From positions 3,162,001-3,226,000 of the forward strand of contig AP026073.1 of NCBI GenBank assembly GCA_024349765.1: a stretch of 64,000 nucleotides of DNA, written 5' to 3'. Below are positions 1 to 64,000 of the stretch, in pieces (the first letter of the stretch is position 1; every line of letters begins with the position of its first letter). The position numbers were made by a program, and so were the translations under genes. The stretch is from Streptomyces nigrescens (GTDB taxonomy: Bacteria; Actinomycetota; Actinomycetes; Streptomycetales; Streptomycetaceae). Under the pieces are notes generated by a model. The model saw only the letters and a program-made list of their open reading frames with translations. It had not been told where the DNA came from and did not search any database.

Positions 1-1383
1 GTTGGTGTCTCCGGCCAGCGGCTCCTCGGTTCCGACCACCCGGTGGAACTGCGTCTTGACCTGCTTGCTGGCGTAGTAGAGCTGGTCGACGGTGTCGCGG
101 TCGAGGGCGGTGCGGACCGTGATGCCGTCCGTACCGGCCTTGCCGTAGGTGTAGGTCCGGGGGAAGAGGCGCTTCTCGATGTCCTGGCGGCAGACCTTGT
201 ACGGCGCGCAGGCGTCGAATTCGATCAGCCAGGTGGCCACCTTGGCCCAAGGGGCGCTGTATGCCCCGAAGTTGCGGGCGGTGGTGTCCAGGAGCGGGCC
301 GAGGCCGGTGACGATCTCGTTGCGCAGCCGGTCGATCTGCCCGGTACGGCCGTACTCGCCGACCGCGTCGCGCACCACCCAGGCGTTGGCCGTGTCCTTG
401 AGGTGGGTGTAGCCGGCGAAGGCCTTGAAGGCGGCGCGGTAGGACGGGTCGGCCACGACCGCGGCGTGGAAGGCGGTGTCCTTGTTGCCCGGGTAGACGC
501 CGAGGTAGTGCACGGAGAGCGCGGCGAGCGCGGCGCCGCCCCAGGAGGAGTCCTTGGCGGTGTCCGGGTGGTCCGGGCCCATGGTGGCAAGTACCCGTTT
601 GACCAGCGGGAGTTGGTACTGGCGCAGGCCCTGCGCGCTGGCCGCGTTGAGGGCTTCGCGGAGCGTCTCGGCGTTGCTGCGGGTCACGTCGAAGGTGTGG
701 GCGGCGGAGCCGAAGGCGTCGACGGCCCGGCGCATGGCGTCCAGCGTCGCCGGGTCGGCGAGGTCGATCTCCCGGTGGGAGAAGCCCTGGTACGCGACCG
801 CGTGCAGGTAGGTGAACATCTCCAGCAGGTGGCTGCCGTTCCGGCCGTCATGCCCGGCGGCGACCTGGCCGATGCGGTGCGCGACGGCCTGGATGTGGTC
901 CTTGGACATGACGGGCGCGAGGCGCTGGTCCCAGGTCCAGATCAGGGTGCGCAGACAGCCGTCGGCGGTGACGTCGGGGGCGGCGAGGAACTCGGTGAAC
1001 TGGTCCGGGGAGAGGTGCGTGATGCCGTCGAGGGTGCAGGGGACGGCGGTCTTGCCGACCGTGGCGTGCGGTGTGCGGGCCGTCGCCTTTGCCTTCGCCT
1101 TGGGCGTGTGCGGGCCGGGGACACGGTCGTTGCCGAGCCCGCCGGGGCCCGGTATCCGGAGGGACGAGGGCTTGGGCGCCTTGGCCAGGCGGTCGACCCG
1201 GTCGTGCGGGGTGGGCGTGGGAGCCGTCGCACCGGCGAAGGTGGCCGGGCCCAGGGCCGCGGCGGCGGTGCGCGGGGCGGGGGAGGGGGTGGCCGGGTAT
1301 CCGGTTCCGGCCGCCGTGACACAGAGCGTCACCGCTGTCGCGGCCGTGAGCAGGGATCTGCGAAGGGTTCTCGAAGGGAACAC
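1..1383 (-). CDS. Secreted M9-family (microbial) collagenase, N-terminal part, cut by window edge
   Basis: The frame runs open from a GTG at 1383 to position 1 (461 codons) and continues outside the window. A GGAGA ribosome site lies at 1389-1393. The N-terminus (SRTLRRSLLTAATAVTLC) is a signal peptide, followed by a Pro/Ala/Thr-rich linker. From about residue 105 the sequence matches the peptidase M9 N-terminal (activator) domain: PCTLDGITHLSPDQFTEFL, a FTYLHAVAYQGF stretch, and VCRQDIEKRLFPRTYTYG near the edge. The HExxH zinc site of this family would lie just beyond the window, so activity cannot be checked here. The gene is transcribed away from a promoter block that also occurs before the peptide transporter, which ties it to the hydroxyproline genes. 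It would act outside the cell on triple-helical collagen. Family assignment is from recognised conserved stretches. Confidence 0.85.
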   Translation of the reverse strand, partial: MFPSRTLRRSLLTAATAVTLCVTAAGTGYPATPSPAPRTAAAALGPATFAGATAPTPTPHDRVDRLAKAPKPSSLRIPGPGGLGNDRVPGPHTPKAKAKATARTPHATVGKTAVPCTLDGITHLSPDQFTEFLAAPDVTADGCLRTLIWTWDQRLAPVMSKDHIQAVAHRIGQVAAGHDGRNGSHLLEMFTYLHAVAYQGFSHREIDLADPATLDAMRRAVDAFGSAAHTFDVTRSNAETLREALNAASAQGLRQYQLPLVKRVLATMGPDHPDTAKDSSWGGAALAALSVHYLGVYPGNKDTAFHAAVVADPSYRAAFKAFAGYTHLKDTANAWVVRDAVGEYGRTGQIDRLRNEIVTGLGPLLDTTARNFGAYSAPWAKVATWLIEFDACAPYKVCRQDIEKRLFPRTYTYGKAGTDGITVRTALDRDTVDQLYYASKQVKTQFHRVVGTEEPLAGDTN

Positions 1384-1494
1384 GAAGGTCTCCTGTGTGG
1401 GGGCGGTGAAACGTGCGCGCCGGGGCTGCGGTGTCCGGGCCCCGGCTGCCTTACAGGCGCCGACCATGAGAGGCATGCGCACGTCATGTGATGT

Positions 1495-1526
1495 GTAACG
1501 TAGTAATGTGAAATTGCACTGACAAG
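1495..1526 (-). promoter_or_regulatory. Promoter with embedded operator for the collagenase gene
   Basis: Reading the minus strand, a TTGTCA -35 (1525-1520), a 17-bp spacer and a TACGTT -10 (1502-1497) form a good vegetative-type promoter. The spacer contains the imperfect inverted repeat GTGAAATTGCAC (plus-strand 1508-1519). The 32-bp block differs at one base from 9772-9803, upstream of the peptide-binding protein. An ATGTGA further left (about 1486-1491) may be part of a second, weaker site. Function as a repressor site is inferred from position and repetition. Confidence 0.7.
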
Positions 1527-1575
1527 CCCTTTGTCGGAGTGTGTTCCGGGGAAATCCCTTTCTCCGCCGGTTAGT

Positions 1576-2541
1576 TCAGACCAGGGGCCGCGCCGCGCCG
1601 GGATGGCGTCGCCGCCAGCGCGCGTACGCCGGGCTGTCGGCGCAGGCGTTCAGATAGCCCTCGCGCACCCGCCGCAGGATCGCCCCGCCGTGCCGGGCGA
1701 GCGGGCCGTCGCGGTGCCAGGCCAGCACATGGCGGTACCACAGGGGGTTGCCGGCCAGTGGGCGCACGACCACCCCCGGTACTTCGATGAAGGTGGCCTG
1801 GCAGAGGCTCACCGCCAGCCCGGCCCGGACGATCTCGATCAGTTGCCGCCCCTCGGCCTCGTAGGGCACCCGGGGATGACGGTCGGTCAGGGCGAAGACG
1901 GACGCCCAGTACTCGCGGGTGCGGTCGCTGTCCGGGCGGGGCGCGGCCCAGTCCTCCGCGGCGAGCCCGGAAAGGCTCACCTCCTCCTGGTCCGCCAGGG
2001 GGTGGCCGGCGGGCAGCAGCGCGAAGACGGGCTCCGTGACGAGCGGGTGCAGCAGCACGCCGTCGCGGGGCGGCGGCTCCTGACCGGGGTGGTCGCCGAG
2101 GACGGCGGCCTCCAGACGGCCGGCGCCAAGGTCGTCCAGCAGCGGGGCGGGCGCGTACCGGCAGCGGGCGGTCACCTCCGCACTCGGCAGCAACTCCCGT
2201 ACGGCCAGCAGGAGATGGCCGAGCAGCGGGGCGCCCACCGAGCCGACGCGGATGCGGGCGGGCGCCGCGGCGCGCCGCGCGGCCCGGTCGGTGTCGGCGA
2301 GGAGCTGGTCGACGCCCGGCAGGATGGCACGGGCGTGGGCCAGCACCAGATCGCCCAGCGGGGTGGGCGCGGAGCCCTCCCGCCGGCGGTCGAACAGCGC
2401 GCCGCCCAGGAGGGTTTCGATGCGCCGCAGCTGGGCGCTCAGGCCCGGCTGGGTCATGCCGAGCGACGCGGCGGCCCGGGTGAGGCTGCCGGCCCCGGCG
2501 ATCGCACACACCACCCGTAGATGCCGTATCTCCAGATCCAT
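1576..2541 (-). CDS. LysR-family transcriptional regulator
   Basis: This 321-residue protein has the usual length and order of a LysR regulator: an N-terminal winged helix-turn-helix (MDLEIRHLRVVCAIAGAGSLTRAAASLGMTQ style, residues 1-60) followed by a periplasmic-binding-like effector domain from about residue 90. The ATG at 2541 fits the family start. It lies between the collagenase gene (same strand, downstream, with its own promoter) and the divergent M6-like protease gene. LysR proteins often control the divergent neighbour, so it may regulate the protease or the collagenase; no LysR-type T-N11-A site was pinned down. The effector is unknown. Confidence 0.9.
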   Translation of the reverse strand: MDLEIRHLRVVCAIAGAGSLTRAAASLGMTQPGLSAQLRRIETLLGGALFDRRREGSAPTPLGDLVLAHARAILPGVDQLLADTDRAARRAAAPARIRVGSVGAPLLGHLLLAVRELLPSAEVTARCRYAPAPLLDDLGAGRLEAAVLGDHPGQEPPPRDGVLLHPLVTEPVFALLPAGHPLADQEEVSLSGLAAEDWAAPRPDSDRTREYWASVFALTDRHPRVPYEAEGRQLIEIVRAGLAVSLCQATFIEVPGVVVRPLAGNPLWYRHVLAWHRDGPLARHGGAILRRVREGYLNACADSPAYARWRRRHPGAARPLV

Positions 2542-2602
2542 GGCGCGGATGTTATGGACCGGTGGGAGCTTCCCGACAGGGTGTGGCAGCCCTCAGTCTC
2601 AT

Positions 2603-2614
2603 GTGACATCTCAC
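2603..2614. promoter_or_regulatory. Candidate operator upstream of the M6-like protease
   Basis: GTGACATCTCAC sits 31 bp before the protease ATG. Its outer arms, GTGA and TCAC, are perfectly inverted. It fits the pattern GTGA(A/C)ATNNNAC seen before the collagenase, transporter, hydroxyproline dehydrogenase and GntR genes. Regulatory role is inferred. Confidence 0.5.
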
Positions 2615-2645
2615 ACCGCACCCCCCATGGAAAGGTGCCAAGACG

Positions 2646-3854
2646 ATGAAGGCGCTGCACCCCGCCCGCCGCCGACCCGCACCGCTGCTCGCGGCAGCAC
2701 TCGCCGGGCTCCTCCTCCCCCTCACCGGAGCCCCGCACGCCGAGGCGTCCCATGTGCCCGAGCGGACCGAGCGCGCCGGAGACTGCGCGCTGCCGGGCAC
2801 CACCGGCTGGACGGACGAAGGCCATGCCATCGACCGCTCCGTGTTCCAGCGCCCCACCGGGACCCGCAAGGTCGGCATGATCTTCGTGGACTTCCCGGAC
2901 GCCCCCGCCACCGAGTCCCCGGCCGACGACGCGGCCCAGATCACGCCCGGCGCGGACTGGCTGTGGCAGGCGTCGTACGGCAAGGCGTGGCTCGCCATAT
3001 CCCAGCACCAGCACTGGGTACGGATGCCCCGCAACTCCACCGACTACGGCTTCGCGCGCGGCCTCAGCCACGAGGCGCACGAGGCGTACATCAAGGACGC
3101 CGTCACCGCCGCCGACCCGGACGTGGACTTCTCCGCGTACGACATGGTGTACATCGTCCCGACCAAGAACGCCTCGGCCATCTCCTTCACCCCCACCTAC
3201 GTGTACGAGCCGGGCACGGCCGGCGTCGTCGCCGACGGGAAGCGCATCAAGTGGGCCGTCACCTTCGGCCAGGACATGTGGCACTGGGGGCCCAAACTGG
3301 TCGGCCACGAGACCGTGCACACCTTCGGGCTGCCCGACCTGTACGCCTTCGACCCGGGCGACGACGTGCACCGCTTCGTGGGCGGCTGGGACGTCATGGG
3401 TCTGATCAGCGGGGCCGGGCCGCAGTACTTCGCCTGGGAGTCGTGGAAGCTCGGCTGGACCGCCGACAGTCAGGTCGTCTGCCGGGCCTCGGCGGGCAGC
3501 GACACCGTCCGGCTCACCGCCGTCGAGTACGGCAGCGGAACGAAGATGGCCGTCCTCCGCACCGGCCCGACGTCGGCGTACGTGGTCGAGTCCCGGCGGG
3601 CGGCCCGCGCGGACACCGGCCTGTGCGCGACCGGTGCGCTCGTCTACAAGGTCGACTCGTCCGTCGAGACCGGCAAGGGACCCGTCCGGGTCATGGACGC
3701 CAGGCCCGACGCCACCCCGGCGCAGGGCTGCCGACCCTTGGACGACGCACCCTACCGGGCCGGTGAGTCGTTCACCGACGCGGCCGCGGGCGTGCGGATC
3801 GACGTGCTGAAGGCCGGCGCCTACGGGGACACCGTGCGCATCATCAAGTCATAA
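2646..3854 (+). CDS. Secreted M6-like (immune inhibitor A type) metalloprotease
   Basis: The 402-residue product starts at the ATG at 2646, which has a GAAAGG ribosome site at 2631-2636. The first 34 residues are a signal peptide (Arg-rich start, LLAAALAGLLLPLTGAPHAEA). The zinc signature HETVHTFGLPD starts at residue 221 and matches the HExxHxxGxxD pattern of M6 and related metzincin-like peptidases. A Met-containing turn (GGWDVMGL) follows about 25 residues later, as expected. It lacks the long C-terminal extension of Bacillus InhA and so is a short version. A shared operator-like palindrome lies upstream. The position beside the collagenase and a peptide importer suggests a digestive exoenzyme. 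Substrate is inferred only. Confidence 0.85.
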   Translation: MKALHPARRRPAPLLAAALAGLLLPLTGAPHAEASHVPERTERAGDCALPGTTGWTDEGHAIDRSVFQRPTGTRKVGMIFVDFPDAPATESPADDAAQITPGADWLWQASYGKAWLAISQHQHWVRMPRNSTDYGFARGLSHEAHEAYIKDAVTAADPDVDFSAYDMVYIVPTKNASAISFTPTYVYEPGTAGVVADGKRIKWAVTFGQDMWHWGPKLVGHETVHTFGLPDLYAFDPGDDVHRFVGGWDVMGLISGAGPQYFAWESWKLGWTADSQVVCRASAGSDTVRLTAVEYGSGTKMAVLRTGPTSAYVVESRRAARADTGLCATGALVYKVDSSVETGKGPVRVMDARPDATPAQGCRPLDDAPYRAGESFTDAAAGVRIDVLKAGAYGDTVRIIKS

Positions 3855-3879
3855 GTCGCCCTGGAGAAAGGCAGGTTGA

Positions 3880-3915
3880 CTGTGCCCCGGCGCCCACCTC
3901 GGCGCCGGGGCACAG
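3880..3915. terminator. Strong bidirectional hairpin terminator
   Basis: CTGTGCCCCGGCGCC (3880-3894) pairs perfectly with 3901-3915 over 15 bp around a six-base loop. It separates the rightward protease gene from the leftward ABC-transporter operon, which converge here. Confidence 0.85.
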
Positions 3916-3931
3916 CCGTGTGCGAGGGCGG

Positions 3932-4960
3932 TCAGACCGTCTCGGGGAAGTGGCAGGCGACCCGGTGGCCGGCCCCCGACCGCTCGGCCCCGCTCAGGAC
4001 CGGGGCCTCGGTGCGGCAGCGGTCCTGTGCCTTGGGGCAGCGCGGGTGGAAGGTGCAGCCGGGCGGGGGCGCCGCGGGGTTCGGAGGGTCGCCGAGCAGG
4101 GTGAGGCGCTCCCGGGCCCGTTCGGCGACGGGGTCGGGCAGCGGTACGGCGGACAGCAGCGCCCGGGTGTAGGGGTGTGCGGGAGCCGCGTAGACCCGTT
4201 CCTTCGGGCCGATCTCGACGATGCGGCCCAGGTACATCACGGCGACCCGGTTGCAGACCCGTTTGACCACGGACAGGTCGTGCGCGATGAAGAGGTAGGC
4301 GAGCCCGAGTTCCCGCTGGAGGCGCGCCATGAGGTTGACGATCTGTGCCTGTACGGAGACGTCGAGCGCCGAGACCGGTTCGTCGGCGATGACCAGCCGC
4401 GGGCCGGTGGCCAACGCCCGGGCGATGCCGATGCGTTGGGCCTGGCCGCCGGAGAACTCGTGCGGATAGCGGTCGAGGTGCTCGGGGATGAGCCCGACCA
4501 GCTCCATCAGGTCGGCGGCCCTGCGGCGGGCGTCGACCGCCGAACCGCCCTGCGCCAGCAGGGGTTCGGCGATGATCCTGGCCACGGTCTGGCGCGGGTT
4601 GAGGGAGGCGTGCGGGTCCTGGAAGACCATCTGCAGGTGGCGGCGCAGCGGGTGCAGTTCCCGCTGGCCGAGGTGGCTGATGTCGCGGCCGTCGAAGGTG
4701 ATCGAGCCGCTCGTCGGCTCCAGCAGCCGCACGATCATGCGGCCGGTGGTGGACTTGCCGCAGCCCGACTCCCCGACCAGGCCGAGGGTTTCGCCCGCCG
4801 CCACGTCGAAGCTGACGCCGTCGACGGCCCGGACGGGGGCCGTGCGGCCCCGCTTGCCGGGGAAGGTCCGGGTCACGTCGCGTACGGACAGCAGCGGGGC
4901 CGTGCCCCGGGACGGGGAGTCGGCGGCGGCCGGGGGCGGGGACGTGCGGGGCGTCGTCAT
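3932..4960 (-). CDS. Oligopeptide/dipeptide ABC transporter ATPase (DppF/OppF type)
   Basis: The 342-residue ATPase shows Walker A (GESGCGKST), the family-typical MVFQDPHASLNPR stretch, the signature FSGGQAQR, Walker B (LVIADEP) and the His loop (AHDLSVV). The C-terminal oligo_HPY region has cysteines in HPRCPKAQDRC, typical of peptide importers. The ATG at 4960 overlaps the previous stop by four bases (ATGA), so the more upstream in-frame codons were not used. It is the last gene of the five-gene importer operon and pairs with the other ATPase. In context it would energise uptake of Pro/Hyp-rich peptides, which is inference. Confidence 0.93.
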   Translation of the reverse strand: MTTPRTSPPPAAADSPSRGTAPLLSVRDVTRTFPGKRGRTAPVRAVDGVSFDVAAGETLGLVGESGCGKSTTGRMIVRLLEPTSGSITFDGRDISHLGQRELHPLRRHLQMVFQDPHASLNPRQTVARIIAEPLLAQGGSAVDARRRAADLMELVGLIPEHLDRYPHEFSGGQAQRIGIARALATGPRLVIADEPVSALDVSVQAQIVNLMARLQRELGLAYLFIAHDLSVVKRVCNRVAVMYLGRIVEIGPKERVYAAPAHPYTRALLSAVPLPDPVAERARERLTLLGDPPNPAAPPPGCTFHPRCPKAQDRCRTEAPVLSGAERSGAGHRVACHFPETV

Positions 4961-6021
4961 GGGGTGACCTTTCGGATCCGGTCCGGGCCCTCGGACCGCG
5001 GGTGTCCCGGGGCGCCGGGTGCGGTGGCCGGGCCGAGCGGCAGATGGCAGGCCACCGTGTGCCCGCCGGAGGCGACCAGCCGGGGCCGGTGACGGGTGCA
5101 CCGCTCCCGATCGGCCCAGTCGGCCGCCGCCGCCCGGGGGCAGCGGGGCGCGAACGCGCAGCCCGGTGTGGGGGTGAGCAGCGAGGGCGGGCTGCCGGGG
5201 ATCGCGCGCAACGGGGCGTCGTCGGCGTCGTCGAGCCGGGGCAGGGAATCGAGCAGGCCGCGCGTGTAGGGGTGGGCGGGGGCGGCGAACAGGGCCTCCA
5301 CCGGCGCCTGTTCGGCCGCCCGGCCGCCGTACATGACCAGGACCTCGTGGGCGACGCGGGCGACCACCCCGAGGTCGTGGGTGATCAGGACGACGGCGAG
5401 CGAGCGTTCCTCCTGGAGCCGGGCGAGCAGCTCCAGGATCTGGGCCTGGACGGTGACGTCCAGGGCGGTCGTGGGCTCGTCCGCGATGAGCAGGTCGGGC
5501 TCGCAGACCAGGGCCATGGCGATCATCACCCGCTGCCGCATGCCGCCGGAGAACTGGTGCGGGTACTCGCCCGCCCGGCGCTCCGGCTCCGGGATCCCGA
5601 CCTCGGCGAGCATCTCCACGGCCCGCCGCCGGGCGGCGGCGCGGCCCGAGCCGACGTGCACCCGGTGGTGCTCGGCTATCTGCTCGCCGACCGTGTAGTA
5701 GGGGTGGAGGCTGGAGAGCGGGTCCTGGAAGACCATCGCCATCCGGCGGCCGCGGAGCCGGCTCAGCTCGCGCTCGGTGAGCCCGGCGAGTTCCCGGCCC
5801 TCCAGGGCGATCGAACCGCTGACCTCGGCCGCGGTGTGCAGACCCATCACGGCCATCGAGGTGACCGACTTGCCGGAGCCGGACTCGCCGACGATGCCGA
5901 GGGTACGGCCGCGGTGGACGTCGAAGGACAGGGAGTCGACGGCCCGTACGGGGCCGTCCTTGGTGGCGAACGTCACCGCCAGGTCCCGTACGGCCAGCAG
6001 GGGTTCGGTGTCGGTGGCCAT
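4957..6021 (-). CDS. Oligopeptide/dipeptide ABC transporter ATPase (DppD/OppD type)
   Basis: A 354-residue ATPase with Walker A (GESGSGKS), the Q-loop region FQDPLSSLHP, signature FSGGMRQR, Walker B (LLIADEP) and the H-loop (THDLGVVA). The C-terminus has the oligo_HPY cysteine pattern (PGCAFAPRCPR, then C..C). The ATG at 6021 shares one base with the TGA of the upstream permease; a GTG one codon earlier is also possible. It works as a pair with the ATPase at 3932-4960 on the cytoplasmic face of the importer. Confidence 0.93.
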   Translation of the reverse strand: MATDTEPLLAVRDLAVTFATKDGPVRAVDSLSFDVHRGRTLGIVGESGSGKSVTSMAVMGLHTAAEVSGSIALEGRELAGLTERELSRLRGRRMAMVFQDPLSSLHPYYTVGEQIAEHHRVHVGSGRAAARRRAVEMLAEVGIPEPERRAGEYPHQFSGGMRQRVMIAMALVCEPDLLIADEPTTALDVTVQAQILELLARLQEERSLAVVLITHDLGVVARVAHEVLVMYGGRAAEQAPVEALFAAPAHPYTRGLLDSLPRLDDADDAPLRAIPGSPPSLLTPTPGCAFAPRCPRAAAADWADRERCTRHRPRLVASGGHTVACHLPLGPATAPGAPGHPRSEGPDRIRKVTP

Positions 6022-7007
6022 CACAGCCTCACTCGGGGGTCGACGACGGCGTAGAGGAGGTCGACGGCCAGGTTGGCGACGACGATGAAGGTGGCGGCGA
6101 GCAGGGTCACGCCGAGGATCACCGGCTGGTCACCGGTGGTCAGGGCGCCGTAGAAGAGCCGTCCGATGCCCGGGAGGCCGAAGAGCGACTCGGTGATCAC
6201 GGCGCCGGCGAGCAGCCCGCCGAGGTCCATGCCGAAGAGGGTGAGCAGGGGCGTCATCCCCGCCCGCAGCCCGTGCTTGACGACGACGGTGCGGCGCGGC
6301 AGGCCCTTGGCGCGGGCCGTGCGGATGTACGGCTCCGCCATCGTCTCGATCATCGAACTGCGGCTCTGGCGTGCGTACATGGCCGCGTAGAGGAGGGCGA
6401 GCGCGAGCCAGGGGAGCAGCAGGTTCGACGCCCAGTGCGCGGGGTCGTCGGCGAAGGAGACGTAACGGGGATAGGGCAGCAGGCCGGCCACCCGGATGAG
6501 GCCGTAGATCAGCATCATCGACGTGAAGTAGACGGGCAGCGAGGCGGCGCCGACCGCCCCGACCATCAGGGCGCGGTCGACGAGCGTGTCCTTGCGGAGG
6601 GCCGCGACCACCCCGGCGCTCAAACCGAGCACCAGCCACAGCACGGCCGCACCCAGGGCGAGCGACGCGGACACCGGCAGCCGGTCCACGAGGAGGTCCC
6701 AGACGGCCTCGCTGTTCTCGTACGAGTAGCCCAGGCAGGGGAAGTGGCAGTGCAGGGTGTACCGGCCGCTGCCCATCGTGCGGCCGGTGAAGATCCCGGA
6801 GACGAAGTCCCAGAACTGCCGCCACACGGGTTCGTCGAGCCCCATGTGCGCCCGGATCGCCTCCAGGCGCTCGGTGCTGCACGACTTGCCGCAGGCCGCG
6901 GCGGCCGGGTCGGAGGGCAGGACGTAGAAGATCGTGAAGGTGACCGCGGCGACGGCGATCAGCACTCCGACGACGGCCACCAGGCGCCGCAGCGTGTAGC
7001 GGATCAT
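6021..7007 (-). CDS. Peptide ABC transporter permease (DppB/OppB type)
   Basis: The 328-residue membrane protein starts at the ATG at 7007, overlapping the upstream permease stop by four bases. It begins with the typical MIRYTLRRL stretch and first membrane segment. It has several further hydrophobic segments, and the binding-protein-dependent transport EAA loop reads YIRTARAKGLPRRTVVVKHGLR. The extracellular loop after the first helix carries four cysteines (AACGKSC and LHCHFPC), which is unusual for the family and may form disulfides outside the membrane. It would form the translocation channel with the permease at 7004-7957. Confidence 0.93.
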   Translation of the reverse strand: MIRYTLRRLVAVVGVLIAVAAVTFTIFYVLPSDPAAAACGKSCSTERLEAIRAHMGLDEPVWRQFWDFVSGIFTGRTMGSGRYTLHCHFPCLGYSYENSEAVWDLLVDRLPVSASLALGAAVLWLVLGLSAGVVAALRKDTLVDRALMVGAVGAASLPVYFTSMMLIYGLIRVAGLLPYPRYVSFADDPAHWASNLLLPWLALALLYAAMYARQSRSSMIETMAEPYIRTARAKGLPRRTVVVKHGLRAGMTPLLTLFGMDLGGLLAGAVITESLFGLPGIGRLFYGALTTGDQPVILGVTLLAATFIVVANLAVDLLYAVVDPRVRL

Positions 7008-7957
7008 GCGCGGCTTCCCCTCGGGTCGAGGACGTCGCGCAGGGCGTCGCCGAGCAGCGTGAACGCGAGGACGGTCAGGAACAGGCAGGCGCTCGGGATG
7101 ACGAAGTACATGGGGTCCGTGTCGTAGAAGGAGACGCTCTCGGCGATCATCTGGCCCCATGAGGGGGTGGGCGGCCGCACCCCGACGCCCAGGTAGCTCA
7201 GGGCCGCCTCGGTGGCGATCATCCCGGGGATGATGAGGGTGGTGTACGCGATGACGGGCCCGGCGACGCCCGGCAGGACGTCGCGGGTGAGGATGCGCCA
7301 GGGGCCGGAGCCGCCGACGCGGGCGGCGTCGACGTACTCGCGGTGCTTGAGGGAGAGGGTCTGGCCGCGCACCACGCGGGCGACGCCGGGCCAGCCGAAG
7401 AGCCCGATGACGGCCGTCATCAGCAGGATCCGGTTGACGTCCTTGGCGACCGACATCATCGCGATCATGAAGATGAGGGAGGGGAAGGACATGGTGAGGT
7501 CCATCAGGCGGGAGAGCAGGGCGTCGGTACGGCCGCCGAAGTAGCCGGCCGCGATCCCGGCCGCGGTCCCGGTGACGACGACGATCGCGGTGGCCGTGAG
7601 GGCGATGAGCAGCGAGACCTGGGCGCCGTGCACGACCCGGGCGAACAGGTCGCGTCCGGTGACCGGTTCGACGCCCAGCCAGTGGTCGGCGGAGATCCCG
7701 CCGAGCGGTCCGAGGGGCGTACCGCCGAGGTACGGGTCGACGGCGGACTTGTCGAACGCATCGGGCGACCAGCCGCCGAGCGCGCTCAGCAGCGGGGCCG
7801 CGGCCGCCATGACCAGGAACAGCCCGATGATGACGAGGGAGATCTTCACGGAGCCGCGGCGGCGCAGTTCACGGCGGACCAGCTGCCCGGGGCGGCCGGA
7901 CGCGGTGGACAGGGGGGCCGCCTCCGGGGCGAGCGGCTCGGGTGCGGGGGAGGACAT
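7004..7957 (-). CDS. Peptide ABC transporter permease (DppC/OppC type)
   Basis: The 317-residue protein starts at the ATG at 7957, with a GAGGAGG ribosome site upstream and 17 bp after the binding-protein stop. The N-terminus is a cytoplasmic Pro/Ala-rich tail before the first membrane helix. The DppC signature is present: HWLGVEPVTGRDLFARVVHGAQVSL, and an EAA loop YVDAARVGGSGPWRILTRDVLP. It forms the second half of the channel. A much longer in-frame reading extending to about 11.3 kb is an antisense artefact of high GC. Confidence 0.93.
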   Translation of the reverse strand: MSSPAPEPLAPEAAPLSTASGRPGQLVRRELRRRGSVKISLVIIGLFLVMAAAAPLLSALGGWSPDAFDKSAVDPYLGGTPLGPLGGISADHWLGVEPVTGRDLFARVVHGAQVSLLIALTATAIVVVTGTAAGIAAGYFGGRTDALLSRLMDLTMSFPSLIFMIAMMSVAKDVNRILLMTAVIGLFGWPGVARVVRGQTLSLKHREYVDAARVGGSGPWRILTRDVLPGVAGPVIAYTTLIIPGMIATEAALSYLGVGVRPPTPSWGQMIAESVSFYDTDPMYFVIPSACLFLTVLAFTLLGDALRDVLDPRGSRA

Positions 7958-7974
7958 GATGGGCCGGCCCCTCC

Positions 7975-9720
7975 TCAAGCCCGGCTCTTGGCGGGGTCTT
8001 TGAGGCCGACGGAGGCGTAGTCCAGCTGGCCGCCGAAGGAGGTCTGGCCGTAGGCGCCCGCGATGTTGCCGCCGAGCACCAGGGGCCAGCGGCGCACCAG
8101 GACCGGGACGGCGGGGGCCTTCTTGAGGATCTCGCCGTCGAGTTGCCGCCAGGCCTGGTCGGCCCGCCGGGCGTCGGTCATCGCGGCGATCTCGTCCATC
8201 CGCCGCATGGTCGGCCGGTCGCGGAAGAGCGAGTGGTTGCCGGAGTTGCCCTTCTCCTTGATGTACCGGCCGTCGAAGACGAACGGCAGGAACGTCGAGC
8301 CGGAGGGGTAGTCGGGGCACCATCCGGTGAAGACCAGGTCGGTGCGGTTCTTGGTGTCGCCGATGGTGGCGTAGAACGCGGACGGATCGACGGTGTTGAT
8401 GGCGACCTTGATGCCGGCCTTGGCCAGGGACTGCTGGATGGCTTCGGCCCGTCCCTTGTCGCCGGAGGACACGGTGATCTCCGTCGAGAAGCCGTCCGGC
8501 TTGCCCGCCTCCTTCAGCAGCTGCTTGGCCTTCGCGACGTCTCCGGTGGTGGGGATCTTGAGGGTGTCGGGCTGCTTTCCGCCGAAGAGCGAGGCGGGCA
8601 TGTAGGCGGTGGACAGGTCGTTGAAGGCCGGGCCGCCGGACGCGGTCAGCACCGAGTCCCTGTCGAGGGCGTACTGCACCGCCCGCCGCACCCGTACATC
8701 GGTGAAGGGCGCCCGCCCGGTGTGCATCTGGACCATGTCCGTGCAGTTCGTCGACTCCGCCAGCAGGCGCGCCCTGACGTCGGCGTGCGGCAGCACCTTG
8801 GCCGCGCTCTCCGGCCGCAGCGCGGACCAGGGGACGGCGGAGGCGTCCGGGCCCTGGCCGGCGATGAGCCGGTCGTCGATCTGGTTGGCCTTCAGACCCA
8901 TCTCCACGACCAGCCGGTCCGGGTAGGCCTTGCGCACCGGGTCGGTCTTCGGGTCCCAGTACGGATTGCGGACCAGGACCAGGCGCTTGTCCCGCCCGTA
9001 CGACTCGATCTTGTACGGTCCCGAGGAGAACGGCCGGTTGTCGTAGCGCGGTCCGTCGTCGCGGGCCTGGGGCACGGGCGCGAAGGTCGGCATCACGGTG
9101 ACGTCGGGGAACTCCGCGAAGGGCTTGCGCAGTTCGAAGACGAGGGTGTGGTCGTCCGGCGTCTTCACGGAGGCGAGGTGTTCGCCGTCCGCGGGGCCCT
9201 TGTACCCCTCGGCGCCGGCGAGGTAGCGGGCCGCGTAGTCGGCGCCGCCGGGCAGGTCGGGCGAGAAGGACCGCTCCACGTTGTACTTGATGTCCCGCGC
9301 GGTGACGGGTGTGCCGTCCTCGTATCTGACGCCCTTCTTGAGGTGGAAGGTCCAGGTCCGGGCGCCGTGGGACGGGGTGCCGAGGTCGGTGGCGAGGTCG
9401 GGGACGAGGGTGCCGCCCGCGGGGCCGGGCGCCGCCCGGTAGGTCACCAGGGTGCGGTAGAGCAGGCGGGTCCCGAAGTCCATGTCGTTCATGACCCAGT
9501 TGCGGGCCGGGTCGAGGTGGGTGAAGTCCTGGTTGGACAGGACGGTGAGGGTGCCGCCCCGCTTCGGGGTGCCGCCGACGACCTTGCCCTGGTTGACCAG
9601 GGCGGGGTTGGTGCCGCGGCCCCTGCCGTCCGCGGAGTCCTTGCCGCCGGCACAGCCGGTCGCGCCGAGGGCGAGGGCCGCCGCCAGGCAGGCGGCGGCG
9701 GTACGGGTGCGCTTGTTCAT
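7975..9720 (-). CDS. Peptide-binding lipoprotein of the ABC importer (SBP family 5)
   Basis: The 581-residue protein is the first gene of the importer operon. The N-terminus is a lipoprotein signal (MNKRTRTAAACLAAALALGATGC) with the lipidated cysteine at residue 23. Mature features of extracellular solute-binding family 5 are clear: GGTLTVLSNQDFTHLDPA, WTFHLKKGVRYEDGTPVTARDIKYNVER, and SSGPYKIESYGRDKRLVLVRNPYWD. It would capture peptides outside the membrane and deliver them to the permeases. Its promoter block is nearly identical to that of the collagenase gene, which suggests that peptide capture and collagen digestion are induced together. Peptide specificity is inferred from context. Confidence 0.93.
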   Translation of the reverse strand: MNKRTRTAAACLAAALALGATGCAGGKDSADGRGRGTNPALVNQGKVVGGTPKRGGTLTVLSNQDFTHLDPARNWVMNDMDFGTRLLYRTLVTYRAAPGPAGGTLVPDLATDLGTPSHGARTWTFHLKKGVRYEDGTPVTARDIKYNVERSFSPDLPGGADYAARYLAGAEGYKGPADGEHLASVKTPDDHTLVFELRKPFAEFPDVTVMPTFAPVPQARDDGPRYDNRPFSSGPYKIESYGRDKRLVLVRNPYWDPKTDPVRKAYPDRLVVEMGLKANQIDDRLIAGQGPDASAVPWSALRPESAAKVLPHADVRARLLAESTNCTDMVQMHTGRAPFTDVRVRRAVQYALDRDSVLTASGGPAFNDLSTAYMPASLFGGKQPDTLKIPTTGDVAKAKQLLKEAGKPDGFSTEITVSSGDKGRAEAIQQSLAKAGIKVAINTVDPSAFYATIGDTKNRTDLVFTGWCPDYPSGSTFLPFVFDGRYIKEKGNSGNHSLFRDRPTMRRMDEIAAMTDARRADQAWRQLDGEILKKAPAVPVLVRRWPLVLGGNIAGAYGQTSFGGQLDYASVGLKDPAKSRA

Positions 9721-9771
9721 CAGTGGTCACTCCGTGAACAGTCGGACAGCCGTCAGGCTGGAATGTGACCC

Positions 9772-9803
9772 GTAACATAGTAATGTGAAATTGCACTGAC
9801 AAG
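9772..9803 (-). promoter_or_regulatory. Promoter with embedded operator for the peptide importer operon
   Basis: On the minus strand, TTGTCA (9802-9797), a 17-bp spacer and TATGTT (9779-9774) give a near-consensus promoter. The inverted repeat GTGAAATTGCAC occupies plus-strand 9785-9796, inside the spacer. The block matches 1495-1526 at 31 of 32 positions. It also lies in the divergent region before the M24 peptidase and could act on both directions. Confidence 0.72.
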
Positions 9804-9865
9804 GTGTCGACCGCCCCGTTATCCAGCTGTGCCCGAGTGAACTGCCGCCGGAGGCGGGGCGTTTG

Positions 9866-9913
9866 CCCTGTGACCCGCCCTGTGAACCGCACTGCGAACC
9901 GCCCTGTGAACCG
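9866..9913. repeat. Four tandem 12-bp repeats upstream of the M24 peptidase
   Basis: Four adjacent units, CCCTGTGACCCG, CCCTGTGAACCG, CACTGCGAACCG and CCCTGTGAACCG, lie just before the ribosome site of the peptidase gene. They sit in its 5' leader or promoter. Role unknown. Confidence 0.8.
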
Positions 9914-9937
9914 CACCGCAATCGAGGAGGAGAACCC

Positions 9938-11308
9938 ATGACGGAAGCTGTTCCCACCGCCCCGCGGACCGTCAGTCATGACCTGCCCGTCACGCCGGAG
10001 TTGGAGCGGTTCCTGGCGAGCGGCTGGGCGGCGACGCCGCTGCCGGACGCCATCCGGCTGTCCGCCGCCGACGTCACCCCGGCCCGCCGGCAGCGCCTCT
10101 CCGCCCGCTTCCCCGGCGAACGGCTGATCGTCCCCGCCGGTGACCTCACCGTCCGCTCCAACGACTGCGACCACCGCTTCCGGCCGCACAGCGCCTACGC
10201 CTGGCTCACCGGCCTGACCGGCGAGGAGCAGGCGGGTCACGTCCTGGTCCTGGAGCCGGACGGACCGCACCGGCACGAGGCGGTCCTGTACCTCCGCCCC
10301 CGCTCGCCGCGCACCGACAGCGGCTTCGCCCGGGACCGGCGCTACGGCGAGTTCTGGGTGGGTCGCCGCCCCGACCTCGCCGAGGCCGAGCGCATGACCG
10401 GCGTCCGCTGCGTCCACCTCGACGGCCTCGGCGCCCTGCCGCCGGGGCGCAACGCCGCAACGGACGGCCAACTGGCATCCGTGCTCAGCGAGTTGCGGCT
10501 CGTCAAGGATGCCTGGGAAGTCGCGCAGCTGCAGCTCGCCGTCGACCACACGACCGCCGGGTTCGAGGACGTCGTCCGCAGTCTGCCGCGCGCCCTCGCC
10601 CATCCGCGCGGCGAGCGCTGGATCGAGGGCGTCTTCGGGCTGCGGGCCCGCGCCGAGGGCAACGGCACGGGCTACGAGACCATCGCGGCCGGCGGCGCCC
10701 ACGCCTGCGTCCTGCACTGGATACGCAACGACGGCCCGCTGGACGCCCGCCAGTTGCTCCTCCTGGACGCCGGCGTGGAGACCGACACCCTCTACACCGC
10801 CGACATCACCCGCACCCTGCCGCTCTCCGGACGCTTCTCCCCGGTGCAGCGGCAGGTGTACGACCTGGTGCTCGCGGCCCAGGAGGCGGGCATCGCCGCG
10901 CTGCGGCCGGGCGCACGGTTCCGCGACTTCCACCGTGCGGCGATGCGGGTGATCGCGGAGGGGCTCACCGACTGGGGCGTCCTGAAGGACCCGGAAGGGG
11001 ACTTCCACCGCCGCTACACCCTCTGCAGCAGCGGGCACATGCTCGGGCTCGACGTGCACGACTGCGCCCAGGCGCGGGCCGACGCCTATCTGGACGGGGT
11101 GCTGGCGGAAGGTCAGGTGCTGACGGTCGAGCCGGGGCTCTACCTCCAGCCGGACGACGAGACGCTCCCGCCGGACCTGCGCGGCATCGGCGTACGGATC
11201 GAGGACGACCTGGTGATCACGGCGGACGGGGCGCGGCTGATGTCGGGCGCCCTGCCGCGGACGCCCGAGGCGGTGGAGGCCTGGATGGGTGAGCTGATGG
11301 CGGGCTGA
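9938..11308 (+). CDS. M24B Xaa-Pro aminopeptidase / prolidase
   Basis: The ATG at 9938 has a textbook GAGGAGG site at 9924-9930. The 456-residue protein has an aminopeptidase-P N-terminal domain (about residues 30-190) and a pita-bread M24 catalytic domain. The metal ligands are visible: LLLDAGVE (Asp), TADITRT (Asp), SGHMLGLDVHD (His), TVEPGLYL (Glu) and VRIEDD (Glu). Enzymes of this family cut peptides at Xaa-Pro and accept Xaa-Hyp. Divergent from the peptide importer across a shared control region, it fits intracellular processing of imported collagen peptides. Length agrees with PepP. Confidence 0.92.
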   Translation: MTEAVPTAPRTVSHDLPVTPELERFLASGWAATPLPDAIRLSAADVTPARRQRLSARFPGERLIVPAGDLTVRSNDCDHRFRPHSAYAWLTGLTGEEQAGHVLVLEPDGPHRHEAVLYLRPRSPRTDSGFARDRRYGEFWVGRRPDLAEAERMTGVRCVHLDGLGALPPGRNAATDGQLASVLSELRLVKDAWEVAQLQLAVDHTTAGFEDVVRSLPRALAHPRGERWIEGVFGLRARAEGNGTGYETIAAGGAHACVLHWIRNDGPLDARQLLLLDAGVETDTLYTADITRTLPLSGRFSPVQRQVYDLVLAAQEAGIAALRPGARFRDFHRAAMRVIAEGLTDWGVLKDPEGDFHRRYTLCSSGHMLGLDVHDCAQARADAYLDGVLAEGQVLTVEPGLYLQPDDETLPPDLRGIGVRIEDDLVITADGARLMSGALPRTPEAVEAWMGELMAG

Positions 11309-11375
11309 GCTCACCCGTCACCTGGGGCTTTTCCGGGCCGCGGCAAGGGAATTGGCGCGGAGGCGGGGAGATCCC

Positions 11376-11411
11376 TTGGCAACGTGGGTGCAATGTGAAA
11401 TATTACTGACG
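11376..11411 (+). promoter_or_regulatory. Promoter/operator of the hydroxyproline catabolic operon, apparently leaderless
   Basis: TTGGCA (11376-11381), a 17-bp spacer and AATATT (11399-11404) place the expected start of transcription at or next to the GTG at 11411. No Shine-Dalgarno sequence precedes that GTG. The operator-like GTGAAATATTAC (11395-11406) overlaps the -10, and the surrounding bases match the 1495 and 9772 blocks. Confidence 0.6.
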
Positions 11412-12568
11412 TGCCCACGAGAAACTCTCCGGATCTCCTCGTCATCGGCGCGGGCGTGGTCGGCGCCGCCTGTGCCTACTATGCGGCCCGGCGGGGCCTG
11501 CACGTCACCGTGCTCGACCGCGGCTCCGTCGCCGGCGGCACCACCGGCGCCGGCGAAGGCAACCTCCTGGTCTCCGACAAGGAACCCGGCCCCGAGCTCC
11601 GACTCGCCCTCTATTCCACGCAGTTGTGGCGCGAACTGGCCGTGGTGCTGCCGTCACGGATCGAGTACGAGGCCAAGGGCGGCCTCGTCGTCGCCTCCGA
11701 GGAGAAGGGCCTGTCCGCGCTGCGGGAATTCGCCGCACGGCAGACGGAGGCCGGGGTCACGGCGGAAGTGGTGCCGGGCGGGCGGCTCCGTGAACTGGAG
11801 CCGCACCTCGCCCCCGGCCTCGCGGGTGGCGTCCACTACCCGCAGGACGCCCAGGTGCAGCCCGCCCTCGCCGCCGCCCACCTGTTGCGCGCGGCCGGCG
11901 ACCGGGTGAGCCTCCGGCTCGGCGAGGAGGTCACCGCGATCCTCACCGGCGCCCACGGCGAGGTGCGCGGAGTGCGGACGCCTTCCGGTGACCTCCACGC
12001 TCCCTACGTCGTGAACGCGGCGGGGACATGGGGCGGCGAGCTGGCCCGGCTCGCCGGCGTGCAGCTGCCGGTGCGGCCCCGGCGCGGCTTCGTGCTGGTC
12101 ACCGAGCCGCTGCCGCGCCTGGTGCGGCGCAAGGTGTACGCCGCGGACTACGTCGCCGACGTCGCCAGCGACTCGGCGGCCCTGCAGACCTCCGCCGTTG
12201 TCGAGGGCACCCCGGCGGGCCCGGTCCTGATCGGCGCGAGCCGGGAGCGGGTCGGCTTCGACCGCTCACTGTCGGTGGAAGCACTGAGCCGCCTGGCCGG
12301 GCAGGCGGTCCTGCTCTTCCCGGTCCTCGCCACGGTGCGGGCCGTGCGGACGTACGCGGGCTTCCGCCCCTACCTGCCCGATCACCTGCCCGCGATCGGG
12401 CCCGATCCGCGCCGACCGGGGTTGCTGCACGCCTGCGGCCACGAAGGAGCGGGCATCGGCCTCGCCCCAGCCACCGGACGGATCATCGCCGAGACCCTGA
12501 CGGACGGCGAACTCCCGCTGGACATCACCCCGTTCAGACCCGACCGGTTCGGCGGGGGAGAGGCGTGA
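11411..12568 (+). CDS. FAD-dependent D-hydroxyproline dehydrogenase, beta-type (DadA-like) subunit
   Basis: The 385-residue protein belongs to the DAO/glycine-oxidase fold: an N-terminal dinucleotide motif VIGAGVVGAACAYYAARRG, TGAGEGNLL, and a C-terminal AGFRPYLPDHLPAIGPDP followed by HACGHEGAGIGLAPATG. Alone it could be called a D-amino-acid dehydrogenase. Directly behind it are a small 2Fe-2S protein and a second flavoprotein subunit, which is the three-subunit arrangement of LhpB/E/F-type D-hydroxyproline dehydrogenase, and the rest of the pathway follows. It would oxidise D-hydroxyproline to pyrroline-4-hydroxy-2-carboxylate. The GTG start at 11411 has no ribosome site and is probably leaderless. 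Confidence 0.82.
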   Translation: MPTRNSPDLLVIGAGVVGAACAYYAARRGLHVTVLDRGSVAGGTTGAGEGNLLVSDKEPGPELRLALYSTQLWRELAVVLPSRIEYEAKGGLVVASEEKGLSALREFAARQTEAGVTAEVVPGGRLRELEPHLAPGLAGGVHYPQDAQVQPALAAAHLLRAAGDRVSLRLGEEVTAILTGAHGEVRGVRTPSGDLHAPYVVNAAGTWGGELARLAGVQLPVRPRRGFVLVTEPLPRLVRRKVYAADYVADVASDSAALQTSAVVEGTPAGPVLIGASRERVGFDRSLSVEALSRLAGQAVLLFPVLATVRAVRTYAGFRPYLPDHLPAIGPDPRRPGLLHACGHEGAGIGLAPATGRIIAETLTDGELPLDITPFRPDRFGGGEA

Positions 12569-12628
12569 TGGCCGCTTCGCCGGCCCCTCGCCGCCCCCGC
12601 ACCGACCCCCTGCGAAAGGAGCCGTGTC

Positions 12629-12952
12629 ATGGCGCGTGACCGCAGCCCCGCCGAGCTCGTCGGCGCGGCGCCCGACGCCGCGTTCGAGATCACCTTCGAC
12701 GGCCGCCCGATCACCGCGCTGCCCGGCCAGTCCCTGGCCGCCGCGCTGTGGGCCGCCGGCATCCTCGCCTGGCGCACCACCCGCGTCGGCGGCCGGCCGC
12801 GCGGCGCCTTCTGCGGCATCGGGCACTGCTTCGACTGCCTCGCCACCGTCAACGGAGAACCCAACCGCCGGGCCTGCCTGGTCCCGGCGCGGCCCGGCGA
12901 CGCCGTCACGACCCAGGAGGGACACGGCCATGACGATCTCGCCGTCCGATGA
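12629..12952 (+). CDS. 2Fe-2S ferredoxin-like (gamma) subunit of D-hydroxyproline dehydrogenase
   Basis: A 107-residue protein starting at the ATG at 12629 with GAAAGGAG upstream. It contains the HcnA/Fer2_4-type motif CGIGHCFDC with a fourth Cys in NRRACLVP, enough for one 2Fe-2S cluster. Its end overlaps the start of the next subunit by 23 bp, which implies translational coupling. It would pass electrons between the two flavin subunits. Subunits like this occur in opine, glycine and hydroxyproline dehydrogenases; the pathway context supports the last. Confidence 0.85.
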   Translation: MARDRSPAELVGAAPDAAFEITFDGRPITALPGQSLAAALWAAGILAWRTTRVGGRPRGAFCGIGHCFDCLATVNGEPNRRACLVPARPGDAVTTQEGHGHDDLAVR

Positions 12953-14552
12953 CCCGGAGTACGACCTCGCGGTGATCGGGGCCGGCGCCGCGGGCCTCGC
13001 CGGTGCCGTCACCGCCGCCGAACTCGGCCTGTCCGTCGCCCTGTTGGACACCTCGTCACAGCTGGGCGGGCAGTTCTACCGGCACCCCGCCCCGGCCCTC
13101 GGCGCCACCCGCCCCGAGGCGCTGCACCACGACTGGTCCACCTTCACCGACCTGCGCCGTCGCCTGACCGACAGCGGCGTGACCCATCTCGCCGGACACC
13201 ATGTCTGGACCGTCGTCCGCGCGGAGCCCAAGGACCTGTGGGACGTGCACGCCGTGACCGGAGCGGACGGCAATGGGGAGCGCCCGGCCCGGGTCCGGGC
13301 CCGCGCGGTGCTGCTCGCGACCGGCGCGTACGAGCGGCAACTGCCGTTCCCCGGCTGGACGTTGCCGGGCGTGGTGGGTGCCGGGGGAGCGCAGGCGATG
13401 CTCAAGTCCGGCTTGGTGGTGCCTGGGATTGGGGTCTCCTCTGTGCGGGCGCAGCCGAGAGCTGGGATTGGGGTCTCCTCTGTGCGGGCGCAGCCGAGAG
13501 CTGGGATTGGGGTCTCCCCTGCTCGAGCGCAGCCGAGAGCTGGGGGAAGGGTCGTGGTGGCGGGCAGTGGTCCGCTGCTGCTGGCCGTCGCCGCCTCGCT
13601 CGTCACGGCGGGGGCCCGCGTCCCGGCGGTGGTCGAGGCGGCCGGCTACCTCGGCTACGCCCGCCACCTCCGCGTTCTCGCCGCCAACCCGCACAAGATG
13701 GCGGAGGCGGCGGTGCACGGCACGGCGCTCCTGCGGCACGGGGTGCGGCTGCGCACCCGCAGCGCGGTGACCCAGGTGCACGGGGCCGACCGGGTGGAGG
13801 CCGTCACGGTCTCCCGGCTCGACCGCGACTGGCGGCCCGTACGGGGGTCGGGCCGCCGGATCGCCTGCGACGCCCTGGCGGTCGGCTTCGGTCTCGTCCC
13901 GCAGCTCGAACTCGCCACCGGCCTGGGCTGCGCCACCCGGCGCACCCGGGACGGCAGCCACGCCCTCGACCTCGACGCACAGCAGCAGACCTCGGTACCC
14001 GGCATCTGGGCGGCGGGCGAGACAGGCGGCATCGGTGGCGTGCAACTCGCATGCGTGGAAGGCGAGTTGGCGGGTCTCGCGATCGCGGCCCGGCTCGGCG
14101 GGCGGCCCGCGCTCACCGAAAGCGGGCGGGCCCGTGCCCTGGGCCGCCGGCGCGACCGGATGCGCGCCTTCGCGTCCGTGATGGCCGCGGCACACGCACC
14201 CGGCGCCGGATGGACCCGGTGGCTCGACGACACCACGGACGTCTGCCGCTGCGAGGAGGTCAGCGCCGGCCACATCCGCGAGGCGGTCGCCGACTACGGC
14301 GCCCGGGACGCCCGCACCGTCAAACTCCTCACCCGCGCCGGCATGGGCTGGTGCCAGGGCCGGATGTGCGGGACCGCCGTGGCCTGCCTGGCCGCGGAGG
14401 GGCCGGGAGCGGAGCCGTCGCCGTCTCCGGAGCGCCGCCCGCTGGCCGTGCCCGTCCGGCTGGAGGTGCTCGGTGCCCTCGCGGAGGTGACCGCATCCGG
14501 GGCCGGCGATCCGGAGGAAAGCGCCGATCCGGAGAAGGGCGCCGGCCGCTGA
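12930..14552 (+). CDS. NAD(P)/FAD oxidoreductase (alpha) subunit of D-hydroxyproline dehydrogenase, with internal repeat insertion
   Basis: Start ATG at 12930, with AGGAGG at 12915-12920; 540 residues. The N-terminal dinucleotide site reads AVIGAGAAGLAGAVTAAELG, a second one is VVVAGSGPLLLAVAA, and the C-terminus has the BFD-type cysteine cluster DVCRCEEVSAGHI then GWCQGRMCG. This is the HcnB/LhpE-like architecture. Between LKSGLVVPG and GRVVVAGSG there is a 39-residue insertion made of three copies of a 13-residue unit (about residues 165-203), encoded by three 39-bp DNA repeats. The frame stays open and both flanks are conserved, so the protein may still fold with an extended loop before the second dinucleotide domain; activity is uncertain. 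Confidence 0.85.
   Translation: MTISPSDDPEYDLAVIGAGAAGLAGAVTAAELGLSVALLDTSSQLGGQFYRHPAPALGATRPEALHHDWSTFTDLRRRLTDSGVTHLAGHHVWTVVRAEPKDLWDVHAVTGADGNGERPARVRARAVLLATGAYERQLPFPGWTLPGVVGAGGAQAMLKSGLVVPGIGVSSVRAQPRAGIGVSSVRAQPRAGIGVSPARAQPRAGGRVVVAGSGPLLLAVAASLVTAGARVPAVVEAAGYLGYARHLRVLAANPHKMAEAAVHGTALLRHGVRLRTRSAVTQVHGADRVEAVTVSRLDRDWRPVRGSGRRIACDALAVGFGLVPQLELATGLGCATRRTRDGSHALDLDAQQQTSVPGIWAAGETGGIGGVQLACVEGELAGLAIAARLGGRPALTESGRARALGRRRDRMRAFASVMAAAHAPGAGWTRWLDDTTDVCRCEEVSAGHIREAVADYGARDARTVKLLTRAGMGWCQGRMCGTAVACLAAEGPGAEPSPSPERRPLAVPVRLEVLGALAEVTASGAGDPEESADPEKGAGR
13423..13539 (+). repeat. Three tandem 39-bp repeats inside a coding sequence
   Basis: Units start at 13423, 13462 and 13501. 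The first two are identical; the third ends TCTCCCCTGCTCGAGCGCAG-like and resembles the dispersed Streptomyces repeat seen between genes. Each is a multiple of three, so the reading frame is kept. The encoded unit is GIGVSSVRAQPRA, with a variant third copy. Confidence 0.95.
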
Positions 14553-14631
14553 CCGGACGCGCCGCCCCCACCGCCCGCGCCCCTGGGTACCACGCACCAC
14601 CACACGCCATGCCACACCCCGCAGAACCCGT

Positions 14632-14664
14632 CACAGACACCCGTCCACAGACACCCGTCCACAG
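14632..14664 (+). repeat. Short tandem repeat (14 bp x 2.3) before the deaminase gene
   Basis: CACAGACACCCGTC occurs at 14632-14645 and 14646-14659, with a partial third copy to 14664. It lies in the 124-bp gap between the dehydrogenase alpha subunit and the DHDPS-family gene, just before its ribosome site. It may be slippage. Confidence 0.85.
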
Positions 14665-14676
14665 AAGGGCTCCCTC

Positions 14677-15597
14677 ATGACCACCGCCTCCACCGCCACG
14701 ACCTGGAGCGCCGAACGCCCCTGGCGCGGCATCATGGTCGCCACCGCCCTGCCCCTGCGTGCGGACCGGTCCGTCGACCATGACGCCTACGCCGCACACG
14801 TCCGCTGGCTCCTCGACAACGGCTGCGACGGCGTGGTGCCGAACGGCTCGCTGGGCGAGTACCAGACCCTGACCGACGAGGAACGTGCCCGCGTGGTGCG
14901 CACCGCCGTCGCGGCCGCCGGCGACGGTGCGCGCGTGATGCCCGGCGTGTCCGCGTACGGCAGCGCCGAGGCCCGCCGGTGGGCCGAGCAGGCCGCCGAA
15001 GAGGGCTGCGGCAGCGTCCTGCTGCTGCCGCCCAACGCCTACCGCGCCGACGAGTCGGCCGTACGGGCCCACTACGCCGAGGTCGCCCGGGCCGGCGTGC
15101 CGATCGTGGGCTACAACAACCCCATCGACACCAAGGTCGACCTGACCCCCGCGCTGCTCGCCCGCCTCCACGGCGAGGGCAGCATCGTCGCGGTCAAGGA
15201 GTTCACCGGCGATGTGCGCCGGGCGTACGAACTGGCCGAACTCGCCCCCGGACTGGACCTGTTGATCGGCGCCGACGACGTGCTCCTGGAGCTCGCGCTG
15301 GCCGGGGCTGTGGGCTGGATCGCCGGATACCCCAACGCCTTCCCCGCCGCCTGCGCCGAGCTCTACCGTGCCGCCGTGGCCCAGGACCTGGACACCGCCC
15401 TGCCGCTGTACCGGTCCCTGCACGCCCTGCTGCGCTGGGACTCCAAGACCGAGTTCGTGCAGGCCATCAAGCTCTCCATGGACATCGTCGGCCGCCACGG
15501 CGGCCCGACCCGGCCGCCTCGTCTGCCACTGTCCGGCACTGTCGAGGCCGAGGTGCGGGCAGCCACCGAGAAGACCGTCGCCGCCGGCCACCGCTGA
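14677..15597 (+). CDS. DHDPS-family aldolase/deaminase, likely pyrroline-4-hydroxy-2-carboxylate deaminase
   Basis: The 306-residue protein has the dihydrodipicolinate-synthase/N-acetylneuraminate-lyase TIM barrel. VVPNGSLGEYQTLTDEER holds the substrate loop, YNNP has its Tyr at residue 146, and VAVKEFTG carries the Schiff-base Lys at residue 174. True DapA genes sit elsewhere and use GGTTGE-type loops; here the loop is NGSLGEY. Placement between D-hydroxyproline dehydrogenase and the epimerase/aldehyde dehydrogenase matches LhpC/HypD-type deaminases, which turn pyrroline-4-hydroxy-2-carboxylate into 2-oxoglutarate semialdehyde and ammonia. Function is inferred from family plus context. Confidence 0.85.
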   Translation: MTTASTATTWSAERPWRGIMVATALPLRADRSVDHDAYAAHVRWLLDNGCDGVVPNGSLGEYQTLTDEERARVVRTAVAAAGDGARVMPGVSAYGSAEARRWAEQAAEEGCGSVLLLPPNAYRADESAVRAHYAEVARAGVPIVGYNNPIDTKVDLTPALLARLHGEGSIVAVKEFTGDVRRAYELAELAPGLDLLIGADDVLLELALAGAVGWIAGYPNAFPAACAELYRAAVAQDLDTALPLYRSLHALLRWDSKTEFVQAIKLSMDIVGRHGGPTRPPRLPLSGTVEAEVRAATEKTVAAGHR

Positions 15598-15610
15598 CCG
15601 GGAGGAGACC

Positions 15611-16615
15611 ATGCGCACCCGCCACGTCTTCCACGCCGTCGACTCACACACCGAAGGCATGCCCACCCGCGTGATCACCGGCGGCGTCGGGGTGATCCCC
15701 GGCACCACCATGGCCGAGCGCCGGCTGCACTTCATCGAGCACCTGGACCACCTGCGCACCCTGCTCATGTACGAGCCGCGGGGCCACGCCTCCATGAGCG
15801 GCGCCATCCTCCAGCCCCCGACCCGGCCCGACGCCGACTACGGCGTGCTGTTCATCGAGGTCTCCGGCCTCCTGCCGATGTGCGGACACGGCACCATCGG
15901 GGTGGCCACCGTCCTCGTCGAGACCGGCATGGTCGAGGTCACCGAGCCCGTGACCACCGTCCGCCTCGACACCCCCGCCGGCCTGATCAGCGTCGACGTC
16001 CAGGTCGAGGACGGACGGGCCGAGTCCGTCACGCTCACCAACGTGCCCGCCTTCTGCGTCGGCCTCGACCTCACGGCGGACGTACCGGGCTACGGCGCGG
16101 TGACGTACGACCTCGCCTTCGGCGGCAACTTCTACGCCTTCGTCGATCTCGACGCCCTGGGGCTGCCGTTCGACCGCGCCCGCAAGGACGATCTGCTCGC
16201 CGCGGGGCTCGCCCTCATGGACGCGATCAACGCCTCGCCCGACCGGCCCGTCCACCCGACCCGGCCGGAGATCGCGGGCGTCAAACACGTCTACCTCGCC
16301 GCCCCGGGCGCGGACGCCCACCACTCCCGGCACGCCATGGCCATCCACCCGGGCTGGTTCGACCGCTCGCCGTGCGGCACCGGCACCAGTGCGCGGATGG
16401 CCCAGCTGCACGCCCGCGGCGCCCTGCCCCTGCACCGCGACTTCGTCAACGAGTCCTTCATCGGCACCCGGTTCACCGGGCGGCTCGTCGAAGAGACCGA
16501 GATCGGGCACCTGCCCGCCGTCGTGCCCCGCATCACCGGGCGGGCCTGGATCACCGGCACCGCCCAGTACTTCCTGGACCCCGACGACCCCTTCCCCGGA
16601 GGTTTCCTCCTGTGA
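15611..16615 (+). CDS. 4-hydroxyproline 2-epimerase (proline racemase family)
   Basis: The ATG at 15611 follows GGAGGAG; 334 residues. The proline-racemase family signatures are clear: VDSHTEGMPTRV near the start, the first catalytic cysteine in LPMCGHGTIG (Cys91) and the second in RSPCGTGTSAR (Cys255). Having both cysteines points to a racemase/epimerase, because trans-3-hydroxyproline dehydratases of the family replace the second with Thr. It would convert trans-4-hydroxy-L-proline to the cis-D isomer, the first step after peptide cleavage. Coupled by a four-base overlap to the next gene. Confidence 0.92.
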   Translation: MRTRHVFHAVDSHTEGMPTRVITGGVGVIPGTTMAERRLHFIEHLDHLRTLLMYEPRGHASMSGAILQPPTRPDADYGVLFIEVSGLLPMCGHGTIGVATVLVETGMVEVTEPVTTVRLDTPAGLISVDVQVEDGRAESVTLTNVPAFCVGLDLTADVPGYGAVTYDLAFGGNFYAFVDLDALGLPFDRARKDDLLAAGLALMDAINASPDRPVHPTRPEIAGVKHVYLAAPGADAHHSRHAMAIHPGWFDRSPCGTGTSARMAQLHARGALPLHRDFVNESFIGTRFTGRLVEETEIGHLPAVVPRITGRAWITGTAQYFLDPDDPFPGGFLL

Positions 16616-17994
16616 GCACCGCCCTGGCCCCGGTTGTCTCCCGCAACCCGGCCGACCCCTCCGACGTGGTCGTGGAGACCGCCGCACCCGGCGCGTTCGC
16701 CGCCGCCGACGCCGTCGAACGCGCCCGCACCGCACAGCCCGGCTGGCTGCTCGACGGCGCGGCCGCCCGCTCGGCCGCCCTCGGCGCGATCGCCGACGCC
16801 GTCGAGGCGGCCGCGGACGAACTGGCCGCGCTCGCCGTACGCGAGGTGGGCAAACCGGTCACCGAAGCCCGCGCCGAGGTGGCCCGCACCGCCGCGATCT
16901 GGCGCTACTACGCCCAGACCCCGCACGACCCCACCGGCGCGGTCCACGAGCCGGCCGCCGGCCCCGGACTGCTGCTCAGCCGCCGCCGGCCGCACGGCGT
17001 CGCCGGCCTGATCACCCCCTGGAACTTCCCGTTCGCCATCCCCACCTGGAAGGCGGCCCCCGCGCTCGCCGCCGGCAACGTGGTCGTACTGAAACCCGCA
17101 CCCGAAGCCACCGGCTGCGCGCTGCGCCTGGCCGAGATCGTGCAACAGGCGCTGCCCGCCGGGGTGTTCACGGTGCTGCCCGGCGGTGCCACCGAGGGTG
17201 ACGCCGTCGTCTCGTCCGCCGACGTCATCTCCTTCACCGGCTCCACCGCGGTCGGCCGGGCCGTCGCGCGGACCGCCACCGACCGAGGTGTCCCCGTACA
17301 GGCCGAGATGGGCGGGCTGAACGCGGCGATCGTCCTGCCGGACGCCGACATGGACACCGCGGCCGCACACATCGCCGCCGCCGTCGCCGGATACGCCGGC
17401 CAGAAGTGCACCGCCACCAGCCGCGTGATCGCCGTGGGGGCGGCCCTCGCGCCGCTGCGCGAGGCACTGGCCGCACACCTGCGGGCCCTGCCGGTGGGCG
17501 CCCCCACCGACCCCGCCACCGTCTGCGGCCCCCTCATCAACGAACGGGCCCGCAACCGGGTGGTCGAGGCCCGCCGGGGACTGCCCGCACTCGTGGGCAC
17601 CCCCGCGCCCGTCCCGAGCGACGGCTGGTACGCGGCGCCGGCCCTGTTGGAGCACGTCCCCGCCGACCACCCGCTCCTGCGGGAGGAGACCTTCGGCCCG
17701 ATCGCCGTACTGCTCCCCGCCGACGACCTGGACCGGGCGGTGCGGATGACCAACTCCGTTCCGTACGGCCTGGTCACCTCGGTACACACGGCATCCCTCG
17801 ACACCGCCCTGCACGGACTCGACCGGCTCGACACCGGCATGATCCGGGTCAACGCCCCTTCCACCGGTGTCGACTTCCACCTGCCGTTCGGGGGCACCAA
17901 GGCATCCAGCCACGGACCGCGCGAACAGGGCCGCGCCGCCCTGGACTTCTACACCTCGACCCGCACCTACACCCTCGCCCCCGCACACCCGTAG
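16612..17994 (+). CDS. Aldehyde dehydrogenase, likely 2-oxoglutarate semialdehyde (2,5-dioxovalerate) dehydrogenase
   Basis: The GTG at 16612 overlaps the epimerase stop (GTGA), so earlier in-frame codons were rejected; 460 residues. ALDH landmarks: GLITPWNFPFAIPTWK, SFTGSTAVGR, catalytic Glu232 in AEMGG and nucleophile Cys266 in GQKCTATSR (the 34-residue spacing is normal), then EETFGPIAVL and LPFGGTKASSHG. It lacks a few N-terminal residues compared with the usual 480-490. As the last step it would oxidise the semialdehyde to 2-oxoglutarate for the TCA cycle. NADP versus NAD use cannot be told. Confidence 0.9.
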   Translation: MSTALAPVVSRNPADPSDVVVETAAPGAFAAADAVERARTAQPGWLLDGAAARSAALGAIADAVEAAADELAALAVREVGKPVTEARAEVARTAAIWRYYAQTPHDPTGAVHEPAAGPGLLLSRRRPHGVAGLITPWNFPFAIPTWKAAPALAAGNVVVLKPAPEATGCALRLAEIVQQALPAGVFTVLPGGATEGDAVVSSADVISFTGSTAVGRAVARTATDRGVPVQAEMGGLNAAIVLPDADMDTAAAHIAAAVAGYAGQKCTATSRVIAVGAALAPLREALAAHLRALPVGAPTDPATVCGPLINERARNRVVEARRGLPALVGTPAPVPSDGWYAAPALLEHVPADHPLLREETFGPIAVLLPADDLDRAVRMTNSVPYGLVTSVHTASLDTALHGLDRLDTGMIRVNAPSTGVDFHLPFGGTKASSHGPREQGRAALDFYTSTRTYTLAPAHP

Positions 17995-18011
17995 CCACCT
18001 GCGAAAACAAC

Positions 18012-18023
18012 GTGACATTGTAC
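18012..18023. promoter_or_regulatory. Candidate operator upstream of the GntR gene
   Basis: GTGACATTGTAC lies 54 bp before the GntR start and matches GTGAAATTGCAC at 10 of 12 positions. Suggests autoregulation and the same binding protein. Confidence 0.55.
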
Positions 18024-18077
18024 GCTGGTGATCCGCTCGGCCACGAGGGACAAGGGCACGAAGGGAAACACCACGAC

Positions 18078-18794
18078 ATGGGCCACCTCACGCAGCGCAA
18101 TCTCAACACCACCAGGGAGCGCCTGCGCGACCAGGTCGCCCACCACCTGCGGGCGGCCCTGATCTCGGGCGAACTCCGCCCCGGCGAGGTCTACTCGGCA
18201 CCCGGTCTCGCGGAGGACTTCGGCATCTCCGCGACGCCGGTGCGCGAGGCGATGCTCGACCTGGCCCGCGAAGGCCTGGTCGAACCCGTCCGCAACAAGG
18301 GCTTCCGGGTCACCGAGGTCAACGAGCGCGACCTCGACCAGTACACCGAGATCCGCACCCTCATCGAGGTCCCCATGATCGGCCGCATCACGCGCAGCGC
18401 GTCCCGCGAGGAGCTGGAGGCGCTGCGCCCGGTCGCCGAGGAGATCGTGCGCGCCGCCCGCGACCACGACCTCATCGGCTACCTCGACGCCGACCGCCAG
18501 TTCCACCTCTCCCTCCTCGCGCTCGCCGGGAACGACCGGCTCGTGGAGACGGTCGGTGACCTGCGCAAGCGCTCCCGCCTGTACGGCCTGACCGCCCTGG
18601 ACGAACGCGACCAGCTGCTCCCCTCGGCCGAGGAGCACATCGAACTCCTCGACCTGATGGTGGCCGGCAACGCCAAGGCCGCCGAGAAGTGCATGGCCCG
18701 CCACCTGAGCCACGTCCGCTCCCTGTGGGCGGAGAGCGCGCAGGAACGCACCCCCGCCCGGCACGGCCGCAATGTCCGCCTGAGTTCCCACTGA
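18078..18794 (+). CDS. GntR-family regulator, FCD (FadR) subfamily; probable regulator of the collagen/hydroxyproline genes
   Basis: A 238-residue protein: N-terminal winged helix (LRDQVAHHLRAALISGELRPGEVYSAP..., residues 10-75, with FGISATPVREAM as the recognition region) and an FCD all-helical effector domain (DADRQFHLSLLALAGN; the His pattern continues in EEHIELLDLM and MARHLSHV). FCD proteins commonly bind organic acids via a metal held by Asp/His. It lies 83 bp behind the aldehyde dehydrogenase on the same strand and has a shared operator in front. That makes it the best candidate to bind GTGA(A/C)ATNNNAC; the ligand might be hydroxyproline or a pathway intermediate (inference). Confidence 0.92.
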   Translation: MGHLTQRNLNTTRERLRDQVAHHLRAALISGELRPGEVYSAPGLAEDFGISATPVREAMLDLAREGLVEPVRNKGFRVTEVNERDLDQYTEIRTLIEVPMIGRITRSASREELEALRPVAEEIVRAARDHDLIGYLDADRQFHLSLLALAGNDRLVETVGDLRKRSRLYGLTALDERDQLLPSAEEHIELLDLMVAGNAKAAEKCMARHLSHVRSLWAESAQERTPARHGRNVRLSSH

Positions 18795-18889
18795 CGACCG
18801 GACCCCGCCCGGGGCGGACCGGCCGGTGCCGGGCCGTGCACAACACGGCGTGATGGCCGAGCGGGAGTTCCCCCGGACGTGCGGTGACC

Positions 18890-18902
18890 ACAGACTGTCT
18901 GT
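18890..18902. promoter_or_regulatory. Perfect 13-bp palindrome before the prolyl aminopeptidase
   Basis: ACAGACTGTCTGT has 6-bp arms around one central base, 47 bp upstream of the next start codon. It does not match the GTGA-type operator. It may be a separate regulator site. Confidence 0.4.
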
Positions 18903-18949
18903 CCCAGGCCGGTCCGACCACACCTCACCCACGCGCCCGGGAAGGGACC

Positions 18950-20215
18950 ATGAACCCCGCACACACCACCGTCGACCACACCTTCACGGTCCCCTTGGAC
19001 CACGCCGCCCCCGGCGGCGAGACGATACGCATCTTCGCCCGCGAGATCACCGACCGCTCCCGCGCCGGCGAGGAACTGCCCTGGCTGCTCTATCTGCAGG
19101 GCGGCCCGGGCGGCAAGTCCCCCCGCCCGTCGGGCACCTCGCCCGGCTGGCTGGCCCACGCACTGACCACGCACCGCGTCCTCCTCCTCGACCAGAGGGG
19201 CACCGGCCGCTCCACCCCGGTCACCGCCCGGTCCGCCGCGCGTTGTGAGGACCCGGCCCAACTCGCCGCATATCTGGGCCACTTCAGGGCCGACTCGATC
19301 GTCGCCGATGCCGAGCTGATCCGCCACACGCTGTGCGGTGGGGAGCGCTGGGAGACGCTCGGCCAGAGCTACGGCGGCTTCCTCACCCTCACCTACCTCT
19401 CCCAGGCCCCGGAAGGACTCCGGGCCTGCTACGTCGCCGGCGGCCTCCCGGGCCTCACGGCCACCGCCGACGACGTCTACGCCCGCACCTATCCACGCGT
19501 GCGCGACCGGGTCCACGAGTTCTACGCCCGCTATCCGGACGACGCCCGATGTCTGCGCCGGCTGGCCGATCTGCTCACCGCGCAGGACGTACGCCTGCCC
19601 GACGGGGACCGGCTCACCGTCCGCCGGCTGCGCACCCTCGGCCTGCTGCTCGGCATGGGCGACGGGTTCGAGCGCCTGCACTGGCTGCTCGACGAAGCGC
19701 TGGACGAGGACGGCGGACCGACCGACACCTTCCTGTACCAGGTGATGGGCCTGACCGGCTTCACCGACAACCCGCTCTTCGCCGTCCTCCAGGAAACCCT
19801 GTACGGCCAGGGCGCCGGCCCCACCGGCTGGGCGGCCTCCCGTGCCCTCGCCGCCTTCCCCGAATTCACCGAGGCCGCGGACCCCCTGCTGCTCACCGGC
19901 GAGATGATCTACCGCTGGATGTTCGAGGACATCCGCGGTCTGCGCCCCTTCGCACAGGCCGCCGACCTGCTCGCCGGGCGCACCGACTGGCCGCCCCTGT
20001 ACGACCCGGACCGCCTCGCCGCCAACCGCGTCCCGCTCGCCGCGGTCGTCTACCACGACGACATGTACGTGGACGCGGGTCTGTCCCTGGACACCGCCCG
20101 CAAGATCGGCGCCGCACGTGCCTGGGTCACCAACGAATGGGAACACGACGGCCTCGCCGCCTCCGGCGACCGGGTCCTCGCCCGCCTGATGGACCTGGCC
20201 GCCGGCCGCGGCTGA
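18950..20215 (+). CDS. Prolyl aminopeptidase (proline iminopeptidase), alpha/beta hydrolase S33
   Basis: The ATG at 18950 has AAGGGA eight bases upstream; 421 residues. The sequence carries S33-family marks: LYLQGGPGGKSPRP (oxyanion HGGP-like motif), DQRGTGRS, and the nucleophile elbow GQSYGGF with Ser140. The C-terminal His lies in NEWEHDGLAASG. The long C-terminal cap is typical of the tetrameric, larger prolyl aminopeptidases of Streptomyces. These enzymes remove N-terminal Pro and often Hyp from peptides, so it complements the M24 peptidase. It is 155 bp behind the GntR gene. Confidence 0.9.
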   Translation: MNPAHTTVDHTFTVPLDHAAPGGETIRIFAREITDRSRAGEELPWLLYLQGGPGGKSPRPSGTSPGWLAHALTTHRVLLLDQRGTGRSTPVTARSAARCEDPAQLAAYLGHFRADSIVADAELIRHTLCGGERWETLGQSYGGFLTLTYLSQAPEGLRACYVAGGLPGLTATADDVYARTYPRVRDRVHEFYARYPDDARCLRRLADLLTAQDVRLPDGDRLTVRRLRTLGLLLGMGDGFERLHWLLDEALDEDGGPTDTFLYQVMGLTGFTDNPLFAVLQETLYGQGAGPTGWAASRALAAFPEFTEAADPLLLTGEMIYRWMFEDIRGLRPFAQAADLLAGRTDWPPLYDPDRLAANRVPLAAVVYHDDMYVDAGLSLDTARKIGAARAWVTNEWEHDGLAASGDRVLARLMDLAAGRG

Positions 20216-20219
20216 CGGA

Positions 20220-20257
20220 AGCGGGGCCGGGGGCGTACCAGCCGGGAAGGCCCCGCT
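20220..20257. terminator. Hairpin between convergent genes
   Basis: AGCGGGGCC (20220-20228) and GGCCCCGCT (20249-20257) form a perfect 9-bp stem with a 20-base loop between the stops of the prolyl aminopeptidase and the leftward hypothetical gene. Confidence 0.55.
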
Positions 20258-20280
20258 ACCCGTAGCACCGGGGGAGCCGC

Positions 20281-20994
20281 CTAGGGAAACCAGACCTCGC
20301 AGATGCTGTCCTCGCCCTCCTCGCTCCGGTCGACCACGAACGCCGACTCGCGGCGCTCTTCATTCACATAGACGGACAGCGCGCCACCGGTGAGCATGTG
20401 GAGGAGGTCCCCGTTGTGGAAGGAGAACTCCTCCTCGCCGTCTCCGTATTCGTCGCTCAGTTGGCCGGGGTCGATCCCTGCCGTGGTCAGGGTGGTGCGC
20501 GGGTCGCCGGTGACCTCCAGCTCCTCGAAGCCCTCCACGGTCAGGTCCGGAGCGCCGGGCACAGCGACGAGGATCTTGCTGTAGGAGGCGCCGAAGTCGC
20601 GTTCACAGACCGCGATGATCCGGGAGTGCGGATGCCTCTGCTTCTGTGCCTGGAACTCGTCCTCCAGCGCACTGGCCATGATCCCGTCTTCGACCAGAGC
20701 CGGATCGGTGATCTTCACCGTGGAGCCCCACACGGCCGCGCGTACCTCGTCCAGTTCTTCCCGGCTGGCCGGATGCCCCGGGTGCTCCAGCCGAGACGGG
20801 GCGTCCTGGCGGCGGATCGCTGACACGGTGGACAGGGACAGCACCGCGGCTTTGGCCGCCGCTGGATCGTGGGCAACCGTGGCCGGCCGCACTGTGGGTG
20901 GGAGCGGGGCGGTGAAGGGGGGATGGACGATGACCAGATGCGCATGGCCGTGGTGGCGGAGGTCCACCTGCGTACCGGGTGATACGGGATTCAT
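20281..20994 (-). CDS. Hypothetical protein
   Basis: I do not recognise this 237-residue protein. The chosen start is the ATG at 20994 (MNPVSPGTQVDLRHHGH); a longer reading to 21054 has no good start context. There is no signal peptide or membrane segment. The second half is acidic (DEYGDGEEEFSFHNGDLLHML; EERRESAFVVDRSEEGEDSICEVWFP), and the middle has a conserved-looking ITDPALVEDGIMASALEDEFQAQ helix. It looks like a cytosolic protein with predicted mixed alpha/beta content. The neighbours give no functional hint. Confidence 0.7.
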   Translation of the reverse strand: MNPVSPGTQVDLRHHGHAHLVIVHPPFTAPLPPTVRPATVAHDPAAAKAAVLSLSTVSAIRRQDAPSRLEHPGHPASREELDEVRAAVWGSTVKITDPALVEDGIMASALEDEFQAQKQRHPHSRIIAVCERDFGASYSKILVAVPGAPDLTVEGFEELEVTGDPRTTLTTAGIDPGQLSDEYGDGEEEFSFHNGDLLHMLTGGALSVYVNEERRESAFVVDRSEEGEDSICEVWFP

Positions 20995-21232
20995 GGCGCC
21001 GAGCGTAGCCGCGGGCCAACGCCTGTAAGTGAGAGTGGGTGGCGGTCTTCTCATGGCAGGTCACGCCGCGCCTTCATTTTCGTTGAACGCTCACCTACGC
21101 GGCCGCGCAAGGCTAAAGTCATCGCTCCGATGGCACCTGCTCCCCGCCGCAAGCGGGCACCGGTTCACGACCGAGGGCAGGGCCATGCGCGCAGGGGAGC
21201 GCGCAGCACATAGGAACAGGGGGGACCTGTAC

Positions 21233-22045
21233 ATGGCCCGGAATCAGAGGCCTCAGCCGACGGCGGAGGACAAGAAGAACGTGCGTGTGGGCTGCGGCAT
21301 CATGCTGGCTGCGCTGCTCGCGGTCGGCGGCTGTGGCGCCTTGATCAACGACGACAACGCCTCGTCGTCCAAGGTTTCGTCGCCCACGGCTGCGTCGCCC
21401 GACACCTCGTCGTCCAGCGCCTCCTCGTCGCTGTCCACCTTCGACGACAAGCCGAACACCGTCACCGTCGATGACTTCGTCGGCATGGGGCTCCAGGCAG
21501 CCCAGGACGCAGCGCAGGACGACGGCCTCTACCGCCTCGACTCCACCGATGCCACGGGCCAGGGCCGTCAGCAGGTCTGGGACCGCAACTGGACGGTCTG
21601 TGCTCAGACACCCGCGGCCGGCGAAACGATGAGCGCCGATGACACGCTCACGTTCGACACCGTCAAGTCCAGCGAGGGCGAGACCTGCGACGACCCGACG
21701 GGGTCTGCCGGCAGCGAAGACTCCTCCACTTCCGGCACGGGCGATTCCTCCACGGTCGCCGGCACGGGGGACGACTACGGCGACGATGGTTCCGCCACGG
21801 TCGCCGGCACCGGGGACGACCAGACCGATGGCTCCTCCGACAGCGGCTCCAGCTCACTGACAGGTGGTTCCTACTCGTCGGGCGACGAATCCAGTTCCTC
21901 TGCGTCCTCGGCCGGCTCGCCACAGGCGCCGGCCGGTGCCACGGCCCAGTGCAACGACGGTTCCTACAGCTATTCCGCCCATCGTCGGGGTACCTGCTCG
22001 CATCACCGTGGCGTGGCCGTCTGGCTGGCCAGCGTGCCTTCGTAG
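21233..22045 (+). CDS. Secreted/lipoprotein with PASTA-like and DUF3761 domains
   Basis: The start at 21233 (MARNQRPQPTAEDKKN) follows a purine-rich GGGGGGAC stretch; 270 residues. A hydrophobic stretch GCGIMLAALLAVGGCGAL gives either a membrane anchor or a lipobox (VGGC). After a Ser-rich linker comes a PASTA-like unit (NTVTVDDFVGMGLQAAQDAAQDDGL ... VCAQTPAAGETMSADDTLTF), then low-complexity Ser/Gly/Asp repeats containing two copies of STVAGTGDD-like text. The C-terminal CNDGSYSYSAHRRGTCSHHRGVAVWL is the DUF3761 signature. Probably faces the cell wall; role unknown. Confidence 0.8.
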   Translation: MARNQRPQPTAEDKKNVRVGCGIMLAALLAVGGCGALINDDNASSSKVSSPTAASPDTSSSSASSSLSTFDDKPNTVTVDDFVGMGLQAAQDAAQDDGLYRLDSTDATGQGRQQVWDRNWTVCAQTPAAGETMSADDTLTFDTVKSSEGETCDDPTGSAGSEDSSTSGTGDSSTVAGTGDDYGDDGSATVAGTGDDQTDGSSDSGSSSLTGGSYSSGDESSSSASSAGSPQAPAGATAQCNDGSYSYSAHRRGTCSHHRGVAVWLASVPS

Positions 22046-22157
22046 CGGGGGCGTCGACAAGATCGGCCTGGTTACGGACCATCGCAGCAGCTCAGAGGCA
22101 CACCAGCCAGTGGCTGATGGGGGCGAACCGCTCGGGTCCGCCCCCCTCGGCGTGGGA

Positions 22158-23576
22158 TCAGGATGCTTCCGTGACCCGGTTGAAGAGGCGGCCGGCGAGG
22201 TCGATCCCTGTGATGGCGCCGTTGGCGTCGCGGGAGAAGTAGCCGCGCTGCCCCTCGAGACCGCCTTCGGTGACGATGTACTCGTCGCCGTCGCCGTCGC
22301 CGTCGCCATCGCTGTCGTCGTTTTCGCCGTTGTCGCCGGGAAGGAAGCCGATGGCCGCGGCCGGGTAGTCCGGGGGCATCTCCTCGTCCGATGCCGCGCG
22401 GATCTCCGGCTTGATCCCGACCGCCAGGGTGAGGCGGGTGCCGTCGGTGGCGATGTCGAGGTTCATGGCGTCGATCTCGTAGCGACCGACGACCTGTTGG
22501 GCCTTTCCTTCGTCGTACGGGAGCGGCTCCACCGTCTTCTCGACGACGCCCAGGCAGTGCTCCAGCACCCACCGCACGACGGACTGGTTGAACGGGTAGC
22601 CGTCCGGTCCGACGTTGGCCAGCGAGACCACCGCGAAGTTCCGCTCGGGGACGATGAGCAGCTCGGCGAACTGGCCGTTGCCCGAGCCGCCGTGGCCGAT
22701 GCCGTGGAGACCGTCCCAGTCGTGCAGGAACCAGCAGATTCCGAAGCCGTCGCCGAGCGTACTGCTGCGCAGCGCGACCGTCTGCTCCCGCATCCGCTGC
22801 AGCTCCACGGCAGGCAACACGCCTTCTCCGTCGCCGAGTTGGAACCGTGCCCAGCGCAGCAGATCGCTCACCGAGGAGGCGAGGCCGCCGCCGGGGTTGT
22901 CCCGGCGCGCGCCCTCGTTGAACGCTCCCCAGGGCCGGGCGGCACGCAGTTCGCCGTCGTCGTCCCGGTTGTAGCCCACGGCGAACTTGCGGACCATCAC
23001 CTCCGCCAGTCCGTACACGGTGTCCGAAAGACCCACCGGCTCCAGGACGAGTGAGGCCATGGCCTGCTCGAAGGGCAGGCCGGTGACCTTCTCCACGATC
23101 CGCCCGGCCAGGTTGTATCCGGCCTGGCTGTACGAGGCGCGGGCGCCGGGCGGTGCGATCAGCGGCAGTCCGGGCAGCTTCGCCACGAGCCCGGTCAGGG
23201 AGCGGTCGCCCTCGCCGTCGTCGATCAGGTTCCAGTCCAGGCCCGCGGTGTGGTTGAGCAGGTTCAGGACGGTGATCTGTGCGGCGGCCTGCTCGTCGGC
23301 CAGCTTCAGCTCGGGCACGTAGCGCCGCACCGGCGCGTCCAGGTCCACCTTCCCCTCGGCGACCAGGCGCATCAGCGCGGTCGCCGTGAAGGTCTTGGAC
23401 ACCGACGCCAGGTGGAACAGCGTCTTCTCGTCGACCGGGACCGGGTTGGCGAGGCTCGTGACGCCGTGCGAGGCGTAGATCTCCTGTCCGTCCAGGAGCA
23501 CCCCGACGGCGACACCGGGAACGCCGAGCTCCGTGGCCTGCGTCTTGACGAACTCCGACAGCTTGTCCTGCAACAT
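22158..23576 (-). CDS. Serine hydrolase, beta-lactamase/penicillin-binding-like (class C fold)
   Basis: The ATG at 23576 is chosen because CGGAGGGGGA lies just upstream; 472 residues. The S-x-x-K motif is Ser58-Val-Ser-Lys61. The second motif region reads ARASYSQAGYNLAG, where most relatives have YSN (here YSQ). HGGSGNG serves as the third motif. No signal peptide is seen, so it is probably cytoplasmic. The C-terminal extra domain contains the acidic run DDSDGDGDGDGDEY, possibly ion-binding. The gene is divergent from a TetR gene, and three repeats of an operator lie between them. Likely esterase or peptidase; substrate unknown. Confidence 0.88.
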   Translation of the reverse strand: MLQDKLSEFVKTQATELGVPGVAVGVLLDGQEIYASHGVTSLANPVPVDEKTLFHLASVSKTFTATALMRLVAEGKVDLDAPVRRYVPELKLADEQAAAQITVLNLLNHTAGLDWNLIDDGEGDRSLTGLVAKLPGLPLIAPPGARASYSQAGYNLAGRIVEKVTGLPFEQAMASLVLEPVGLSDTVYGLAEVMVRKFAVGYNRDDDGELRAARPWGAFNEGARRDNPGGGLASSVSDLLRWARFQLGDGEGVLPAVELQRMREQTVALRSSTLGDGFGICWFLHDWDGLHGIGHGGSGNGQFAELLIVPERNFAVVSLANVGPDGYPFNQSVVRWVLEHCLGVVEKTVEPLPYDEGKAQQVVGRYEIDAMNLDIATDGTRLTLAVGIKPEIRAASDEEMPPDYPAAAIGFLPGDNGENDDSDGDGDGDGDEYIVTEGGLEGQRGYFSRDANGAITGIDLAGRLFNRVTEAS

Positions 23577-23592
23577 GGCTCCCCCTCCGGGC

Positions 23593-23668
23593 ACTTGAAC
23601 TAAGTACGAGAAGGAGCGTAGGTCTCACTTGAACAAAGTGCAAGGCGGTGCGTGAACTAAGTTCAAGT
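23593..23668. promoter_or_regulatory. Three copies of a TetR-type operator in the divergent promoter
   Basis: ACTTGAACTAAGTAC (23593-23607), ACTTGAACAAAGTGC (23627-23641) and GTGAACTAAGTTCAAGT (23652-23668) share the core TTGAACWAAGT, the third on the opposite strand as a longer palindrome. They overlap the promoters of the serine hydrolase and the TetR gene. Confidence 0.7.
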
Positions 23669-23680
23669 AGGGTGATGGAC

Positions 23681-24376
23681 ATGCCGCGAGACACCCTGAC
23701 CGCAGACCGGATCGTCCGTGAGGCCATCGAGCTGCTCGACGACGAGGGGCTGGACGGTCTCAACATGCGGAGCCTGGCGAAACGGCTCGGCTCGGCCGCC
23801 ACCGCCGTCTACTGGCACATCAAGACCAAGGACGAGCTGGTCCGACTCGCCAGCGACGCGATCTGGCACGAGGTCGAGCTGCCCGATCTCGACGCCACCG
23901 ACTGGCGCACGGCCGCCACCGCCCACGCCACCGGCATGCACGCGATGCTCACCCGGCACCCCTGGCTCGGCCAGGCATTCGGCAGCCACCTCCTGCACGG
24001 GCCCGGCCAGGCCCGGCACAACGACCTCAGCCTGGGCATCTACGAGAAGGCGGGCTTCGCCGCCGCCGACGCGGACCGGGCGGCCGCCACCGTCTTCACC
24101 TTCGTGCTCGGCAGCACGCTGGGCCCTGCCGCACAGGTCTCGCTGAACCGCCGGCTGAGCAAGAGCGGCGCGGACCCGGAGCAACGGATGGCCGACGCCA
24201 TGACCCGCGCCACCGAGACCGCCAGGCAATTCCCACGCCTGCGCGAACGCCTCAACACCACGGCCGCCACGGAGTACGCCGCAGCACCCGACGACACCTT
24301 CGCGTTCGGCCTCCAGTCCCTCCTCGACGGCTTCGAGGCCCGCCTCACGGCCGCCGGCACCAGTCGGCACACGTAA
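23681..24376 (+). CDS. TetR-family transcriptional repressor
   Basis: The ATG at 23681 is preferred because AGGG lies eight bases upstream (an ATG six bases earlier is too close). The 231-residue protein has an N-terminal HTH (TADRIVREAIELLDDEGLDGLNMRSLAKRLGSAATAVYWHIKTKDELVRLA) and a TetR_C-type effector domain like that of tetracycline repressors (HPWLGQAFGSHLLHGPGQARHND). It most likely represses itself and the divergent serine hydrolase through the three operator copies. The inducer is unknown. Confidence 0.93.
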   Translation: MPRDTLTADRIVREAIELLDDEGLDGLNMRSLAKRLGSAATAVYWHIKTKDELVRLASDAIWHEVELPDLDATDWRTAATAHATGMHAMLTRHPWLGQAFGSHLLHGPGQARHNDLSLGIYEKAGFAAADADRAAATVFTFVLGSTLGPAAQVSLNRRLSKSGADPEQRMADAMTRATETARQFPRLRERLNTTAATEYAAAPDDTFAFGLQSLLDGFEARLTAAGTSRHT

Positions 24377-24408
24377 CCCGGTGCCCGGACCACAGCCACC
24401 CGACCAGG

Positions 24409-24431
24409 CCCCGGTTCCCTCCCGACCGGGG
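24409..24431 (+). terminator. Hairpin terminator after the TetR gene
   Basis: CCCCGGT and ACCGGGG form a 7-bp stem with a 9-base loop, followed by CTTT. Short U-tract, so only moderately convincing. Confidence 0.5.
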
Positions 24432-24658
24432 CTTTACGGTGGCGGGGACCCCGCCCAGGCCTGGAGCGCCTCTGCTGGTCGGCGCCGCCAACGTACGTTC
24501 CATTTCCGGAAGTTGCGCAAGGGGTCGCCGTCGGGCCCTGGACTGGAGCTTGCGGTACCAGGCGTTCACGCTCCCACGTATGGCGTCAGACTGGATGTCG
24601 GCTCCAGGATGTCCTCAAGCGGACATTCCGTGCTATCACGCGAGAACGAGGTGGCGAC

Positions 24659-24991
24659 ATGTGGTCGGGCACGCACGACGATTACTGGGAACAGACCGCA
24701 CGGATGATCGCCGAGGGCTTGCACCGTACGCGCGCCAGAGAGCGCGCCAAGGCTGTCAAGTACAGCCGAGAACAAGTGGAACAGAGCCGCAAGATCGCCC
24801 ATGAAGTCCAAGCCGTTGAACTTGAACGCCTCGCGGCCCTCGGGCAGATCCCACAGGCCGAATACAAGGCCCGCATGGTCGCCTTGGCCGCCTTGGCAGA
24901 AGACAAAGAACCAGGCACCGGACAGGAGAACCCGTACGCGGGGTGGACGAGGCACTTGACTGGCCCGAGCGGGGACGAACCGGTGATCTGA
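24659..24991 (+). CDS. Small hypothetical protein, predicted helical
   Basis: A 110-residue protein starting at the ATG at 24659 with GAGGTGG upstream. Residues 8-80 are rich in Glu, Lys, Arg and Ala and should form long amphipathic helices (EQTARMIAEGLHRTRARERAKAVKYSREQVEQ). There is no signal peptide or known motif. The base composition is slightly less GC-rich than that of its neighbours. Not recognised; it could be a structural or partner protein. Confidence 0.6.
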   Translation: MWSGTHDDYWEQTARMIAEGLHRTRARERAKAVKYSREQVEQSRKIAHEVQAVELERLAALGQIPQAEYKARMVALAALAEDKEPGTGQENPYAGWTRHLTGPSGDEPVI

Positions 24992-25049
24992 GGGATCCCG
25001 CCGGCTGGGGACCTGATTCCGCGTGAACTTGGCTGCGTAGCATTGGCCC

Positions 25050-25355
25050 ATGGGTGTCAACATCATGCTCGACTTCGAGGTGCACGGACTGGCCGACGAG
25101 GCGCAGGCCAAGTCCGTCGTGAGCGCACTCGCCGAACTGATCCGTGCGGAAGGCCTGCAGGAGCACGAGGTCGGCCTCGGGCGGAGCGTGGAGGACGGAC
25201 GCCACTGGATCTCCGGCGAGACCGACCACCCGATCGGCATCAGTCGGTTCTATGCCTGGCGTCCGCACTTCGAAGCCGCCTTCCGCGAACGGGTCCACGC
25301 ACTCGCCCCCGCTGCCACAGCCGCCATCAACTGGCACTATCCAGACGGCGACTGA
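25050..25355 (+). CDS. Small hypothetical protein
   Basis: A 101-residue protein (start ATG at 25050; ribosome site weak). It reads as a compact alpha/beta domain: FEVHGLADEAQAKSVVSALAELIRAEGL, then a Trp-rich second half (GRHWISGETDHPIGISRFYAWRPHFEAAFRERV) ending INWHYPDGD. No known family recognised. It is followed by the convergent large hypothetical protein. Confidence 0.6.
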   Translation: MGVNIMLDFEVHGLADEAQAKSVVSALAELIRAEGLQEHEVGLGRSVEDGRHWISGETDHPIGISRFYAWRPHFEAAFRERVHALAPAATAAINWHYPDGD

Positions 25356-25452
25356 CCACGTCCAAGAGCCGCCAGGCCGGCACAATGAGGTAAACCAGGC
25401 CGCCACCATCATCGCCCTGGCCACACTCCGCACGAGAGTCCAGCCGAACGAC

Positions 25453-27009
25453 TCAGTCCGTGACCAGGACTTCCAGATTCCGCACCCCCTCCTCGGCGAC
25501 CTCACCGAAGAACCGCGGGCAGATCCATGCCGCCTCGCCGCGCGCCTGGTCCGGTTTCTCGGGCGTGGGGAAGTCCTCAGGGGCGTAGAAGTGCGCCATG
25601 GCGTGCCGGAAGCCGGCGTATCGCAGCTGCGGGTGGGCGTCGTCGTGGGCACACTCCGCCGGGCGCGGCGCGGCGGCGACGGTACGCAGCACACGCAGCA
25701 CGTCCTCGGCCACGGATCGCGCCGGCGCCGGATAGGCGATCTGCATCGTCTGGTACGCCGCGAGCAGCAGCACGGCACGCTCGCGCGCGCTGTCGGCGTG
25801 CTCGAAGCGCCGCGCCGCCCATAGGCCCAGATCCTCGGCGTACTGCTCGTTCCGGGAGGTGAACTCGACCCGCTGCGCGATCTTCTCGATCTGCAGCCTG
25901 CCGCCCGCGTCCAGGTATTCCGCGTCCACGTGCGAGACGTCGCGCGGCCCGAAGAGACGGTCGCGGCTGGTGCGCAGCTGCGTCAGGGACTCCTGCCCGA
26001 GCCCGGCGATGAAGGCGGGGCACAGCATGATCTCCAGTGGTGCGCCGTGGTCTCCCTGCTCCGTGCGCTGGCGTTCGTAGCGAAGGCGACCACCGGGGTA
26101 GCTCAGTTCGATGCCGAGCCTGGCGGCCTCCGGCGCGAAATTGGGCAGGAGGGGGTGCGCGTCCCAGGCGTGCTCACAGGGATCGGCGGGGGAGTGGCTC
26201 AGGGCCTCCTCCAGCGCCTCGATCAGCTCGTCGAGGACGCCCTTGTGGCGCACCATGCCGGATGTGGCGTACCAGCCCACCGCCCTGACCACCATGATCC
26301 GCCCGGCCCGGTCGTCCGGGTCCTCGGCGGACCGCAGGGCCCGGGCCTGCTCCTCGATCTCGTCGTAGACATCGGTTTTCGGATAGCCCTCGAGGAGGGC
26401 GGACAGCGTGTCGATGGTCGCGTTCGCCTCCGGCGGGAGCCGCGGCGGGACGTCCGAGACCGAGCCGGGGTCGAGGAGATCCAGGGCGATCCGCGCGAAC
26501 CCGGCGGCGTTGCGCGGGCAGCGCCACTCGTCGCGCGGGCGGTCCTCGTACCACTCCTGCGTGTCGTCGACGAGGTCGATCAACCAGCCGGGCAACTCCT
26601 CGTCCTCTTCGGCATCGTGCATCTCGTACGGATGGGAGTCATGCACGCAGTCCTGAGCCGACAGGGCCGGCTCCGCAACCCTGAGTGCCTGGAGCGCGGC
26701 CTCCTTGACCCCATCGCCGGGCACCCAGGACAGATGCGGCACGGCCACCACCAGCCCGAATATCCAGACATAGGCCAGCGGCCCGCCGGGATCGGCGCCC
26801 AGCCTCGCCGCGCAATCCAGGACCAGCCGGTCGTGGGAGCCGTCGTGGTACTCCTCATACTCGTAATGGAGCTTCTCCCAGGCCACGGCGAGGTTCTGGA
26901 TGTCTCCGACGATGGTGTCGCTGCCGCTGTTGCCGCACCCGGTCTTGCCGCTGCCCGTGTCATCGGGGCGGGCGGCCGGGCTCGTTTCGTTGGTCGTCAC
27001 ACCGGACAC
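25453..27009 (-). CDS. Large unknown protein with three Cys-x-His...His-Pro / Cys-Pro repeats
   Basis: I do not recognise this 518-residue cytosolic-looking protein. Its striking feature is a motif that occurs three times: Cys121-x-His123-x2-His126-Pro with Cys164-Pro; Cys278-x-His280-x4-His285-Pro with Cys330-Pro; and Cys453-x-His455-x3-His459-Pro with Cys497-Pro. The gap to the CP element is 43, 52 and 44 residues. Each set could bind a metal such as zinc. Flanking sequence is acidic, helix-rich and Trp/Tyr-containing. The GTG at 27009 is used; a GTG at 26998 is also possible, and neither has a clear ribosome site. Confidence 0.75.
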   Translation of the reverse strand: MSGVTTNETSPAARPDDTGSGKTGCGNSGSDTIVGDIQNLAVAWEKLHYEYEEYHDGSHDRLVLDCAARLGADPGGPLAYVWIFGLVVAVPHLSWVPGDGVKEAALQALRVAEPALSAQDCVHDSHPYEMHDAEEDEELPGWLIDLVDDTQEWYEDRPRDEWRCPRNAAGFARIALDLLDPGSVSDVPPRLPPEANATIDTLSALLEGYPKTDVYDEIEEQARALRSAEDPDDRAGRIMVVRAVGWYATSGMVRHKGVLDELIEALEEALSHSPADPCEHAWDAHPLLPNFAPEAARLGIELSYPGGRLRYERQRTEQGDHGAPLEIMLCPAFIAGLGQESLTQLRTSRDRLFGPRDVSHVDAEYLDAGGRLQIEKIAQRVEFTSRNEQYAEDLGLWAARRFEHADSARERAVLLLAAYQTMQIAYPAPARSVAEDVLRVLRTVAAAPRPAECAHDDAHPQLRYAGFRHAMAHFYAPEDFPTPEKPDQARGEAAWICPRFFGEVAEEGVRNLEVLVTD

Positions 27010-27587
27010 GACGCGCGGGCCGACCAGCAGGTTCCTGTCACGATGAGAAGGCGTCCCGTGGCTGCCGGCCCTGCTTCGGCGTGCGGCTCAGCCGTGCGCG
27101 CCAGACGGCCCAGCCGGCACACCCAGACCCACCGCCCAACGACCAGCTGCCGTGACGCAGCTGTCTAGGTCCCAGGGTGGGTGGCCGTCCGTCCAGAGAA
27201 TGACCGCGGGGCCAGTCATGGCACTTCAGGACAGTCCGGCTTTGGGGCCCTGTGGGGATCTGAGCGAGGTCGTCTACGGCCACGCTGCCGCGGCTGCGCC
27301 GGGACGGGATCGGCTTCGGCTGCCCGGCGTTGGCGGCGTTCCCTCTGAACCACGGTGCCTGTTACGGGAGTTCGCGGCCGACCGTTGCATATCCGCCGCC
27401 TGCGGGAAGTTTTCGCGCGAGCATACCCTTTGACCCGCCCGCCCTCTTGATGTCCAGGCAAACACGAAGGTTTCGCCGATCCCCCTTCCCCCCATGCCCC
27501 CTGTCGTCATAGCCTGATTCCCCCGCGCTCGAAGTGCGGTTTGCCGAACACAACCGCTTCACATTCTCTCAGGTATTTCTTTTCTTA
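27010..27587. other. Gene-poor 578-bp stretch
   Basis: No convincing gene, RNA or repeat is seen. Short open frames here lack ribosome sites and homology-like patterns. Towards the right end the sequence turns AT-richer (27520-27590) and probably carries the promoter of the methyltransferase gene. Confidence 0.5.
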
Positions 27588-28316
27588 ATGAACAAAAACA
27601 CCCCCCACAGCCGCGCCCGGACCCAGCATGCCAACGAAGGATGGACCTTCTTGGCGGAATCGATACGGAACCATCGCACGGTCGGTTCCATCGCCCCCAG
27701 CAGCAAGCCGCTGGCCAACCTGCTCGCTGATCCGGTGCTGGAACGAGCGCCGCGCATTTCCAACGTCCTGGAAGTCGGTGCGGGTACCGGCTCGGTCACA
27801 CGAGCCCTGCTTCCCCGCCTGCCTCAGGGCAGCCGCCTGGACATCGTAGAAGCCAACGCTCATTTCGCCGCGCACTTGCGTCGCCTGGTGCACGGCCACC
27901 AGAACTTTCCTGACAAGCAGGAGCAAATACGCGTCCATAACGTATTTGTCGAACAGCTCAGCACGGACCGCCGCTATGACGTCATCGTCTCTGGCCTGCC
28001 GTTCTCCAACTTCTCCCTCTGGCAGGTTGAGGAGATCATGGGTCGCTACTTGGAGCTGCTCCGCCCAGGTGGGACTCTCACCTACTTCTCCTATTGCGGT
28101 AGTCGCTGGGTCCGCACCTTGCTGACATCCCGCTCAGAGGCCCGCCGTCAACTCGACGTCAAACTTCTCTTGAACCAATACCACAACCAGTACGCCATCG
28201 GCTGTTGGACCGTGTGGGGAAATCTGCCCCCCGCGAAGGTGTGGCAACTGCGCCGACCAATCGATGCGCTCGGCGCCTCCGATATATCGCCCGTCAAGTC
28301 GGACGTATCGCGATGA
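27588..28316 (+). CDS. SAM-dependent methyltransferase, phospholipid N-methyltransferase (PmtA)-like
   Basis: The 242-residue protein starts at ATG 27588 (MNKNTPHSRARTQ). The N-terminal FLAESIRNHRTVGSIAPSS is typical of bacterial PmtA-like phospholipid methyltransferases and related KsgA-fold enzymes. The SAM site is VLEVGAGTGSVTRALL, with DIVEAN as the acidic loop and SGLPFSNFS as the motif IV region. Its codon use is less GC-rich than the surroundings and its leader is AT-rich with no clear ribosome site, hinting at transfer. It may methylate phosphatidylethanolamine; an RNA or small-molecule target is an alternative. Confidence 0.75.
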   Translation: MNKNTPHSRARTQHANEGWTFLAESIRNHRTVGSIAPSSKPLANLLADPVLERAPRISNVLEVGAGTGSVTRALLPRLPQGSRLDIVEANAHFAAHLRRLVHGHQNFPDKQEQIRVHNVFVEQLSTDRRYDVIVSGLPFSNFSLWQVEEIMGRYLELLRPGGTLTYFSYCGSRWVRTLLTSRSEARRQLDVKLLLNQYHNQYAIGCWTVWGNLPPAKVWQLRRPIDALGASDISPVKSDVSR

Positions 28317-28380
28317 ATGCCCTCAGCAGTCTGCTCGGCCGGATCGCATCGTGACGACCTTGAAGCGTGTTTTGTAGCCC

Positions 28381-28932
28381 CTATTCCTCGTCGCTGGCTG
28401 CCTGTGACTCCTCCGAGGGGAACAGGATCGGGCTGACCAGGTAACGGGTGCGTTGGGGTGAGGGCTCGTTGGTGATCCGGCGCAGCAGGACCTCGCGCAT
28501 TTCGCCGATCATTTCGGTGAGTTCGTCCGGGCTGAGCCACATCGCGTGCTGGCGGTATCCCACCAAGTCGGCGGCGGGTGCGGCGCCGGGGCGGTCGAGG
28601 TAAGCGTTGAACTCGGACAGCAGAGTCGCCATCGCCACGGCGAACACCCGCCGGTGGTCCTCGGGCGGAACCGAAGCGGCGGTGTCGGCGTCGATCACCG
28701 CGCGCTCCCGCCGAAGTCGATAGCGGCGTTCGATGGTGCCGCGTACGCGCTGTTCGCCCGCGATCTCCAGCAGGCCGCCGTCCGCCAGTACGCCCACATG
28801 CCGGTACACGGTGGCCTTCGATACGTCCGGCAACAGCGTGCACAACCGCGAGGTGGTCAGTGTCCGGCCGCCGGACATGGCATGCACGATGCGCAGTCTC
28901 ACGGGGTGCAGGAGGAGGTCGACCGTGTCCAT
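28381..28932 (-). CDS. ArsR-like winged-helix transcriptional regulator
   Basis: A 183-residue protein. Residues 1-70 form a winged helix of the HTH_20/ArsR type: LLLHPVRLRIVHAMSGGRTLTTSRLCTLLPDVSKATVYRHVGVLADGGLLEI. The C-terminal half is helical (FAVAMATLLSEFNAYLDRPG) and ends in an acidic tail; this is the YdfI/ArsR-like arrangement common in actinobacteria. It is divergent from an alpha/beta hydrolase, with a perfect palindrome between them, so autoregulation and control of the hydrolase are likely. No metal-binding cysteines are evident. Confidence 0.85.
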   Translation of the reverse strand: MDTVDLLLHPVRLRIVHAMSGGRTLTTSRLCTLLPDVSKATVYRHVGVLADGGLLEIAGEQRVRGTIERRYRLRRERAVIDADTAASVPPEDHRRVFAVAMATLLSEFNAYLDRPGAAPAADLVGYRQHAMWLSPDELTEMIGEMREVLLRRITNEPSPQRTRYLVSPILFPSEESQAASDEE

Positions 28933-28959
28933 GCGGTTATGGTCTCACGAGTGATACTG

Positions 28960-28975
28960 TTCTCAAACTTGAGAA
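28960..28975. promoter_or_regulatory. Operator palindrome between ArsR-like gene and hydrolase
   Basis: TTCTCAAACTTGAGAA has 7-bp perfect arms around AC. It sits 28 bp from the regulator start and 68 bp from the hydrolase start, overlapping a GATACT element. Confidence 0.65.
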
Positions 28976-29043
28976 TGTGGTGCTGGTGAGCCGCTCAGTG
29001 GCATGCGCCGGCGCTCGGCACTGACATGGCAGAGGAGCAGACC

Positions 29044-29946
29044 ATGACTGACACGCCACCTCCCCTGGGGCGTCTGCACGACATCGGCGGCGGTCGCCGC
29101 CTGATGGTGTACCGCTCCGGCGCTGGCGGCCCAACGGCGGTGTTCCTCGCGGGCGTTGGGCTGATGAGCCTGGACTATCTGAACATCCACCACCGCGTCG
29201 CCGAGCTGACCACGAGCGTGCTCTACGACCGCGGGGGCAACGGCTGGAGCCACCCCGCCGAACTGCCCCGTACCGCCGCCGAAGTGACCGACGAACTGCG
29301 CGAGCTACTCCAGACCGCCGACGTTCCCGGCCCCTACTTGCTGATCGGCCACTCCTTGGGCGGGGCCTACGCGCGCCACTACGCCAGGCGCTTCCCCGAC
29401 GACGTGGCCGGCCTGCTCCTGCTCGACCCCTTCCACGAGGACATGGCGACCCGCGCCCCGCGCCAGGTACGGGAGAGGCTCGACGAGATGCTGGAGCAGA
29501 TGGGGAGCCAGGAGTCGGCGGAGCCCACGCCGGATCAGCTGGAGCAGTCCCGCGCCCAGATGGTCCAGCACTTCGCCGCATGGCCGGAGCCGGTACGTGA
29601 GCCCCTGGTCGCGCGCCATCTCGCCACATGGCGGGCTGCCTCGCGCGAGAACCAGAACCTCTACGACAAGGTCTCCGCGGAGTTTCGGGACGCCCCGGGC
29701 ACCCCTGACGTGCCGCTGATAGTGCTCACGGCCATGGGGCACGACGCCACCCAGGCCCATCTGTGGCCGCCGGAGCTGCTGCGCGAGATCAACGAGAACA
29801 AGCGCGCCCTGCACGCCGAAGTGGCGGCCGAGTCCCCGCGCGGCGAGCAGCGCGTCCTCGACGACGCGGGGCATGGATGGCTGCACGAGGAGCGGGCGGA
29901 CGCGGTGATGGGGGCCGTCAACGACCTGCTCTCAAGGATGCGTTGA
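29044..29946 (+). CDS. Alpha/beta hydrolase
   Basis: The ATG at 29044 is chosen because GAGGAGC lies just upstream (an ATG at 29026 lacks one); 300 residues. The nucleophile elbow is LIGHSLGGAYARHYA, the oxyanion region LAGVGLMSLDY is atypical, and the acid and base are plausible in LLLDPFHEDM and DDAGHGWLHEE. Likely an esterase or lipase-like hydrolase acting on a small ester. The neighbouring repressor and palindrome suggest induction by a substrate-like compound. Confidence 0.85.
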   Translation: MTDTPPPLGRLHDIGGGRRLMVYRSGAGGPTAVFLAGVGLMSLDYLNIHHRVAELTTSVLYDRGGNGWSHPAELPRTAAEVTDELRELLQTADVPGPYLLIGHSLGGAYARHYARRFPDDVAGLLLLDPFHEDMATRAPRQVRERLDEMLEQMGSQESAEPTPDQLEQSRAQMVQHFAAWPEPVREPLVARHLATWRAASRENQNLYDKVSAEFRDAPGTPDVPLIVLTAMGHDATQAHLWPPELLREINENKRALHAEVAAESPRGEQRVLDDAGHGWLHEERADAVMGAVNDLLSRMR

Positions 29947-30103
29947 CGACACGGCCGCCCTGCTGACAGCACATGCCAGCGCCTGACGTGCACCCGGCAT
30001 CTCGCCGCCTCACTGCCTCGGCGCCTCGGCGTGTACGCCGCTGTCGTGGCTGCGACCTGGAGGCGCGGGAGTTCGGCAGGACCCCACGGTGCGACTGGGC
30101 GCT

Positions 30104-31642
30104 TCAGCCGGCCGCGCGCACACCGACCCGGTCCCAGGCGCCGAGCACCGCTTGGTGCTCGGCGCTGTCCTGGCCGTACAGCATTCCGGCCGCGTCGGCC
30201 GTGCGCTGTGCCCAGTCGGTGAAGAGGAGTCCTTCGCGCATGCCCTCACCGATGAGCGCCTCCCACCAGATCCGCCCGGCGTTCTCCCATGCCTTGCCGC
30301 CCAGGCGTTGAGCGACCGAGTAGAAGGCGAAATTGGGGATGCCGCTATTGATGCGGGGGCCGCCCGTTTCCTCCGTGTTGTGGACGTAGTCGTCCATATG
30401 GGCGGGCTGGAGGTCTTTGCCGAGGGACTGGTCGTCGTAGGCCGTGCCGGGGGCCTTCAGCGAGCGCAGTCCGATCCCCTTGACGCCGGGGGCCAGGAGA
30501 CCTGCTCCGACGACCCAGTCAGCCTCCTCAACCGTCTGGTTACGAGCGTGCTGCTTGACCAGTTGGCCGAAGACATCGCACAGCGACACACGCAGGGAGC
30601 CGTTCTCGCCCTCCCAGCCGAAGTACCGCTGCATCTCCGCGACTCCATGCCACACCTCACCCGCGATGAGGTCGGTGCACCGGCTGAACGACTGGAAGAT
30701 CATCCCGTCCCCGTCCCCGAGCACCAATTGCTCGCCGTCCCACCAGCCGTTGTTGAAGTTGCGGCCGTAATGGACAACGGCGGTGAGGGGCCGCTTGACG
30801 AGCGGATCGCGCTCCAGCACCTGACGGCCGAATGCCGTCACGGCTGCCAGCGCCTCGTACGTCTCGTTGACGACCGGGTCGCTCGTGGGCGGCTGTCCGG
30901 TCCAGCGGGCCAGGACGGGCCGGTGCAGGCGTTCCTTGTGCTGGGCATCGCAGACGACGTAGTCGGCGTTCGGTGCCTCCGCACCGATGACCGCGGCGGG
31001 AACGGTCGGCTCGGGGATCTGCGCGGTGGGAGGCAATGCCGGGACGGGCGGCTCCGCGGGCCGCGCAGGTGGCGGGGGCGCCGGCTGGGCCGCCTCGCTG
31101 AACTGCATGGTCACCAGGGCTTCCTGCATCGCGAGGGAGATGATGCCGCTGCCGGGGCCGGGCAGTGGAAGAGGGCGTTCGGGTGTCGCAGCGGACGGAC
31201 TGGTGAGCCGGTGGATCGTTGACTGGACCTGGGGGTCGGAGATGTGGGCGATGTGGCCGAGCGTGGAGATTGCCCGCACCAGCCAAGCCACCGCATCACC
31301 GAGCAGGCGGTCGCGGTCCGTGTCGTTGAACGAGTCATCCGTCAGGACAGGGACGATCTCCAGCGCCTCGTACCCTCGGCGCACCGCCTCGAAGGGCTCG
31401 CTGCTGAGCCGACGGGCGATCGTCGCACCGTATTCGTCCCAGGCGGCCCGCGGGAGGGCTGGTGCGGCCCAGTGGCCGGTCTGCCTGAAGTACATGACCG
31501 CCGCGCTGTTCCTGGTGAGTTCGGCGTAGATCAGCCGCGCGGCGGTACGGAGGTTGCTTCGGGCCCGCAGCACCGCGCCACCCGCGGCGACCAGGAAGGC
31601 AACCGTAGGGCCGATGATCGCGGCGAGAAGTGAACTGTCCAT
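30104..31642 (-). CDS. Membrane-anchored thermolysin-like (M4 fold) protein with lost zinc site
   Basis: The ATG at 31642 has GAGGAAGG upstream; 512 residues. A single N-terminal membrane helix (about residues 5-25) is followed by a helical segment, a Pro-rich linker (185-215) and an M4 catalytic-like domain from about 285. That domain tracks protealysin/thermolysin closely: NNGWWDGEQLVLGDGDGMIFQSF and GGPRINSGIPNFAFY. The key residues are changed: HExxH is G328-E-V-W-H332, the third zinc ligand Glu (NE..SD) is Val352, and the catalytic His before NSG is Arg430. It is therefore probably a non-catalytic pseudopeptidase. The missing peptide signal agrees with a cytoplasmic or anchored role. Confidence 0.8.
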   Translation of the reverse strand: MDSSLLAAIIGPTVAFLVAAGGAVLRARSNLRTAARLIYAELTRNSAAVMYFRQTGHWAAPALPRAAWDEYGATIARRLSSEPFEAVRRGYEALEIVPVLTDDSFNDTDRDRLLGDAVAWLVRAISTLGHIAHISDPQVQSTIHRLTSPSAATPERPLPLPGPGSGIISLAMQEALVTMQFSEAAQPAPPPPARPAEPPVPALPPTAQIPEPTVPAAVIGAEAPNADYVVCDAQHKERLHRPVLARWTGQPPTSDPVVNETYEALAAVTAFGRQVLERDPLVKRPLTAVVHYGRNFNNGWWDGEQLVLGDGDGMIFQSFSRCTDLIAGEVWHGVAEMQRYFGWEGENGSLRVSLCDVFGQLVKQHARNQTVEEADWVVGAGLLAPGVKGIGLRSLKAPGTAYDDQSLGKDLQPAHMDDYVHNTEETGGPRINSGIPNFAFYSVAQRLGGKAWENAGRIWWEALIGEGMREGLLFTDWAQRTADAAGMLYGQDSAEHQAVLGAWDRVGVRAAG

Positions 31643-32044
31643 GTCGCCTTCCTCACGCTGCGACCACTCCGGCCCGCAATCCGCGCGATCGCACAATCCG
31701 CGATGGGCGACTCACGTTATGCCAGTCCACGCGCCACGACTCGGGTCCCGGTCCGGGGCTGGCCACAACCACTCGAACGCGGGAGCAGCGGGCGCTTCAT
31801 CGAGTCGCAGGAATCCGGTGACCGCTGCGTCACCACTGCGCCGCGCGCTGGTCGCCGGAGCATCGACGGCCGGTCCCGTCGTGTTGGGCGGCCTGGTGCC
31901 GTGCTGAGGTCGGTGGTGCGAACAGCCGCCTGCCTTACGGTCGTTGACCGGGTGACGCGTCATGTAGTCGAGAGAGTGGTTTACCGTTCCCGTCCGTGTG
32001 AAGACACTGGCTCCGCACCGCTCGTATGCCAAGTGTGATGAGCG
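31643..32044. other. Intergenic region between divergent pseudopeptidase and oxidase genes
   Basis: About 400 bp with no supported gene. It must hold the promoters of both divergent genes. No clear operator, RNA or repeat was seen. Confidence 0.5.
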
Positions 32045-34105
32045 ATGAATTCACACGACATGAGCACTCCCCACGTGACCGTTCCGAGCACGAGCGACCC
32101 CGACGCATCGGGCGAGAAGCAACACGCCTCCGATGCCTTACCTGCCACGCGTCCTGCGTCTCGGTCGCACGAGACGCAGCCCTCACGGCGCGCCGTGGTG
32201 ACGGCGACCGGCGCGTCGGCGCTCGCTGCCGGATTGACCGCCGCCTCCATCGCACCCGCGACCGCACTGAGCCCCGCCATCGCACCCTCCGCGGCGCCGG
32301 CCGCAGTGCCGCCTGGCATCGACCCCAGGGCGTACACCACAGTCGCCCGCGCCATCGCCGTCTACGACGAGCACGACAGATCGCTCGTCCCGACCTACCT
32401 GAAGGCCGTCGAAAACGGCCTGCCCACCAGCCGCGCGAAGGCAACGAAGCGGGTCCTGGTCGTCGGGGCCGGCCCGGCCGGCCTGCTGGCAGCCAACCTG
32501 CTCCATCGGGCAGGCCACGACGTCGTCGTGATCGAGGCCAACGGCAATCGCGTCGGCGGGCGCATCAAGACGTTCCGCAAGGGCGGCCACGAAAAGGGGG
32601 AGCAGCCCTTCGCCGATCCCCAGCAGTACGCCGAAGCCGGTGCCATGCGGCTGCCCGACAGTCACCCCCTCCTCATGGCACTGCTCAAGAAGTTCGGCCT
32701 CCCGCTCCAGGAGTTCTACCTGGTGGACGTGGAGGTGGAGAACCCCACGAAGAAGGCCAACCGTGCCTGGATCCACGTCAATGGCATCCACATGCGCCGG
32801 GCCGACTACGAGAAGAACCCTGCACAAATCAACGACACCTTCGGTGTCACGGGCCCCCACCGCACGAAGACCGCATCCGCCATCCTCGCGCAGGCCCTCG
32901 AACCCGCATTCCGGCTCATCCGAGGAAAAGAAGGGGCAGCCCTCGTCAAGGGATGGGCCAAGATCCTCCAGAAGTACGGCCACTGGTCCATGTACCGGTA
33001 CCTCACCGAAGTCGCCGAGCTCGACACCAGGACCATCGACCTCATCGGCACCATCCAGAACCTGACCTCACGGCTGCACCTGTCCTTCACCCACAGCTTC
33101 CTGTCCAGCGCGCTGATCGACCCCAAGACCAAGTTCTGGGAGATCAAGGGCGGCACCGCGCTGCTCGCCGACGCGCTGTACAAGCCTGTGAAGGGGAAGG
33201 TGACCCTCGACAGGCGCGCCGTACGGATCGAACACCAGGCAGGCAAGGTCCGGGTGCACACCGTTTCCGAGGACTGCCAGACAGGCAAGGGCGGTGTCAC
33301 GGAGGTCTTCGAGGGCGACGAGGCGATCATCACCGTCCCGTTCTCCGGACTGCGGCACGTGACCTTCGACCCTCCGCTCACCTACGGCAAGCGCCGGGCC
33401 ATCACGGAACTGCACTACGACGCCGCGACCAAGGTGCTGCTGGAGTTCTCCCAGCGCTGGTGGGAGTTCACCGAGGCGCAGTGGAAGGAGGCACTGAACT
33501 CCATCGCGGACAATCTCTACGACAAGTACAAGGCCGGCGCGGTCAAGGACGGCCGGTACCTCGGCGCGCACAAGTCCGTGCGGGACCTGGGGGTGACGAT
33601 CCCCGACGAACTCAGGAAATGCTTTGCCGTCTTCCGGCCAGTCATGGGCGGCGAGCCGGGTGCCGCTCATATCCGTGGCGGCGGCAACGTGAGCGACAAC
33701 GCCAACCGGTTCATGTACTTCGAGCACGCGCACCCTGTAGAGGGCAGCGACGGCGGCATCATGCTCGCCTCCTACAGCTGGTCCGACGACGCCCTCAAGT
33801 GGGATGCCTTCGCCGACGACGAACGGTATCTGCGCGCGCTCGCCGGAGTGCAGGCCGTCTTCGGCCGCCGGTGCGAGGTCTTCTTCACCAACAAGTGCAA
33901 GACACAGTCGTGGATGCGGGACCACTACGCCTACGGTGAGGCGTCCGTGCTCTTCCCTGGTCAGCACGCGGAACTGTTTCCTGACGTCCCCACATCCGAG
34001 GGGCCGTTGCACTTTGCGGGGGACCACACGTCCATCAAGCCCGCCTGGATCGAAGGCGCGTTGGAGTCTGCCGTCCGGACGGCATTGAAGGTCCACACGA
34101 GCTGA
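32045..34105 (+). CDS. Tat-exported flavin L-amino-acid oxidase, L-glutamate-oxidase-like
   Basis: The 686-residue protein has a twin-arginine signal ([23 protein letters not shown], Arg48-Arg49). The FAD site is [23 protein letters not shown], then [14 protein letters not shown] and [10 protein letters not shown]. Other segments ([72 protein letters not shown]) follow the Streptomyces L-glutamate oxidase pattern from memory. The internal loop cleaved in that enzyme is shortened, and the substrate-binding arginine region (TGPHRTKTA) is not in register, so glutamate specificity is doubtful. It would make a 2-oxo acid, ammonia and peroxide outside the cell. Confidence 0.88.
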
Positions 34106-34123
34106 CCGGAGGAAGGACCGCCC

Positions 34124-34157
34124 TGTCCGGCGCCCCACCGCACCGGGACGCCGGACA
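34124..34157 (+). terminator. Hairpin terminator after the oxidase
   Basis: TGTCCGGCGCCCC (34124-34136) pairs with GGGACGCCGGACA (34145-34157) with one mismatch, followed by a TTTT run at 34163-34166. Confidence 0.7.
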
Positions 34158-34185
34158 CGTCCTTTTCCCGACCTGGGGCACGCCG

Positions 34186-34532
34186 GGCAGATCGTCAACA
34201 ACACCTACCTGACGATCCTGAACACCGGCTTCCTGCGCAAGGCCGGCGAGTCCGAGGAGCGCATCACCGCCGTTTCCTCCTGGCAGGACGCCCCCTACTT
34301 CACCGACGCCGAACGTGCCGCCCTCGCCCTGGTGGAGGCCACCCTCCAGCCCGCGCCGCACGGCCAGGAGCGCGTCTCCGACGAGCTGTACACCGAGGTC
34401 GCCAAGCACTACGACGAGAAGGCACTGGCCACTCTCACCATCGCCATCGGCCAGATCAACTTCTTCATCGCCCTGGCCGTCATCGGCAAGCCCCAGCCGG
34501 TCACCTCCCTTGCGGACGAGCAGTGGGACTGA
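34186..34532 (+). pseudogene. 5'-truncated AhpD/carboxymuconolactone-decarboxylase-like remnant
   Basis: In one frame the sequence reads FLRKAGESEERITAVSSWQ, then APYFTDAERAALALVEATL and VAKHYDEKALATLTIAIGQINFF, which is the C-terminal half of an alkylhydroperoxidase-like (CMD) protein. The upstream half with the CxxC active site is missing, and no start codon with a ribosome site precedes it. The sequence left of about 34236 does not resemble the family. It is best read as a broken gene. Confidence 0.65.
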
Positions 34533-34583
34533 CCTGATCTGTGTCTGTCAGCGGGGTTGGCGGGTCCGTCGACCCCGGCGGCG

Positions 34584-34613
34584 TGAACCAACCGCCCGAG
34601 GATCCGGTATGAT
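34584..34613 (+). promoter_or_regulatory. Promoter for a candidate small RNA
   Basis: TGAACC (34584-34589), an 18-bp spacer and TATGAT (34608-34613) give a recognisable vegetative-type promoter. Transcription would begin near 34620. Confidence 0.5.
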
Positions 34614-34619
34614 CATCGC

Positions 34620-34757
34620 GTAGCTCCGGCCTGCGGGTGGGAGTCACGCGTCTGTGGTCCAAGGAAAGACGTCCACCAGCCGGTGGGAAATGCAGGTGCA
34701 AGGCCTGCCGGGCGCTCCAACAAAAGGTCTCTTCCCGCTCGGGAAGAGACCTTTTGC
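34620..34757 (+). ncRNA. Unidentified structured small RNA or orphan leader
   Basis: About 135 bases lie between a TATGAT promoter and a very strong intrinsic terminator, with no credible coding frame. Inside are several hairpins that can be seen by eye: CGTCT with AGACG (around 34650-34672), CCACC with GGTGG (around 34675-34686) and GCAGG with CCTGC (around 34692-34708). GTGG before the first hairpin could also pair with CCACC, so alternative folds are possible as in attenuators. I could not match it to a known family. The next gene is a DUF1877 protein about 200 bases downstream, beyond the terminator. Confidence 0.55.
34722..34755 (+). terminator. Strong intrinsic terminator of the candidate small RNA
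   Basis: AAAAGGTCTCTTCCC (34722-34736) pairs perfectly over 15 bp with 34741-34755, a four-base loop between, ending in TTTT. The A-run and T-run make it effective in either direction. Confidence 0.85.
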
Positions 34758-34956
34758 GTGACGGCTCGGCACGGCGGTCTCCGCTCAGCGCCACCGCGGT
34801 CACCTTCCGCCAGGCATCGCCTGGCGTGACCTGAGGCAGAGCTTCATCGGCTGCCCGCCCCGCTTCCGTACCTACGCTCACGCTGTCAGTGCAGCGTGGA
34901 ACACTCGTTCGTTGAAGCGATGGGTCGATCTCAACTCGATGATGGGGGCTGCCTTC

Positions 34957-35430
34957 ATGGGCATGGTCATCTCGTTCACGTGCGTGACACCGGAGGAACT
35001 GGACAGGGCCGAGAAGGACGCCGAGTGGGCGAGGGAGTTCCTCTGGGAGGTCGACGAGCTCCGGCCGGACAACCCCGGCGCCTACCTCGACAAGGCCTGG
35101 GCCGGCCTGGAGTTCCTGCTCGGCGAGGCCGATGAGCCCCTTGAGTTCCTGATGGACGGTTACCAGATAGACGACGAAGGCACGCTGTTCAGCTGGAGCG
35201 TCGAGAGTGTTCAGGACATGGCGAAGCGGCTGGGCGCGCTGCCGTGGGAGCGGTTGGTCAGCCATTACGACCCGGCTCGGATGGCCGAGGAAGAGGTGTA
35301 CCCCAACATCTGGGATCCCGAGGACGACGACGAACCCGAATATCTGAAGGGCGCCTACGAGACGCTGGTGGGCTTCTTCGACGCCACGGCCCGCTTGAAG
35401 TCGGCGGCGCTGATGAGCTTCAGCTTCTGA
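34957..35430 (+). CDS. DUF1877 (YfbM-like) protein
   Basis: The ATG at 34957 (MGMVISFTCVTPEELD) fits the family start and has GGGGG eight bases upstream; 157 residues. DUF1877 proteins begin MGM and carry YLDKAWAGLEFLL, as here, followed by LFSWSVESVQDMAKRL and an acidic region (EVYPNIWDPEDDDEPEY). They are small cytosolic proteins of unknown function, often found near immunity or toxin-like loci. Longer upstream starts were rejected for lack of a ribosome site. Confidence 0.88.
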   Translation: MGMVISFTCVTPEELDRAEKDAEWAREFLWEVDELRPDNPGAYLDKAWAGLEFLLGEADEPLEFLMDGYQIDDEGTLFSWSVESVQDMAKRLGALPWERLVSHYDPARMAEEEVYPNIWDPEDDDEPEYLKGAYETLVGFFDATARLKSAALMSFSF

Positions 35431-35487
35431 CGGGGTTCTGGCGGCACTTGGTGGTCTTCGCCCTCTGGGGTGGCAGCATGCCGTGTC

Positions 35488-35682
35488 ATGGCAGACGACA
35501 GCACGACGGGGTTCAGGGCGGGCCGGACGGGACTCATCATCAGGATCCCGGAAGCGGAGCCGGCCGTCCGCGCATGGCGCGAACGGTTCGATCCGTCGGC
35601 CCGAGCAGGGGTTCCAGCACATGCCATGGTGCATGACGGCGCGAAGTGGCAAGAGAGGGCGTCGTTCGCACTCCGGGAATGA
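35488..35682 (+). pseudogene. Fragment of a 2'-5' RNA ligase-like (2H phosphoesterase) gene
   Basis: From ATG 35488 the frame reads MADDSTTGFRAGRTGLIIRI, PEAEPAVRAWRERFDPSA and AGVPAHAMVHDG, which is the N-terminus of actinobacterial 2H-phosphoesterase-like proteins up to the first His (normally HVTVLFPF). After that the sequence is unrelated and stops at 35682. Only about 50 of roughly 180 residues remain, so it is a remnant. Confidence 0.6.
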
Positions 35683-35795
35683 GGGGGATCGCGGCATGGC
35701 CAGGGCCTATCACCAGCCACGTTCCGCGGCCCTTTTTCGTCAAGGAACACGGTGCGGGTGGCAGGGCGAAAGGGGGATTCCTCCGGAAACGACGG

Positions 35796-36566
35796 CTATG
35801 CGGCGCACGAGGTCCCCGGGAACCCCGGTGTGCGCCAGGTCTCGCCGTCACCCGTGATCGCGAGACCCTCGTATCCGTCGAGTCCCTCCAGCCAGTCCTG
35901 CGCCCCCGCGCCCATGGCGAACGCCGCGGTGGCGTAGGCGTCGGTTGTGGTCAGGCCGGGGCCGACCACGGTGACGGATGCGGGGCCGGCGGCGGGAGCG
36001 CGGGTGTGGGGGTCCAGGATGTGGGGGCCGCGCTCGGCGCTGCCGGAGGTGGCGACGGCCAGGTCGCGGCCGGTGACGACGGCGCACAATTCCCCCGGGC
36101 GCAGCGGATGGGCGATCCCGACGCGCCACGGGATTCCGGGCGCCGCCTCCCCGCTGAGCTGAAGGTCCCCACCGCCGTTCACGCAGGTGTGGTGGGCGCC
36201 GGCCGCCCGCAGGAGCTGTCCGGCGCGTTCGACCGCCCAGCCCTTCACCAGCCCGGACGGGTCGAGAGTGCCGCCCGGGGTGGCGCTGAACCAACCGCGG
36301 GTGGCGGTTCCCACCCGCTCGCAGAGGTCGAGGACCTCGCGCACCTCCGCGGGGCAGTCGTCGAGTCCGATCTCGCCGCGGGCGAGCCGGCTGATGGCGC
36401 TGTCGGAGCGGTACGTCGAGAAGACCTCGTCGACGTGGTGGAGCCAGGCGACGGCGTCGTGTACGGCGGCCTCGATGGCGGGGGTGCGCGTGTCGCGGAC
36501 GTCGAAGGAGAACACCGTGCCCATCGCCTCCTCGACGTGGCGCAGGCCGCGCCGGAACTCAGACAC
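35796..36566 (-). CDS. apbE: FAD:protein FMN transferase (ApbE family)
   Basis: The 256-residue protein starts at GTG 36566 and overlaps the FMN-binding gene by eight bases. ApbE marks: MGTVFSFDV, VFSTYRSDSAISRLARGE, DPSGLVKGWAVERA, VNGGGDLQ and the C-terminal TTTDAYATAAFAMG with the Mg-binding Asp/Thr. ApbE enzymes attach FMN covalently to Thr/Ser in a DGASGAT-like site, and the adjacent gene encodes such a target. Together with the flavocytochrome gene it forms an electron-transfer unit. It lacks a lipoprotein signal, so it may work inside or be exported in another way. Confidence 0.9.
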   Translation of the reverse strand: MSEFRRGLRHVEEAMGTVFSFDVRDTRTPAIEAAVHDAVAWLHHVDEVFSTYRSDSAISRLARGEIGLDDCPAEVREVLDLCERVGTATRGWFSATPGGTLDPSGLVKGWAVERAGQLLRAAGAHHTCVNGGGDLQLSGEAAPGIPWRVGIAHPLRPGELCAVVTGRDLAVATSGSAERGPHILDPHTRAPAAGPASVTVVGPGLTTTDAYATAAFAMGAGAQDWLEGLDGYEGLAITGDGETWRTPGFPGTSCAA

Positions 36567-36999
36567 CGGCCCGGTCCAGTGCGCTCTGCAGGGACTGGAC
36601 GTATCCCGCACTGGTGTAGCTGGCGCCGGACACGGCGTCGATGTGGGCGCTGTGCGCGCTCAGCGCCTCCTGTGTCAGGCGCGGCAGGGCGTAGGCAGCG
36701 ATCTCACGGTCGCGACCGTTCTCGGACGGGGCGTGCAGCACCTTGACGGCGGTCAGCCGGCCGGCCTTGACGGTGGCCGTGACCTGCACGGTGCCGTAGC
36801 GGGTGCGGATCGGGGCGCCGGTGTAGGTGCCGTCGGCCGGATGGCTGCCCTGGGACGGACGTCCGGAGGGCGTCGGAGCCGACGCGGCACCCGCCTGGGC
36901 CGGGTCGCCGGTCAGCGCGGCGGGCTGGTGCGGTTTGAGGGAGAGCAGGAGGACGACCAGTGCGCTGGTCGACGCTGCGGTCAGAACGGCTCGGCGCAC
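36559..36999 (-). CDS. FMN-binding domain protein (likely covalent FMN carrier)
   Basis: A 146-residue protein with an N-terminal signal/anchor (RRAVLTAASTSALVVLLLSL), a Pro/Ser linker and an FMN_bind domain from about residue 55 (DGTYTGAPIRTRYGTVQVTATVKAGRLTAVKVLHAP). The flavinylation site is SGASYTS near residue 125. The GTG start at 36999 has GAGGAG upstream. It sits between ApbE and a ferric-reductase-like flavocytochrome and would accept electrons from that membrane protein outside the cell. Confidence 0.9.
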   Translation of the reverse strand: MRRAVLTAASTSALVVLLLSLKPHQPAALTGDPAQAGAASAPTPSGRPSQGSHPADGTYTGAPIRTRYGTVQVTATVKAGRLTAVKVLHAPSENGRDREIAAYALPRLTQEALSAHSAHIDAVSGASYTSAGYVQSLQSALDRAGV

Positions 37000-37008
37000 A
37001 GGGGCTCC

Positions 37009-38370
37009 TCAGAACTCGAACGACTCGTGGTGGATGTGGCGTCGGGGTATGCCGGCGCCGCGCAGCGCACGGCGGGCCGCGGTGGTCATGCCGGGCGGGC
37101 CGCACAGATACACCTCGTGCGCGGCCAGGTCCGGTACCAGGCGACTGAGCGCGCGTGCCGTCAACGGCGCGGAGTACGCGGCGGGTTCGTCGACGAAGTA
37201 GTGGACGGCCGCACCGCGGGCCGCGGCGATCGCATCGAGCTCGGGGCGCAACGCCAGGTCCTCGGGGCGCCGCGCCCGGTAGACGAGCGTGACCTCGCCG
37301 GGGAGGGTTTCGAAGAGCGCGCGCAGCGGGGTGATGCCCACGCCGCCCGCGAGCAGCAGCACCTTGGAGCGCCGCCGCCGTGCCTCGGTGAAGGCACCGT
37401 ACGGGCCCTCGGCCCACACCCGGGTGCCGGGCCGCAGCCGGGCCAGGGCCGCGCTGTGGCCGCCGGCCTCCTTCACCGTGATGCGCAGGTGGTGGGGGAG
37501 TGGCGGCGCGGAGAGGGAGTAGGGGTTGGCGGTCCACCACAGGCCCGGTGCCAGGAAGCGCCAGCGGAAGAACTGGCCCGGCCGGGCGCCGAGTTCCGTC
37601 AGCCGATGGCCGGTGAGGTGCACGGAGACCACGCCCGGCGCCTCCGGGCGGACCTCGGTGACCCGCAGGCGGTGGCGCAGGGCACGCCGTACCGGAACGG
37701 CGAAGCGGTACCAGACGATCAGTGCTGCCACCGCCGCGTACAGGGCGTACCAGCCGAGCTGGGCGGGCCGTCGCCCCACGAAGTCGGCGCCGTTGGAGAG
37801 TTGATGACCGAAGGCGAGGAAGATCGCCAGGTAGGTGGCGAAATGGAGGTAGTGCCAGGTCTCGTAGCTCATCCGGCGGCGGGCGGCCCGTGCGGAGACG
37901 GCACCGGTGCCCGCCAGCAGCAGGAAGCCCGCGGTGGCCTTGAGCATGTCCGGGTAGTCGAGGACGAGCGTGGTCGTCTCGTGCAGGACACCGCTCCGCG
38001 AGGTGAGGGTGTAGCCCCAGATGATCAGCAGGATGTGCGCGAGCACCAGTGAGACGGTGTAGCGGCCGCCTGCCGCGTGCCAGCGCGCCAGGCGGTCGGT
38101 GCCCAGGGTGTGGTCGAGCAGGGGAACGCGGGCCATCAGCGCGACCAGCACCGCGCAGGCGTAGCCGGCCAGCAGCCCGGTGATCCGGCCGGCGCCGGTC
38201 AGCCAGCCCGCCGGGCCCACGACCGACGCCGTACCGGTCCACCACAGGGCCAGCACGCCGGCCGCCCCTGCCCAGATCGCGAAGTGCACGAGCAGCGGCG
38301 CCGGCGACGGCGGCCACTGCGGCGGGGTGCGGCCGGTGGTGGTCCGGCGGGTGGCGGAGACGGTGCTCAT
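37009..38370 (-). CDS. Ferric-reductase-like transmembrane oxidoreductase (flavocytochrome with FAD/NAD domain)
   Basis: The ATG at 38370 has GGAAAG upstream; 453 residues. The N-terminal half has about six membrane helices with heme-ligating histidines (RWHAAGGRYTVSLVLAHILLIIWGY; SYETWHYLHFATYLAIFLAFGHQL). The C-terminal half is a ferredoxin-reductase-like module: FAD site PGQFFRWRFLAPGLWWTANPYSLS, NAD site LLLAGGVGITPLRALFE and YLCGPPGM. It moves electrons from cytosolic NAD(P)H across the membrane, here presumably to the FMN-binding protein. First gene of a three-gene operon, divergent from a two-component system. Confidence 0.9.
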   Translation of the reverse strand: MSTVSATRRTTTGRTPPQWPPSPAPLLVHFAIWAGAAGVLALWWTGTASVVGPAGWLTGAGRITGLLAGYACAVLVALMARVPLLDHTLGTDRLARWHAAGGRYTVSLVLAHILLIIWGYTLTSRSGVLHETTTLVLDYPDMLKATAGFLLLAGTGAVSARAARRRMSYETWHYLHFATYLAIFLAFGHQLSNGADFVGRRPAQLGWYALYAAVAALIVWYRFAVPVRRALRHRLRVTEVRPEAPGVVSVHLTGHRLTELGARPGQFFRWRFLAPGLWWTANPYSLSAPPLPHHLRITVKEAGGHSAALARLRPGTRVWAEGPYGAFTEARRRRSKVLLLAGGVGITPLRALFETLPGEVTLVYRARRPEDLALRPELDAIAAARGAAVHYFVDEPAAYSAPLTARALSRLVPDLAAHEVYLCGPPGMTTAARRALRGAGIPRRHIHHESFEF

Positions 38371-38412
38371 GAGGCTTTCCTTCCGTGGTCGGCGCCAGCG
38401 TCGCAGCGCAAC

Positions 38413-38467
38413 CTCTGAGGACTCTCTGAGCGGCCCTCCCGCCCGCCGATTCACAGGAAACTCAGAG
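38413..38467. promoter_or_regulatory. Direct repeats suggestive of an OmpR-type response-regulator site
   Basis: CTCTGAG at 38413-38419 and 38424-38430 are spaced 11 bp start to start, the usual spacing for OmpR/PhoB dimers. An inverted CTCAGAG occurs at 38461-38467. They lie between the flavocytochrome operon and the two-component genes. Confidence 0.5.
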
Positions 38468-38515
38468 CCGGCTCATACCTCCGCCTGCCACCGGGCGAGG
38501 GATGCTGGAGTCACC

Positions 38516-39250
38516 ATGCACACTCACCGCACTCCCGCCCCGCTGCACAGCGCCGACGGCTCGCCGGTACGGGTCCTCGTGGTCGACGACGAGCCGGACC
38601 TCACCGAAGTGCTCTCCGGCGCCCTGACCAGCGAGGGCTGGGAGGTCCGCAGCGCGGCCGACGGCGCCTCCGCGCTCGCCGTGGCCCGGAGCTTCCGCCC
38701 GCACGCCGTCGTCCTGGACTGGATGCTGCCCGACATCGACGGCCTGCAGGTGCTGCACCTGCTGCGCCGGGAGCTGCAGACGGTCTGCGTCCTCTTCCTC
38801 ACCGCGCGTGACGCCGTCGAGGACCGGATCGCCGGGATCACCGCGGGCGGCGACGACTACGTGACCAAGCCGTTCAGCCTGGAGGAGGTGCTGGCGCGGC
38901 TGCGCGGTCTGCTGCGCCGGGCCGGGATGGCTCACGAGCCGGACGGCGACCGGCTGGTCGTCGGCGACCTCGTGATGGACGAGGAGGCGCGGGAGGTCCT
39001 CCGCGCCGGCGAGCTCGTCGAACTGTCCCGCACCGAGTTCGAGCTGCTCCGCTTCCTGATGCGCAACCCCCGTCGGGTGCTGTCCAAGGCGCAGATCCTG
39101 GACCGCGTCTGGTCCTACGACTTCGGCGGCCGGTCCCACGTCGTCGAGCTCTACATCAGCTATCTGCGCAAGAAGATCGACGCCGGCCGGAGCCCGATGA
39201 TCCACACGGTCCGCGGCGTCGGCTACGTCCTCAAGCCGGAGCCCTCGTGA
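38516..39250 (+). CDS. OmpR/PhoB-family response regulator
   Basis: A 244-residue regulator starting at ATG 38516 (GGAG upstream). The receiver domain has DDEPDLTEVL, phosphoacceptor Asp68 in VVLDWMLPD, FLTARDA and the conserved Lys in DYVTKPFS. The C-terminal winged helix reads LSRTEFELLRFLMRNPRRVLSKAQILDRVWSYDFGGRSHVVELYISYLRKKID. Overlaps the kinase gene by four bases. Direct repeats in the divergent promoter suggest that it controls itself and the FMN electron-transfer operon. Confidence 0.95.
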   Translation: MHTHRTPAPLHSADGSPVRVLVVDDEPDLTEVLSGALTSEGWEVRSAADGASALAVARSFRPHAVVLDWMLPDIDGLQVLHLLRRELQTVCVLFLTARDAVEDRIAGITAGGDDYVTKPFSLEEVLARLRGLLRRAGMAHEPDGDRLVVGDLVMDEEAREVLRAGELVELSRTEFELLRFLMRNPRRVLSKAQILDRVWSYDFGGRSHVVELYISYLRKKIDAGRSPMIHTVRGVGYVLKPEPS

Positions 39251-40698
39251 AGCGGCTCGTCCCCCGCACCCTGCGCAGCCAGCTCACCGCCGGTCTGGTC
39301 GCCCTGCTGGCGCTGGCCTGCCTGGCAGTCGGCATCACCACGGTCGTCGCGCTCGAAGGGTTCCTGGTAGGCCGCCTGGACCAGCAACTCTCCGCCTCCG
39401 CGGGCCGGTTCGCGGTGAGCCTGGAGCACGAGGCCCGGCCGGACGCCGACAACCGGCCGGACACCCGCGGCCAGTCCGACGGCACCTTCGGCGCCCGGTT
39501 GCTGCGCGGCACGCCGACCCAGGCAGCGGTCGTCCGGGACCAGACGGACGCCAGGGTGCCGCTGTCCGCCGAGGACCGCCGCACGTTGGCGGCCCTGCCC
39601 ACCGACGGCTCCGGACACAGCATCCGACTGGCAAGCCTGGGCCGGTACCGCGTCAACGCGGTGTCCGGCGACGACCGCGACGTACTGATCACGGGCCTGC
39701 CGCTGCACCCGGTCGAGGAGACCGTGCACCGGCTGGAGGCGGTGGAAGCCGCGGTGTTCGGCGGGGCGCTGCTGGTCACCGGAGTCCTGGGCGCGCTGTG
39801 GGTACGGCTCTCGCTGCGGCCCCTGCGGCGCGTCACCACCACGGCCGCACGGGTCGCCGAGCTGCCGCTGGCCAGCGGCGAGGTGGCGATGCCGGCGCCG
39901 GTCCCGGTCGCCGACCCGCGCACCGAGGTCGGGCAGGTGGGTACCGCCCTCAACCGCATGCTCGGCCACGTCGGCAACGCACTGGAGCGTCGCCACGCCA
40001 GCGAGAACCGGCTCCGGCACTTCGCCGCCGACGCCAGCCATGAGCTGCGGACTCCGGTGGCAAATGTCCGCGGCCATGCGGAACTCGCCCTGCGGCACAC
40101 GGGGCCGGTACCCGGCGAGATCCGGCGTTCCCTGGAGCGGATCCAGGCCGAGTCGGAACGCATGAGCCGGCTGGTGGACGACCTCCTGCTGCTCGCCCGC
40201 CTCGACGCCGGCCGTGCGCTGGAACGCAAACCGGTGGATCTGACACGGCTCGTGCTCGACGCGGTCGACGACGCCCGGGCGGTCGGCCCCCGTCACCGGT
40301 GGCTGCTCGACCTCCCCGAGACGGCCGTGAACATGACGGGCGACGAACACCGCCTGCAACAGGTCGTCGCCAATCTGCTCGCCAACGCCCGGACGCACAC
40401 CCCACCGGGGACCGCCGTCACGGTGCGACTCGCCGCCGACGACCACGACGTCCGGCTGACGGTTCTGGACGACGGCCCCGGTGTGCCCGAGGAGATCCGG
40501 CCGGAGGTCTTCGGCCGCTTCGTCCGCGTCGACCACAGCCGCTCGCGTGCGGCCGGCGGCACCGGACTGGGGCTCGCCATCGTGGAGGCCGTCGTCACCG
40601 CCCACCACGGCCAGGTATCCCTGACGAGCCGCCCCGGCCACACCGAGTTCACCGTGACCTTCCCTCCGGCACCTTCCGGTTCCACGCCCCATCGATGA
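39247..40698 (+). CDS. Membrane sensor histidine kinase
   Basis: The GTG at 39247 overlaps the regulator stop (GTGA); 483 residues. Two membrane helices (about residues 14-36 and 165-187) flank an extracellular sensor region of about 125 residues. HAMP and HisKA follow, with the phosphorylated His265 in ADASHELRTPVANVRGHAE, then N-box QQVVANLLANARTHT, G1 DDGPGVP, and G2 GGTGLGLAIVEAV. Partner of the upstream response regulator. The signal is unknown; adjacency to a flavocytochrome operon hints at a redox or metal cue. Confidence 0.95.
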   Translation: MKRLVPRTLRSQLTAGLVALLALACLAVGITTVVALEGFLVGRLDQQLSASAGRFAVSLEHEARPDADNRPDTRGQSDGTFGARLLRGTPTQAAVVRDQTDARVPLSAEDRRTLAALPTDGSGHSIRLASLGRYRVNAVSGDDRDVLITGLPLHPVEETVHRLEAVEAAVFGGALLVTGVLGALWVRLSLRPLRRVTTTAARVAELPLASGEVAMPAPVPVADPRTEVGQVGTALNRMLGHVGNALERRHASENRLRHFAADASHELRTPVANVRGHAELALRHTGPVPGEIRRSLERIQAESERMSRLVDDLLLLARLDAGRALERKPVDLTRLVLDAVDDARAVGPRHRWLLDLPETAVNMTGDEHRLQQVVANLLANARTHTPPGTAVTVRLAADDHDVRLTVLDDGPGVPEEIRPEVFGRFVRVDHSRSRAAGGTGLGLAIVEAVVTAHHGQVSLTSRPGHTEFTVTFPPAPSGSTPHR

Positions 40699-40902
40699 CG
40701 TGACCTCCGTGCCTGAACGGGCACCGGGGACATGGCCGCCTGCTTCGCAGAGCAGCTGCGTCTGCTGCCGGTGGAAGAGCCCGGTGCGCGGCTGCCCCGT
40801 TCGGGTTGCCGAGCGCCACCCTCCCTCGTACCGCACAACCGATCTCCCTCCGGCGCGTTCATTGAACGAGGCACGACGAGACCAGGGGAGCGGAGACGGC
40901 CG

Positions 40903-42225
40903 ATGGCGACGGGTACGGAGACCAGGGCTGACAGGGCAACGGAGGGCGCCACGAGCGTGGTGCGCGTGGTGGCACGCAGGCTGCTGCCGCTGCTGTTCGT
41001 GCTGTACGTCGTCAACTTCCTGGACCGCGCCAACATCGGCGTCGCCGCATTGACGATGAACGCCGATCTGGGGCTGAGCGCCACCGCCTACGGCACCGCC
41101 GCCGGGATCTTCTTCCTCGGCTATGTGCTCTTTCAGGTCCCGGCGGCGGTGGCGTTGAAGCGGTTCGGCGCCCGCCGCTGGCTGTGCTGTGTGATCACCG
41201 CCTGGGGTGTGTGCTCGGCCGCCACCGCGTTCGTCACCGACGCACAGGGGCTCTATCTGACCCGGTTCGTGCTGGGGCTGACCGAGGCCGGATTCTTCCC
41301 CGGCGTCGTCGCCTACCTGGCCGCCTGGTTCCCCTGCCGCCAGCGCACCCGCGCGCTGGCGCTGTTCTTGCTGGCCATCCCGGTCTCCAACATGGTCGGG
41401 CTGCCGGTCTCGGGTCTGCTCGTCGACCACTTTTCCCTCTTCGGTCTCAGTGGCTGGCGGTCGATGTTCCTGATCGAGGGCGCCCCCGCCGTCGTCCTGG
41501 GCGTCGCCGCACTGCGCCTGCTGACCGACACGCCACGCGATGCGACCTGGCTGACGGCACCCCAACGCGAGGAACTCGAAGCCCTGTTGACCCAGGGCGC
41601 CCCGCCCTCATCGACGGACCGGACCACGCTCGGTCACGCCGCGCACTTCACCGTGGTGAATGCGGGCCCGAGCTTCGCCGCGTACGCCCTGCAGTTCTTC
41701 CTGCCCAAGGTCACCGCCTCCCTCTTCCCCGGCGCCGGGGCGTCCGCCGCATCCGCGCTCGCAGCCCTGCCGTCCGTCTTCACCGCCGTTGCCATGCTCG
41801 CGTGGAGCCGTCACGGCGACCGGGTGAGCCTCCGGACGTACCTCATCGCCGCGCCCATCGCGGCCGCCGCAGCCGCCATTTCCCTGGCCGCACTCTCACC
41901 CGCACCCGTCCTCACCCTGGCTGCGCTGACCGTGGCCGGGACAGGGATTCTGACCGCGGTTCCTGCCTTCTGGAGCCGGTGCACCGCGATCCTGTCCGGC
42001 CCCCGCGCGGCGACGGCCCTCGCCGGCGTCAACGCGGCCAGCAGCCTCGCCAGCTTCGCGGGCCCCTATGTCACCGGCCTCCTCACCGACACCACCGGCG
42101 GCTACCGGGCCGCGTACTCCGTCATCGCCTGTGCCCTGGCGGTGTCGTTGGCCGCGGCCCTCCGCCTCCCCGGCGCACCGGTCGGCATCCACCGAGCGCT
42201 GGCGCCGACCCGCACCCGTGGCTGA
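40903..42225 (+). CDS. MFS transporter, anion:cation symporter (ACS)-like
   Basis: The ATG at 40903 follows GGGGAGCGGAG; 440 residues with about twelve membrane helices. The family marker NFLDRANIGVAALTMNADLGLS and GIFFLGYVLFQVPAAVALKRFGARRW resemble the ACS branch (hexuronate, tartrate and phthalate transporters). GLTEAGFFPGVVAYLAAWFP is the helix-4/5 signature. It probably imports an organic acid with protons. No catabolic gene is adjacent, so the substrate is open. The 204-bp gap upstream shows no clear operator. Confidence 0.9.
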   Translation: MATGTETRADRATEGATSVVRVVARRLLPLLFVLYVVNFLDRANIGVAALTMNADLGLSATAYGTAAGIFFLGYVLFQVPAAVALKRFGARRWLCCVITAWGVCSAATAFVTDAQGLYLTRFVLGLTEAGFFPGVVAYLAAWFPCRQRTRALALFLLAIPVSNMVGLPVSGLLVDHFSLFGLSGWRSMFLIEGAPAVVLGVAALRLLTDTPRDATWLTAPQREELEALLTQGAPPSSTDRTTLGHAAHFTVVNAGPSFAAYALQFFLPKVTASLFPGAGASAASALAALPSVFTAVAMLAWSRHGDRVSLRTYLIAAPIAAAAAAISLAALSPAPVLTLAALTVAGTGILTAVPAFWSRCTAILSGPRAATALAGVNAASSLASFAGPYVTGLLTDTTGGYRAAYSVIACALAVSLAAALRLPGAPVGIHRALAPTRTRG

Positions 42226-42308
42226 GCCCCCGACGGGCGCAAGCGGAGGGAGAGTCCGTCATCCCGCAAGCGCGGAGGGCCGAGGGCGCACCGGGTGTGG
42301 GGGCGGTG

Positions 42309-43550
42309 TCAGTCGTCGATGGCCTGGTAGAGCGTGGTCCAGAAGTCGTGCATGAGCCGCACCGAATGCGGGACGGACGCCCCGACCTGGGTGAGCAGGA
42401 TGCCGGTGAGCTGGTTGGCCGGATCGGCGTAGGTCGAGGTGCCGCTTCCGCCGTCCCAGCCGAACTGGCCGAGGGGTGCGTAGTCGCCGCGGTAGGTGCG
42501 CACCGCCATCCCGAAGCCCCAGCCGCCGTGCTGCCCTTGGCCGAAGGACACATGGACGTTGTCGCGGGCCAGGGCGGTCCGGGCGGCGTTCTGCTCGGGC
42601 GTGAGGCGGTTGGTGGTCATCAGCTCGACGGCGGCCCGGGACAGGATCCGCTCGCCCCGGTGTATCCCGCCGTTCAGCAGCATCCGGAAGTAGGCGTGGT
42701 AGTCGTCAGCGGTGGAGACCAGCCCACCGCCACCGCCCTGGAACGCCGGAGGCGAGCTCCACCGCCCTCCCTCGGCCTCGTCCCAGACGGTGAACTCCCC
42801 GGTCTGCGGGTCGGGGGCGTAGAGGGTCGGCATCCGATCGATCTTGTCGGCGGGCACATGGAAACCGGTGTCCTGCATCCCCAGCGGCTCGAAGATGCGC
42901 TCGCGCAGGAACGTCTCGAAGGACTGGCCGGTGACCCTGGCGACGAGCACGCCGACCAGATCGCTGCTGATCTGGTACTGCCAGCGCTCGCCGGGCTGAT
43001 GCATCAGCGGAAGCGTGCCCAGGCGACGCATCCACTCGTCCGGCTCGGGCATCGGCTCCGGCAGATTGGGCGTGAGCCCCTGCTCGAAGACCGCGCCCAT
43101 GATCGGAGTGCCCAGCACCGTCATATCCATACCGAGCCCGAACGTGGAGGTGAGCACGTCCCGTACGGTGATCGGCCGCCGCGCCGGCACGGTGTCGTCG
43201 AGCGGACCGTCGATCCGCTTCAGCACCTGTCGGTCGGCGAGTTCCGGCAACCACGGCTCCACCGGGTCGTCAAGGCGCAGCCGGCACTCGTCCAGCAGGA
43301 CCATCGCCGCCGCGATCGAGACCGGCTTGGACGTCGAGGCCATCCGGAAGATCGTGTCCCGGCGCATCGGCGCGCCGCCGTCATGACGCATCGTCCCGAC
43401 CGCTTCGACGTGCGTCTGGTCGCCCCGGCTGACCAGGGCGACGAGCCCGGGAATCTTTCCGGACTCCACATGCCGTGCCAGCACGTCGCGCACCTTGCGC
43501 AGCCCTGTGTCGGAGAAACCGCTGTGCCGGCCGGTGAGGTTGGGGGACAT
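42309..43550 (-). CDS. Serine hydrolase / beta-lactamase-like (class C fold) esterase
   Basis: The 413-residue protein has the S-x-x-K motif Ser72-Thr-Ser-Lys75 in FRMASTSKPVSIAA, the second motif YQIS in ERWQYQISSDLVGVLVARVTG, and GWDGGSGTSTYADP as the third-motif region. There is no signal peptide, so it is likely cytoplasmic and an esterase or transesterase (LovD/EstB-like) rather than an antibiotic beta-lactamase. It follows the DUF4097 gene on the same strand with a 64-bp gap and may be cotranscribed with it. Confidence 0.9.
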   Translation of the reverse strand: MSPNLTGRHSGFSDTGLRKVRDVLARHVESGKIPGLVALVSRGDQTHVEAVGTMRHDGGAPMRRDTIFRMASTSKPVSIAAAMVLLDECRLRLDDPVEPWLPELADRQVLKRIDGPLDDTVPARRPITVRDVLTSTFGLGMDMTVLGTPIMGAVFEQGLTPNLPEPMPEPDEWMRRLGTLPLMHQPGERWQYQISSDLVGVLVARVTGQSFETFLRERIFEPLGMQDTGFHVPADKIDRMPTLYAPDPQTGEFTVWDEAEGGRWSSPPAFQGGGGGLVSTADDYHAYFRMLLNGGIHRGERILSRAAVELMTTNRLTPEQNAARTALARDNVHVSFGQGQHGGWGFGMAVRTYRGDYAPLGQFGWDGGSGTSTYADPANQLTGILLTQVGASVPHSVRLMHDFWTTLYQAIDD

Positions 43551-43614
43551 GACTGTGTGCTCCTTGTGGGATGTGCGGGTGGGTGGTTGTCGAGGGGTGT
43601 TCGTTGGGGGTGGG

Positions 43615-44280
43615 TCAGAGGCTGTGGGCGGTGATGTCGCCGTGGGAGGTGGTGGCGCGGATGTCGAGGTCGGCGGTGCCGTCGTTCTTGAGGGCGTTGC
43701 TGATGCGGCCGTAGCTGGTGCCGGCGTCCAGGGTGGCGGAGACTCCGGCGGCGGCGCCGACGGTGATGTCGCCGGACTGGGTGCCCAGCACGACCGTGCC
43801 GCCCGTGGCCTGGGTGATGCGGATGTCGCCTCGTGTGGTGGTGATCTTCGCGGTTCCGCCCAGTCGGCCGACTTCGACGTCGCCGTCGACCGCGGTGAGG
43901 TGCAGGCTTGCGGTCTCGTCCAGCTTGATCTGGCGGTATGCGCCGTCGAAGGTGACGTCGCCGAGGCGGCCCAGGGTGCGGAGTTCGGCGGCGGCTGTCT
44001 TGGCCTGGATGCGGGAGCCGGTGGGCAGCTTGACCGTTACCTCGATGGATCCGGAGGGGCCGAGGTACTGGTTCTTCGCCGCGTTCTCGATCCGCAGGAC
44101 GCCGTCGTCGAAGGCGATGGTGGTCTGCTGCGCCGCCTTCACATCGCGGCTTTTCGAGGCGTTGGCCGGCAGGACCTCCACGGTGGTGTCGGTCCGGTCC
44201 GCGGCGATCAACTGCACGCGTCCGGCGGGGATTTCCAGGACGGCGGCGATCGGGGTGGGGGTGGTGAACTTCTGCATCAT
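43615..44280 (-). CDS. DUF4097 family beta-helix-like protein
   Basis: A 221-residue protein starting at the ATG pair at 44280/44277, with GGGAGA just upstream. It consists of short repeated strands: GSIEVTVKLPTGSRIQAKTAAAELRTLGRLGDVTFDGAYRQIKL..., GDVEVGRLGGTAKITTTRGDIRITQATG, and TSHGDITAHSL. This is typical of the DUF4097/DUF4098 right-handed beta-helix family. No signal peptide is seen. Function is unknown; such proteins often sit next to regulators or ABC genes. Divergent from a GbsR-like regulator that probably controls it. Confidence 0.9.
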   Translation of the reverse strand: MMQKFTTPTPIAAVLEIPAGRVQLIAADRTDTTVEVLPANASKSRDVKAAQQTTIAFDDGVLRIENAAKNQYLGPSGSIEVTVKLPTGSRIQAKTAAAELRTLGRLGDVTFDGAYRQIKLDETASLHLTAVDGDVEVGRLGGTAKITTTRGDIRITQATGGTVVLGTQSGDITVGAAAGVSATLDAGTSYGRISNALKNDGTADLDIRATTSHGDITAHSL

Positions 44281-44308
44281 GCTCTCCCTTGAGACGTGCG
44301 GCTCGCTG

Positions 44309-44456
44309 TTTCCGAACGTTGGAAACACTACGTTGCTTTCCAGTGTACGGCAACGAGATCTTTGCTTCGATGCAGCATTCATGCAGGTCAAGGGCCAATA
44401 ATCATTGCAACGTTCTCTCGTTTAACGCAACGACCGAAGGGCCAGCCGTTGCAATG
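44309..44456. promoter_or_regulatory. Cluster of inverted repeats in the divergent DUF4097/GbsR-like promoter
   Basis: CATTGCAACG (44403-44412) and CGTTGCAATG (44447-44456) are perfect 10-bp inverted repeats. A second pair, CGTTGC (44331-44336) and GCAACG (44350-44355), shares the core. TTTCC/GGAAA arms flank AACGTT at 44309-44325. The core TTGCAACG thus recurs across the region and is likely the regulator's binding site. Confidence 0.55.
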
Positions 44457-44556
44457 CGTTGAAGGTGAACGCTATGGTGAAGGCGCCAGGGAGCAGGAAC
44501 AGGATCAGGAACGTCGAGCAGCGCCATGGGTATCCGTGGGCATGAAGGGGGTTGTG

Positions 44557-45318
44557 ATGCCGGGAGGCAGGCTCACCCAGTCCGAACGCCAGCAGATCGC
44601 GGTGGGTTTGGCCGACGGCCTGCCCTACGCCGAGATCGCCCGGCGTCTGGAGCGTCCGACCTCCACGATCACGCGTGAGGTGATGCGCAACGGCGGCCCC
44701 AGCGGCTACCGCGCCGACCTGGCCCAGCGTGCCACCCAACAACGCACCCAGCGCCGCAAACAGACCCCAGACCAGGGATCGCAGGCGCTACCGCAACCCC
44801 ATGGACGCGACGCCGAAGCCGTGCGCGACTACCAGGAGAGGCTCACCACCGTCTTCATGACCTCCGGCCTGCCCAAGATGATGGCCCGGGTGCTGGGTTG
44901 CCTCTACACCACCGACACCGGCAGCCTGACCGCCGCCGAACTCGCCCAACGCCTCAACGTCAGCCCGGCATCGATCTCCAAAGCCATCACCTTCCTCGAA
45001 GGCCTGGCCCTCGTCCGCCGAGAACGCGACCAACGCCGCCGCGAACGCTACGTCGTCGACGACGACCTGTGGTACCAATCCATGCTCCGCAGCGCCCGCG
45101 CCAACGACGAGTTCATCGACACCGCACGACAAGGCATCACCATCCTCGGCCAGGGCACCCCGGCCGCCACCCGCCTCGAAAACGCCGCCCGCTTCCTCGA
45201 CTTCGTCAGCGAAGCACTCATCCGCGCCGCAGAACAAGGCCGCGAAGTCCTCTACACCAGAACCCAAACCACCACCCCGCAGGACGACACCACCACACCA
45301 CGCTCGGATCACGCATAG
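44557..45318 (+). CDS. GbsR/MarR-type regulator with an IS30-like N-terminal HTH
   Basis: The ATG at 44557 is preferred, with AAGGGGG at 44545-44551; 253 residues. The N-terminal 65 residues (LTQSERQQIAVGLADGLPYAEIARRLERPTSTITREVMRNGG...YRADLAQRATQQR) are an HTH_38 domain as in IS30 transposases. The rest is a GbsR-like winged helix (PKMMARVLGCLYTTDTGSLTAAELAQRLNVSPASISKAITFLEGLALVRRERDQRRRERYVVDDDLW) with helical dimer arms. Thus the protein may carry two DNA-binding modules. It is probably a regulator, not a transposase, because no catalytic DDE core is present. Confidence 0.88.
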   Translation: MPGGRLTQSERQQIAVGLADGLPYAEIARRLERPTSTITREVMRNGGPSGYRADLAQRATQQRTQRRKQTPDQGSQALPQPHGRDAEAVRDYQERLTTVFMTSGLPKMMARVLGCLYTTDTGSLTAAELAQRLNVSPASISKAITFLEGLALVRRERDQRRRERYVVDDDLWYQSMLRSARANDEFIDTARQGITILGQGTPAATRLENAARFLDFVSEALIRAAEQGREVLYTRTQTTTPQDDTTTPRSDHA

Positions 45319-45818
45319 CCAACCGTCTCGACCGTCACAGCCAGCGGCGCCCTGCGGCCGATCGGGTGTCGGCATGGGTGACCGTGATGTCGACGTCGTA
45401 CGTGTCATTCATCACGACGTCGAAGGCCAGATGGCCTGTTGCCGTGCCACCCGGGTGCCCGAGTAGGGTCGGGGGCTGCGTGATGGCTGAGGGCTGCACC
45501 CTGGCCTCCCGGCCCTTGTGAAGGCACATGCGTACGTGGCTTTCCCGGCCCCACCCGGGAAGGGCGCAGGGCATGCGCACGTAGGGGAACCGCCCGTACG
45601 CGCCGGGCACCGGGATGCGGCTCCGACGTCTCACGGGCAGTACAGCGGGCCCCCGGGTCCGTACCCCCACACACAAAGAGTCGCGCGTGCGCGGCCACAC
45701 ATCAGGAGCACCAGTGCAGGGCATCCCCCACATAGCCAGCACACCGCACGACGGGCGATTGTCGTCCGTACCCCCTGCCCGCAGGGAGCCGTACACGGCG
45801 CAGCACACCGGGCAGGAC
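45319..45818. other. 500-bp intergenic stretch before the polysaccharide operon
   Basis: Open frames here lack ribosome sites and recognisable domains. A 25-residue minus-strand frame at 45331-45408 has no convincing start. The region should contain the promoter for the polysaccharide genes; no clear -10/-35 pair was identified. Confidence 0.45.
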
Positions 45819-46223
45819 ATGACACCGCGCATGCCGCCCCGCGGCGCGGCGCCTCGCGTGACCCCGGCGGCACGGCGTCCCGAGGCCGAAGCCTCCCAAC
45901 TCCCCGTCTTCATCGGCCAGTCGGGCTGGCGCAGGTGGACGGTGCAGGGCGTGGCCCTGGCCGTGGGATGCGGCTGCCTCGGGTATCTGCTGTTCGTCGG
46001 CACGCTGATCAGCGGACTCCGGCAGCCCGTCGGCACGCACCCGCCGAGCATGAACGCACCGGTGCCTGCCGGCCCGGACACCGGCGGGTCGCAGCACGAC
46101 CACGGCGTACCGGCCCGAGCCGAGGCGCACCGACCGCTGGCGAGGGCCCACGCGGACCGCGACGACCACCACCGCCCGCCGGCCGGCAGATCCGCCCCGT
46201 CGGCCGGAGGCCCGAAGCAGTGA
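45819..46223 (+). CDS. Small membrane protein of the polysaccharide operon
   Basis: A 134-residue protein (ATG 45819). One strong membrane helix (WTVQGVALAVGCGCLGYLLFVGTLISGL, about residues 37-64) separates a basic Pro/Arg N-terminus from a His/Asp/Pro-rich outer tail. It overlaps the following synthase by four bases, so the two are coupled. A small membrane partner next to a bifunctional deacetylase/glycosyltransferase and LCP gene resembles the Streptomyces matAB surface-glycan locus; that match is from memory and is not proven here. Confidence 0.7.
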   Translation: MTPRMPPRGAAPRVTPAARRPEAEASQLPVFIGQSGWRRWTVQGVALAVGCGCLGYLLFVGTLISGLRQPVGTHPPSMNAPVPAGPDTGGSQHDHGVPARAEAHRPLARAHADRDDHHRPPAGRSAPSAGGPKQ

Positions 46224-48343
46224 GCGGGCACTCCGCCGCTGTTCGACGCCCGCCGCGCGGACACTGGCTCGTCCTCCTGCTGGTCCTCCTGGTGGTCGCC
46301 GTCACCCTCCTCTTCGAGGGCTGGACGACCCATCAGGTCGACGCCGCGCGCACCAAGCCGCCGTGCACCCGGCCGATCCCGCACGCGGCGGACGACGGGA
46401 AGCCGCTGCTGCGGTTCGGCCCGAAGGGGGTCGCCACCGCGGCCATGCCGCCGGGGACCGTCGCGCTCACCTTCGACGGCGGGTTCGACCCGGTGTGGAC
46501 GCCGCGCCTGCTCGACCTGCTGCACAGGCACCACGTGCGGGCGACCTTCTTCGTGTACGGGAAGGACGCGGCCCAGCACCCGAAGCTCATCCGGCGGATC
46601 CTGCGCGAGGGGCACGAGATCGGCTCGTACACCTACAGTGGCGGCGACCTCGGTGTCGCCTCACCGCTGCGCGCGCGGCTTGAGCTGTCGCTCACCCAGA
46701 GCGCTCTCGCGGGGGCGGCCGGCATCAACACCACCCTGCTGCGGCTGCCGCACACCACGGCCGCGGACACGCTCTGCGGCGCCGAGTGGCCGGCCGCGAA
46801 GCGCGCGGCGGCACAGGGGTATCTGGTGGTCGCCTCGGACCACAAGGACCGCAAGCCGTGGCGGGGGCTGGTGACACAGCACAGCCAGACCGACCTGGGC
46901 TACCACGAGGCCGAGGATCTTCTGGGGGACCGCAGCGTGAAGCGGTTCACCACCATCAGCGGCGGCCTCGGCCGGCTCTCCTTCCTCGACGAGGTCCCGG
47001 TCACCCAGGAGATCAAGGGTGAGGGCCTGATCTTGTCGCAGCGGCTCGGGCACGCCTTCCTCACCGTGATGGTGTGGACGCTGACCCTCGCGGGTGTGCT
47101 CGGCGTCCTGCGGATGCTCCTGTTCGCGGTGTTCGCCCGGCTCCACGTGCGCAGGCTGCACCGGTACCGGCCCGGCGCACCGCGGCTGCGCGAAGTGCGG
47201 GACCCGGTGACGGTCCTGGTGCCCGCGTACAACGAGGAGGCCGGCATCGCCTCCACCGTGTACTCGCTGCTCGCCTCCACCCACCCGCACTTGCAGATCA
47301 TCGTGATCGACGACGGCTCGACCGATGCCACCGCGGACATCGCCGAGCGCATCGACGACCCGCGGGTGACGGTGATCCGGCAGCCGAACGGCGGCAAGCC
47401 CAGCGCCCTCAACACCGGCCTGGCGCACGCCCGGTACGACATCGTCGTCATGGTCGATGCGGACACCATCTTCGAACCCGCGGCGCTGGCCCGGCTGATC
47501 CAGCCGCTCGCCCACCCGGCGGTCGGTGCGGTCAGCGGCAACACCAAGGTCGGCAACCGGCGCCGTCTGCTGGGCAAATGGCAGCACCTGGAGTACGTCC
47601 TCGGCTTCAACCTCGACCGGCGGATGTTCGAGGTCCTGGAGTGCATGCCGACGGTGCCGGGGGCGATCGGCGCCTTCCGCAGGGACGCGCTGATGGGCGT
47701 CGGCGGCGTCAGCGACCAGACCCTGGCCGAGGACACCGACCTCACGATGGCGCTCTGGCGGGCCGGCTGGCGCGTCGTCTACGAGGAGTCCGCGGTCGCC
47801 TGGACCGAAGTGCCCAGCACCGTACGGCAGTTGTGGCGGCAGCGCTACCGCTGGTGCTACGGCACCCTCCAGTCGATGTGGAAGCACCGGCACGCGGTGA
47901 CGGAGGTCGGCCCCGCCGGACGCTTCGGCCGTCGCGTGCTGCTCTACGTCACGCTGTTCCAGATCGTGCTGCCGCTGTGCGCACCGGTCGTGGACATGTT
48001 CGCCCTCTTCGGGGCGCTGTTCCGCGACCCCGTGGAGGCCGCCCTCGTCTGGTTCGGGTTCCTCGCCGTCCAGTTGGTCACCGCCGCGTACGCGCTACGG
48101 CTCGACCGCGAACGGCTGCGCGTGCTGTGGGTGCTGCCGCTCCAGCAGTTCGTCTACCGGCAGTTGATGTACCTGGTGGTCATCCACTCGGTGATCACGG
48201 CGCTGCTCGGCACCCGCCTGAAGTGGCACAGCATGAAGCGCACCGGAACCGCCGACCCGTATCTGCTCGCGGCGCCGTCCGCGGAGACGTCCGGAGATCC
48301 GCTCGAGGAGCTGCCCCCGCGGCGGAGCCTGTCGTCGCAGTGA
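46220..48343 (+). CDS. Membrane glycosyltransferase family 2 fused to a degenerate NodB (polysaccharide deacetylase) domain
   Basis: The GTG at 46220 overlaps the upstream stop; 707 residues. After one membrane helix (residues 16-33) comes a NodB-like domain (about 75-270). Its catalytic motifs are altered: TFDDG is TFDGG (84-88), the metal HxxxH is Y137...G141 in HEIGSYTYSGGD, and RPPY is RLPH. The GT2 domain that follows a second membrane helix looks intact: DDGSTD (364-369), VMVDADT, TLAEDTDL and the processive-synthase QRYRW, then more helices. It would polymerise a hexosamine-type surface glycan, perhaps PNAG-like, without its own deacetylation. Confidence 0.88.
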   Translation: MSGHSAAVRRPPRGHWLVLLLVLLVVAVTLLFEGWTTHQVDAARTKPPCTRPIPHAADDGKPLLRFGPKGVATAAMPPGTVALTFDGGFDPVWTPRLLDLLHRHHVRATFFVYGKDAAQHPKLIRRILREGHEIGSYTYSGGDLGVASPLRARLELSLTQSALAGAAGINTTLLRLPHTTAADTLCGAEWPAAKRAAAQGYLVVASDHKDRKPWRGLVTQHSQTDLGYHEAEDLLGDRSVKRFTTISGGLGRLSFLDEVPVTQEIKGEGLILSQRLGHAFLTVMVWTLTLAGVLGVLRMLLFAVFARLHVRRLHRYRPGAPRLREVRDPVTVLVPAYNEEAGIASTVYSLLASTHPHLQIIVIDDGSTDATADIAERIDDPRVTVIRQPNGGKPSALNTGLAHARYDIVVMVDADTIFEPAALARLIQPLAHPAVGAVSGNTKVGNRRRLLGKWQHLEYVLGFNLDRRMFEVLECMPTVPGAIGAFRRDALMGVGGVSDQTLAEDTDLTMALWRAGWRVVYEESAVAWTEVPSTVRQLWRQRYRWCYGTLQSMWKHRHAVTEVGPAGRFGRRVLLYVTLFQIVLPLCAPVVDMFALFGALFRDPVEAALVWFGFLAVQLVTAAYALRLDRERLRVLWVLPLQQFVYRQLMYLVVIHSVITALLGTRLKWHSMKRTGTADPYLLAAPSAETSGDPLEELPPRRSLSSQ

Positions 48344-48420
48344 GGGGACGGAGGGGACCGGAGGGGAACCGGCGAGCGTCCGCGCGAGTCGGACCTGGGA
48401 CGTGACCAAGGGAGTTGACC

Positions 48421-49791
48421 ATGACAGACCCGCTTGACCAGCGGGCCGGGCGCACCACACCCACAGGGGAGCAGGGCCGGCACGGCGACGCCGGGAGTCG
48501 TCCCGTGCGCCGGGGGCCGGTGCGGGTGACGGGCGAGCTGTGGCGCCCGGAGCCGGAGGACGGACCGGGACCGTACGTCGAGCCGGAGCTCCATACCGAT
48601 CCGGAGCTGTATGCCGGCCAGGACCCGTCCGCGGTCCCGGAAGGCGCCGCCGCGCGTGAGCGGTTCGCCGAACGCCCCAGCTCGCGCTACGGGCCCCGGC
48701 GCGCCCACGCCCGGCAGCCGAAGAAGCGCAGGAGGCTGCGGCGGGCGGTGCTCGTCCTGCTGGCCGCCGTGGTCGTCGTGGCGGGCGGCACGTACGGCTG
48801 GGCCGAGACCCGGCTCCAACGTGACGTCGACCTCGGCGCGTACGGGGACCGTCCGCCGCCCGGCGAGGGCACCAACTACCTCATCGTGGGCTCGGACAGC
48901 CGCGATGGGCTCTCCGAGGACGACGTGAAAGACCTGCACGCCGGCGGGGGCGGCGGGCGGCGCACCGACTCGATGATGTTGCTGCACACCGGGGCCCACG
49001 GAACCAGCATGGTCAGCCTGCCGCGCGACTCCTGGATCACCGTGCCCGGCCGCCTCGACACGTCGACGGGCAAGACCAAGCGGCCCGAGGGGGACAAGCT
49101 GAACGCCGCCTTCTCCTACGGCGGCCCCGAACTGCTCGTGCACACCGTCGAGAAGAACACCGGGCTGCGCGTCGACCACTATGCGGAGATCGGCTTCGCC
49201 GGCTTCGTGAACATCGTCGACGCCATCGGCGGCGTTCGGATGTGCCTGGACCGGGACATCAAGGACGAGAAGTCGGGCGCCGATCTGCGCAAGGGCTGTC
49301 ACACCCTGAACGGCAAGCAGGCACTCGCCTTCGTCCGCGAGCGGCACCAGGAGAGGGAGGGCGACCTGGGCCGGTCGAGGAACCAGCAGAAGTTCCTGTC
49401 GACCCTCGCCCACCAGGCCGCCCGGCCAGACACCCTCTTCGACCCGCTGAAGATCGGTCCGGCCGTGCAGGCCGGGCTCGACACGCTCATCGTCGACAAG
49501 GGCATGAGCCTGCGCGATCTCAGCAGGATGTTCCGCGCCGTGCAGAGCGTCACGGGCGGACACGGCAAGCAGATCCACGTGCCCGTGTCCGGTATCGGTA
49601 TCCCCACGCCCAAGGGCAACGTACTGAAGTGGGACGTCAGGAGGTCGGCCCGGCTCTTCGATGACCTGCGGCACGACCGGCCGGTGACGGAGACGGGGAA
49701 GACGTCCCGGCACCGGGGCGGTGCCGTCAGCCGCGCGCCGTCACCTGGCGACCGCCCGCAGCAGCGGAAGGAGCAGCAGGCCGAACGGTGA
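48421..49791 (+). CDS. LytR-CpsA-Psr (LCP) family protein
   Basis: The ATG at 48421 has AAGGGAG six bases upstream; 456 residues. A long acidic/Pro-rich cytoplasmic tail precedes one membrane helix (RRAVLVLLAAVVVVAGGTYGWAE). The outer LCP domain shows NYLIVGSDSRDGL, GGRRTDSMMLLH, VSLPRDSWITVPG, KLNAAFSYGG, and HTLNGKQALAFVRERHQ, including the conserved Asp/Arg residues that bind pyrophosphate-lipid. LCP enzymes attach glycopolymers to peptidoglycan, so it likely anchors the product of the upstream synthase. Confidence 0.92.
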   Translation: MTDPLDQRAGRTTPTGEQGRHGDAGSRPVRRGPVRVTGELWRPEPEDGPGPYVEPELHTDPELYAGQDPSAVPEGAAARERFAERPSSRYGPRRAHARQPKKRRRLRRAVLVLLAAVVVVAGGTYGWAETRLQRDVDLGAYGDRPPPGEGTNYLIVGSDSRDGLSEDDVKDLHAGGGGGRRTDSMMLLHTGAHGTSMVSLPRDSWITVPGRLDTSTGKTKRPEGDKLNAAFSYGGPELLVHTVEKNTGLRVDHYAEIGFAGFVNIVDAIGGVRMCLDRDIKDEKSGADLRKGCHTLNGKQALAFVRERHQEREGDLGRSRNQQKFLSTLAHQAARPDTLFDPLKIGPAVQAGLDTLIVDKGMSLRDLSRMFRAVQSVTGGHGKQIHVPVSGIGIPTPKGNVLKWDVRRSARLFDDLRHDRPVTETGKTSRHRGGAVSRAPSPGDRPQQRKEQQAER

Positions 49792-49936
49792 CAGCGGGAT
49801 CGTGCGGACCAGGAGCGGCCCCCTCGCCAGTGGGGGCGCCTGGAGCAACGTCGTGCGAGTCGGCCCCCCGGCGCCCCTGCCGAGTCGTTGGTGACCACTC
49901 AGCAACGCCCCGGCGCTGTGGAGTGCCGTGGGAAGG

Positions 49937-50608
49937 TCATTTGGGAATGGTCGAGGCGACGTCGTCGAGGGTGGAGTCTTTGACGAGTCCGGTGTCCTCC
50001 AGGACGTCCATGTGGTCCTGGACGGTGTTGTTGGTTTGCGCGGCCAGTCGCCGGATCAGCGAGTTCTTGGTCGTGGCGCGCACCTCGCCGATGGTGATGA
50101 AGATCTTGCCGTGGGAGGCACGCAGCAGGTCCACGAAGAGCTGGTCGAACGCCTGGCCCCGGGCGTTCTTCAGCTGGTCCACCCAGCCCTGTTGTTCGGC
50201 GGTGGCCTGGTCGGGGATGGGTACGTTCAGCGCCTGGGAGTCCTCGCGGTCCAGCTCGTCGAGCTTGCTGTGCCCTTCGAGCAGATGCATACCGGCGCGC
50301 TTGATGGCTTCGCTCGATGCGTGTGTCTGGGCGAGCCGGCCCGCCGGCATCTCCCACAGGCCGGCCTGCCGGACCTTGGTGAGGAAGAGCTTGTCCAACG
50401 CGGAGACCGTGCCGGTGTTGCCCCCACCAGGGCCGGCCAGGGCCGCGCTCGCGGCCGGCAGATTGGCGGAGACGGACTCGTCGGCAGAGCTGTTCCGCTG
50501 CCACAGCCACACCGACACGGCAGCGATGGCCGTGGTGAGGGCGACTGCGGCGGCTATGAGGCGGCCGCGGTTCGAGGTGGGCCGGGGGTTTCGCGCATGA
50601 GATTTCAT
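49937..50608 (-). CDS. DUF4142 family exported protein
   Basis: A 223-residue protein (ATG 50608) with a basic N-terminus and a signal/anchor helix (GRLIAAAVALTTAIAAVSVWLW). The mature part is the helical DUF4142 domain: SALDKLFLTKVRQAGLWEMPAGRLAQTHASSEAIKRAGMHLLEGHSKLDELDRE, resembling ferritin-like bundles but without a clear di-iron site. Typically found outside the membrane and of unknown function, often in stress-linked loci. Confidence 0.88.
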   Translation of the reverse strand: MKSHARNPRPTSNRGRLIAAAVALTTAIAAVSVWLWQRNSSADESVSANLPAASAALAGPGGGNTGTVSALDKLFLTKVRQAGLWEMPAGRLAQTHASSEAIKRAGMHLLEGHSKLDELDREDSQALNVPIPDQATAEQQGWVDQLKNARGQAFDQLFVDLLRASHGKIFITIGEVRATTKNSLIRRLAAQTNNTVQDHMDVLEDTGLVKDSTLDDVASTIPK

Positions 50609-50849
50609 CGTGCCTCCTGGATTGCGCGCGACGGAGTGCCGACGGGCGCCGCCGTCCGGGCGAGGGTGGGCGGTGCCACGCTAACCGTTGCACTGGGCAA
50701 GGAAGCGGATTGATCGACGATGCTCAAATCCGGCCGCCGGCCGGTGCGCGTGAGCTACGATCCCGTTTCTTCGCGCCATGGGCAGGGGTGCCGGCTCTAA
50801 CCATGCCGGGCGTCGCCCACGGGTTTCCCACGCTCCACAGGAAGCTGGG

Positions 50850-51551
50850 TTACCTTCGAGCTGCGGTGTCGGAGGGGAGTTCGGCGAAGCGCTCGCGATA
50901 GGCGCTCGCGATAGGCGCTCGCGAAGCGGCCCAGGTGGGAGACGCCCCACCGGTAGGCGATCGTGCCGATGGGGTCGGTGGAGGCGAGGATGTCCGCACG
51001 GATCCGGTCGAGCCGCAGGGTGCGGACGTGGGACAGGGGCGAGAGACCGAGTCGGTTGCGGAACGCCGAACTGATGGTGCGAGGGCTGCAGTGGGCGGCC
51101 TGAGCGATGTCACTGAGACTGATGTGCTCGGTGAGGTTCGCCTCGATGAACGCGAGGGCTGCGCGTACCGCACGCGGGTGGCCGGGTGGCCGGGGGGGAG
51201 GGCCGTCCCGCAGCTCGGCCGTGTGCGAGTGCGGCTGGCCAGGAGCAGGGCGGTGATGAGGGCCCGCAGCTGGCTGCGCTGCACGTCCGAGCGCTGGAAG
51301 AGGGGGTCTCCCGAGTCCAGCTGTTCGACGAGGGACCGGACCAGTAGCCGCACCGCCCGGCCCTTGGACGTGGCCAGGTCCAGCGCGAAGTCAAAGCGTA
51401 GGGGGGACAGCGGCGGGTGCCCGGTCAGCGCACCGAACTCCTGGTACAGCTGCTCATGTACGCCTCCAGAGCACCTGATTTCTTCGAAACCGTAAGCTCC
51501 GTCGGCGCTCCGCCTTATCCGAATCAGGCGGCGACCATCCGCCGCGCGCAA
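50850..51551 (-). pseudogene. AraC-family regulator, broken by truncation and two frameshifts
   Basis: The first part (LRFDFALDLATSKGRAVRLLVRSL...SQLRALITALLLA) is the end of an AraC effector domain. Near 51238 one base is missing: adding one restores LLLAQPHSHTAELRD and leads into AVRAALAFIEANLTEHISLSDIAQAAHCSPRTISSAFRNRLG, the AraC DNA-binding domain. Near the end a 13-bp unit, GCTCGCGATAGGC, is duplicated (50891-50916). Removing one copy restores the family tail GRFASAYRERFAELPSDTAARR. About 100 N-terminal residues also seem absent. Sequencing error could explain one lesion but hardly all. Confidence 0.75.
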
Positions 51552-51609
51552 TCGACTACCTGATCGGCGACCGCATCCGCGCCCTCCTGCGCTTCGACCG
51601 GCGTACGGG

Positions 51610-52791
51610 TCACGGCGTCAAGTCGAGAAATTCCCAGTGCGCTTGGGGTTGCGCGCCGCTGAGCCATTTCCCGCAGTTCTGCAGGACCGTGGGGCTTGAC
51701 GTGATGTGCTGGGTACCCGTGCCGAGGTCACGCAGAAACCGGTCGATCGGCCCGCGCCGGATCGCCGCCGTCCCGGCCCATCGGTGCACCGTCTGACCCA
51801 CCTCCTGCACGGTCCACGTCGCGTGGTTGAGCGCCAGCCTGAGCAGCGTGTCCTGCTCCGTACTCGTCAACTCGCCTGCTTCCAGAATGTCTTCGATCCC
51901 CCGCCATACCTCCATCGCCCACGCCCGTGCCGAACGAAGCTTGGCTTCGGCCGTCGCGTACTCCGCGTGGAACTGCGCGGTGTCGACGGCGGCGTTATGT
52001 GTGCCGGATTTGGCCGCGGCGACCCTCTTCAGTTCGTCGAGCAGGCGCCGCCCGACACCCAACGCCCAACCGGTGTGTCCGATCGCGGACATGTTGACCA
52101 ATCCGAGGCGATAGATCGCGCCACCGTTGGCCGGGTTGGTCGTGGTGGCGAGATACGTGTGCGTCGCCGGTACATGCACATCGGCGCAGTGGTAATCAAT
52201 GCTGTGCGTCGCACGCAGCCCGAGCACATCCCAGTTGTCGACGAGTTCCACCTGCGACTTCGGCATCGCCAGCACCCGCAGCTCCCCGGTGCCCTCGACC
52301 TGGATCGCGCTGTGGATGTGGGTGGCGTGCGCCATACCGGAGGCGAACTGCCAACTGCCGCTCACCAGATAGCCACCCTCCACCGGGACGGCCCGCCCGG
52401 GCCGGGTGCCGTGCCCAGCCAACAACGCGTGGTCCCCACCCGCGACATCCGGGAACAAGTCGGCCATCGCAACAGCATCGAGATAGGCCGCAGTGGTGCC
52501 GGTCATCAACTGCAGCGCCATCATCGTCCAACCGGCCGCGGAATCGTGGTAGCTGACCCGCTCGACCGTCTCTATCAATTGGCATGGGGAGAACTCGTAG
52601 CCGCCGAGGCTCTGCGGCAGTGCGGCCCTCACGACCCCGGCACCCAGCAACGCCCGCCCGACGTCCTCGGTGAGTCTGCCGAGTTCCTCGGCCGCGTCCG
52701 CGTCCGCCTCAAGCGCCCCGCCGAGTGCGTCAATCCGCTCGAGCACCGCGGGGAATTCCGGGCTGACATGCAATCCCATCGAGACCGCCAT
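51610..52791 (-). CDS. Acyl-CoA-dehydrogenase-fold flavoenzyme (group D monooxygenase-like)
   Basis: A 393-residue protein (ATG 52791; GAGGAG about ten bases upstream). The fold follows acyl-CoA dehydrogenases: helical N-domain, beta middle (GGYLVSGSWQFASGMAHATHIHSAIQ, VDNWDVLGLRATHSIDYHCADVHVPATHTY) and helical C-domain. The catalytic Glu of true dehydrogenases is not apparent. GSWQFASG and LRATHS-like text resemble flavin-dependent hydroxylases (HsaA, pigment hydroxylases) that use reduced FMN. No reductase partner is adjacent. Substrate unknown. Confidence 0.85.
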   Translation of the reverse strand: MAVSMGLHVSPEFPAVLERIDALGGALEADADAAEELGRLTEDVGRALLGAGVVRAALPQSLGGYEFSPCQLIETVERVSYHDSAAGWTMMALQLMTGTTAAYLDAVAMADLFPDVAGGDHALLAGHGTRPGRAVPVEGGYLVSGSWQFASGMAHATHIHSAIQVEGTGELRVLAMPKSQVELVDNWDVLGLRATHSIDYHCADVHVPATHTYLATTTNPANGGAIYRLGLVNMSAIGHTGWALGVGRRLLDELKRVAAAKSGTHNAAVDTAQFHAEYATAEAKLRSARAWAMEVWRGIEDILEAGELTSTEQDTLLRLALNHATWTVQEVGQTVHRWAGTAAIRRGPIDRFLRDLGTGTQHITSSPTVLQNCGKWLSGAQPQAHWEFLDLTP

Positions 52792-52865
52792 GGATGGTTG
52801 CTCCTCGCTATGAGTATTGAGTCGGCGTCACCATAAAATTGAAACCGTACAGTTCTTCGCACCGC

Positions 52866-53139
52866 CCCATGCCCACCGTGTCCTCACCCTCGCCGACCGC
52901 ACCGCCGGCGAGGTCATCGCCCAGGCGAGCAACTGGAGACCCTGCACGACATCCGCTACGACCTGGAGAACAAGGTGGCGGCTCTGCGCAGCCTCGCCAC
53001 CGAGCACCGGGAACGCCTGCGGATGAGCCTGGACGGACACTTCGAGGCCATCGAGCGCACGGCCGCCGAAGTCCTCGAAGCGGTGCCGCCCCAAGGGCGC
53101 CCGGCACCGAGCCTGATACCTGCCACGCCTGAGCGAGCC
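52866..53139 (+). pseudogene. Remnant of a coiled-coil protein
   Basis: In two frames the sequence reads AHRVLTLADRTAGEVIAQAS and then, after a shift near 52937, LHDIRYDLENKVAALRSLATEHRERL followed by RMSLDGHFEAIERTAAEVLEAV. This is the C-terminal coiled-coil style of Streptomyces filament/DivIVA-like proteins. No start codon, upstream domain or ribosome site is present, so it is a decayed fragment. Confidence 0.5.
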
Positions 53140-53291
53140 GGCCTCGCGGCGACCGGGCTCTCCGCCCGCCCACGGAGGCCCGGACGCATGCGGCCAACGA
53201 GCCATCAGGGGCTGCATTCACCCTGGCGCTGTGCGGCTCCCCGCAACATCACCACGTGCCACGTGAGGTGTGGGCATCGGGCCACTGGCCG

Positions 53292-53588
53292 TCACGGCTG
53301 GCCGGTACCTGTCCCGCTGGTCCAGCGTGGGGGCCCGCGGAGGGTGGCCAGGCGACGGTGGTACTCCTCCTCGTCGATCTCTCCGCGTGCGTACCGCTCC
53401 GCAAGGATCTGCTCGGGGCTGGGGCCGCCCCGAGGGGCCGGGTGCCCGTTGTGGAGGGGGCCCGATCGACTCAGTGCGCGAACGATGAGGACAACGATGA
53501 GAATGAGCAGCGCGAAGAAGAGGATCATGCTGACCGACATCGCCAGCCAGCCCCAAGCGCTCACACCGTAGCGGTCATGCCAGAACAT
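53292..53588 (-). CDS. SHOCT-domain small membrane protein
   Basis: A 98-residue protein with one membrane helix (WGWLAMSVSMILFFALLILIVVLIVRAL, residues 12-40) and a C-terminal SHOCT motif (PSPEQILAERYARGEIDEEEYHRRLATL). Common in actinobacteria next to stress genes. The ATG at 53588 is followed by the typical FWHDRYGVSAWGWL. It is divergent from the YcxB-like gene, with a weak palindrome between them. Confidence 0.93.
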   Translation of the reverse strand: MFWHDRYGVSAWGWLAMSVSMILFFALLILIVVLIVRALSRSGPLHNGHPAPRGGPSPEQILAERYARGEIDEEEYHRRLATLRGPPRWTSGTGTGQP

Positions 53589-53716
53589 CGAAATTCACTT
53601 CCCGCGTCGCGCGGGTGCGGGCCCATTGCCCGCAGCTGACCTCACTTCCATGTTCCCTCCCTCTGGGCTGCGGGGCCACGGGCCCGGAGGCCGTCCGCGG
53701 CACCGAAGCGGTCGGG

Positions 53717-53730
53717 GCGCCGACCGATCC
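53717..53730. promoter_or_regulatory. Weak match to the GGNCCGWYCGGNCC palindrome
   Basis: GCGCCGACCGATCC matches the pattern at all but two fixed positions. It lies between the divergent SHOCT and YcxB-like genes. Weak on its own; listed because stronger copies occur at 55864, 57679 and 57717. Confidence 0.3.
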
Positions 53731-53895
53731 ACCACCTCCGTCATGCACGGCTCCATGAACGATCACGCCACAGCGGCCCCGGAGTCCTGTCTCACGGCCC
53801 TGGTCTCGATGACGTACGGCGCCGACCACCGCCGGTCGCCGGAGTGGCTGAAAATGCCTCTACGATCCGGTTGATCACCGAACCGTGGAGGGGAC

Positions 53896-54834
53896 ATGGC
53901 CGAGGGCCGGGAAACAGATGCGGTCGCCGAGAGACCGGTGGAGCTGGCCTACCGGCCGACCGTCGGCGAATTGGCGTCCGCGCTGCGGGCACGCGCGAGA
54001 AGCACCGGCGTGGGACGCTTTCAGCGCGGGGCGCTGGTCTGGACGGTGGCGGTCTCGACCGTCGGCGCCCTGCTGTCGGCGGCTGGCTCCGGCCGCCATG
54101 GCACACGGTGGGAGCTGTATGTGGGGGTGGTGGTCTTCGTCGCCTTCATGACCGCGGTGCCGTGGTTGCAGGCGCGCCGCCTCCATCGGCTCGCCGAACG
54201 GCAGGGGGACATCCGCGGGACGGTCGACGACACCGGGGTCCGGATCACCACCGCGCACAGCTCGGGCAGCCACGACTGGCACCTCTACTCGCGCTATGTC
54301 GAGACGCCGGAGCTGTTCGTGCTGCTCAGCGCCGACAAGTCCGCCGTCGGTTTCGTCGTCCTGCCCAAGCGGGCCGTGGCGGACCCGGAGGAGGTGGACC
54401 GGCTGCGGGCGGTCCTCGACCGGCGGCTGGTGCGTGCGGACGCCGCCGGGGCGCCCGGAAGCCCGCGGAGCCGGGGCGCGGCCGTCGGCCGCGGGGCCGG
54501 TTCTGTCGGACTGTTGCTGCTGGGGCTGCTGCTGTTCTTCTTCGCCTTCGCCGCCGTCCAACAGGCCGCGCACCCGGACCGCTTTCCCGGGCTCCAGAAC
54601 AACACCGCCCCGATATCGGCCGTCATGCTGGGACTGGGGACGCTTGCGGTCGCCGGGGCTTGGTGGCTCGTACGGCGGATGACGGCCATGCGGACCGTGA
54701 CCGCCGTGCTTGCCGTCCTCGTCCTGCTGGCCGGTGGCGCCGCCCTGTACCGCGTGGGGCCGATGCTCCACTGCTGGGGCTCGGACCGGATCGCCCGTGG
54801 GTCCGAGGGCACCTACGTCTGCTACGACTTCTGA
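53896..54834 (+). CDS. YcxB-like membrane protein
   Basis: A 312-residue protein: two membrane helices early (about residues 46-65 and 73-92), a YcxB-type soluble middle (GTVDDTGVRITTAHSSGSHDWHLYSRYVETPELFVLLSADKSAVGFVVLPKRA), and three further helices in the C-terminal half. The start ATG at 53896 follows GGAGGGGAC. YcxB-like domains occur in many membrane proteins of unknown function. The final CWGSDRIARGSEGTYVCYDF has two Cys that could pair outside. Confidence 0.85.
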   Translation: MAEGRETDAVAERPVELAYRPTVGELASALRARARSTGVGRFQRGALVWTVAVSTVGALLSAAGSGRHGTRWELYVGVVVFVAFMTAVPWLQARRLHRLAERQGDIRGTVDDTGVRITTAHSSGSHDWHLYSRYVETPELFVLLSADKSAVGFVVLPKRAVADPEEVDRLRAVLDRRLVRADAAGAPGSPRSRGAAVGRGAGSVGLLLLGLLLFFFAFAAVQQAAHPDRFPGLQNNTAPISAVMLGLGTLAVAGAWWLVRRMTAMRTVTAVLAVLVLLAGGAALYRVGPMLHCWGSDRIARGSEGTYVCYDF

Positions 54835-54882
54835 ACGGGCCACGGACTTCGGGGTGGGCCGTGCCGCTGGTTGAGATCGTCT

Positions 54883-55776
54883 TCAGTGGGGGACGACCGC
54901 GACCGGAGCCGGGCAGTGGTGCAGGAGGGCATGAGCGATGTGCCCGATGCGGGGTGGGAGCGCCCTCGGCGAGGGCGTGTGCCGACCGACGACGACGAGG
55001 GCGGCCCGGCTCCCGGCTTCCAGGAGGTGGCGGGCCGGCTGCCCGATGACGGCCTGCTCCGCCACGTCCACGGTCGGGTACTTCTCGCGCCAGGGCCCCA
55101 GCGTCCGGCGCAAGGCCGCCTGCTCTTCGGCCGCGATGTCGGCGTCCTCGTTCGGGTCGGCGCCGACGGCGTAGAACATCGGAGGGTTCCAGCCGTGCAC
55201 CACGATCAGAGGAGCGACGCGCAGCGCCGCCGCGTCGAAGGCGAAGCGGATGACGTCGTCGCAGGGCCGACCGAGGTCGAGGCCGAGGACCACCGGCCGT
55301 GGGGAGGCCGCCCCGGAAGGGTGTCCCCGGTGCGGCCCGTCGTCCGCCGCCCGGGCCCGTACCACGACGACGGGGCGCTCACTGTGTGCCACCGTGGCCA
55401 GCGCGACCGAGCCGAGCAGGAACCCGGCGACCGGGCCGATGCCGACGGTGCCGATCACCAGGAGTTCTGCCGCTTCGGCGGCTTCGCACAGAACCTCCGG
55501 GGGAGGGCCGGTGAGCCGCTCCGCAGTGATGTCGAGGCCCGGATGGCGGTGGTGCAGCCAGGTGGTCACCTCCTGCGGTACGCCCTCGGACCAGCGTCGG
55601 GCGGCCTCCGGGCCCTCTGGTGGCGGATGGGAGTAGGGCTGCCATTCCCCTGCGTGGACGAGCCGCAGTGGTGCGTCCCGGAGCTGTGCTTCCCGGGCAC
55701 CCCAGTCGGCGGCGGCGAGGCCGGCCGGTGATCCGTCCACGCCGACGGCCACGGGGCGGGGGACAGGGCTGGTCAT
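54883..55776 (-). CDS. Universal stress protein, two USP domains
   Basis: 297 residues from ATG 55776 (a longer upstream reading is out of context). Domain 1: PRPVAVGVDGSPAGLAAADWGAREAQLRDAPLRLVHA with the ATP loop GTVGIGPVAGFLLGSVALATVAHSERPVVVV. Domain 2: PRPVVLGLDLGRPCDDVIRFAFDAAALRVAPLIVVHGW, whose C-terminal loop (GRHTPSPRALPPRIGHIAHALLHHCPAPVAVV) is less canonical. Tandem USPs bind ATP and are typical of dormancy/hypoxia regulons. A GGNCCGWYCGGNCC palindrome lies 88 bp upstream. Confidence 0.95.
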   Translation of the reverse strand: MTSPVPRPVAVGVDGSPAGLAAADWGAREAQLRDAPLRLVHAGEWQPYSHPPPEGPEAARRWSEGVPQEVTTWLHHRHPGLDITAERLTGPPPEVLCEAAEAAELLVIGTVGIGPVAGFLLGSVALATVAHSERPVVVVRARAADDGPHRGHPSGAASPRPVVLGLDLGRPCDDVIRFAFDAAALRVAPLIVVHGWNPPMFYAVGADPNEDADIAAEEQAALRRTLGPWREKYPTVDVAEQAVIGQPARHLLEAGSRAALVVVGRHTPSPRALPPRIGHIAHALLHHCPAPVAVVPH

Positions 55777-55863
55777 GGCGTACCTCCGGAGCGAGAGCTG
55801 CGGTCTCCGATGCCCCTTGCCCGGCGTGCCCGGCTTCGGGGAGGGGCCGCGGGGCCTGGCCGC

Positions 55864-55877
55864 GGGCCGACCGGTCC
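55864..55877. promoter_or_regulatory. GGNCCGWYCGGNCC palindrome upstream of a USP gene
   Basis: GGGCCGACCGGTCC lies 88 bp before the USP start at 55776. It fits the same palindrome as sites upstream of the CBS-BON and DUF1918 genes. DevR/OsdR-like control is inferred. Confidence 0.5.
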
Positions 55878-55969
55878 AACGGGCTGTGGGGCGCGCTCGC
55901 CGGCCTGCCGCGCAGGGCATGCCGCCTGGGGCGATACGCGAAGGGAATGGGCTTCCTGGACGGTCACGG

Positions 55970-56848
55970 TCACTCCCGGCGGCGGACCACCGCGACAGGG
56001 CAGTGCGAGTGATGGAGGACGGCCTGGCTGACGGAGCCCAGGAGGAGGCCCGCGAAGCCACCCCGGCCACGTGCTCCCACCACCAGCAACTGGGCGCTGC
56101 GGCTCGCTTCGATCAGGGCGGGCCGGATACGGGACTCCATCAGGCTCCTGCGCACGGTGACCTCCGGGTACCTGACCTGATGGCCGGACAGCGATTCGGC
56201 GAGCAACCGCTCCTCCTCGTCGTGAAGCCGGTCGAGGTTCACCACCATCCTCCGCAGATCGCCGGGGGTCTCATAGGCGCGTTCGGTCCAGGTGTTCCAC
56301 ACGCGCAGGGCGAGCAACCCCGCCTCTCGCAGCGACGCCTCGGCGAACGCGAAGCCCACCGCTTCCGCACCCTCGGGTGAGCCGTCGACCGCCAGGAGCA
56401 CAGGTCCCTCGGGCGCTGGTCTGCCCCGGACCACCATGACCGGGCACGCGCCGTGCGCCGCGAGGTGGACGGCCGTCGATCCCACGAGCAGACCGGCGAA
56501 ACTGCCGAGCCCACGGCTGCCGACCACGATCAACTCGGCGGCGTGTGACTGGACTTCCAGTGCCGAGAGCGGATCGTCGATGACGACGGTGTGGGTGACG
56601 TCCACCGCTGGTTCCAGGTTCTGCGCGTGTGCCACGGCCTCGGCGACGATGTGCTCGGCCAAGTCGCGCAGACCGGACTCGGCCGGCCCGAGCCTGGTGC
56701 GGCCGAGCGGCGTGTCCCGGGCCGGCCAGCCGAACGCGTGCACCACGCGCAGCGCGGTGCCGCGCAGGTGTGCTTCGTGCGCGGCGACCTCCACCGCGGC
56801 GAAGCTCGATTCCGAGCCGTCGAACCCCACCACCACCGGGTCACTCAT
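55970..56848 (-). CDS. Universal stress protein, two USP domains
   Basis: 292 residues; the ATG at 56848 has GGGAG six bases upstream (a GTG one codon earlier is too close). Both ATP loops are canonical: GSRGLGSFAGLLVGSTAVHLAAHGACPVMVVR and GARGRGGFAGLLLGSVSQAVLHHSHCPVAVVRR. Separated from the other USP by a 193-bp gap. It shares the tandem-domain plan of actinobacterial dormancy USPs and probably senses or binds ATP. Confidence 0.96.
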   Translation of the reverse strand: MSDPVVVGFDGSESSFAAVEVAAHEAHLRGTALRVVHAFGWPARDTPLGRTRLGPAESGLRDLAEHIVAEAVAHAQNLEPAVDVTHTVVIDDPLSALEVQSHAAELIVVGSRGLGSFAGLLVGSTAVHLAAHGACPVMVVRGRPAPEGPVLLAVDGSPEGAEAVGFAFAEASLREAGLLALRVWNTWTERAYETPGDLRRMVVNLDRLHDEEERLLAESLSGHQVRYPEVTVRRSLMESRIRPALIEASRSAQLLVVGARGRGGFAGLLLGSVSQAVLHHSHCPVAVVRRRE

Positions 56849-56924
56849 CACCGACTCCCTTCTGCGCGGTGCACCGTCCGTCGCCCCGCGGGTACGAGGC
56901 CCGCTGCGTGCGGAGGGGGACGGC

Positions 56925-57599
56925 TCAGGTCCCGACGGAGGCCCCGCGGGTGTCGTCGGTTTCGTACGCGAGGTGCTCGGAGACCGAGATGACGCCGTCC
57001 ACGCTGTGGCACAGCCGCGTGAGGACGGGGATGAGGCCCTTGGCCGGGACGGTTCCGGTGAGGGTGACCTGCCCTTCGCGTACCTCGACGGTCACCCCGG
57101 AAGGGGCGAGGCCCAGGGTCCGGTGCAGCAGATCCTGGGTGATCTCGGCGCGGATCGCGTTGTCGGGGCGCAGGAAGATCCGCAGGAGGTCGGCGCGGCT
57201 GACGATGCCCACCAGCTTGTCGGTCTCGTCCACCACGGGAAGGCGCTTGACGTTCTGGACCGCCATCAGGCGGGCTGCCTCGACCACGGTCCATTCCTCA
57301 CGCGCGCACACCGCGGGAGCCGACATCAGCTCTTCCGCCCGTGCTCCTTCGGCCTTGGCCCGTTCCCAGGCCTCGAGGTGCGGGATCGGCGTCCGGCCGG
57401 CGGGATCGGCCTGGTCCGCCGACTTGCGGAGCAGGTCCGCCTCGGAGACCACGCCCATCGGGCGGCCTGCCGCATCCACCACCGGGACCGCGGTGACGTC
57501 GTGCTCCGCCAGCGTCCTGACGATCTCCTTGAACGGTGTCTGCGGCGGTACCTGGATGACGCCCCTGGTCATGAGTTCCCCGACCGTTCGGTGATGCAT
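56925..57599 (-). CDS. CBS-domain pair plus BON domain protein
   Basis: 224 residues; the ATG at 57599 follows GGAGGGAGAAGG. Two CBS motifs (TVGELMTRGVIQVPPQTPFKEIVRTLAEHDVTAVPVVDAAGRPMGVVSEADLL and VVEAARLMAVQNVKRLPVVDETDKLVGIVSRADLLRIFL) are followed by a BON domain (TLGLAPSGVTVEVREGQVTLTGTVPAKGLIPVLTRLCHSVDGVISVSEHL). CBS pairs bind adenosyl nucleotides, while BON binds membranes or lipids. The Hrp1-like CBS protein of mycobacterial dormancy lacks BON, so this is a related, larger version. Confidence 0.94.
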   Translation of the reverse strand: MHHRTVGELMTRGVIQVPPQTPFKEIVRTLAEHDVTAVPVVDAAGRPMGVVSEADLLRKSADQADPAGRTPIPHLEAWERAKAEGARAEELMSAPAVCAREEWTVVEAARLMAVQNVKRLPVVDETDKLVGIVSRADLLRIFLRPDNAIRAEITQDLLHRTLGLAPSGVTVEVREGQVTLTGTVPAKGLIPVLTRLCHSVDGVISVSEHLAYETDDTRGASVGT

Positions 57600-57678
57600 G
57601 TCCTTCTCCCTCCGGCGGATCATGAGAGCGGTCGCCTGGCCACCTCTCCATCCTGACCCGCTGCCTTCCGCGCCGGAT

Positions 57679-57730
57679 GAGCCGACCGGCCCTTTCGGCG
57701 GCGGGAAGCCGCATCAGGTCCGTTCGGCCC
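57679..57730. promoter_or_regulatory. Two GGNCCGWYCGGNCC palindromes in a divergent promoter
   Basis: GAGCCGACCGGCCC (57679-57692) and GGTCCGTTCGGCCC (57717-57730), centre spacing 38 bp, lie between the CBS-BON gene (start 57599) and the DUF1918 gene (start 57824). Two sites in one divergent region argue for a real regulator target. Confidence 0.55.
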
Positions 57731-57823
57731 TGGCGTGAGGCCGGGTGGGCGCATGCCGTCGGCCTGCCGCTGTGCCACGTTGAAAGCAGGAATGTCACGG
57801 CAGCGTCGGAGAGCGGTGAGGAC

Positions 57824-58714
57824 ATGCGAGCGCACATCGGAGACCAGCTCGTGGTGGAGAGCCCGTCCACGGGCGCCGTCAGGCGGGACGGCGAAATCGT
57901 CAGGGTTCCTCACGAGGACGGGACTCCGCCCTACGAGGTGCGCTGGGCGGACACGAATGAGGTGACCCTCGTCTTCCCGGGGCCGGACGCGCACGTCCAG
58001 CACCTCTCACATCCGCCGGAGGCCGAGCGGCCCCGGCCGACGCCGGCGGAGTCGGACAAGCCCGCCCTGTGGCCGTTCGACCCCGGTGACGTCGGGCGTC
58101 GGGTGGCCCATGAGCGCAGGCGGCAGAGGCTCACCCGGGCGGAGGTGGCCGAGCGCAGTGGCATTTCGGCGTCCTACCTGGCCTACCTGGAGGAACGGCC
58201 GGCGAATCCGACCAGCGGCACACTCAACGGCCTGGCCGGTGCGCTGGGCACCACCGTGCGGCAGCTGCGCGGTGCCGGGGTCGATCTGCCGCCCGGTGGC
58301 GGCGAGGCCGGGTACCACCCCGAATTGCGGGAGCTCGATCCCGAGGAATGCCGGAGCCGGCTGTCGACGCACGGGGTGGGACGCATCGCGGTGATGACGG
58401 CCGACGGGCTGACGGTGGTCCCGGTGAATTACGAGGTCGTCGACGGGGCGATCGCCTATCGGACCGCGCCGGGCACGGCTCCGGCAGCGGCGGTGGGGGA
58501 GAAGGTGGCTTTCGAGGTCGACCACGTGGACGAGGCCATGAGTCGGGGCTGGAGCGTGCTCGTCCTCGGCCCGGCCCGTGCCGTCACCGAACCCGAGGCC
58601 GTGCGCCGGCTGACCGAGCGGGCCCATACGAAGCCCTGGGCAGGCGGTGAACGACCGCTGTGGGTGCTCATCGAACCCGAGCGCCTCACGGGACGACGCA
58701 TCCACACCGACTGA
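57824..58714 (+). CDS. DUF1918 - XRE helix-turn-helix - pyridoxamine-oxidase-like fusion protein
   Basis: 296 residues; the ATG at 57824 follows GGTGAG. Three parts: a DUF1918 barrel (residues 1-58, MRAHIGDQLVVES...VRWADTNEVTLVFPGPDAHV); an XRE-type HTH (about 88-150, VGRRVAHERRRQRLTRAEVAERSGISASYLAYLEERPANPTSGTLNGLAGALG); and a PNPOx-like flavin-binding domain (about 165-290, SRLSTHGVGRIAVMTADGLTVVPVNYEVVDGAIAYRT...VAFEVDHVDEAMSRGWSVLVLGPA). It could be a flavin- or nitro-compound-sensing regulator. Family relatives appear in mycobacterial dormancy regulons. Confidence 0.9.
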   Translation: MRAHIGDQLVVESPSTGAVRRDGEIVRVPHEDGTPPYEVRWADTNEVTLVFPGPDAHVQHLSHPPEAERPRPTPAESDKPALWPFDPGDVGRRVAHERRRQRLTRAEVAERSGISASYLAYLEERPANPTSGTLNGLAGALGTTVRQLRGAGVDLPPGGGEAGYHPELRELDPEECRSRLSTHGVGRIAVMTADGLTVVPVNYEVVDGAIAYRTAPGTAPAAAVGEKVAFEVDHVDEAMSRGWSVLVLGPARAVTEPEAVRRLTERAHTKPWAGGERPLWVLIEPERLTGRRIHTD

Positions 58715-59027
58715 GTCACCGCCAAGGGCCGAGGGAGGCTTCGGTGACCGCACAACGGCTGTCCGAGGCGCCGGCAGCGGCGCCTCACCGCGGCGTGGGT
58801 GCTCGTGCGCGCCTCGAACTCCTCCGCCGTCTCTCCGCACGCCGCAGACAGGACCTGTTCGAGCGGATCCGGCCGGACGGTCCGCCGGCCTGTCCGCCAC
58901 CGGGTGCGCCTCTCAACGGCCGCCGCCACGATGAAGCCATGGTTCCCCTGGTACTTCGCGCTCCCGGTCATCTCCTGGCCGGAGTGCAAGGCCCCCGCGG
59001 CACGTGTTACCGCGGACCACGCACCCC
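58715..59027. other. 313-bp gap before the P-type ATPase, with a weak palindrome
   Basis: Open frames here are not convincing. At 58870-58883, CGGCCGGACGGTCC resembles the GGNCCGWYCGGNCC palindrome with two deviations and could regulate the ATPase-TrkA operon. No ribosome-proximal promoter was recognised. Confidence 0.4.
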
Positions 59028-61865
59028 ATGACTCAGCTCCTGACCCCCGGTGACGGCCCGGGGCCGCCGACCGGTGCCGAAGCGGCGGGCTCTCCTCTGC
59101 AGACGGTGGCACCCGGGGACGTCTTCGCCGCGCTCGACACCTCGCCGCGGGGTCTCGGCGCGGCGGACGCGGTGACGCGGCGGGACCGGTACGGCCCCAA
59201 CGAACTGCCGCGCGCCGGGCGCCGGGGCGTGTGGCGGCAACTGGCGGCGCAGTTCACCGACCTGTTCGCGATCGTCCTGCTCGTCGCGTCCGCGATCACC
59301 TTTCTCGCCTACGTGCTCCAGCAGCCCCCGGACGCCGGCACGTTCCGGCTGGCCGTGGCCATCCTCGCCGTGGTGGTGCTCAACGCGTCCATCGGCTTCG
59401 CCCAGGAGTACTCCGCCGAGCGGACCGCGCAGTCCCTGCAGGCGATGGTGCCGCACACCTGCCGGGTGCTGCGTGACGGGGAGCGGCGGGAGGTGCCCGC
59501 GCGCGAGCTGGTGCCGGGCGATGTCGTGGTCCTGGAGGCCGGGGACGCCGTGTCGGCGGACTGCCGCCTGGTCGAGGCGCACGAGGTGTCGGTGAACAAC
59601 GCCGCTCTGACCGGGGAGAGCGATGCGGTCGGCCGCACCGGCGACGCGGAGGCGGCCGGACCGCTGCTGGAGGCCCGCAACTGCGTGTTCATGGGCACCG
59701 ACGTCGTCGCCGGGACCGCGAAGGCCGTGGTGTTCGCGACCGGTCCGGCCACCGAGTTCGGGCGGATCTTCCGGCTCGCGTCGGCGGCGCCGGGGCAGAA
59801 GACCCCGCTGCAGCTCCAGGTGGCCTCGATGGCCCGCCGGGTGGCCGGGGTGGCCCTGGCCATCGGGGCGGCCCTGTTCGCGGTGCGCGTGCCGACCGGT
59901 CAGCCCTTCGTGGAAACGTTCGTGTTCGCACTGGGAGTGATGGTCGCCCTGGTGCCCGAGGGCCTGCCCGCGACGCTGTCCGTGTCGCTGGCGATCGGCG
60001 TACGGCGGATGGCCCGCAGGCACGCGCTGGTCAAGAAGCTTCTGGCGGTGGAGGCACTGGGGTCCACCACGGTCGTGTGCACGGACAAGACCGGGACGCT
60101 GACGCAGGCCGAGATGACCGTCACGCAGGTATGGGCCGGCGGCGCATCGCATCCCGTCTCGGGCGTGGGGTACGCGCCGGTCGGAGAGGTCACCGATCCC
60201 CTGGCCGTGCGCGAGCTGCTCCGGGCCGCGGCACTGTGCAGCAACGCCCGGCTGGTGCCTCCCCTGGCCGCCGACCAGAGCGGTTCCCGGGCCGGGCACC
60301 GGAGCTGGCGGGTGCTCGGCGACACCACCGAAGGGGCGCTGCTCGTCGCGGCGGAGAAGGCCGGGATCGATCCGGCCGCCGAGGAGGACGCGGCGCCGCG
60401 CGTGGCGGAGAACCCGTTCGACTCGGTCCGCAAAATGATGAGCACCGTGCACCGGTCCCGGGACAGCGGCACCTACCACGCGTACGTCAAAGGAGCCCCG
60501 CAAGAGCTGCTGGCCCGGTGCACCGGCATCGACTGGAAGGGCGAGCGGCGGGCACTGACGGACGAGCTGCGCGCCGAAGTCGTCGCGGCGAACGACGAAC
60601 TCGCTTCCCAGGGGCTGCGTGTGCTGGCGGCGGCCTGGCGGCCGGTGAGCGGCTCGGACGTCACACAGGACGAGGCGGAATCCGGGCTCACCCTGCTCGG
60701 TCTGCTCGGCATGCTCGACCCACCGCGGCCGGAGGTCAGTGCGGCGGTCGACGCCTGCCGGCAGGCCGGAATCCGTATCGTCATGGTCACCGGCGACCAT
60801 CCGCTGACCGCCGAGGCCGTGGCCCGCCGGGTGGACATCGTGCGGCAGGCCGCTCCCACCGTGGTGACCGGCGCATCCCTCGACAGCATGGACGACGACG
60901 CCTTGGACGGCCTGCTCGCCGGGCCGGCCGAGCTGCTGCTGTGCCGGGTCAGTCCCGAGCACAAGATGCGGGTGGTCACCGCCTTCCAGCGGCGCGGCGA
61001 GGTGGTCGCGGTGACCGGTGACGGAGCCAACGACGCCCCCGCCCTCAAGCACGCGGACATCGGCGTGGCGATGGGGGCCTCCGGGACGGACGTCGCCAGG
61101 GAAGCGGCGGTCATGGTGCTGCTGGACGACTCGTTCGCCTCCATCGCCACCGCGGTGCGACTGGGCCGTTCGGTCTACCAGAACATCCGCAAGTTCCTGA
61201 TCTACCTCTTCAGTCACAACATCGCCGAACTCGTCCCCATCCTGGCCGCGACCTTCGTGGGCTTTCCGCTCGTTCCGATCACCGCCGTGCAGATCCTGGC
61301 GATCGACCTCGGCTCGGACGTGCTGCCCGCGCTGGCGCTGGGCGCCGAGCCGCCCGAGCCCGATGTCATGGACCGCCCGCCACGCTCCCGCCGGGAGCGG
61401 CTGTTCTCCGCCGGGGTGATGGGCCGGATCCTGTTCCTGGGCGGCATCCAGGCGCTCGGCGTGTGCGTCGTCTTCTTCTGGCACATCCACGCCGCCGGGA
61501 TCCCGTACTCCCGCTTCACCGAGGACGACGCCGTCTACCGGGAGGCGATCACCATGGTCCAGGCGGGGATCGTGGTCAGCCAGTTCTTCAATGCGCTGGC
61601 CGTGCGTACCGAGCGCCAGAGCGTGTTCCGGATCGGGCTGCTGTCCAATCCCTGGCTGCTGGCCGCGGGGTGCTTCGGCCTCGGCCTGATGGCGGCGATC
61701 AGCTATCTGCCCGCGCTGCAGGCCGTCTTCCACACCGCCCCGCTCGCCGCGGCCGACTGGGCGGTCCTGGCGGGCTTCGGAGCGCTGTTGCTGGCTGCTG
61801 AGGAAACCCGCAAGTGGTGGCTGCGGAGCCACCGCCCCGGGGCCAGGAAGGGAGCAGGACGATGA
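59028..61865 (+). CDS. P2-type cation-transporting ATPase
   Basis: 945 residues from ATG 59028 (the ribosome site is weak). The N-terminal cation-ATPase domain (VFAALDTSPRGLGAADAVTRRDRYGPNELP) is followed by TGES (195-198), the helix-4 PEGLP motif, the phosphorylated Asp353 in CTDKTGTLTQ, the KGAPQ nucleotide motif and GDGANDAPALKHADIGVAMG. The membrane segments IAELVPIL and IDLGSDVLPALALG resemble calcium/sodium-type pumps. A CtpF-like dormancy ATPase is the nearest familiar analogue. Overlaps the TrkA-like gene by four bases, so ion pumping and potassium control are coupled. Confidence 0.94.
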   Translation: MTQLLTPGDGPGPPTGAEAAGSPLQTVAPGDVFAALDTSPRGLGAADAVTRRDRYGPNELPRAGRRGVWRQLAAQFTDLFAIVLLVASAITFLAYVLQQPPDAGTFRLAVAILAVVVLNASIGFAQEYSAERTAQSLQAMVPHTCRVLRDGERREVPARELVPGDVVVLEAGDAVSADCRLVEAHEVSVNNAALTGESDAVGRTGDAEAAGPLLEARNCVFMGTDVVAGTAKAVVFATGPATEFGRIFRLASAAPGQKTPLQLQVASMARRVAGVALAIGAALFAVRVPTGQPFVETFVFALGVMVALVPEGLPATLSVSLAIGVRRMARRHALVKKLLAVEALGSTTVVCTDKTGTLTQAEMTVTQVWAGGASHPVSGVGYAPVGEVTDPLAVRELLRAAALCSNARLVPPLAADQSGSRAGHRSWRVLGDTTEGALLVAAEKAGIDPAAEEDAAPRVAENPFDSVRKMMSTVHRSRDSGTYHAYVKGAPQELLARCTGIDWKGERRALTDELRAEVVAANDELASQGLRVLAAAWRPVSGSDVTQDEAESGLTLLGLLGMLDPPRPEVSAAVDACRQAGIRIVMVTGDHPLTAEAVARRVDIVRQAAPTVVTGASLDSMDDDALDGLLAGPAELLLCRVSPEHKMRVVTAFQRRGEVVAVTGDGANDAPALKHADIGVAMGASGTDVAREAAVMVLLDDSFASIATAVRLGRSVYQNIRKFLIYLFSHNIAELVPILAATFVGFPLVPITAVQILAIDLGSDVLPALALGAEPPEPDVMDRPPRSRRERLFSAGVMGRILFLGGIQALGVCVVFFWHIHAAGIPYSRFTEDDAVYREAITMVQAGIVVSQFFNALAVRTERQSVFRIGLLSNPWLLAAGCFGLGLMAAISYLPALQAVFHTAPLAAADWAVLAGFGALLLAAEETRKWWLRSHRPGARKGAGR

Positions 61866-62521
61866 GAGTGATCATCGTCGGCTGCGGACGGGTCGGGTCC
61901 CGGCTCGCCGCACAGCTCGCCATCGAGGGCCACGACGTACGGGTCGTCGACCTTCTGACCAAGGCACGCGGGCTGCTGCCCGTCGGCTTCACCGGCCACT
62001 TCCACGAAGGAAACGGCTTCAGCCGTACCGTGCTTCAGGCCGCCGGAATCGAGCACGCCGACGCGTTCGTCGCCGTCACCGCCACCGACAGCAGCAACAT
62101 CGTCAGCGCCCGGACCGCCAAGGAGACGTACCGGGTCCCCATCGTCCTCGCCCGGGTCTACGATCCCGACCGAGTCGACATCTACCGCGAACTCGGTATC
62201 CCCACCGTCGCGAGCGTCCGCTGGACGGTGCAGCAGATCCACCGGATGCTGCTGCACCGCCACCTCACGCCGGAACTCTCCTTCGGCAACGGGGAGACCC
62301 TGCTCGTCCGTTCCGAGCTGCCCGGCTACCTCACGGGGCGCCGGCTGACCGAGTTCGACATCGACGGTGAGATCCGCGTCGTGGAGGTCACCCGCGCGGG
62401 CCGTTCGCTCGTGCCCGCGCACAGCACCCCCGCCGAGCCCGGCGACCTGGTCACCTTCGCCGTGGCAGCCACCGCCCTCGGCCGCCTGCGCGGCTTTCTC
62501 GACAAGGAGCTCGGGACGTGA
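61862..62521 (+). CDS. TrkA-family potassium channel/transporter regulatory protein (RCK)
   Basis: 219 residues; the ATG at 61862 overlaps the ATPase stop and follows GGGAGCAGG. The N-terminal Rossmann RCK_N domain starts MRVIIVGCGRVGSRLAAQLAIEGHDVRVVD, with GNGFSRTVLQAAGIEHADAFVAVTATDSSNIVSA. An RCK_C-like domain covers about residues 140-215. It binds NAD(H) or nucleotides and gates a Trk/Ktr partner, which is not in the window. Confidence 0.93.
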   Translation: MRVIIVGCGRVGSRLAAQLAIEGHDVRVVDLLTKARGLLPVGFTGHFHEGNGFSRTVLQAAGIEHADAFVAVTATDSSNIVSARTAKETYRVPIVLARVYDPDRVDIYRELGIPTVASVRWTVQQIHRMLLHRHLTPELSFGNGETLLVRSELPGYLTGRRLTEFDIDGEIRVVEVTRAGRSLVPAHSTPAEPGDLVTFAVAATALGRLRGFLDKELGT

Positions 62522-63174
62522 AAGCCCTGATCGTCGGCGCCGGCAGGCTCGGTACCCAGATCGCCCAGGTGCTCGCCGCGGCTCGGAACGACGTCACCCT
62601 CGTCGATCACGACGAGGACCGGATCGCCGAACTCGAAGGCCGCCTCGCCGTGCGTCTCGCCGCGGGCGACGCCTGCGAGCCCGGCTTCCTGGAGCACACC
62701 GGCGCCCTGACCACCGACCTCCTCATCGCCGCCACCGGCAACGACGAGGACAACCTCGTCATCAGCTTGCTCGCCAAGCGGCGGTTCGACGTCCCGCGGG
62801 TCGCGGCCCGGGTCAACGACGCGGAGAACACCTGGCTGTTCGACCACCGCTGGGGCGTCGACATCCCCGTTCCCGCCGCCACCCCGCTGATCTCGCTCAT
62901 CGAAGAGGCCACCGGCGCCACCGACACGGTCGCGCTGCTCCGCCTGAGCAAGGCGGGCGTCAACGTCATCGAAACCGCGATCACCGCGCAGTCCCGCGCG
63001 GCCGGCCGGGCCCTGGCCGACATCGTGCTCCCCGCCGGCACGGTCATCACCACCGTCATCCGCGACGGTCAACCCACCGTCCCCACCCCTGACATACGGC
63101 TCCAGGCCGGTGACGAACTCCTCGTCGTCTCCCACGCCGCGACCGAGCAGGAAATCCACGCCGCCTTCCAATGA
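62518..63174 (+). CDS. TrkA-family potassium transport regulatory protein (second copy)
   Basis: 218 residues; the GTG at 62518 overlaps the previous stop by four bases. RCK_N: MKALIVGAGRLGTQIAQVLAAARNDVTLVDHDEDRIAELEGRLAVRLAAGDACEPGFLEHTG; RCK_C: VIETAITAQSRAAGRALADIVLPAGTVITTVIRDGQ and LQAGDELLVVSHAATEQEIHAAF. Two adjacent single-RCK proteins suggest a heteromeric ring acting on a Trk-like membrane partner encoded elsewhere. Confidence 0.94.
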   Translation: MKALIVGAGRLGTQIAQVLAAARNDVTLVDHDEDRIAELEGRLAVRLAAGDACEPGFLEHTGALTTDLLIAATGNDEDNLVISLLAKRRFDVPRVAARVNDAENTWLFDHRWGVDIPVPAATPLISLIEEATGATDTVALLRLSKAGVNVIETAITAQSRAAGRALADIVLPAGTVITTVIRDGQPTVPTPDIRLQAGDELLVVSHAATEQEIHAAFQ

Positions 63175-63259
63175 CCCGTGGCCCGCCGCGCTCCCGGCCG
63201 GAGAGTCAGGGGGCGCGCGTTCTCCACGGCCTGCCCGCTCGGCTCGGCGCCGGGTCTCG

Positions 63260-64000
63260 TCAGCCGTGCGTGCTGCGTGCGCCCGTACGGTCCGTGCCGC
63301 TGCTTCGGCCTGCTCCGTCCCTGATTCGAGTCTTCATGCCGGGCCCTGCGGTGTCGCGCGGTGGTTGCTCGGGGCACAGCCACCGCTGCAGGCGCATGAC
63401 GACATGGCCGAGGCCGGAGAGCCCGGCTGCGATCGCGAAGTCGCCGAGGGTCAGCGGCTCCGTTCCCAGCAGGGCCTGCAGGGGCGGCAGCCAGACACCC
63501 GCCACCTGCAGGCAGAGGGCTGCGCCTACGGCCACCAGCAGGAAGGGATTGGCCAGGCTGCCGGGGCGGGCACGGGAGCCGAGGGCCACGCCCAGCTGGG
63601 TCGCGCCGAGGACCAGAAAGACCATGGACTGCCACGGACGCCCGGTTTCCCTCGCCCAGAGCCCGGTCGCCAGGGTGACGGTGGCGACGAATGCCCCCAT
63701 GGCCAGGATCCGCGGCCACAGCCCGGCGCCCAGCACGCTTTCGGCGGGCGGCCGCGGTGGGTGGCGCATCACCTCCGGTTCGACGGGTTCCGCGCCGAGG
63801 GCCACGCCGGGCAGGCCGTGGGTGAGCAGGTTGATCCAGAGGATCTGGGCGGGCAGCAGGGGGAGCGGCATCCCCAGGAAGGGGCCGAGGAGCATGACGA
63901 GGATCTCCGCGGTGCCTCCGGCCAGCGCATAGAGCAGGAACCGGCGCACATTGGCGTAGACGCGGCGGCCCTCCTCCACCGCGGCGACGACCGTGGCCGG
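63260..64000 (-). CDS. P-type ATPase, C-terminal part, cut by window edge
   Basis: Only the last 247 codons (246 residues) are in the window; the start lies beyond position 64000. EEGRRVYANVRRFLLYALAGGTAEILVMLLG is helix 5 and AQILWINLLTHGLPGVALGAEPVEPEVM helix 6, followed by four more membrane segments. The usual helix-6 Asp of calcium pumps (TDGLPA) is His here (THGLPG), so ion choice differs. Convergent with the TrkA operon and part of the same stress-type cluster. Confidence 0.85.
   Translation of the reverse strand, partial: PATVVAAVEEGRRVYANVRRFLLYALAGGTAEILVMLLGPFLGMPLPLLPAQILWINLLTHGLPGVALGAEPVEPEVMRHPPRPPAESVLGAGLWPRILAMGAFVATVTLATGLWARETGRPWQSMVFLVLGATQLGVALGSRARPGSLANPFLLVAVGAALCLQVAGVWLPPLQALLGTEPLTLGDFAIAAGLSGLGHVVMRLQRWLCPEQPPRDTAGPGMKTRIRDGAGRSSGTDRTGARSTHG

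What the first reader, a model, noticed from the sequence alone, without database searches (positions are those of the whole stretch)
1..20215. Complete collagen-to-2-oxoglutarate island: digestion, import, peptide cleavage, hydroxyproline catabolism
Seen: an M9 collagenase, an M6-like protease, a five-gene peptide ABC importer, M24 and S33 proline peptidases, and an operon with D-hydroxyproline dehydrogenase subunits, a DHDPS-family deaminase, a two-Cys epimerase and an aldehyde dehydrogenase, plus a GntR regulator. Known: the four enzyme steps take trans-4-hydroxy-L-proline to 2-oxoglutarate. Inference: these act as one collagen/hydroxyproline utilisation system. Linking extracellular collagenases with intracellular hydroxyproline breakdown in one 20-kb block would be a distinctive nutritional module.
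Basis: partly seen in the sequence, partly recalled or inferred. Interest (0 to 1): 0.9.

Follow-up and report, generated by a model that had tools for sequence, protein, structure and literature searches.

The report
Streptomyces collagen and hydroxyproline utilisation island
A soil bacterium keeps the genes for cutting collagen, importing the pieces and burning hydroxyproline side by side, and a shared DNA switch in front of them suggests that one repressor, already known from a related species, controls them together.

Summary
All named genes are present; a LysR regulator was missed, and the collagenase runs about 1 kb past the window's left edge. The hydroxyproline operon (three-subunit dehydrogenase, deaminase, Cys-Cys epimerase, aldehyde dehydrogenase, GntR) matches the HypR-controlled operon of S. 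coelicolor (PMC6608401), where HypR also represses an unlinked collagenase.

The new evidence is regulatory. A 31-bp element (a promoter with a HypR-like operator in its spacer) precedes the collagenase and the peptide importer/M24 peptidase. In 121 Streptomyces genomes its 30-mer core (up to 3 mismatches) occurs 56 times: 55 lie within 25 kb of an M9 collagenase or the epimerase, one at a contig end; the reversed control gives 0. The exact HypR footprint sequence precedes the GntR gene.

M9 and epimerase are linked in several gene orders (30 of 93 M9 copies, about 0.5 expected). Many unlinked M9 genes of both subtypes also carry HypR-like sites.

It is a new variant of a known kind: the HypR regulon is published, and an M9-plus-hydroxyproline cluster is published for Colwellia. 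HypR binding to this box, substrates and induction are untested.

The parts
1..1482 (-). M9 collagenase, clostridial type, secreted; gene continues left of the window to about -992; true start codon not settled (somewhere in 1332-1482)
1495..1525 (-). 31-bp operator-promoter box of the collagenase (TTGTCA-17-TACGTT, core TGCAATTTCAC)
1576..2541 (-). LysR-family regulator; loosely conserved member (4 of 60 relatives' loci)
2603..2614 (.). weak HypR-like site between LysR and M6 (2 mismatches)
2646..3854 (+). M6-family metalloprotease, secreted by its leader (my reading)
3932..4960 (-). peptide importer ATPase (OppF-like)
4957..6021 (-). peptide importer ATPase (OppD-like)
6021..7007 (-). peptide importer permease (OppB-like)
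7004..7957 (-). peptide importer permease (OppC-like)
7975..9720 (-). peptide-binding protein SBP_bac_5, nearest solved sequence OppA2 (2wok)
9772..9802 (-). 31-bp operator-promoter box of the importer (TTGTCA-17-TATGTT), in the region shared with divergent M24
9938..11308 (+). M24 aminopeptidase P-like peptidase
11376..11404 (+). hyp operon promoter TTGGCA-17-AATATT, overlapping HypR-like site 11389-11399 (2 mismatches)
11411..12568 (+). D-hydroxyproline dehydrogenase beta (DAO)
12629..12952 (+). D-hydroxyproline dehydrogenase gamma (Fer2_4)
12930..14552 (+). D-hydroxyproline dehydrogenase alpha (Pyr_redox_2, Fer2_BFD), with tandem-repeat insert
14677..15597 (+). [quoted passage not shown]
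15614..16615 (+). 4-hydroxyproline epimerase (Cys-Cys type)
16612..17994 (+). alpha-ketoglutaric semialdehyde dehydrogenase by context; overlaps the epimerase stop (GTGA)
18012..18022 (-). exact HypR footprint 11-mer TACAATGTCAC before hypR
18078..18794 (+). HypR-type GntR/FCD repressor
18950..20215 (+). S33-like hydrolase, probable prolyl aminopeptidase

Best explanation
This is a product-induced collagen-foraging island. A clostridial-type M9 collagenase and probably an M6 protease are secreted and cut collagen. A five-gene peptide importer takes up the peptides. An M24 aminopeptidase P and a probable S33 prolyl aminopeptidase free proline and hydroxyproline. Hydroxyproline goes epimerase -> D-Hyp dehydrogenase (alpha, beta, gamma) -> deaminase -> semialdehyde dehydrogenase -> 2-oxoglutarate. 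The GntR protein is the HypR repressor. It sits in the spacer between -35 and -10 of the collagenase and importer promoters and on the hyp and hypR promoters, and it leaves when a hydroxyproline-derived signal appears. Shown here: gene content, operator and promoter sequences, their conservation and near-exclusivity. Inferred: HypR binding to the box, control of M24 from the shared intergenic region (no promoter on its own strand was identified), substrates, induction, and the inclusion of M6, LysR and S33.
For: Gene families. Nearest solved sequences. S. coelicolor precedent. Exact hypR footprint sequence at 18012-18022. The collagenase and importer promoters share a 20-mer found only these two times in the 9.3-Mb genome at up to 3 mismatches, reversed control 0. 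In 121 genomes the 30-mer box has 56 places: 32 within 3 kb of an M9 domain of this subtype, 22 more within 25 kb of the epimerase, 1 about 8 kb from an M9 of the other subtype, 1 at a contig end; reversed control 0. Some orthologous boxes carry the exact EMSA-bound 11-mer TGCAATGTCAC at the same position (L034, L147, L148, L174, L227). With a PWM made only from the 7 published sites: colM9 19 of 22, SBP 12 of 12, M24 20 of 21, hyp operon 30 of 51, hypR 44 of 57 loci, against 0 of 60 for epimerase and 0 of 40 for oppB, C, D and F upstream windows. Linkage 30 of 93 M9 copies, about 0.5 expected, kinship not corrected.
Against: No binding or expression data for this strain. The box has T where all 7 published HypR sites have G (TGCAATTTCAC), and the site before the hyp operon here has 2 mismatches. 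The 14-bit threshold was set. The bare 11-mer is not specific: 37 places in the genome at up to 1 mismatch, 9 for the reversed control. No box lies within 3 kb of any of the 55 M9 copies of the other subtype. M6, LysR and S33 are poorly conserved parts. NCBIfam scores for epimerase and aldehyde dehydrogenase stay below their cut-offs. The dehydrogenase alpha subunit carries a 39-residue repeat insert that may affect it. 16 of 38 M9 copies of this subtype are not within 25 kb of the epimerase, 10 of them because they lie on another contig.
Confidence: 0.8

Rival explanations
1. The hyp operon and HypR are real, but the collagenase, importer and peptidases are general protein-scavenging neighbours with no common control.
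For: 47 of 55 M9 copies of the other subtype and 16 of 38 of this one are not within 25 kb of the epimerase; M6, LysR and S33 are found in few loci.
Against: Unlinked M9 genes too carry HypR-PWM sites (25 of 43 and 11 of 14 usable copies) against a background of 0.0046 per 205-bp window, about 0.007 when scaled to the 310-bp windows; the box is almost exclusive to these genes; linkage recurs in different orders.
Confidence: 0.08
2. The 31-bp box is bound by another regulator, such as the LysR protein at 1576-2541, and HypR controls only the hyp operon and itself.
For: The box is longer and more constrained than the published HypR motif and has one systematic base difference; a LysR gene lies beside the collagenase here.
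Against: LysR is found in 4 of 60 relatives' loci and 2 of 80 named loci, though flanks are limited, while the box is visible before the collagenase in 22 of 22 and 75 of 75; several boxes hold the exact HypR-bound 11-mer; in S. coelicolor HypR binds and represses a collagenase promoter.
Confidence: 0.12
3. The substrate is plant hydroxyproline-rich glycoprotein, or proline peptides in general, rather than animal collagen.
For: The importer and proline peptidases are not collagen-specific; PMC6608401 itself names plant and algal cell walls as sources of Hyp.
Against: M9 enzymes are collagen/gelatin specialists (general knowledge), and M9 presence tracks the epimerase: 72 of 73 M9 genomes have it against 29 of 48 without M9 (Fisher p 2.4e-8, not corrected for kinship).
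Confidence: 0.15

Closest known systems
HypR regulon of Streptomyces coelicolor A3(2) (SCO6289-6294, collagenase SCO5912, SCO5281; PMC6608401: outline, Results parts 1-2 and Discussion seen)
   Same: Same operon order beta-gamma-alpha-deaminase-epimerase with the GntR/FCD regulator next to it; identical footprint 11-mer before hypR; a collagenase under HypR control
   Different: There the collagenase is far away and the KGSADH gene is not near the operon; no peptide importer or proline peptidase is among the HypR targets in the sections seen. Here collagenase, importer, M24 and KGSADH are in the same block, and the collagenase is the clostridial type
Collagen utilisation gene cluster of Colwellia MAG BB5, C. 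piezophila and C. psychrerythraea (PMC7883544: passages seen)
   Same: About 21 kb with an M9 collagenase, transporter, proline peptidases, D-Hyp dehydrogenase, epimerase and KGSA dehydrogenase
   Different: Gammaproteobacterial; MFS transporter and TonB receptor instead of a peptide ABC importer; PutR instead of HypR; PPIases present; no shared operator described in the passages seen
4HypE cluster of Streptomyces lividans TK24 (PMC4113996: passages seen)
   Same: Predicted 4-Hyp epimerase pathway in Streptomyces, growth on trans-4-hydroxy-L-proline
   Different: The word collagen does not occur in its main text
lhp/hyp operons of Pseudomonas aeruginosa and Sinorhizobium meliloti (as described in PMC6608401)
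   Same: Same enzyme steps; three-subunit D-HypDH as in P. aeruginosa; GntR repressor as in S. meliloti
   Different: No collagenase mentioned in these operons there; AraC-type activator in P. aeruginosa; unrelated HypO dehydrogenase in S. meliloti

Membership tests
HypR regulon (S. coelicolor type) | GntR/FadR-subfamily regulator with FCD domain and the DNA-contact residues named in the paper | tested here: met
   Pfam GntR and FCD; Ser, Thr, Arg, Arg, Asn at 51, 53, 56, 72, 73 (counted by eye on the translation) against 50, 52, 55, 71, 72 in the paper
HypR regulon (S. coelicolor type) | Footprinted operator TACAATGTCAC before hypR | tested here: met
   Exact match at 18012-18022; also exact in many relatives
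HypR regulon (S. coelicolor type) | Consensus CTNTGC(A/C)ATGTCAC before the hyp operon and a collagenase | tested here: inconclusive
   One mismatch in the 11-mer core before the collagenase (TGCAATTTCAC), two before the hyp operon (TGCAATGTGAA); the exact core is present in some orthologous boxes
HypR regulon (S. coelicolor type) | Binding by HypR, derepression in a hypR deletion, induction by L-Hyp | not testable with these tools
   Needs EMSA and reporters
M9 collagenase, clostridial type | HExxH plus a downstream Glu ligand, sequence nearest to ColG/ColH/ColT | tested here: met
   HEYTH motif; its His, Glu and the Glu 28 residues later are invariant in 10 sequences, window plus 9 relatives; aligned with ColT
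M9 collagenase, clostridial type | Cleavage of triple-helical collagen | not testable with these tools
   Pfam reported no PKD or collagen-binding domain on the 633-aa C-terminal form, so true collagenase versus gelatinase is open
4-hydroxyproline 2-epimerase | Cys-Cys catalytic pair in MCGH and DRSPCGTG motifs | tested here: met
   MCGHGT and DRSPCGTGT in the translation; motif definition from PMC4364671 (passages)
4-hydroxyproline 2-epimerase | Curated 4-Hyp epimerase model score over its cut-off | tested here: not met
   NF010578 356 bits against 376; proline racemase model 353.8 against 556. The substrate rests on operon context and on SCO6293 genetics
Three-subunit D-Hyp dehydrogenase (P. 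aeruginosa type) | DAO beta, Fer2 gamma, Pyr_redox+Fer2_BFD alpha in one operon | tested here: met
alpha-ketoglutaric semialdehyde dehydrogenase | Score over a curated KGSADH model | tested here: not met
   Best model is KGSADH (356.5 bits) but its cut-off is 770; assignment by context
Colwellia-type collagen utilisation cluster | M9 collagenase, epimerase, D-Hyp dehydrogenase, KGSA dehydrogenase, transporter and proline peptidases in one locus | tested here: met
   All functional classes present, with a different transporter class and regulator
Colwellia-type collagen utilisation cluster | Common descent of the cluster with the Colwellia one | not tested
   Colwellia sequences were not fetched

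The most novel reading that the evidence does not exclude
A portable 31-bp operator-promoter module, with shorter HypR sites elsewhere, puts the whole collagen economy of many Streptomyces (two collagenase subtypes, a peptide importer, an Xaa-Pro peptidase and hydroxyproline catabolism) under one repressor. Secretion of collagenase is then switched on only by a breakdown product of collagen itself, and selection has repeatedly re-linked the collagenase to the hydroxyproline operon in different gene orders.
Probability: 0.55. Interest if true: 0.65.

Novelty: new variant of a known kind. Interest (0 to 1): 0.5.

Why it matters
It extends a 2019 finding in one species (HypR represses a distant collagenase and the hydroxyproline operon) to a sequence-defined regulon in many Streptomyces that also takes in a dedicated peptide importer and an Xaa-Pro peptidase, and it gives the exact operator to test. 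It suggests which importer carries collagen peptides into Streptomyces, which proteases to look at for collagen and gelatin processing, and how bacteria couple secretion of a costly enzyme to detection of its product.

Tried and rejected
LysR as the common regulator: rejected as main candidate; found in 4 of 60 relatives' loci and 2 of 80 named loci.

Genome-wide HypR core search (TGCAATGTCAC, up to 1 mismatch): 37 places, 9 for the reversed control. Three are in the island and one before the C2 collagenase. Of the other 33, 16 lie inside predicted genes and six are one identical repeated sequence that I take for 23S rRNA from recall of its sequence. The bare 11-mer is therefore not specific, and I moved to the longer box. 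No site of the published SCO5281 type (TGCAATGTGAC) is in that list.

MAFFT alignment of five promoters of the window did not bring all sites into register and was not used. Class-wide search: M9 in 30 of 394 genomes (28 over cut-off), 6 of 137 genera; linkage outside the genus was not followed.

Random-window control for the box: 14 of 4,446 random 410-bp windows away from the collagenase start held a box; these are no counter-examples, because all 97 boxes counted in these loci lie within 400 bp of a colM9, M24 or SBP start.

Tree of deaminase+epimerase (quick method, 59 rows, 52 labelled, many open forks): at least 9 changes between linked and unlinked; I do not read gain or loss from it. 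Only 60 of the 100 places taken were fetched with flanks; left out of the 100 were the window's own hit, one partial hit and four distant homologues. Of the unlinked M9 copies, two on short contigs and one partial were left out, the own C2 copy was handled apart, and 2 of the 59 fetched had too little upstream DNA. The eight linked M9 copies of the other subtype were not scored for operators as a set.

No structure prediction was run; the question did not turn on it. Paper searches bearing on novelty.
Full report
WHAT IS THERE. The window lies at C1:3162001-3226000 of a 9.33-Mb, two-contig genome. The genus is Streptomyces: the contig of genome G093, listed as same genus, has 8,270,461 bases, the same length as the named record NZ_CP029617.1 of Streptomyces sp. 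WAC 01529. The collagenase is cut by the window edge; the flanking stretch completes it.

THE PARTS. The collagenase is nearest to ColT, ColG and ColH (183-191 bits) and far from the other solved M9 group 7wss, 7esi and 9l5o (62-66 bits). That the first group is clostridial and the second Vibrio/Grimontia is recalled, not from the table. It has HEYTH and a Glu 28 residues further on. The genome holds a second M9 gene on contig C2 that matches the second group (299 bits to 7wss). Below I call the subtypes clostridial-type (Pfam M9 scores 140-177 bits) and Vibrio-type (330 bits or more); for the other genomes these labels rest on the Pfam score alone. The importer's binding protein is nearest to OppA2 of the clavulanic acid pathway. 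The M24 enzyme is nearest to aminopeptidase P. The S33 enzyme is nearest to AT3g61540 over its full length, with weak matches to proline iminopeptidases, so its activity is a guess. The dehydrogenase is the three-subunit kind: DAO, Fer2_4, Pyr_redox_2 plus Fer2_BFD. The epimerase has both catalytic cysteines, but its NCBIfam scores for 4-Hyp epimerase and proline racemase are almost equal and both under cut-off, so its substrate rests on context. The KGSADH gene overlaps the epimerase stop by GTGA. Signal peptides and lipobox are my reading of the sequences.

WHAT IS ALREADY KNOWN. Kotowska et al. 2019 (PMC6608401; outline, Results parts 1-2 and Discussion seen) showed that S. coelicolor HypR, a GntR/FCD protein, footprints on a stretch holding TACAATGTCAC before its own gene, binds six other fragments, and represses SCO6289-6293, the collagenase SCO5912 and SCO5281. 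L-Hyp induces the operon and hypR in vivo, and deleting the epimerase abolishes growth on L-Hyp. In that species the collagenase and KGSADH are not linked to the operon. The 2014 genome-neighbourhood paper (PMC4113996, passages) reported growth of S. lividans on trans-4-Hyp. A marine-bone metagenome paper (PMC7883544, passages) described a 21-kb Colwellia cluster with M9 collagenase, transport and hydroxyproline genes. The searches listed in Tried and rejected gave no report of such a block in Streptomyces; the library lacks most subscription papers.

REGULATORY EVIDENCE. The exact footprint 11-mer lies before the GntR gene here (18012-18022). The collagenase promoter and the SBP/M24 intergenic region share a near-identical 31-mer; its 20-mer core occurs twice in the whole genome at up to 3 mismatches, at these two places, reversed control 0. 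It reads as TTGTCA-17-TATGTT (TACGTT at the collagenase) with TGCAATTTCAC in the spacer. An independent promoter scan of 20 kb found only two sites (0.3 expected): this one at the importer and TTGGCA-17-AATATT before the hyp operon, both overlapping HypR-like sites; the collagenase box was not called by that scan. With a PWM built only from the seven published S. coelicolor sites, in the window plus 60 relatives' loci, sites of 14 bits or more lie upstream of colM9 in 19 of 22, SBP 12 of 12, M24 20 of 21, hyp operon 30 of 51, hypR 44 of 57, deaminase 25 of 57; M6 2 of 5, LysR 2 of 5, S33 2 of 6; and of inner genes epimerase 0 of 60, KGSADH 0 of 15, alpha 0 of 36, gamma 1 of 50, oppB, C, D and F together 0 of 40. 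Outside the six main target windows there were 24 hits in 1,066,588 positions. The threshold was chosen after a first look. In the window itself the M6/LysR site has two mismatches, and the best site before the deaminase is weak (7.3 bits).

EXCLUSIVITY. In 80 named loci (the best 80 of 211 relatives) the box (up to 7 substitutions in 31) precedes the collagenase in 75 of 75 with more than 150 bp upstream. All 97 box occurrences lie within 400 bp of the start of colM9 (65), M24 (21) or SBP (11), none elsewhere; accordingly 14 of 4,446 random windows away from the collagenase hit one of them. In 121 whole genomes the 30-mer at up to 3 mismatches has 56 places in 37 genomes; 32 are within 3 kb of a clostridial-type M9 domain, 22 more within 25 kb of the epimerase, 1 is 8 kb from a Vibrio-type M9, 1 is at a contig end; the reversed control has none. 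32 of 38 clostridial-type M9 copies have it within 3 kb, 0 of 55 Vibrio-type copies. The unlinked Vibrio-type genes instead show shorter HypR-like sites: 25 of 43 at 14 bits or more, against 11 of 14 unlinked clostridial-type copies. The window's own C2 collagenase has TGCTATGTCAC 95 bp upstream.

LINKAGE. Of 121 genus genomes, 101 have the epimerase and 73 have M9; 72 have both (Fisher p 2.4e-8, not corrected for kinship). Linked within 25 kb: 22 of 38 clostridial-type and 8 of 55 Vibrio-type copies, together 30 of 93 against about 0.5 by chance. The orders differ: collagenase-importer-M24-operon as here, M24 divergent from collagenase followed by the operon, collagenase directly before the operon, and others. 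Of the 80 named loci, 52 show hyp genes in the flanks, 10 only importer or M24, 18 neither, some on short contigs. KGSADH is in 14 of 60 relatives' loci. The left part of the window's order (collagenase, LysR, M6, importer, M24) recurs in S. olivoverticillatus and S. abikoensis (L171, L211). One genome (G090) has two hyp operons, each with a different type of M9 nearby.

MECHANISM. The best reading is simple repression. HypR sits between -35 and -10 and blocks RNA polymerase; basal collagenase and importer activity delivers a little hydroxyproline; a metabolite of it removes HypR; collagenase, importer, Xaa-Pro peptidase and the enzyme steps rise together. L-Hyp and D-Hyp did not change HypR binding in vitro in S. 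coelicolor, so the effector is probably downstream. Binding of HypR to the longer box is inferred from the shared core and from orthologous boxes that hold the exact bound 11-mer.

VERDICT. The regulon and the idea of such clusters exist in print; the Streptomyces island with importer, peptidase and KGSADH, the operator-promoter box and its near-exclusivity are, as far as my searches reach, new.

Noticed in passing
window 13423-13544: The D-Hyp dehydrogenase alpha gene carries 3.1 in-frame copies of a 39-bp repeat (39 extra residues). Of 41 sequences listed (window included), 28 relatives have no insert, 11 gave no motif match, and L034 has a similar 13-residue insert at the same site; a 26-base piece of the repeat occurs nowhere else in the genome at up to 3 mismatches.
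   Followed up: partly
L004:10220-12175 (genome contig C2), minus: Second M9 collagenase, of the Vibrio-type group, with a HypR-like site TGCTATGTCAC 95 bp upstream.
   Followed up: partly
L076:254-2413, minus: S9/DPP IV-type prolyl peptidase gene with TGGAATGTCAC 111 bp upstream, a candidate further member of the regulon.
   Followed up: no
L015 and L018 (genome G090): One genome has two hydroxyproline operons, each linked to an M9 collagenase of a different type.
   Followed up: no
L185 and L223: Records titled Streptosporangium nondiastaticum and Microtetraspora glauca carry the Streptomyces-type collagenase, box and hyp genes; the labels may be wrong.
   Followed up: no
upstream of the deaminase gene in relatives (L007, L008, L011, L015 and others): A second HypR-like site (often TAAAATGTCAC) lies shortly before the deaminase gene inside the operon in 25 of 57 loci; the window has no such site at 14 bits or more.
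   Followed up: partly
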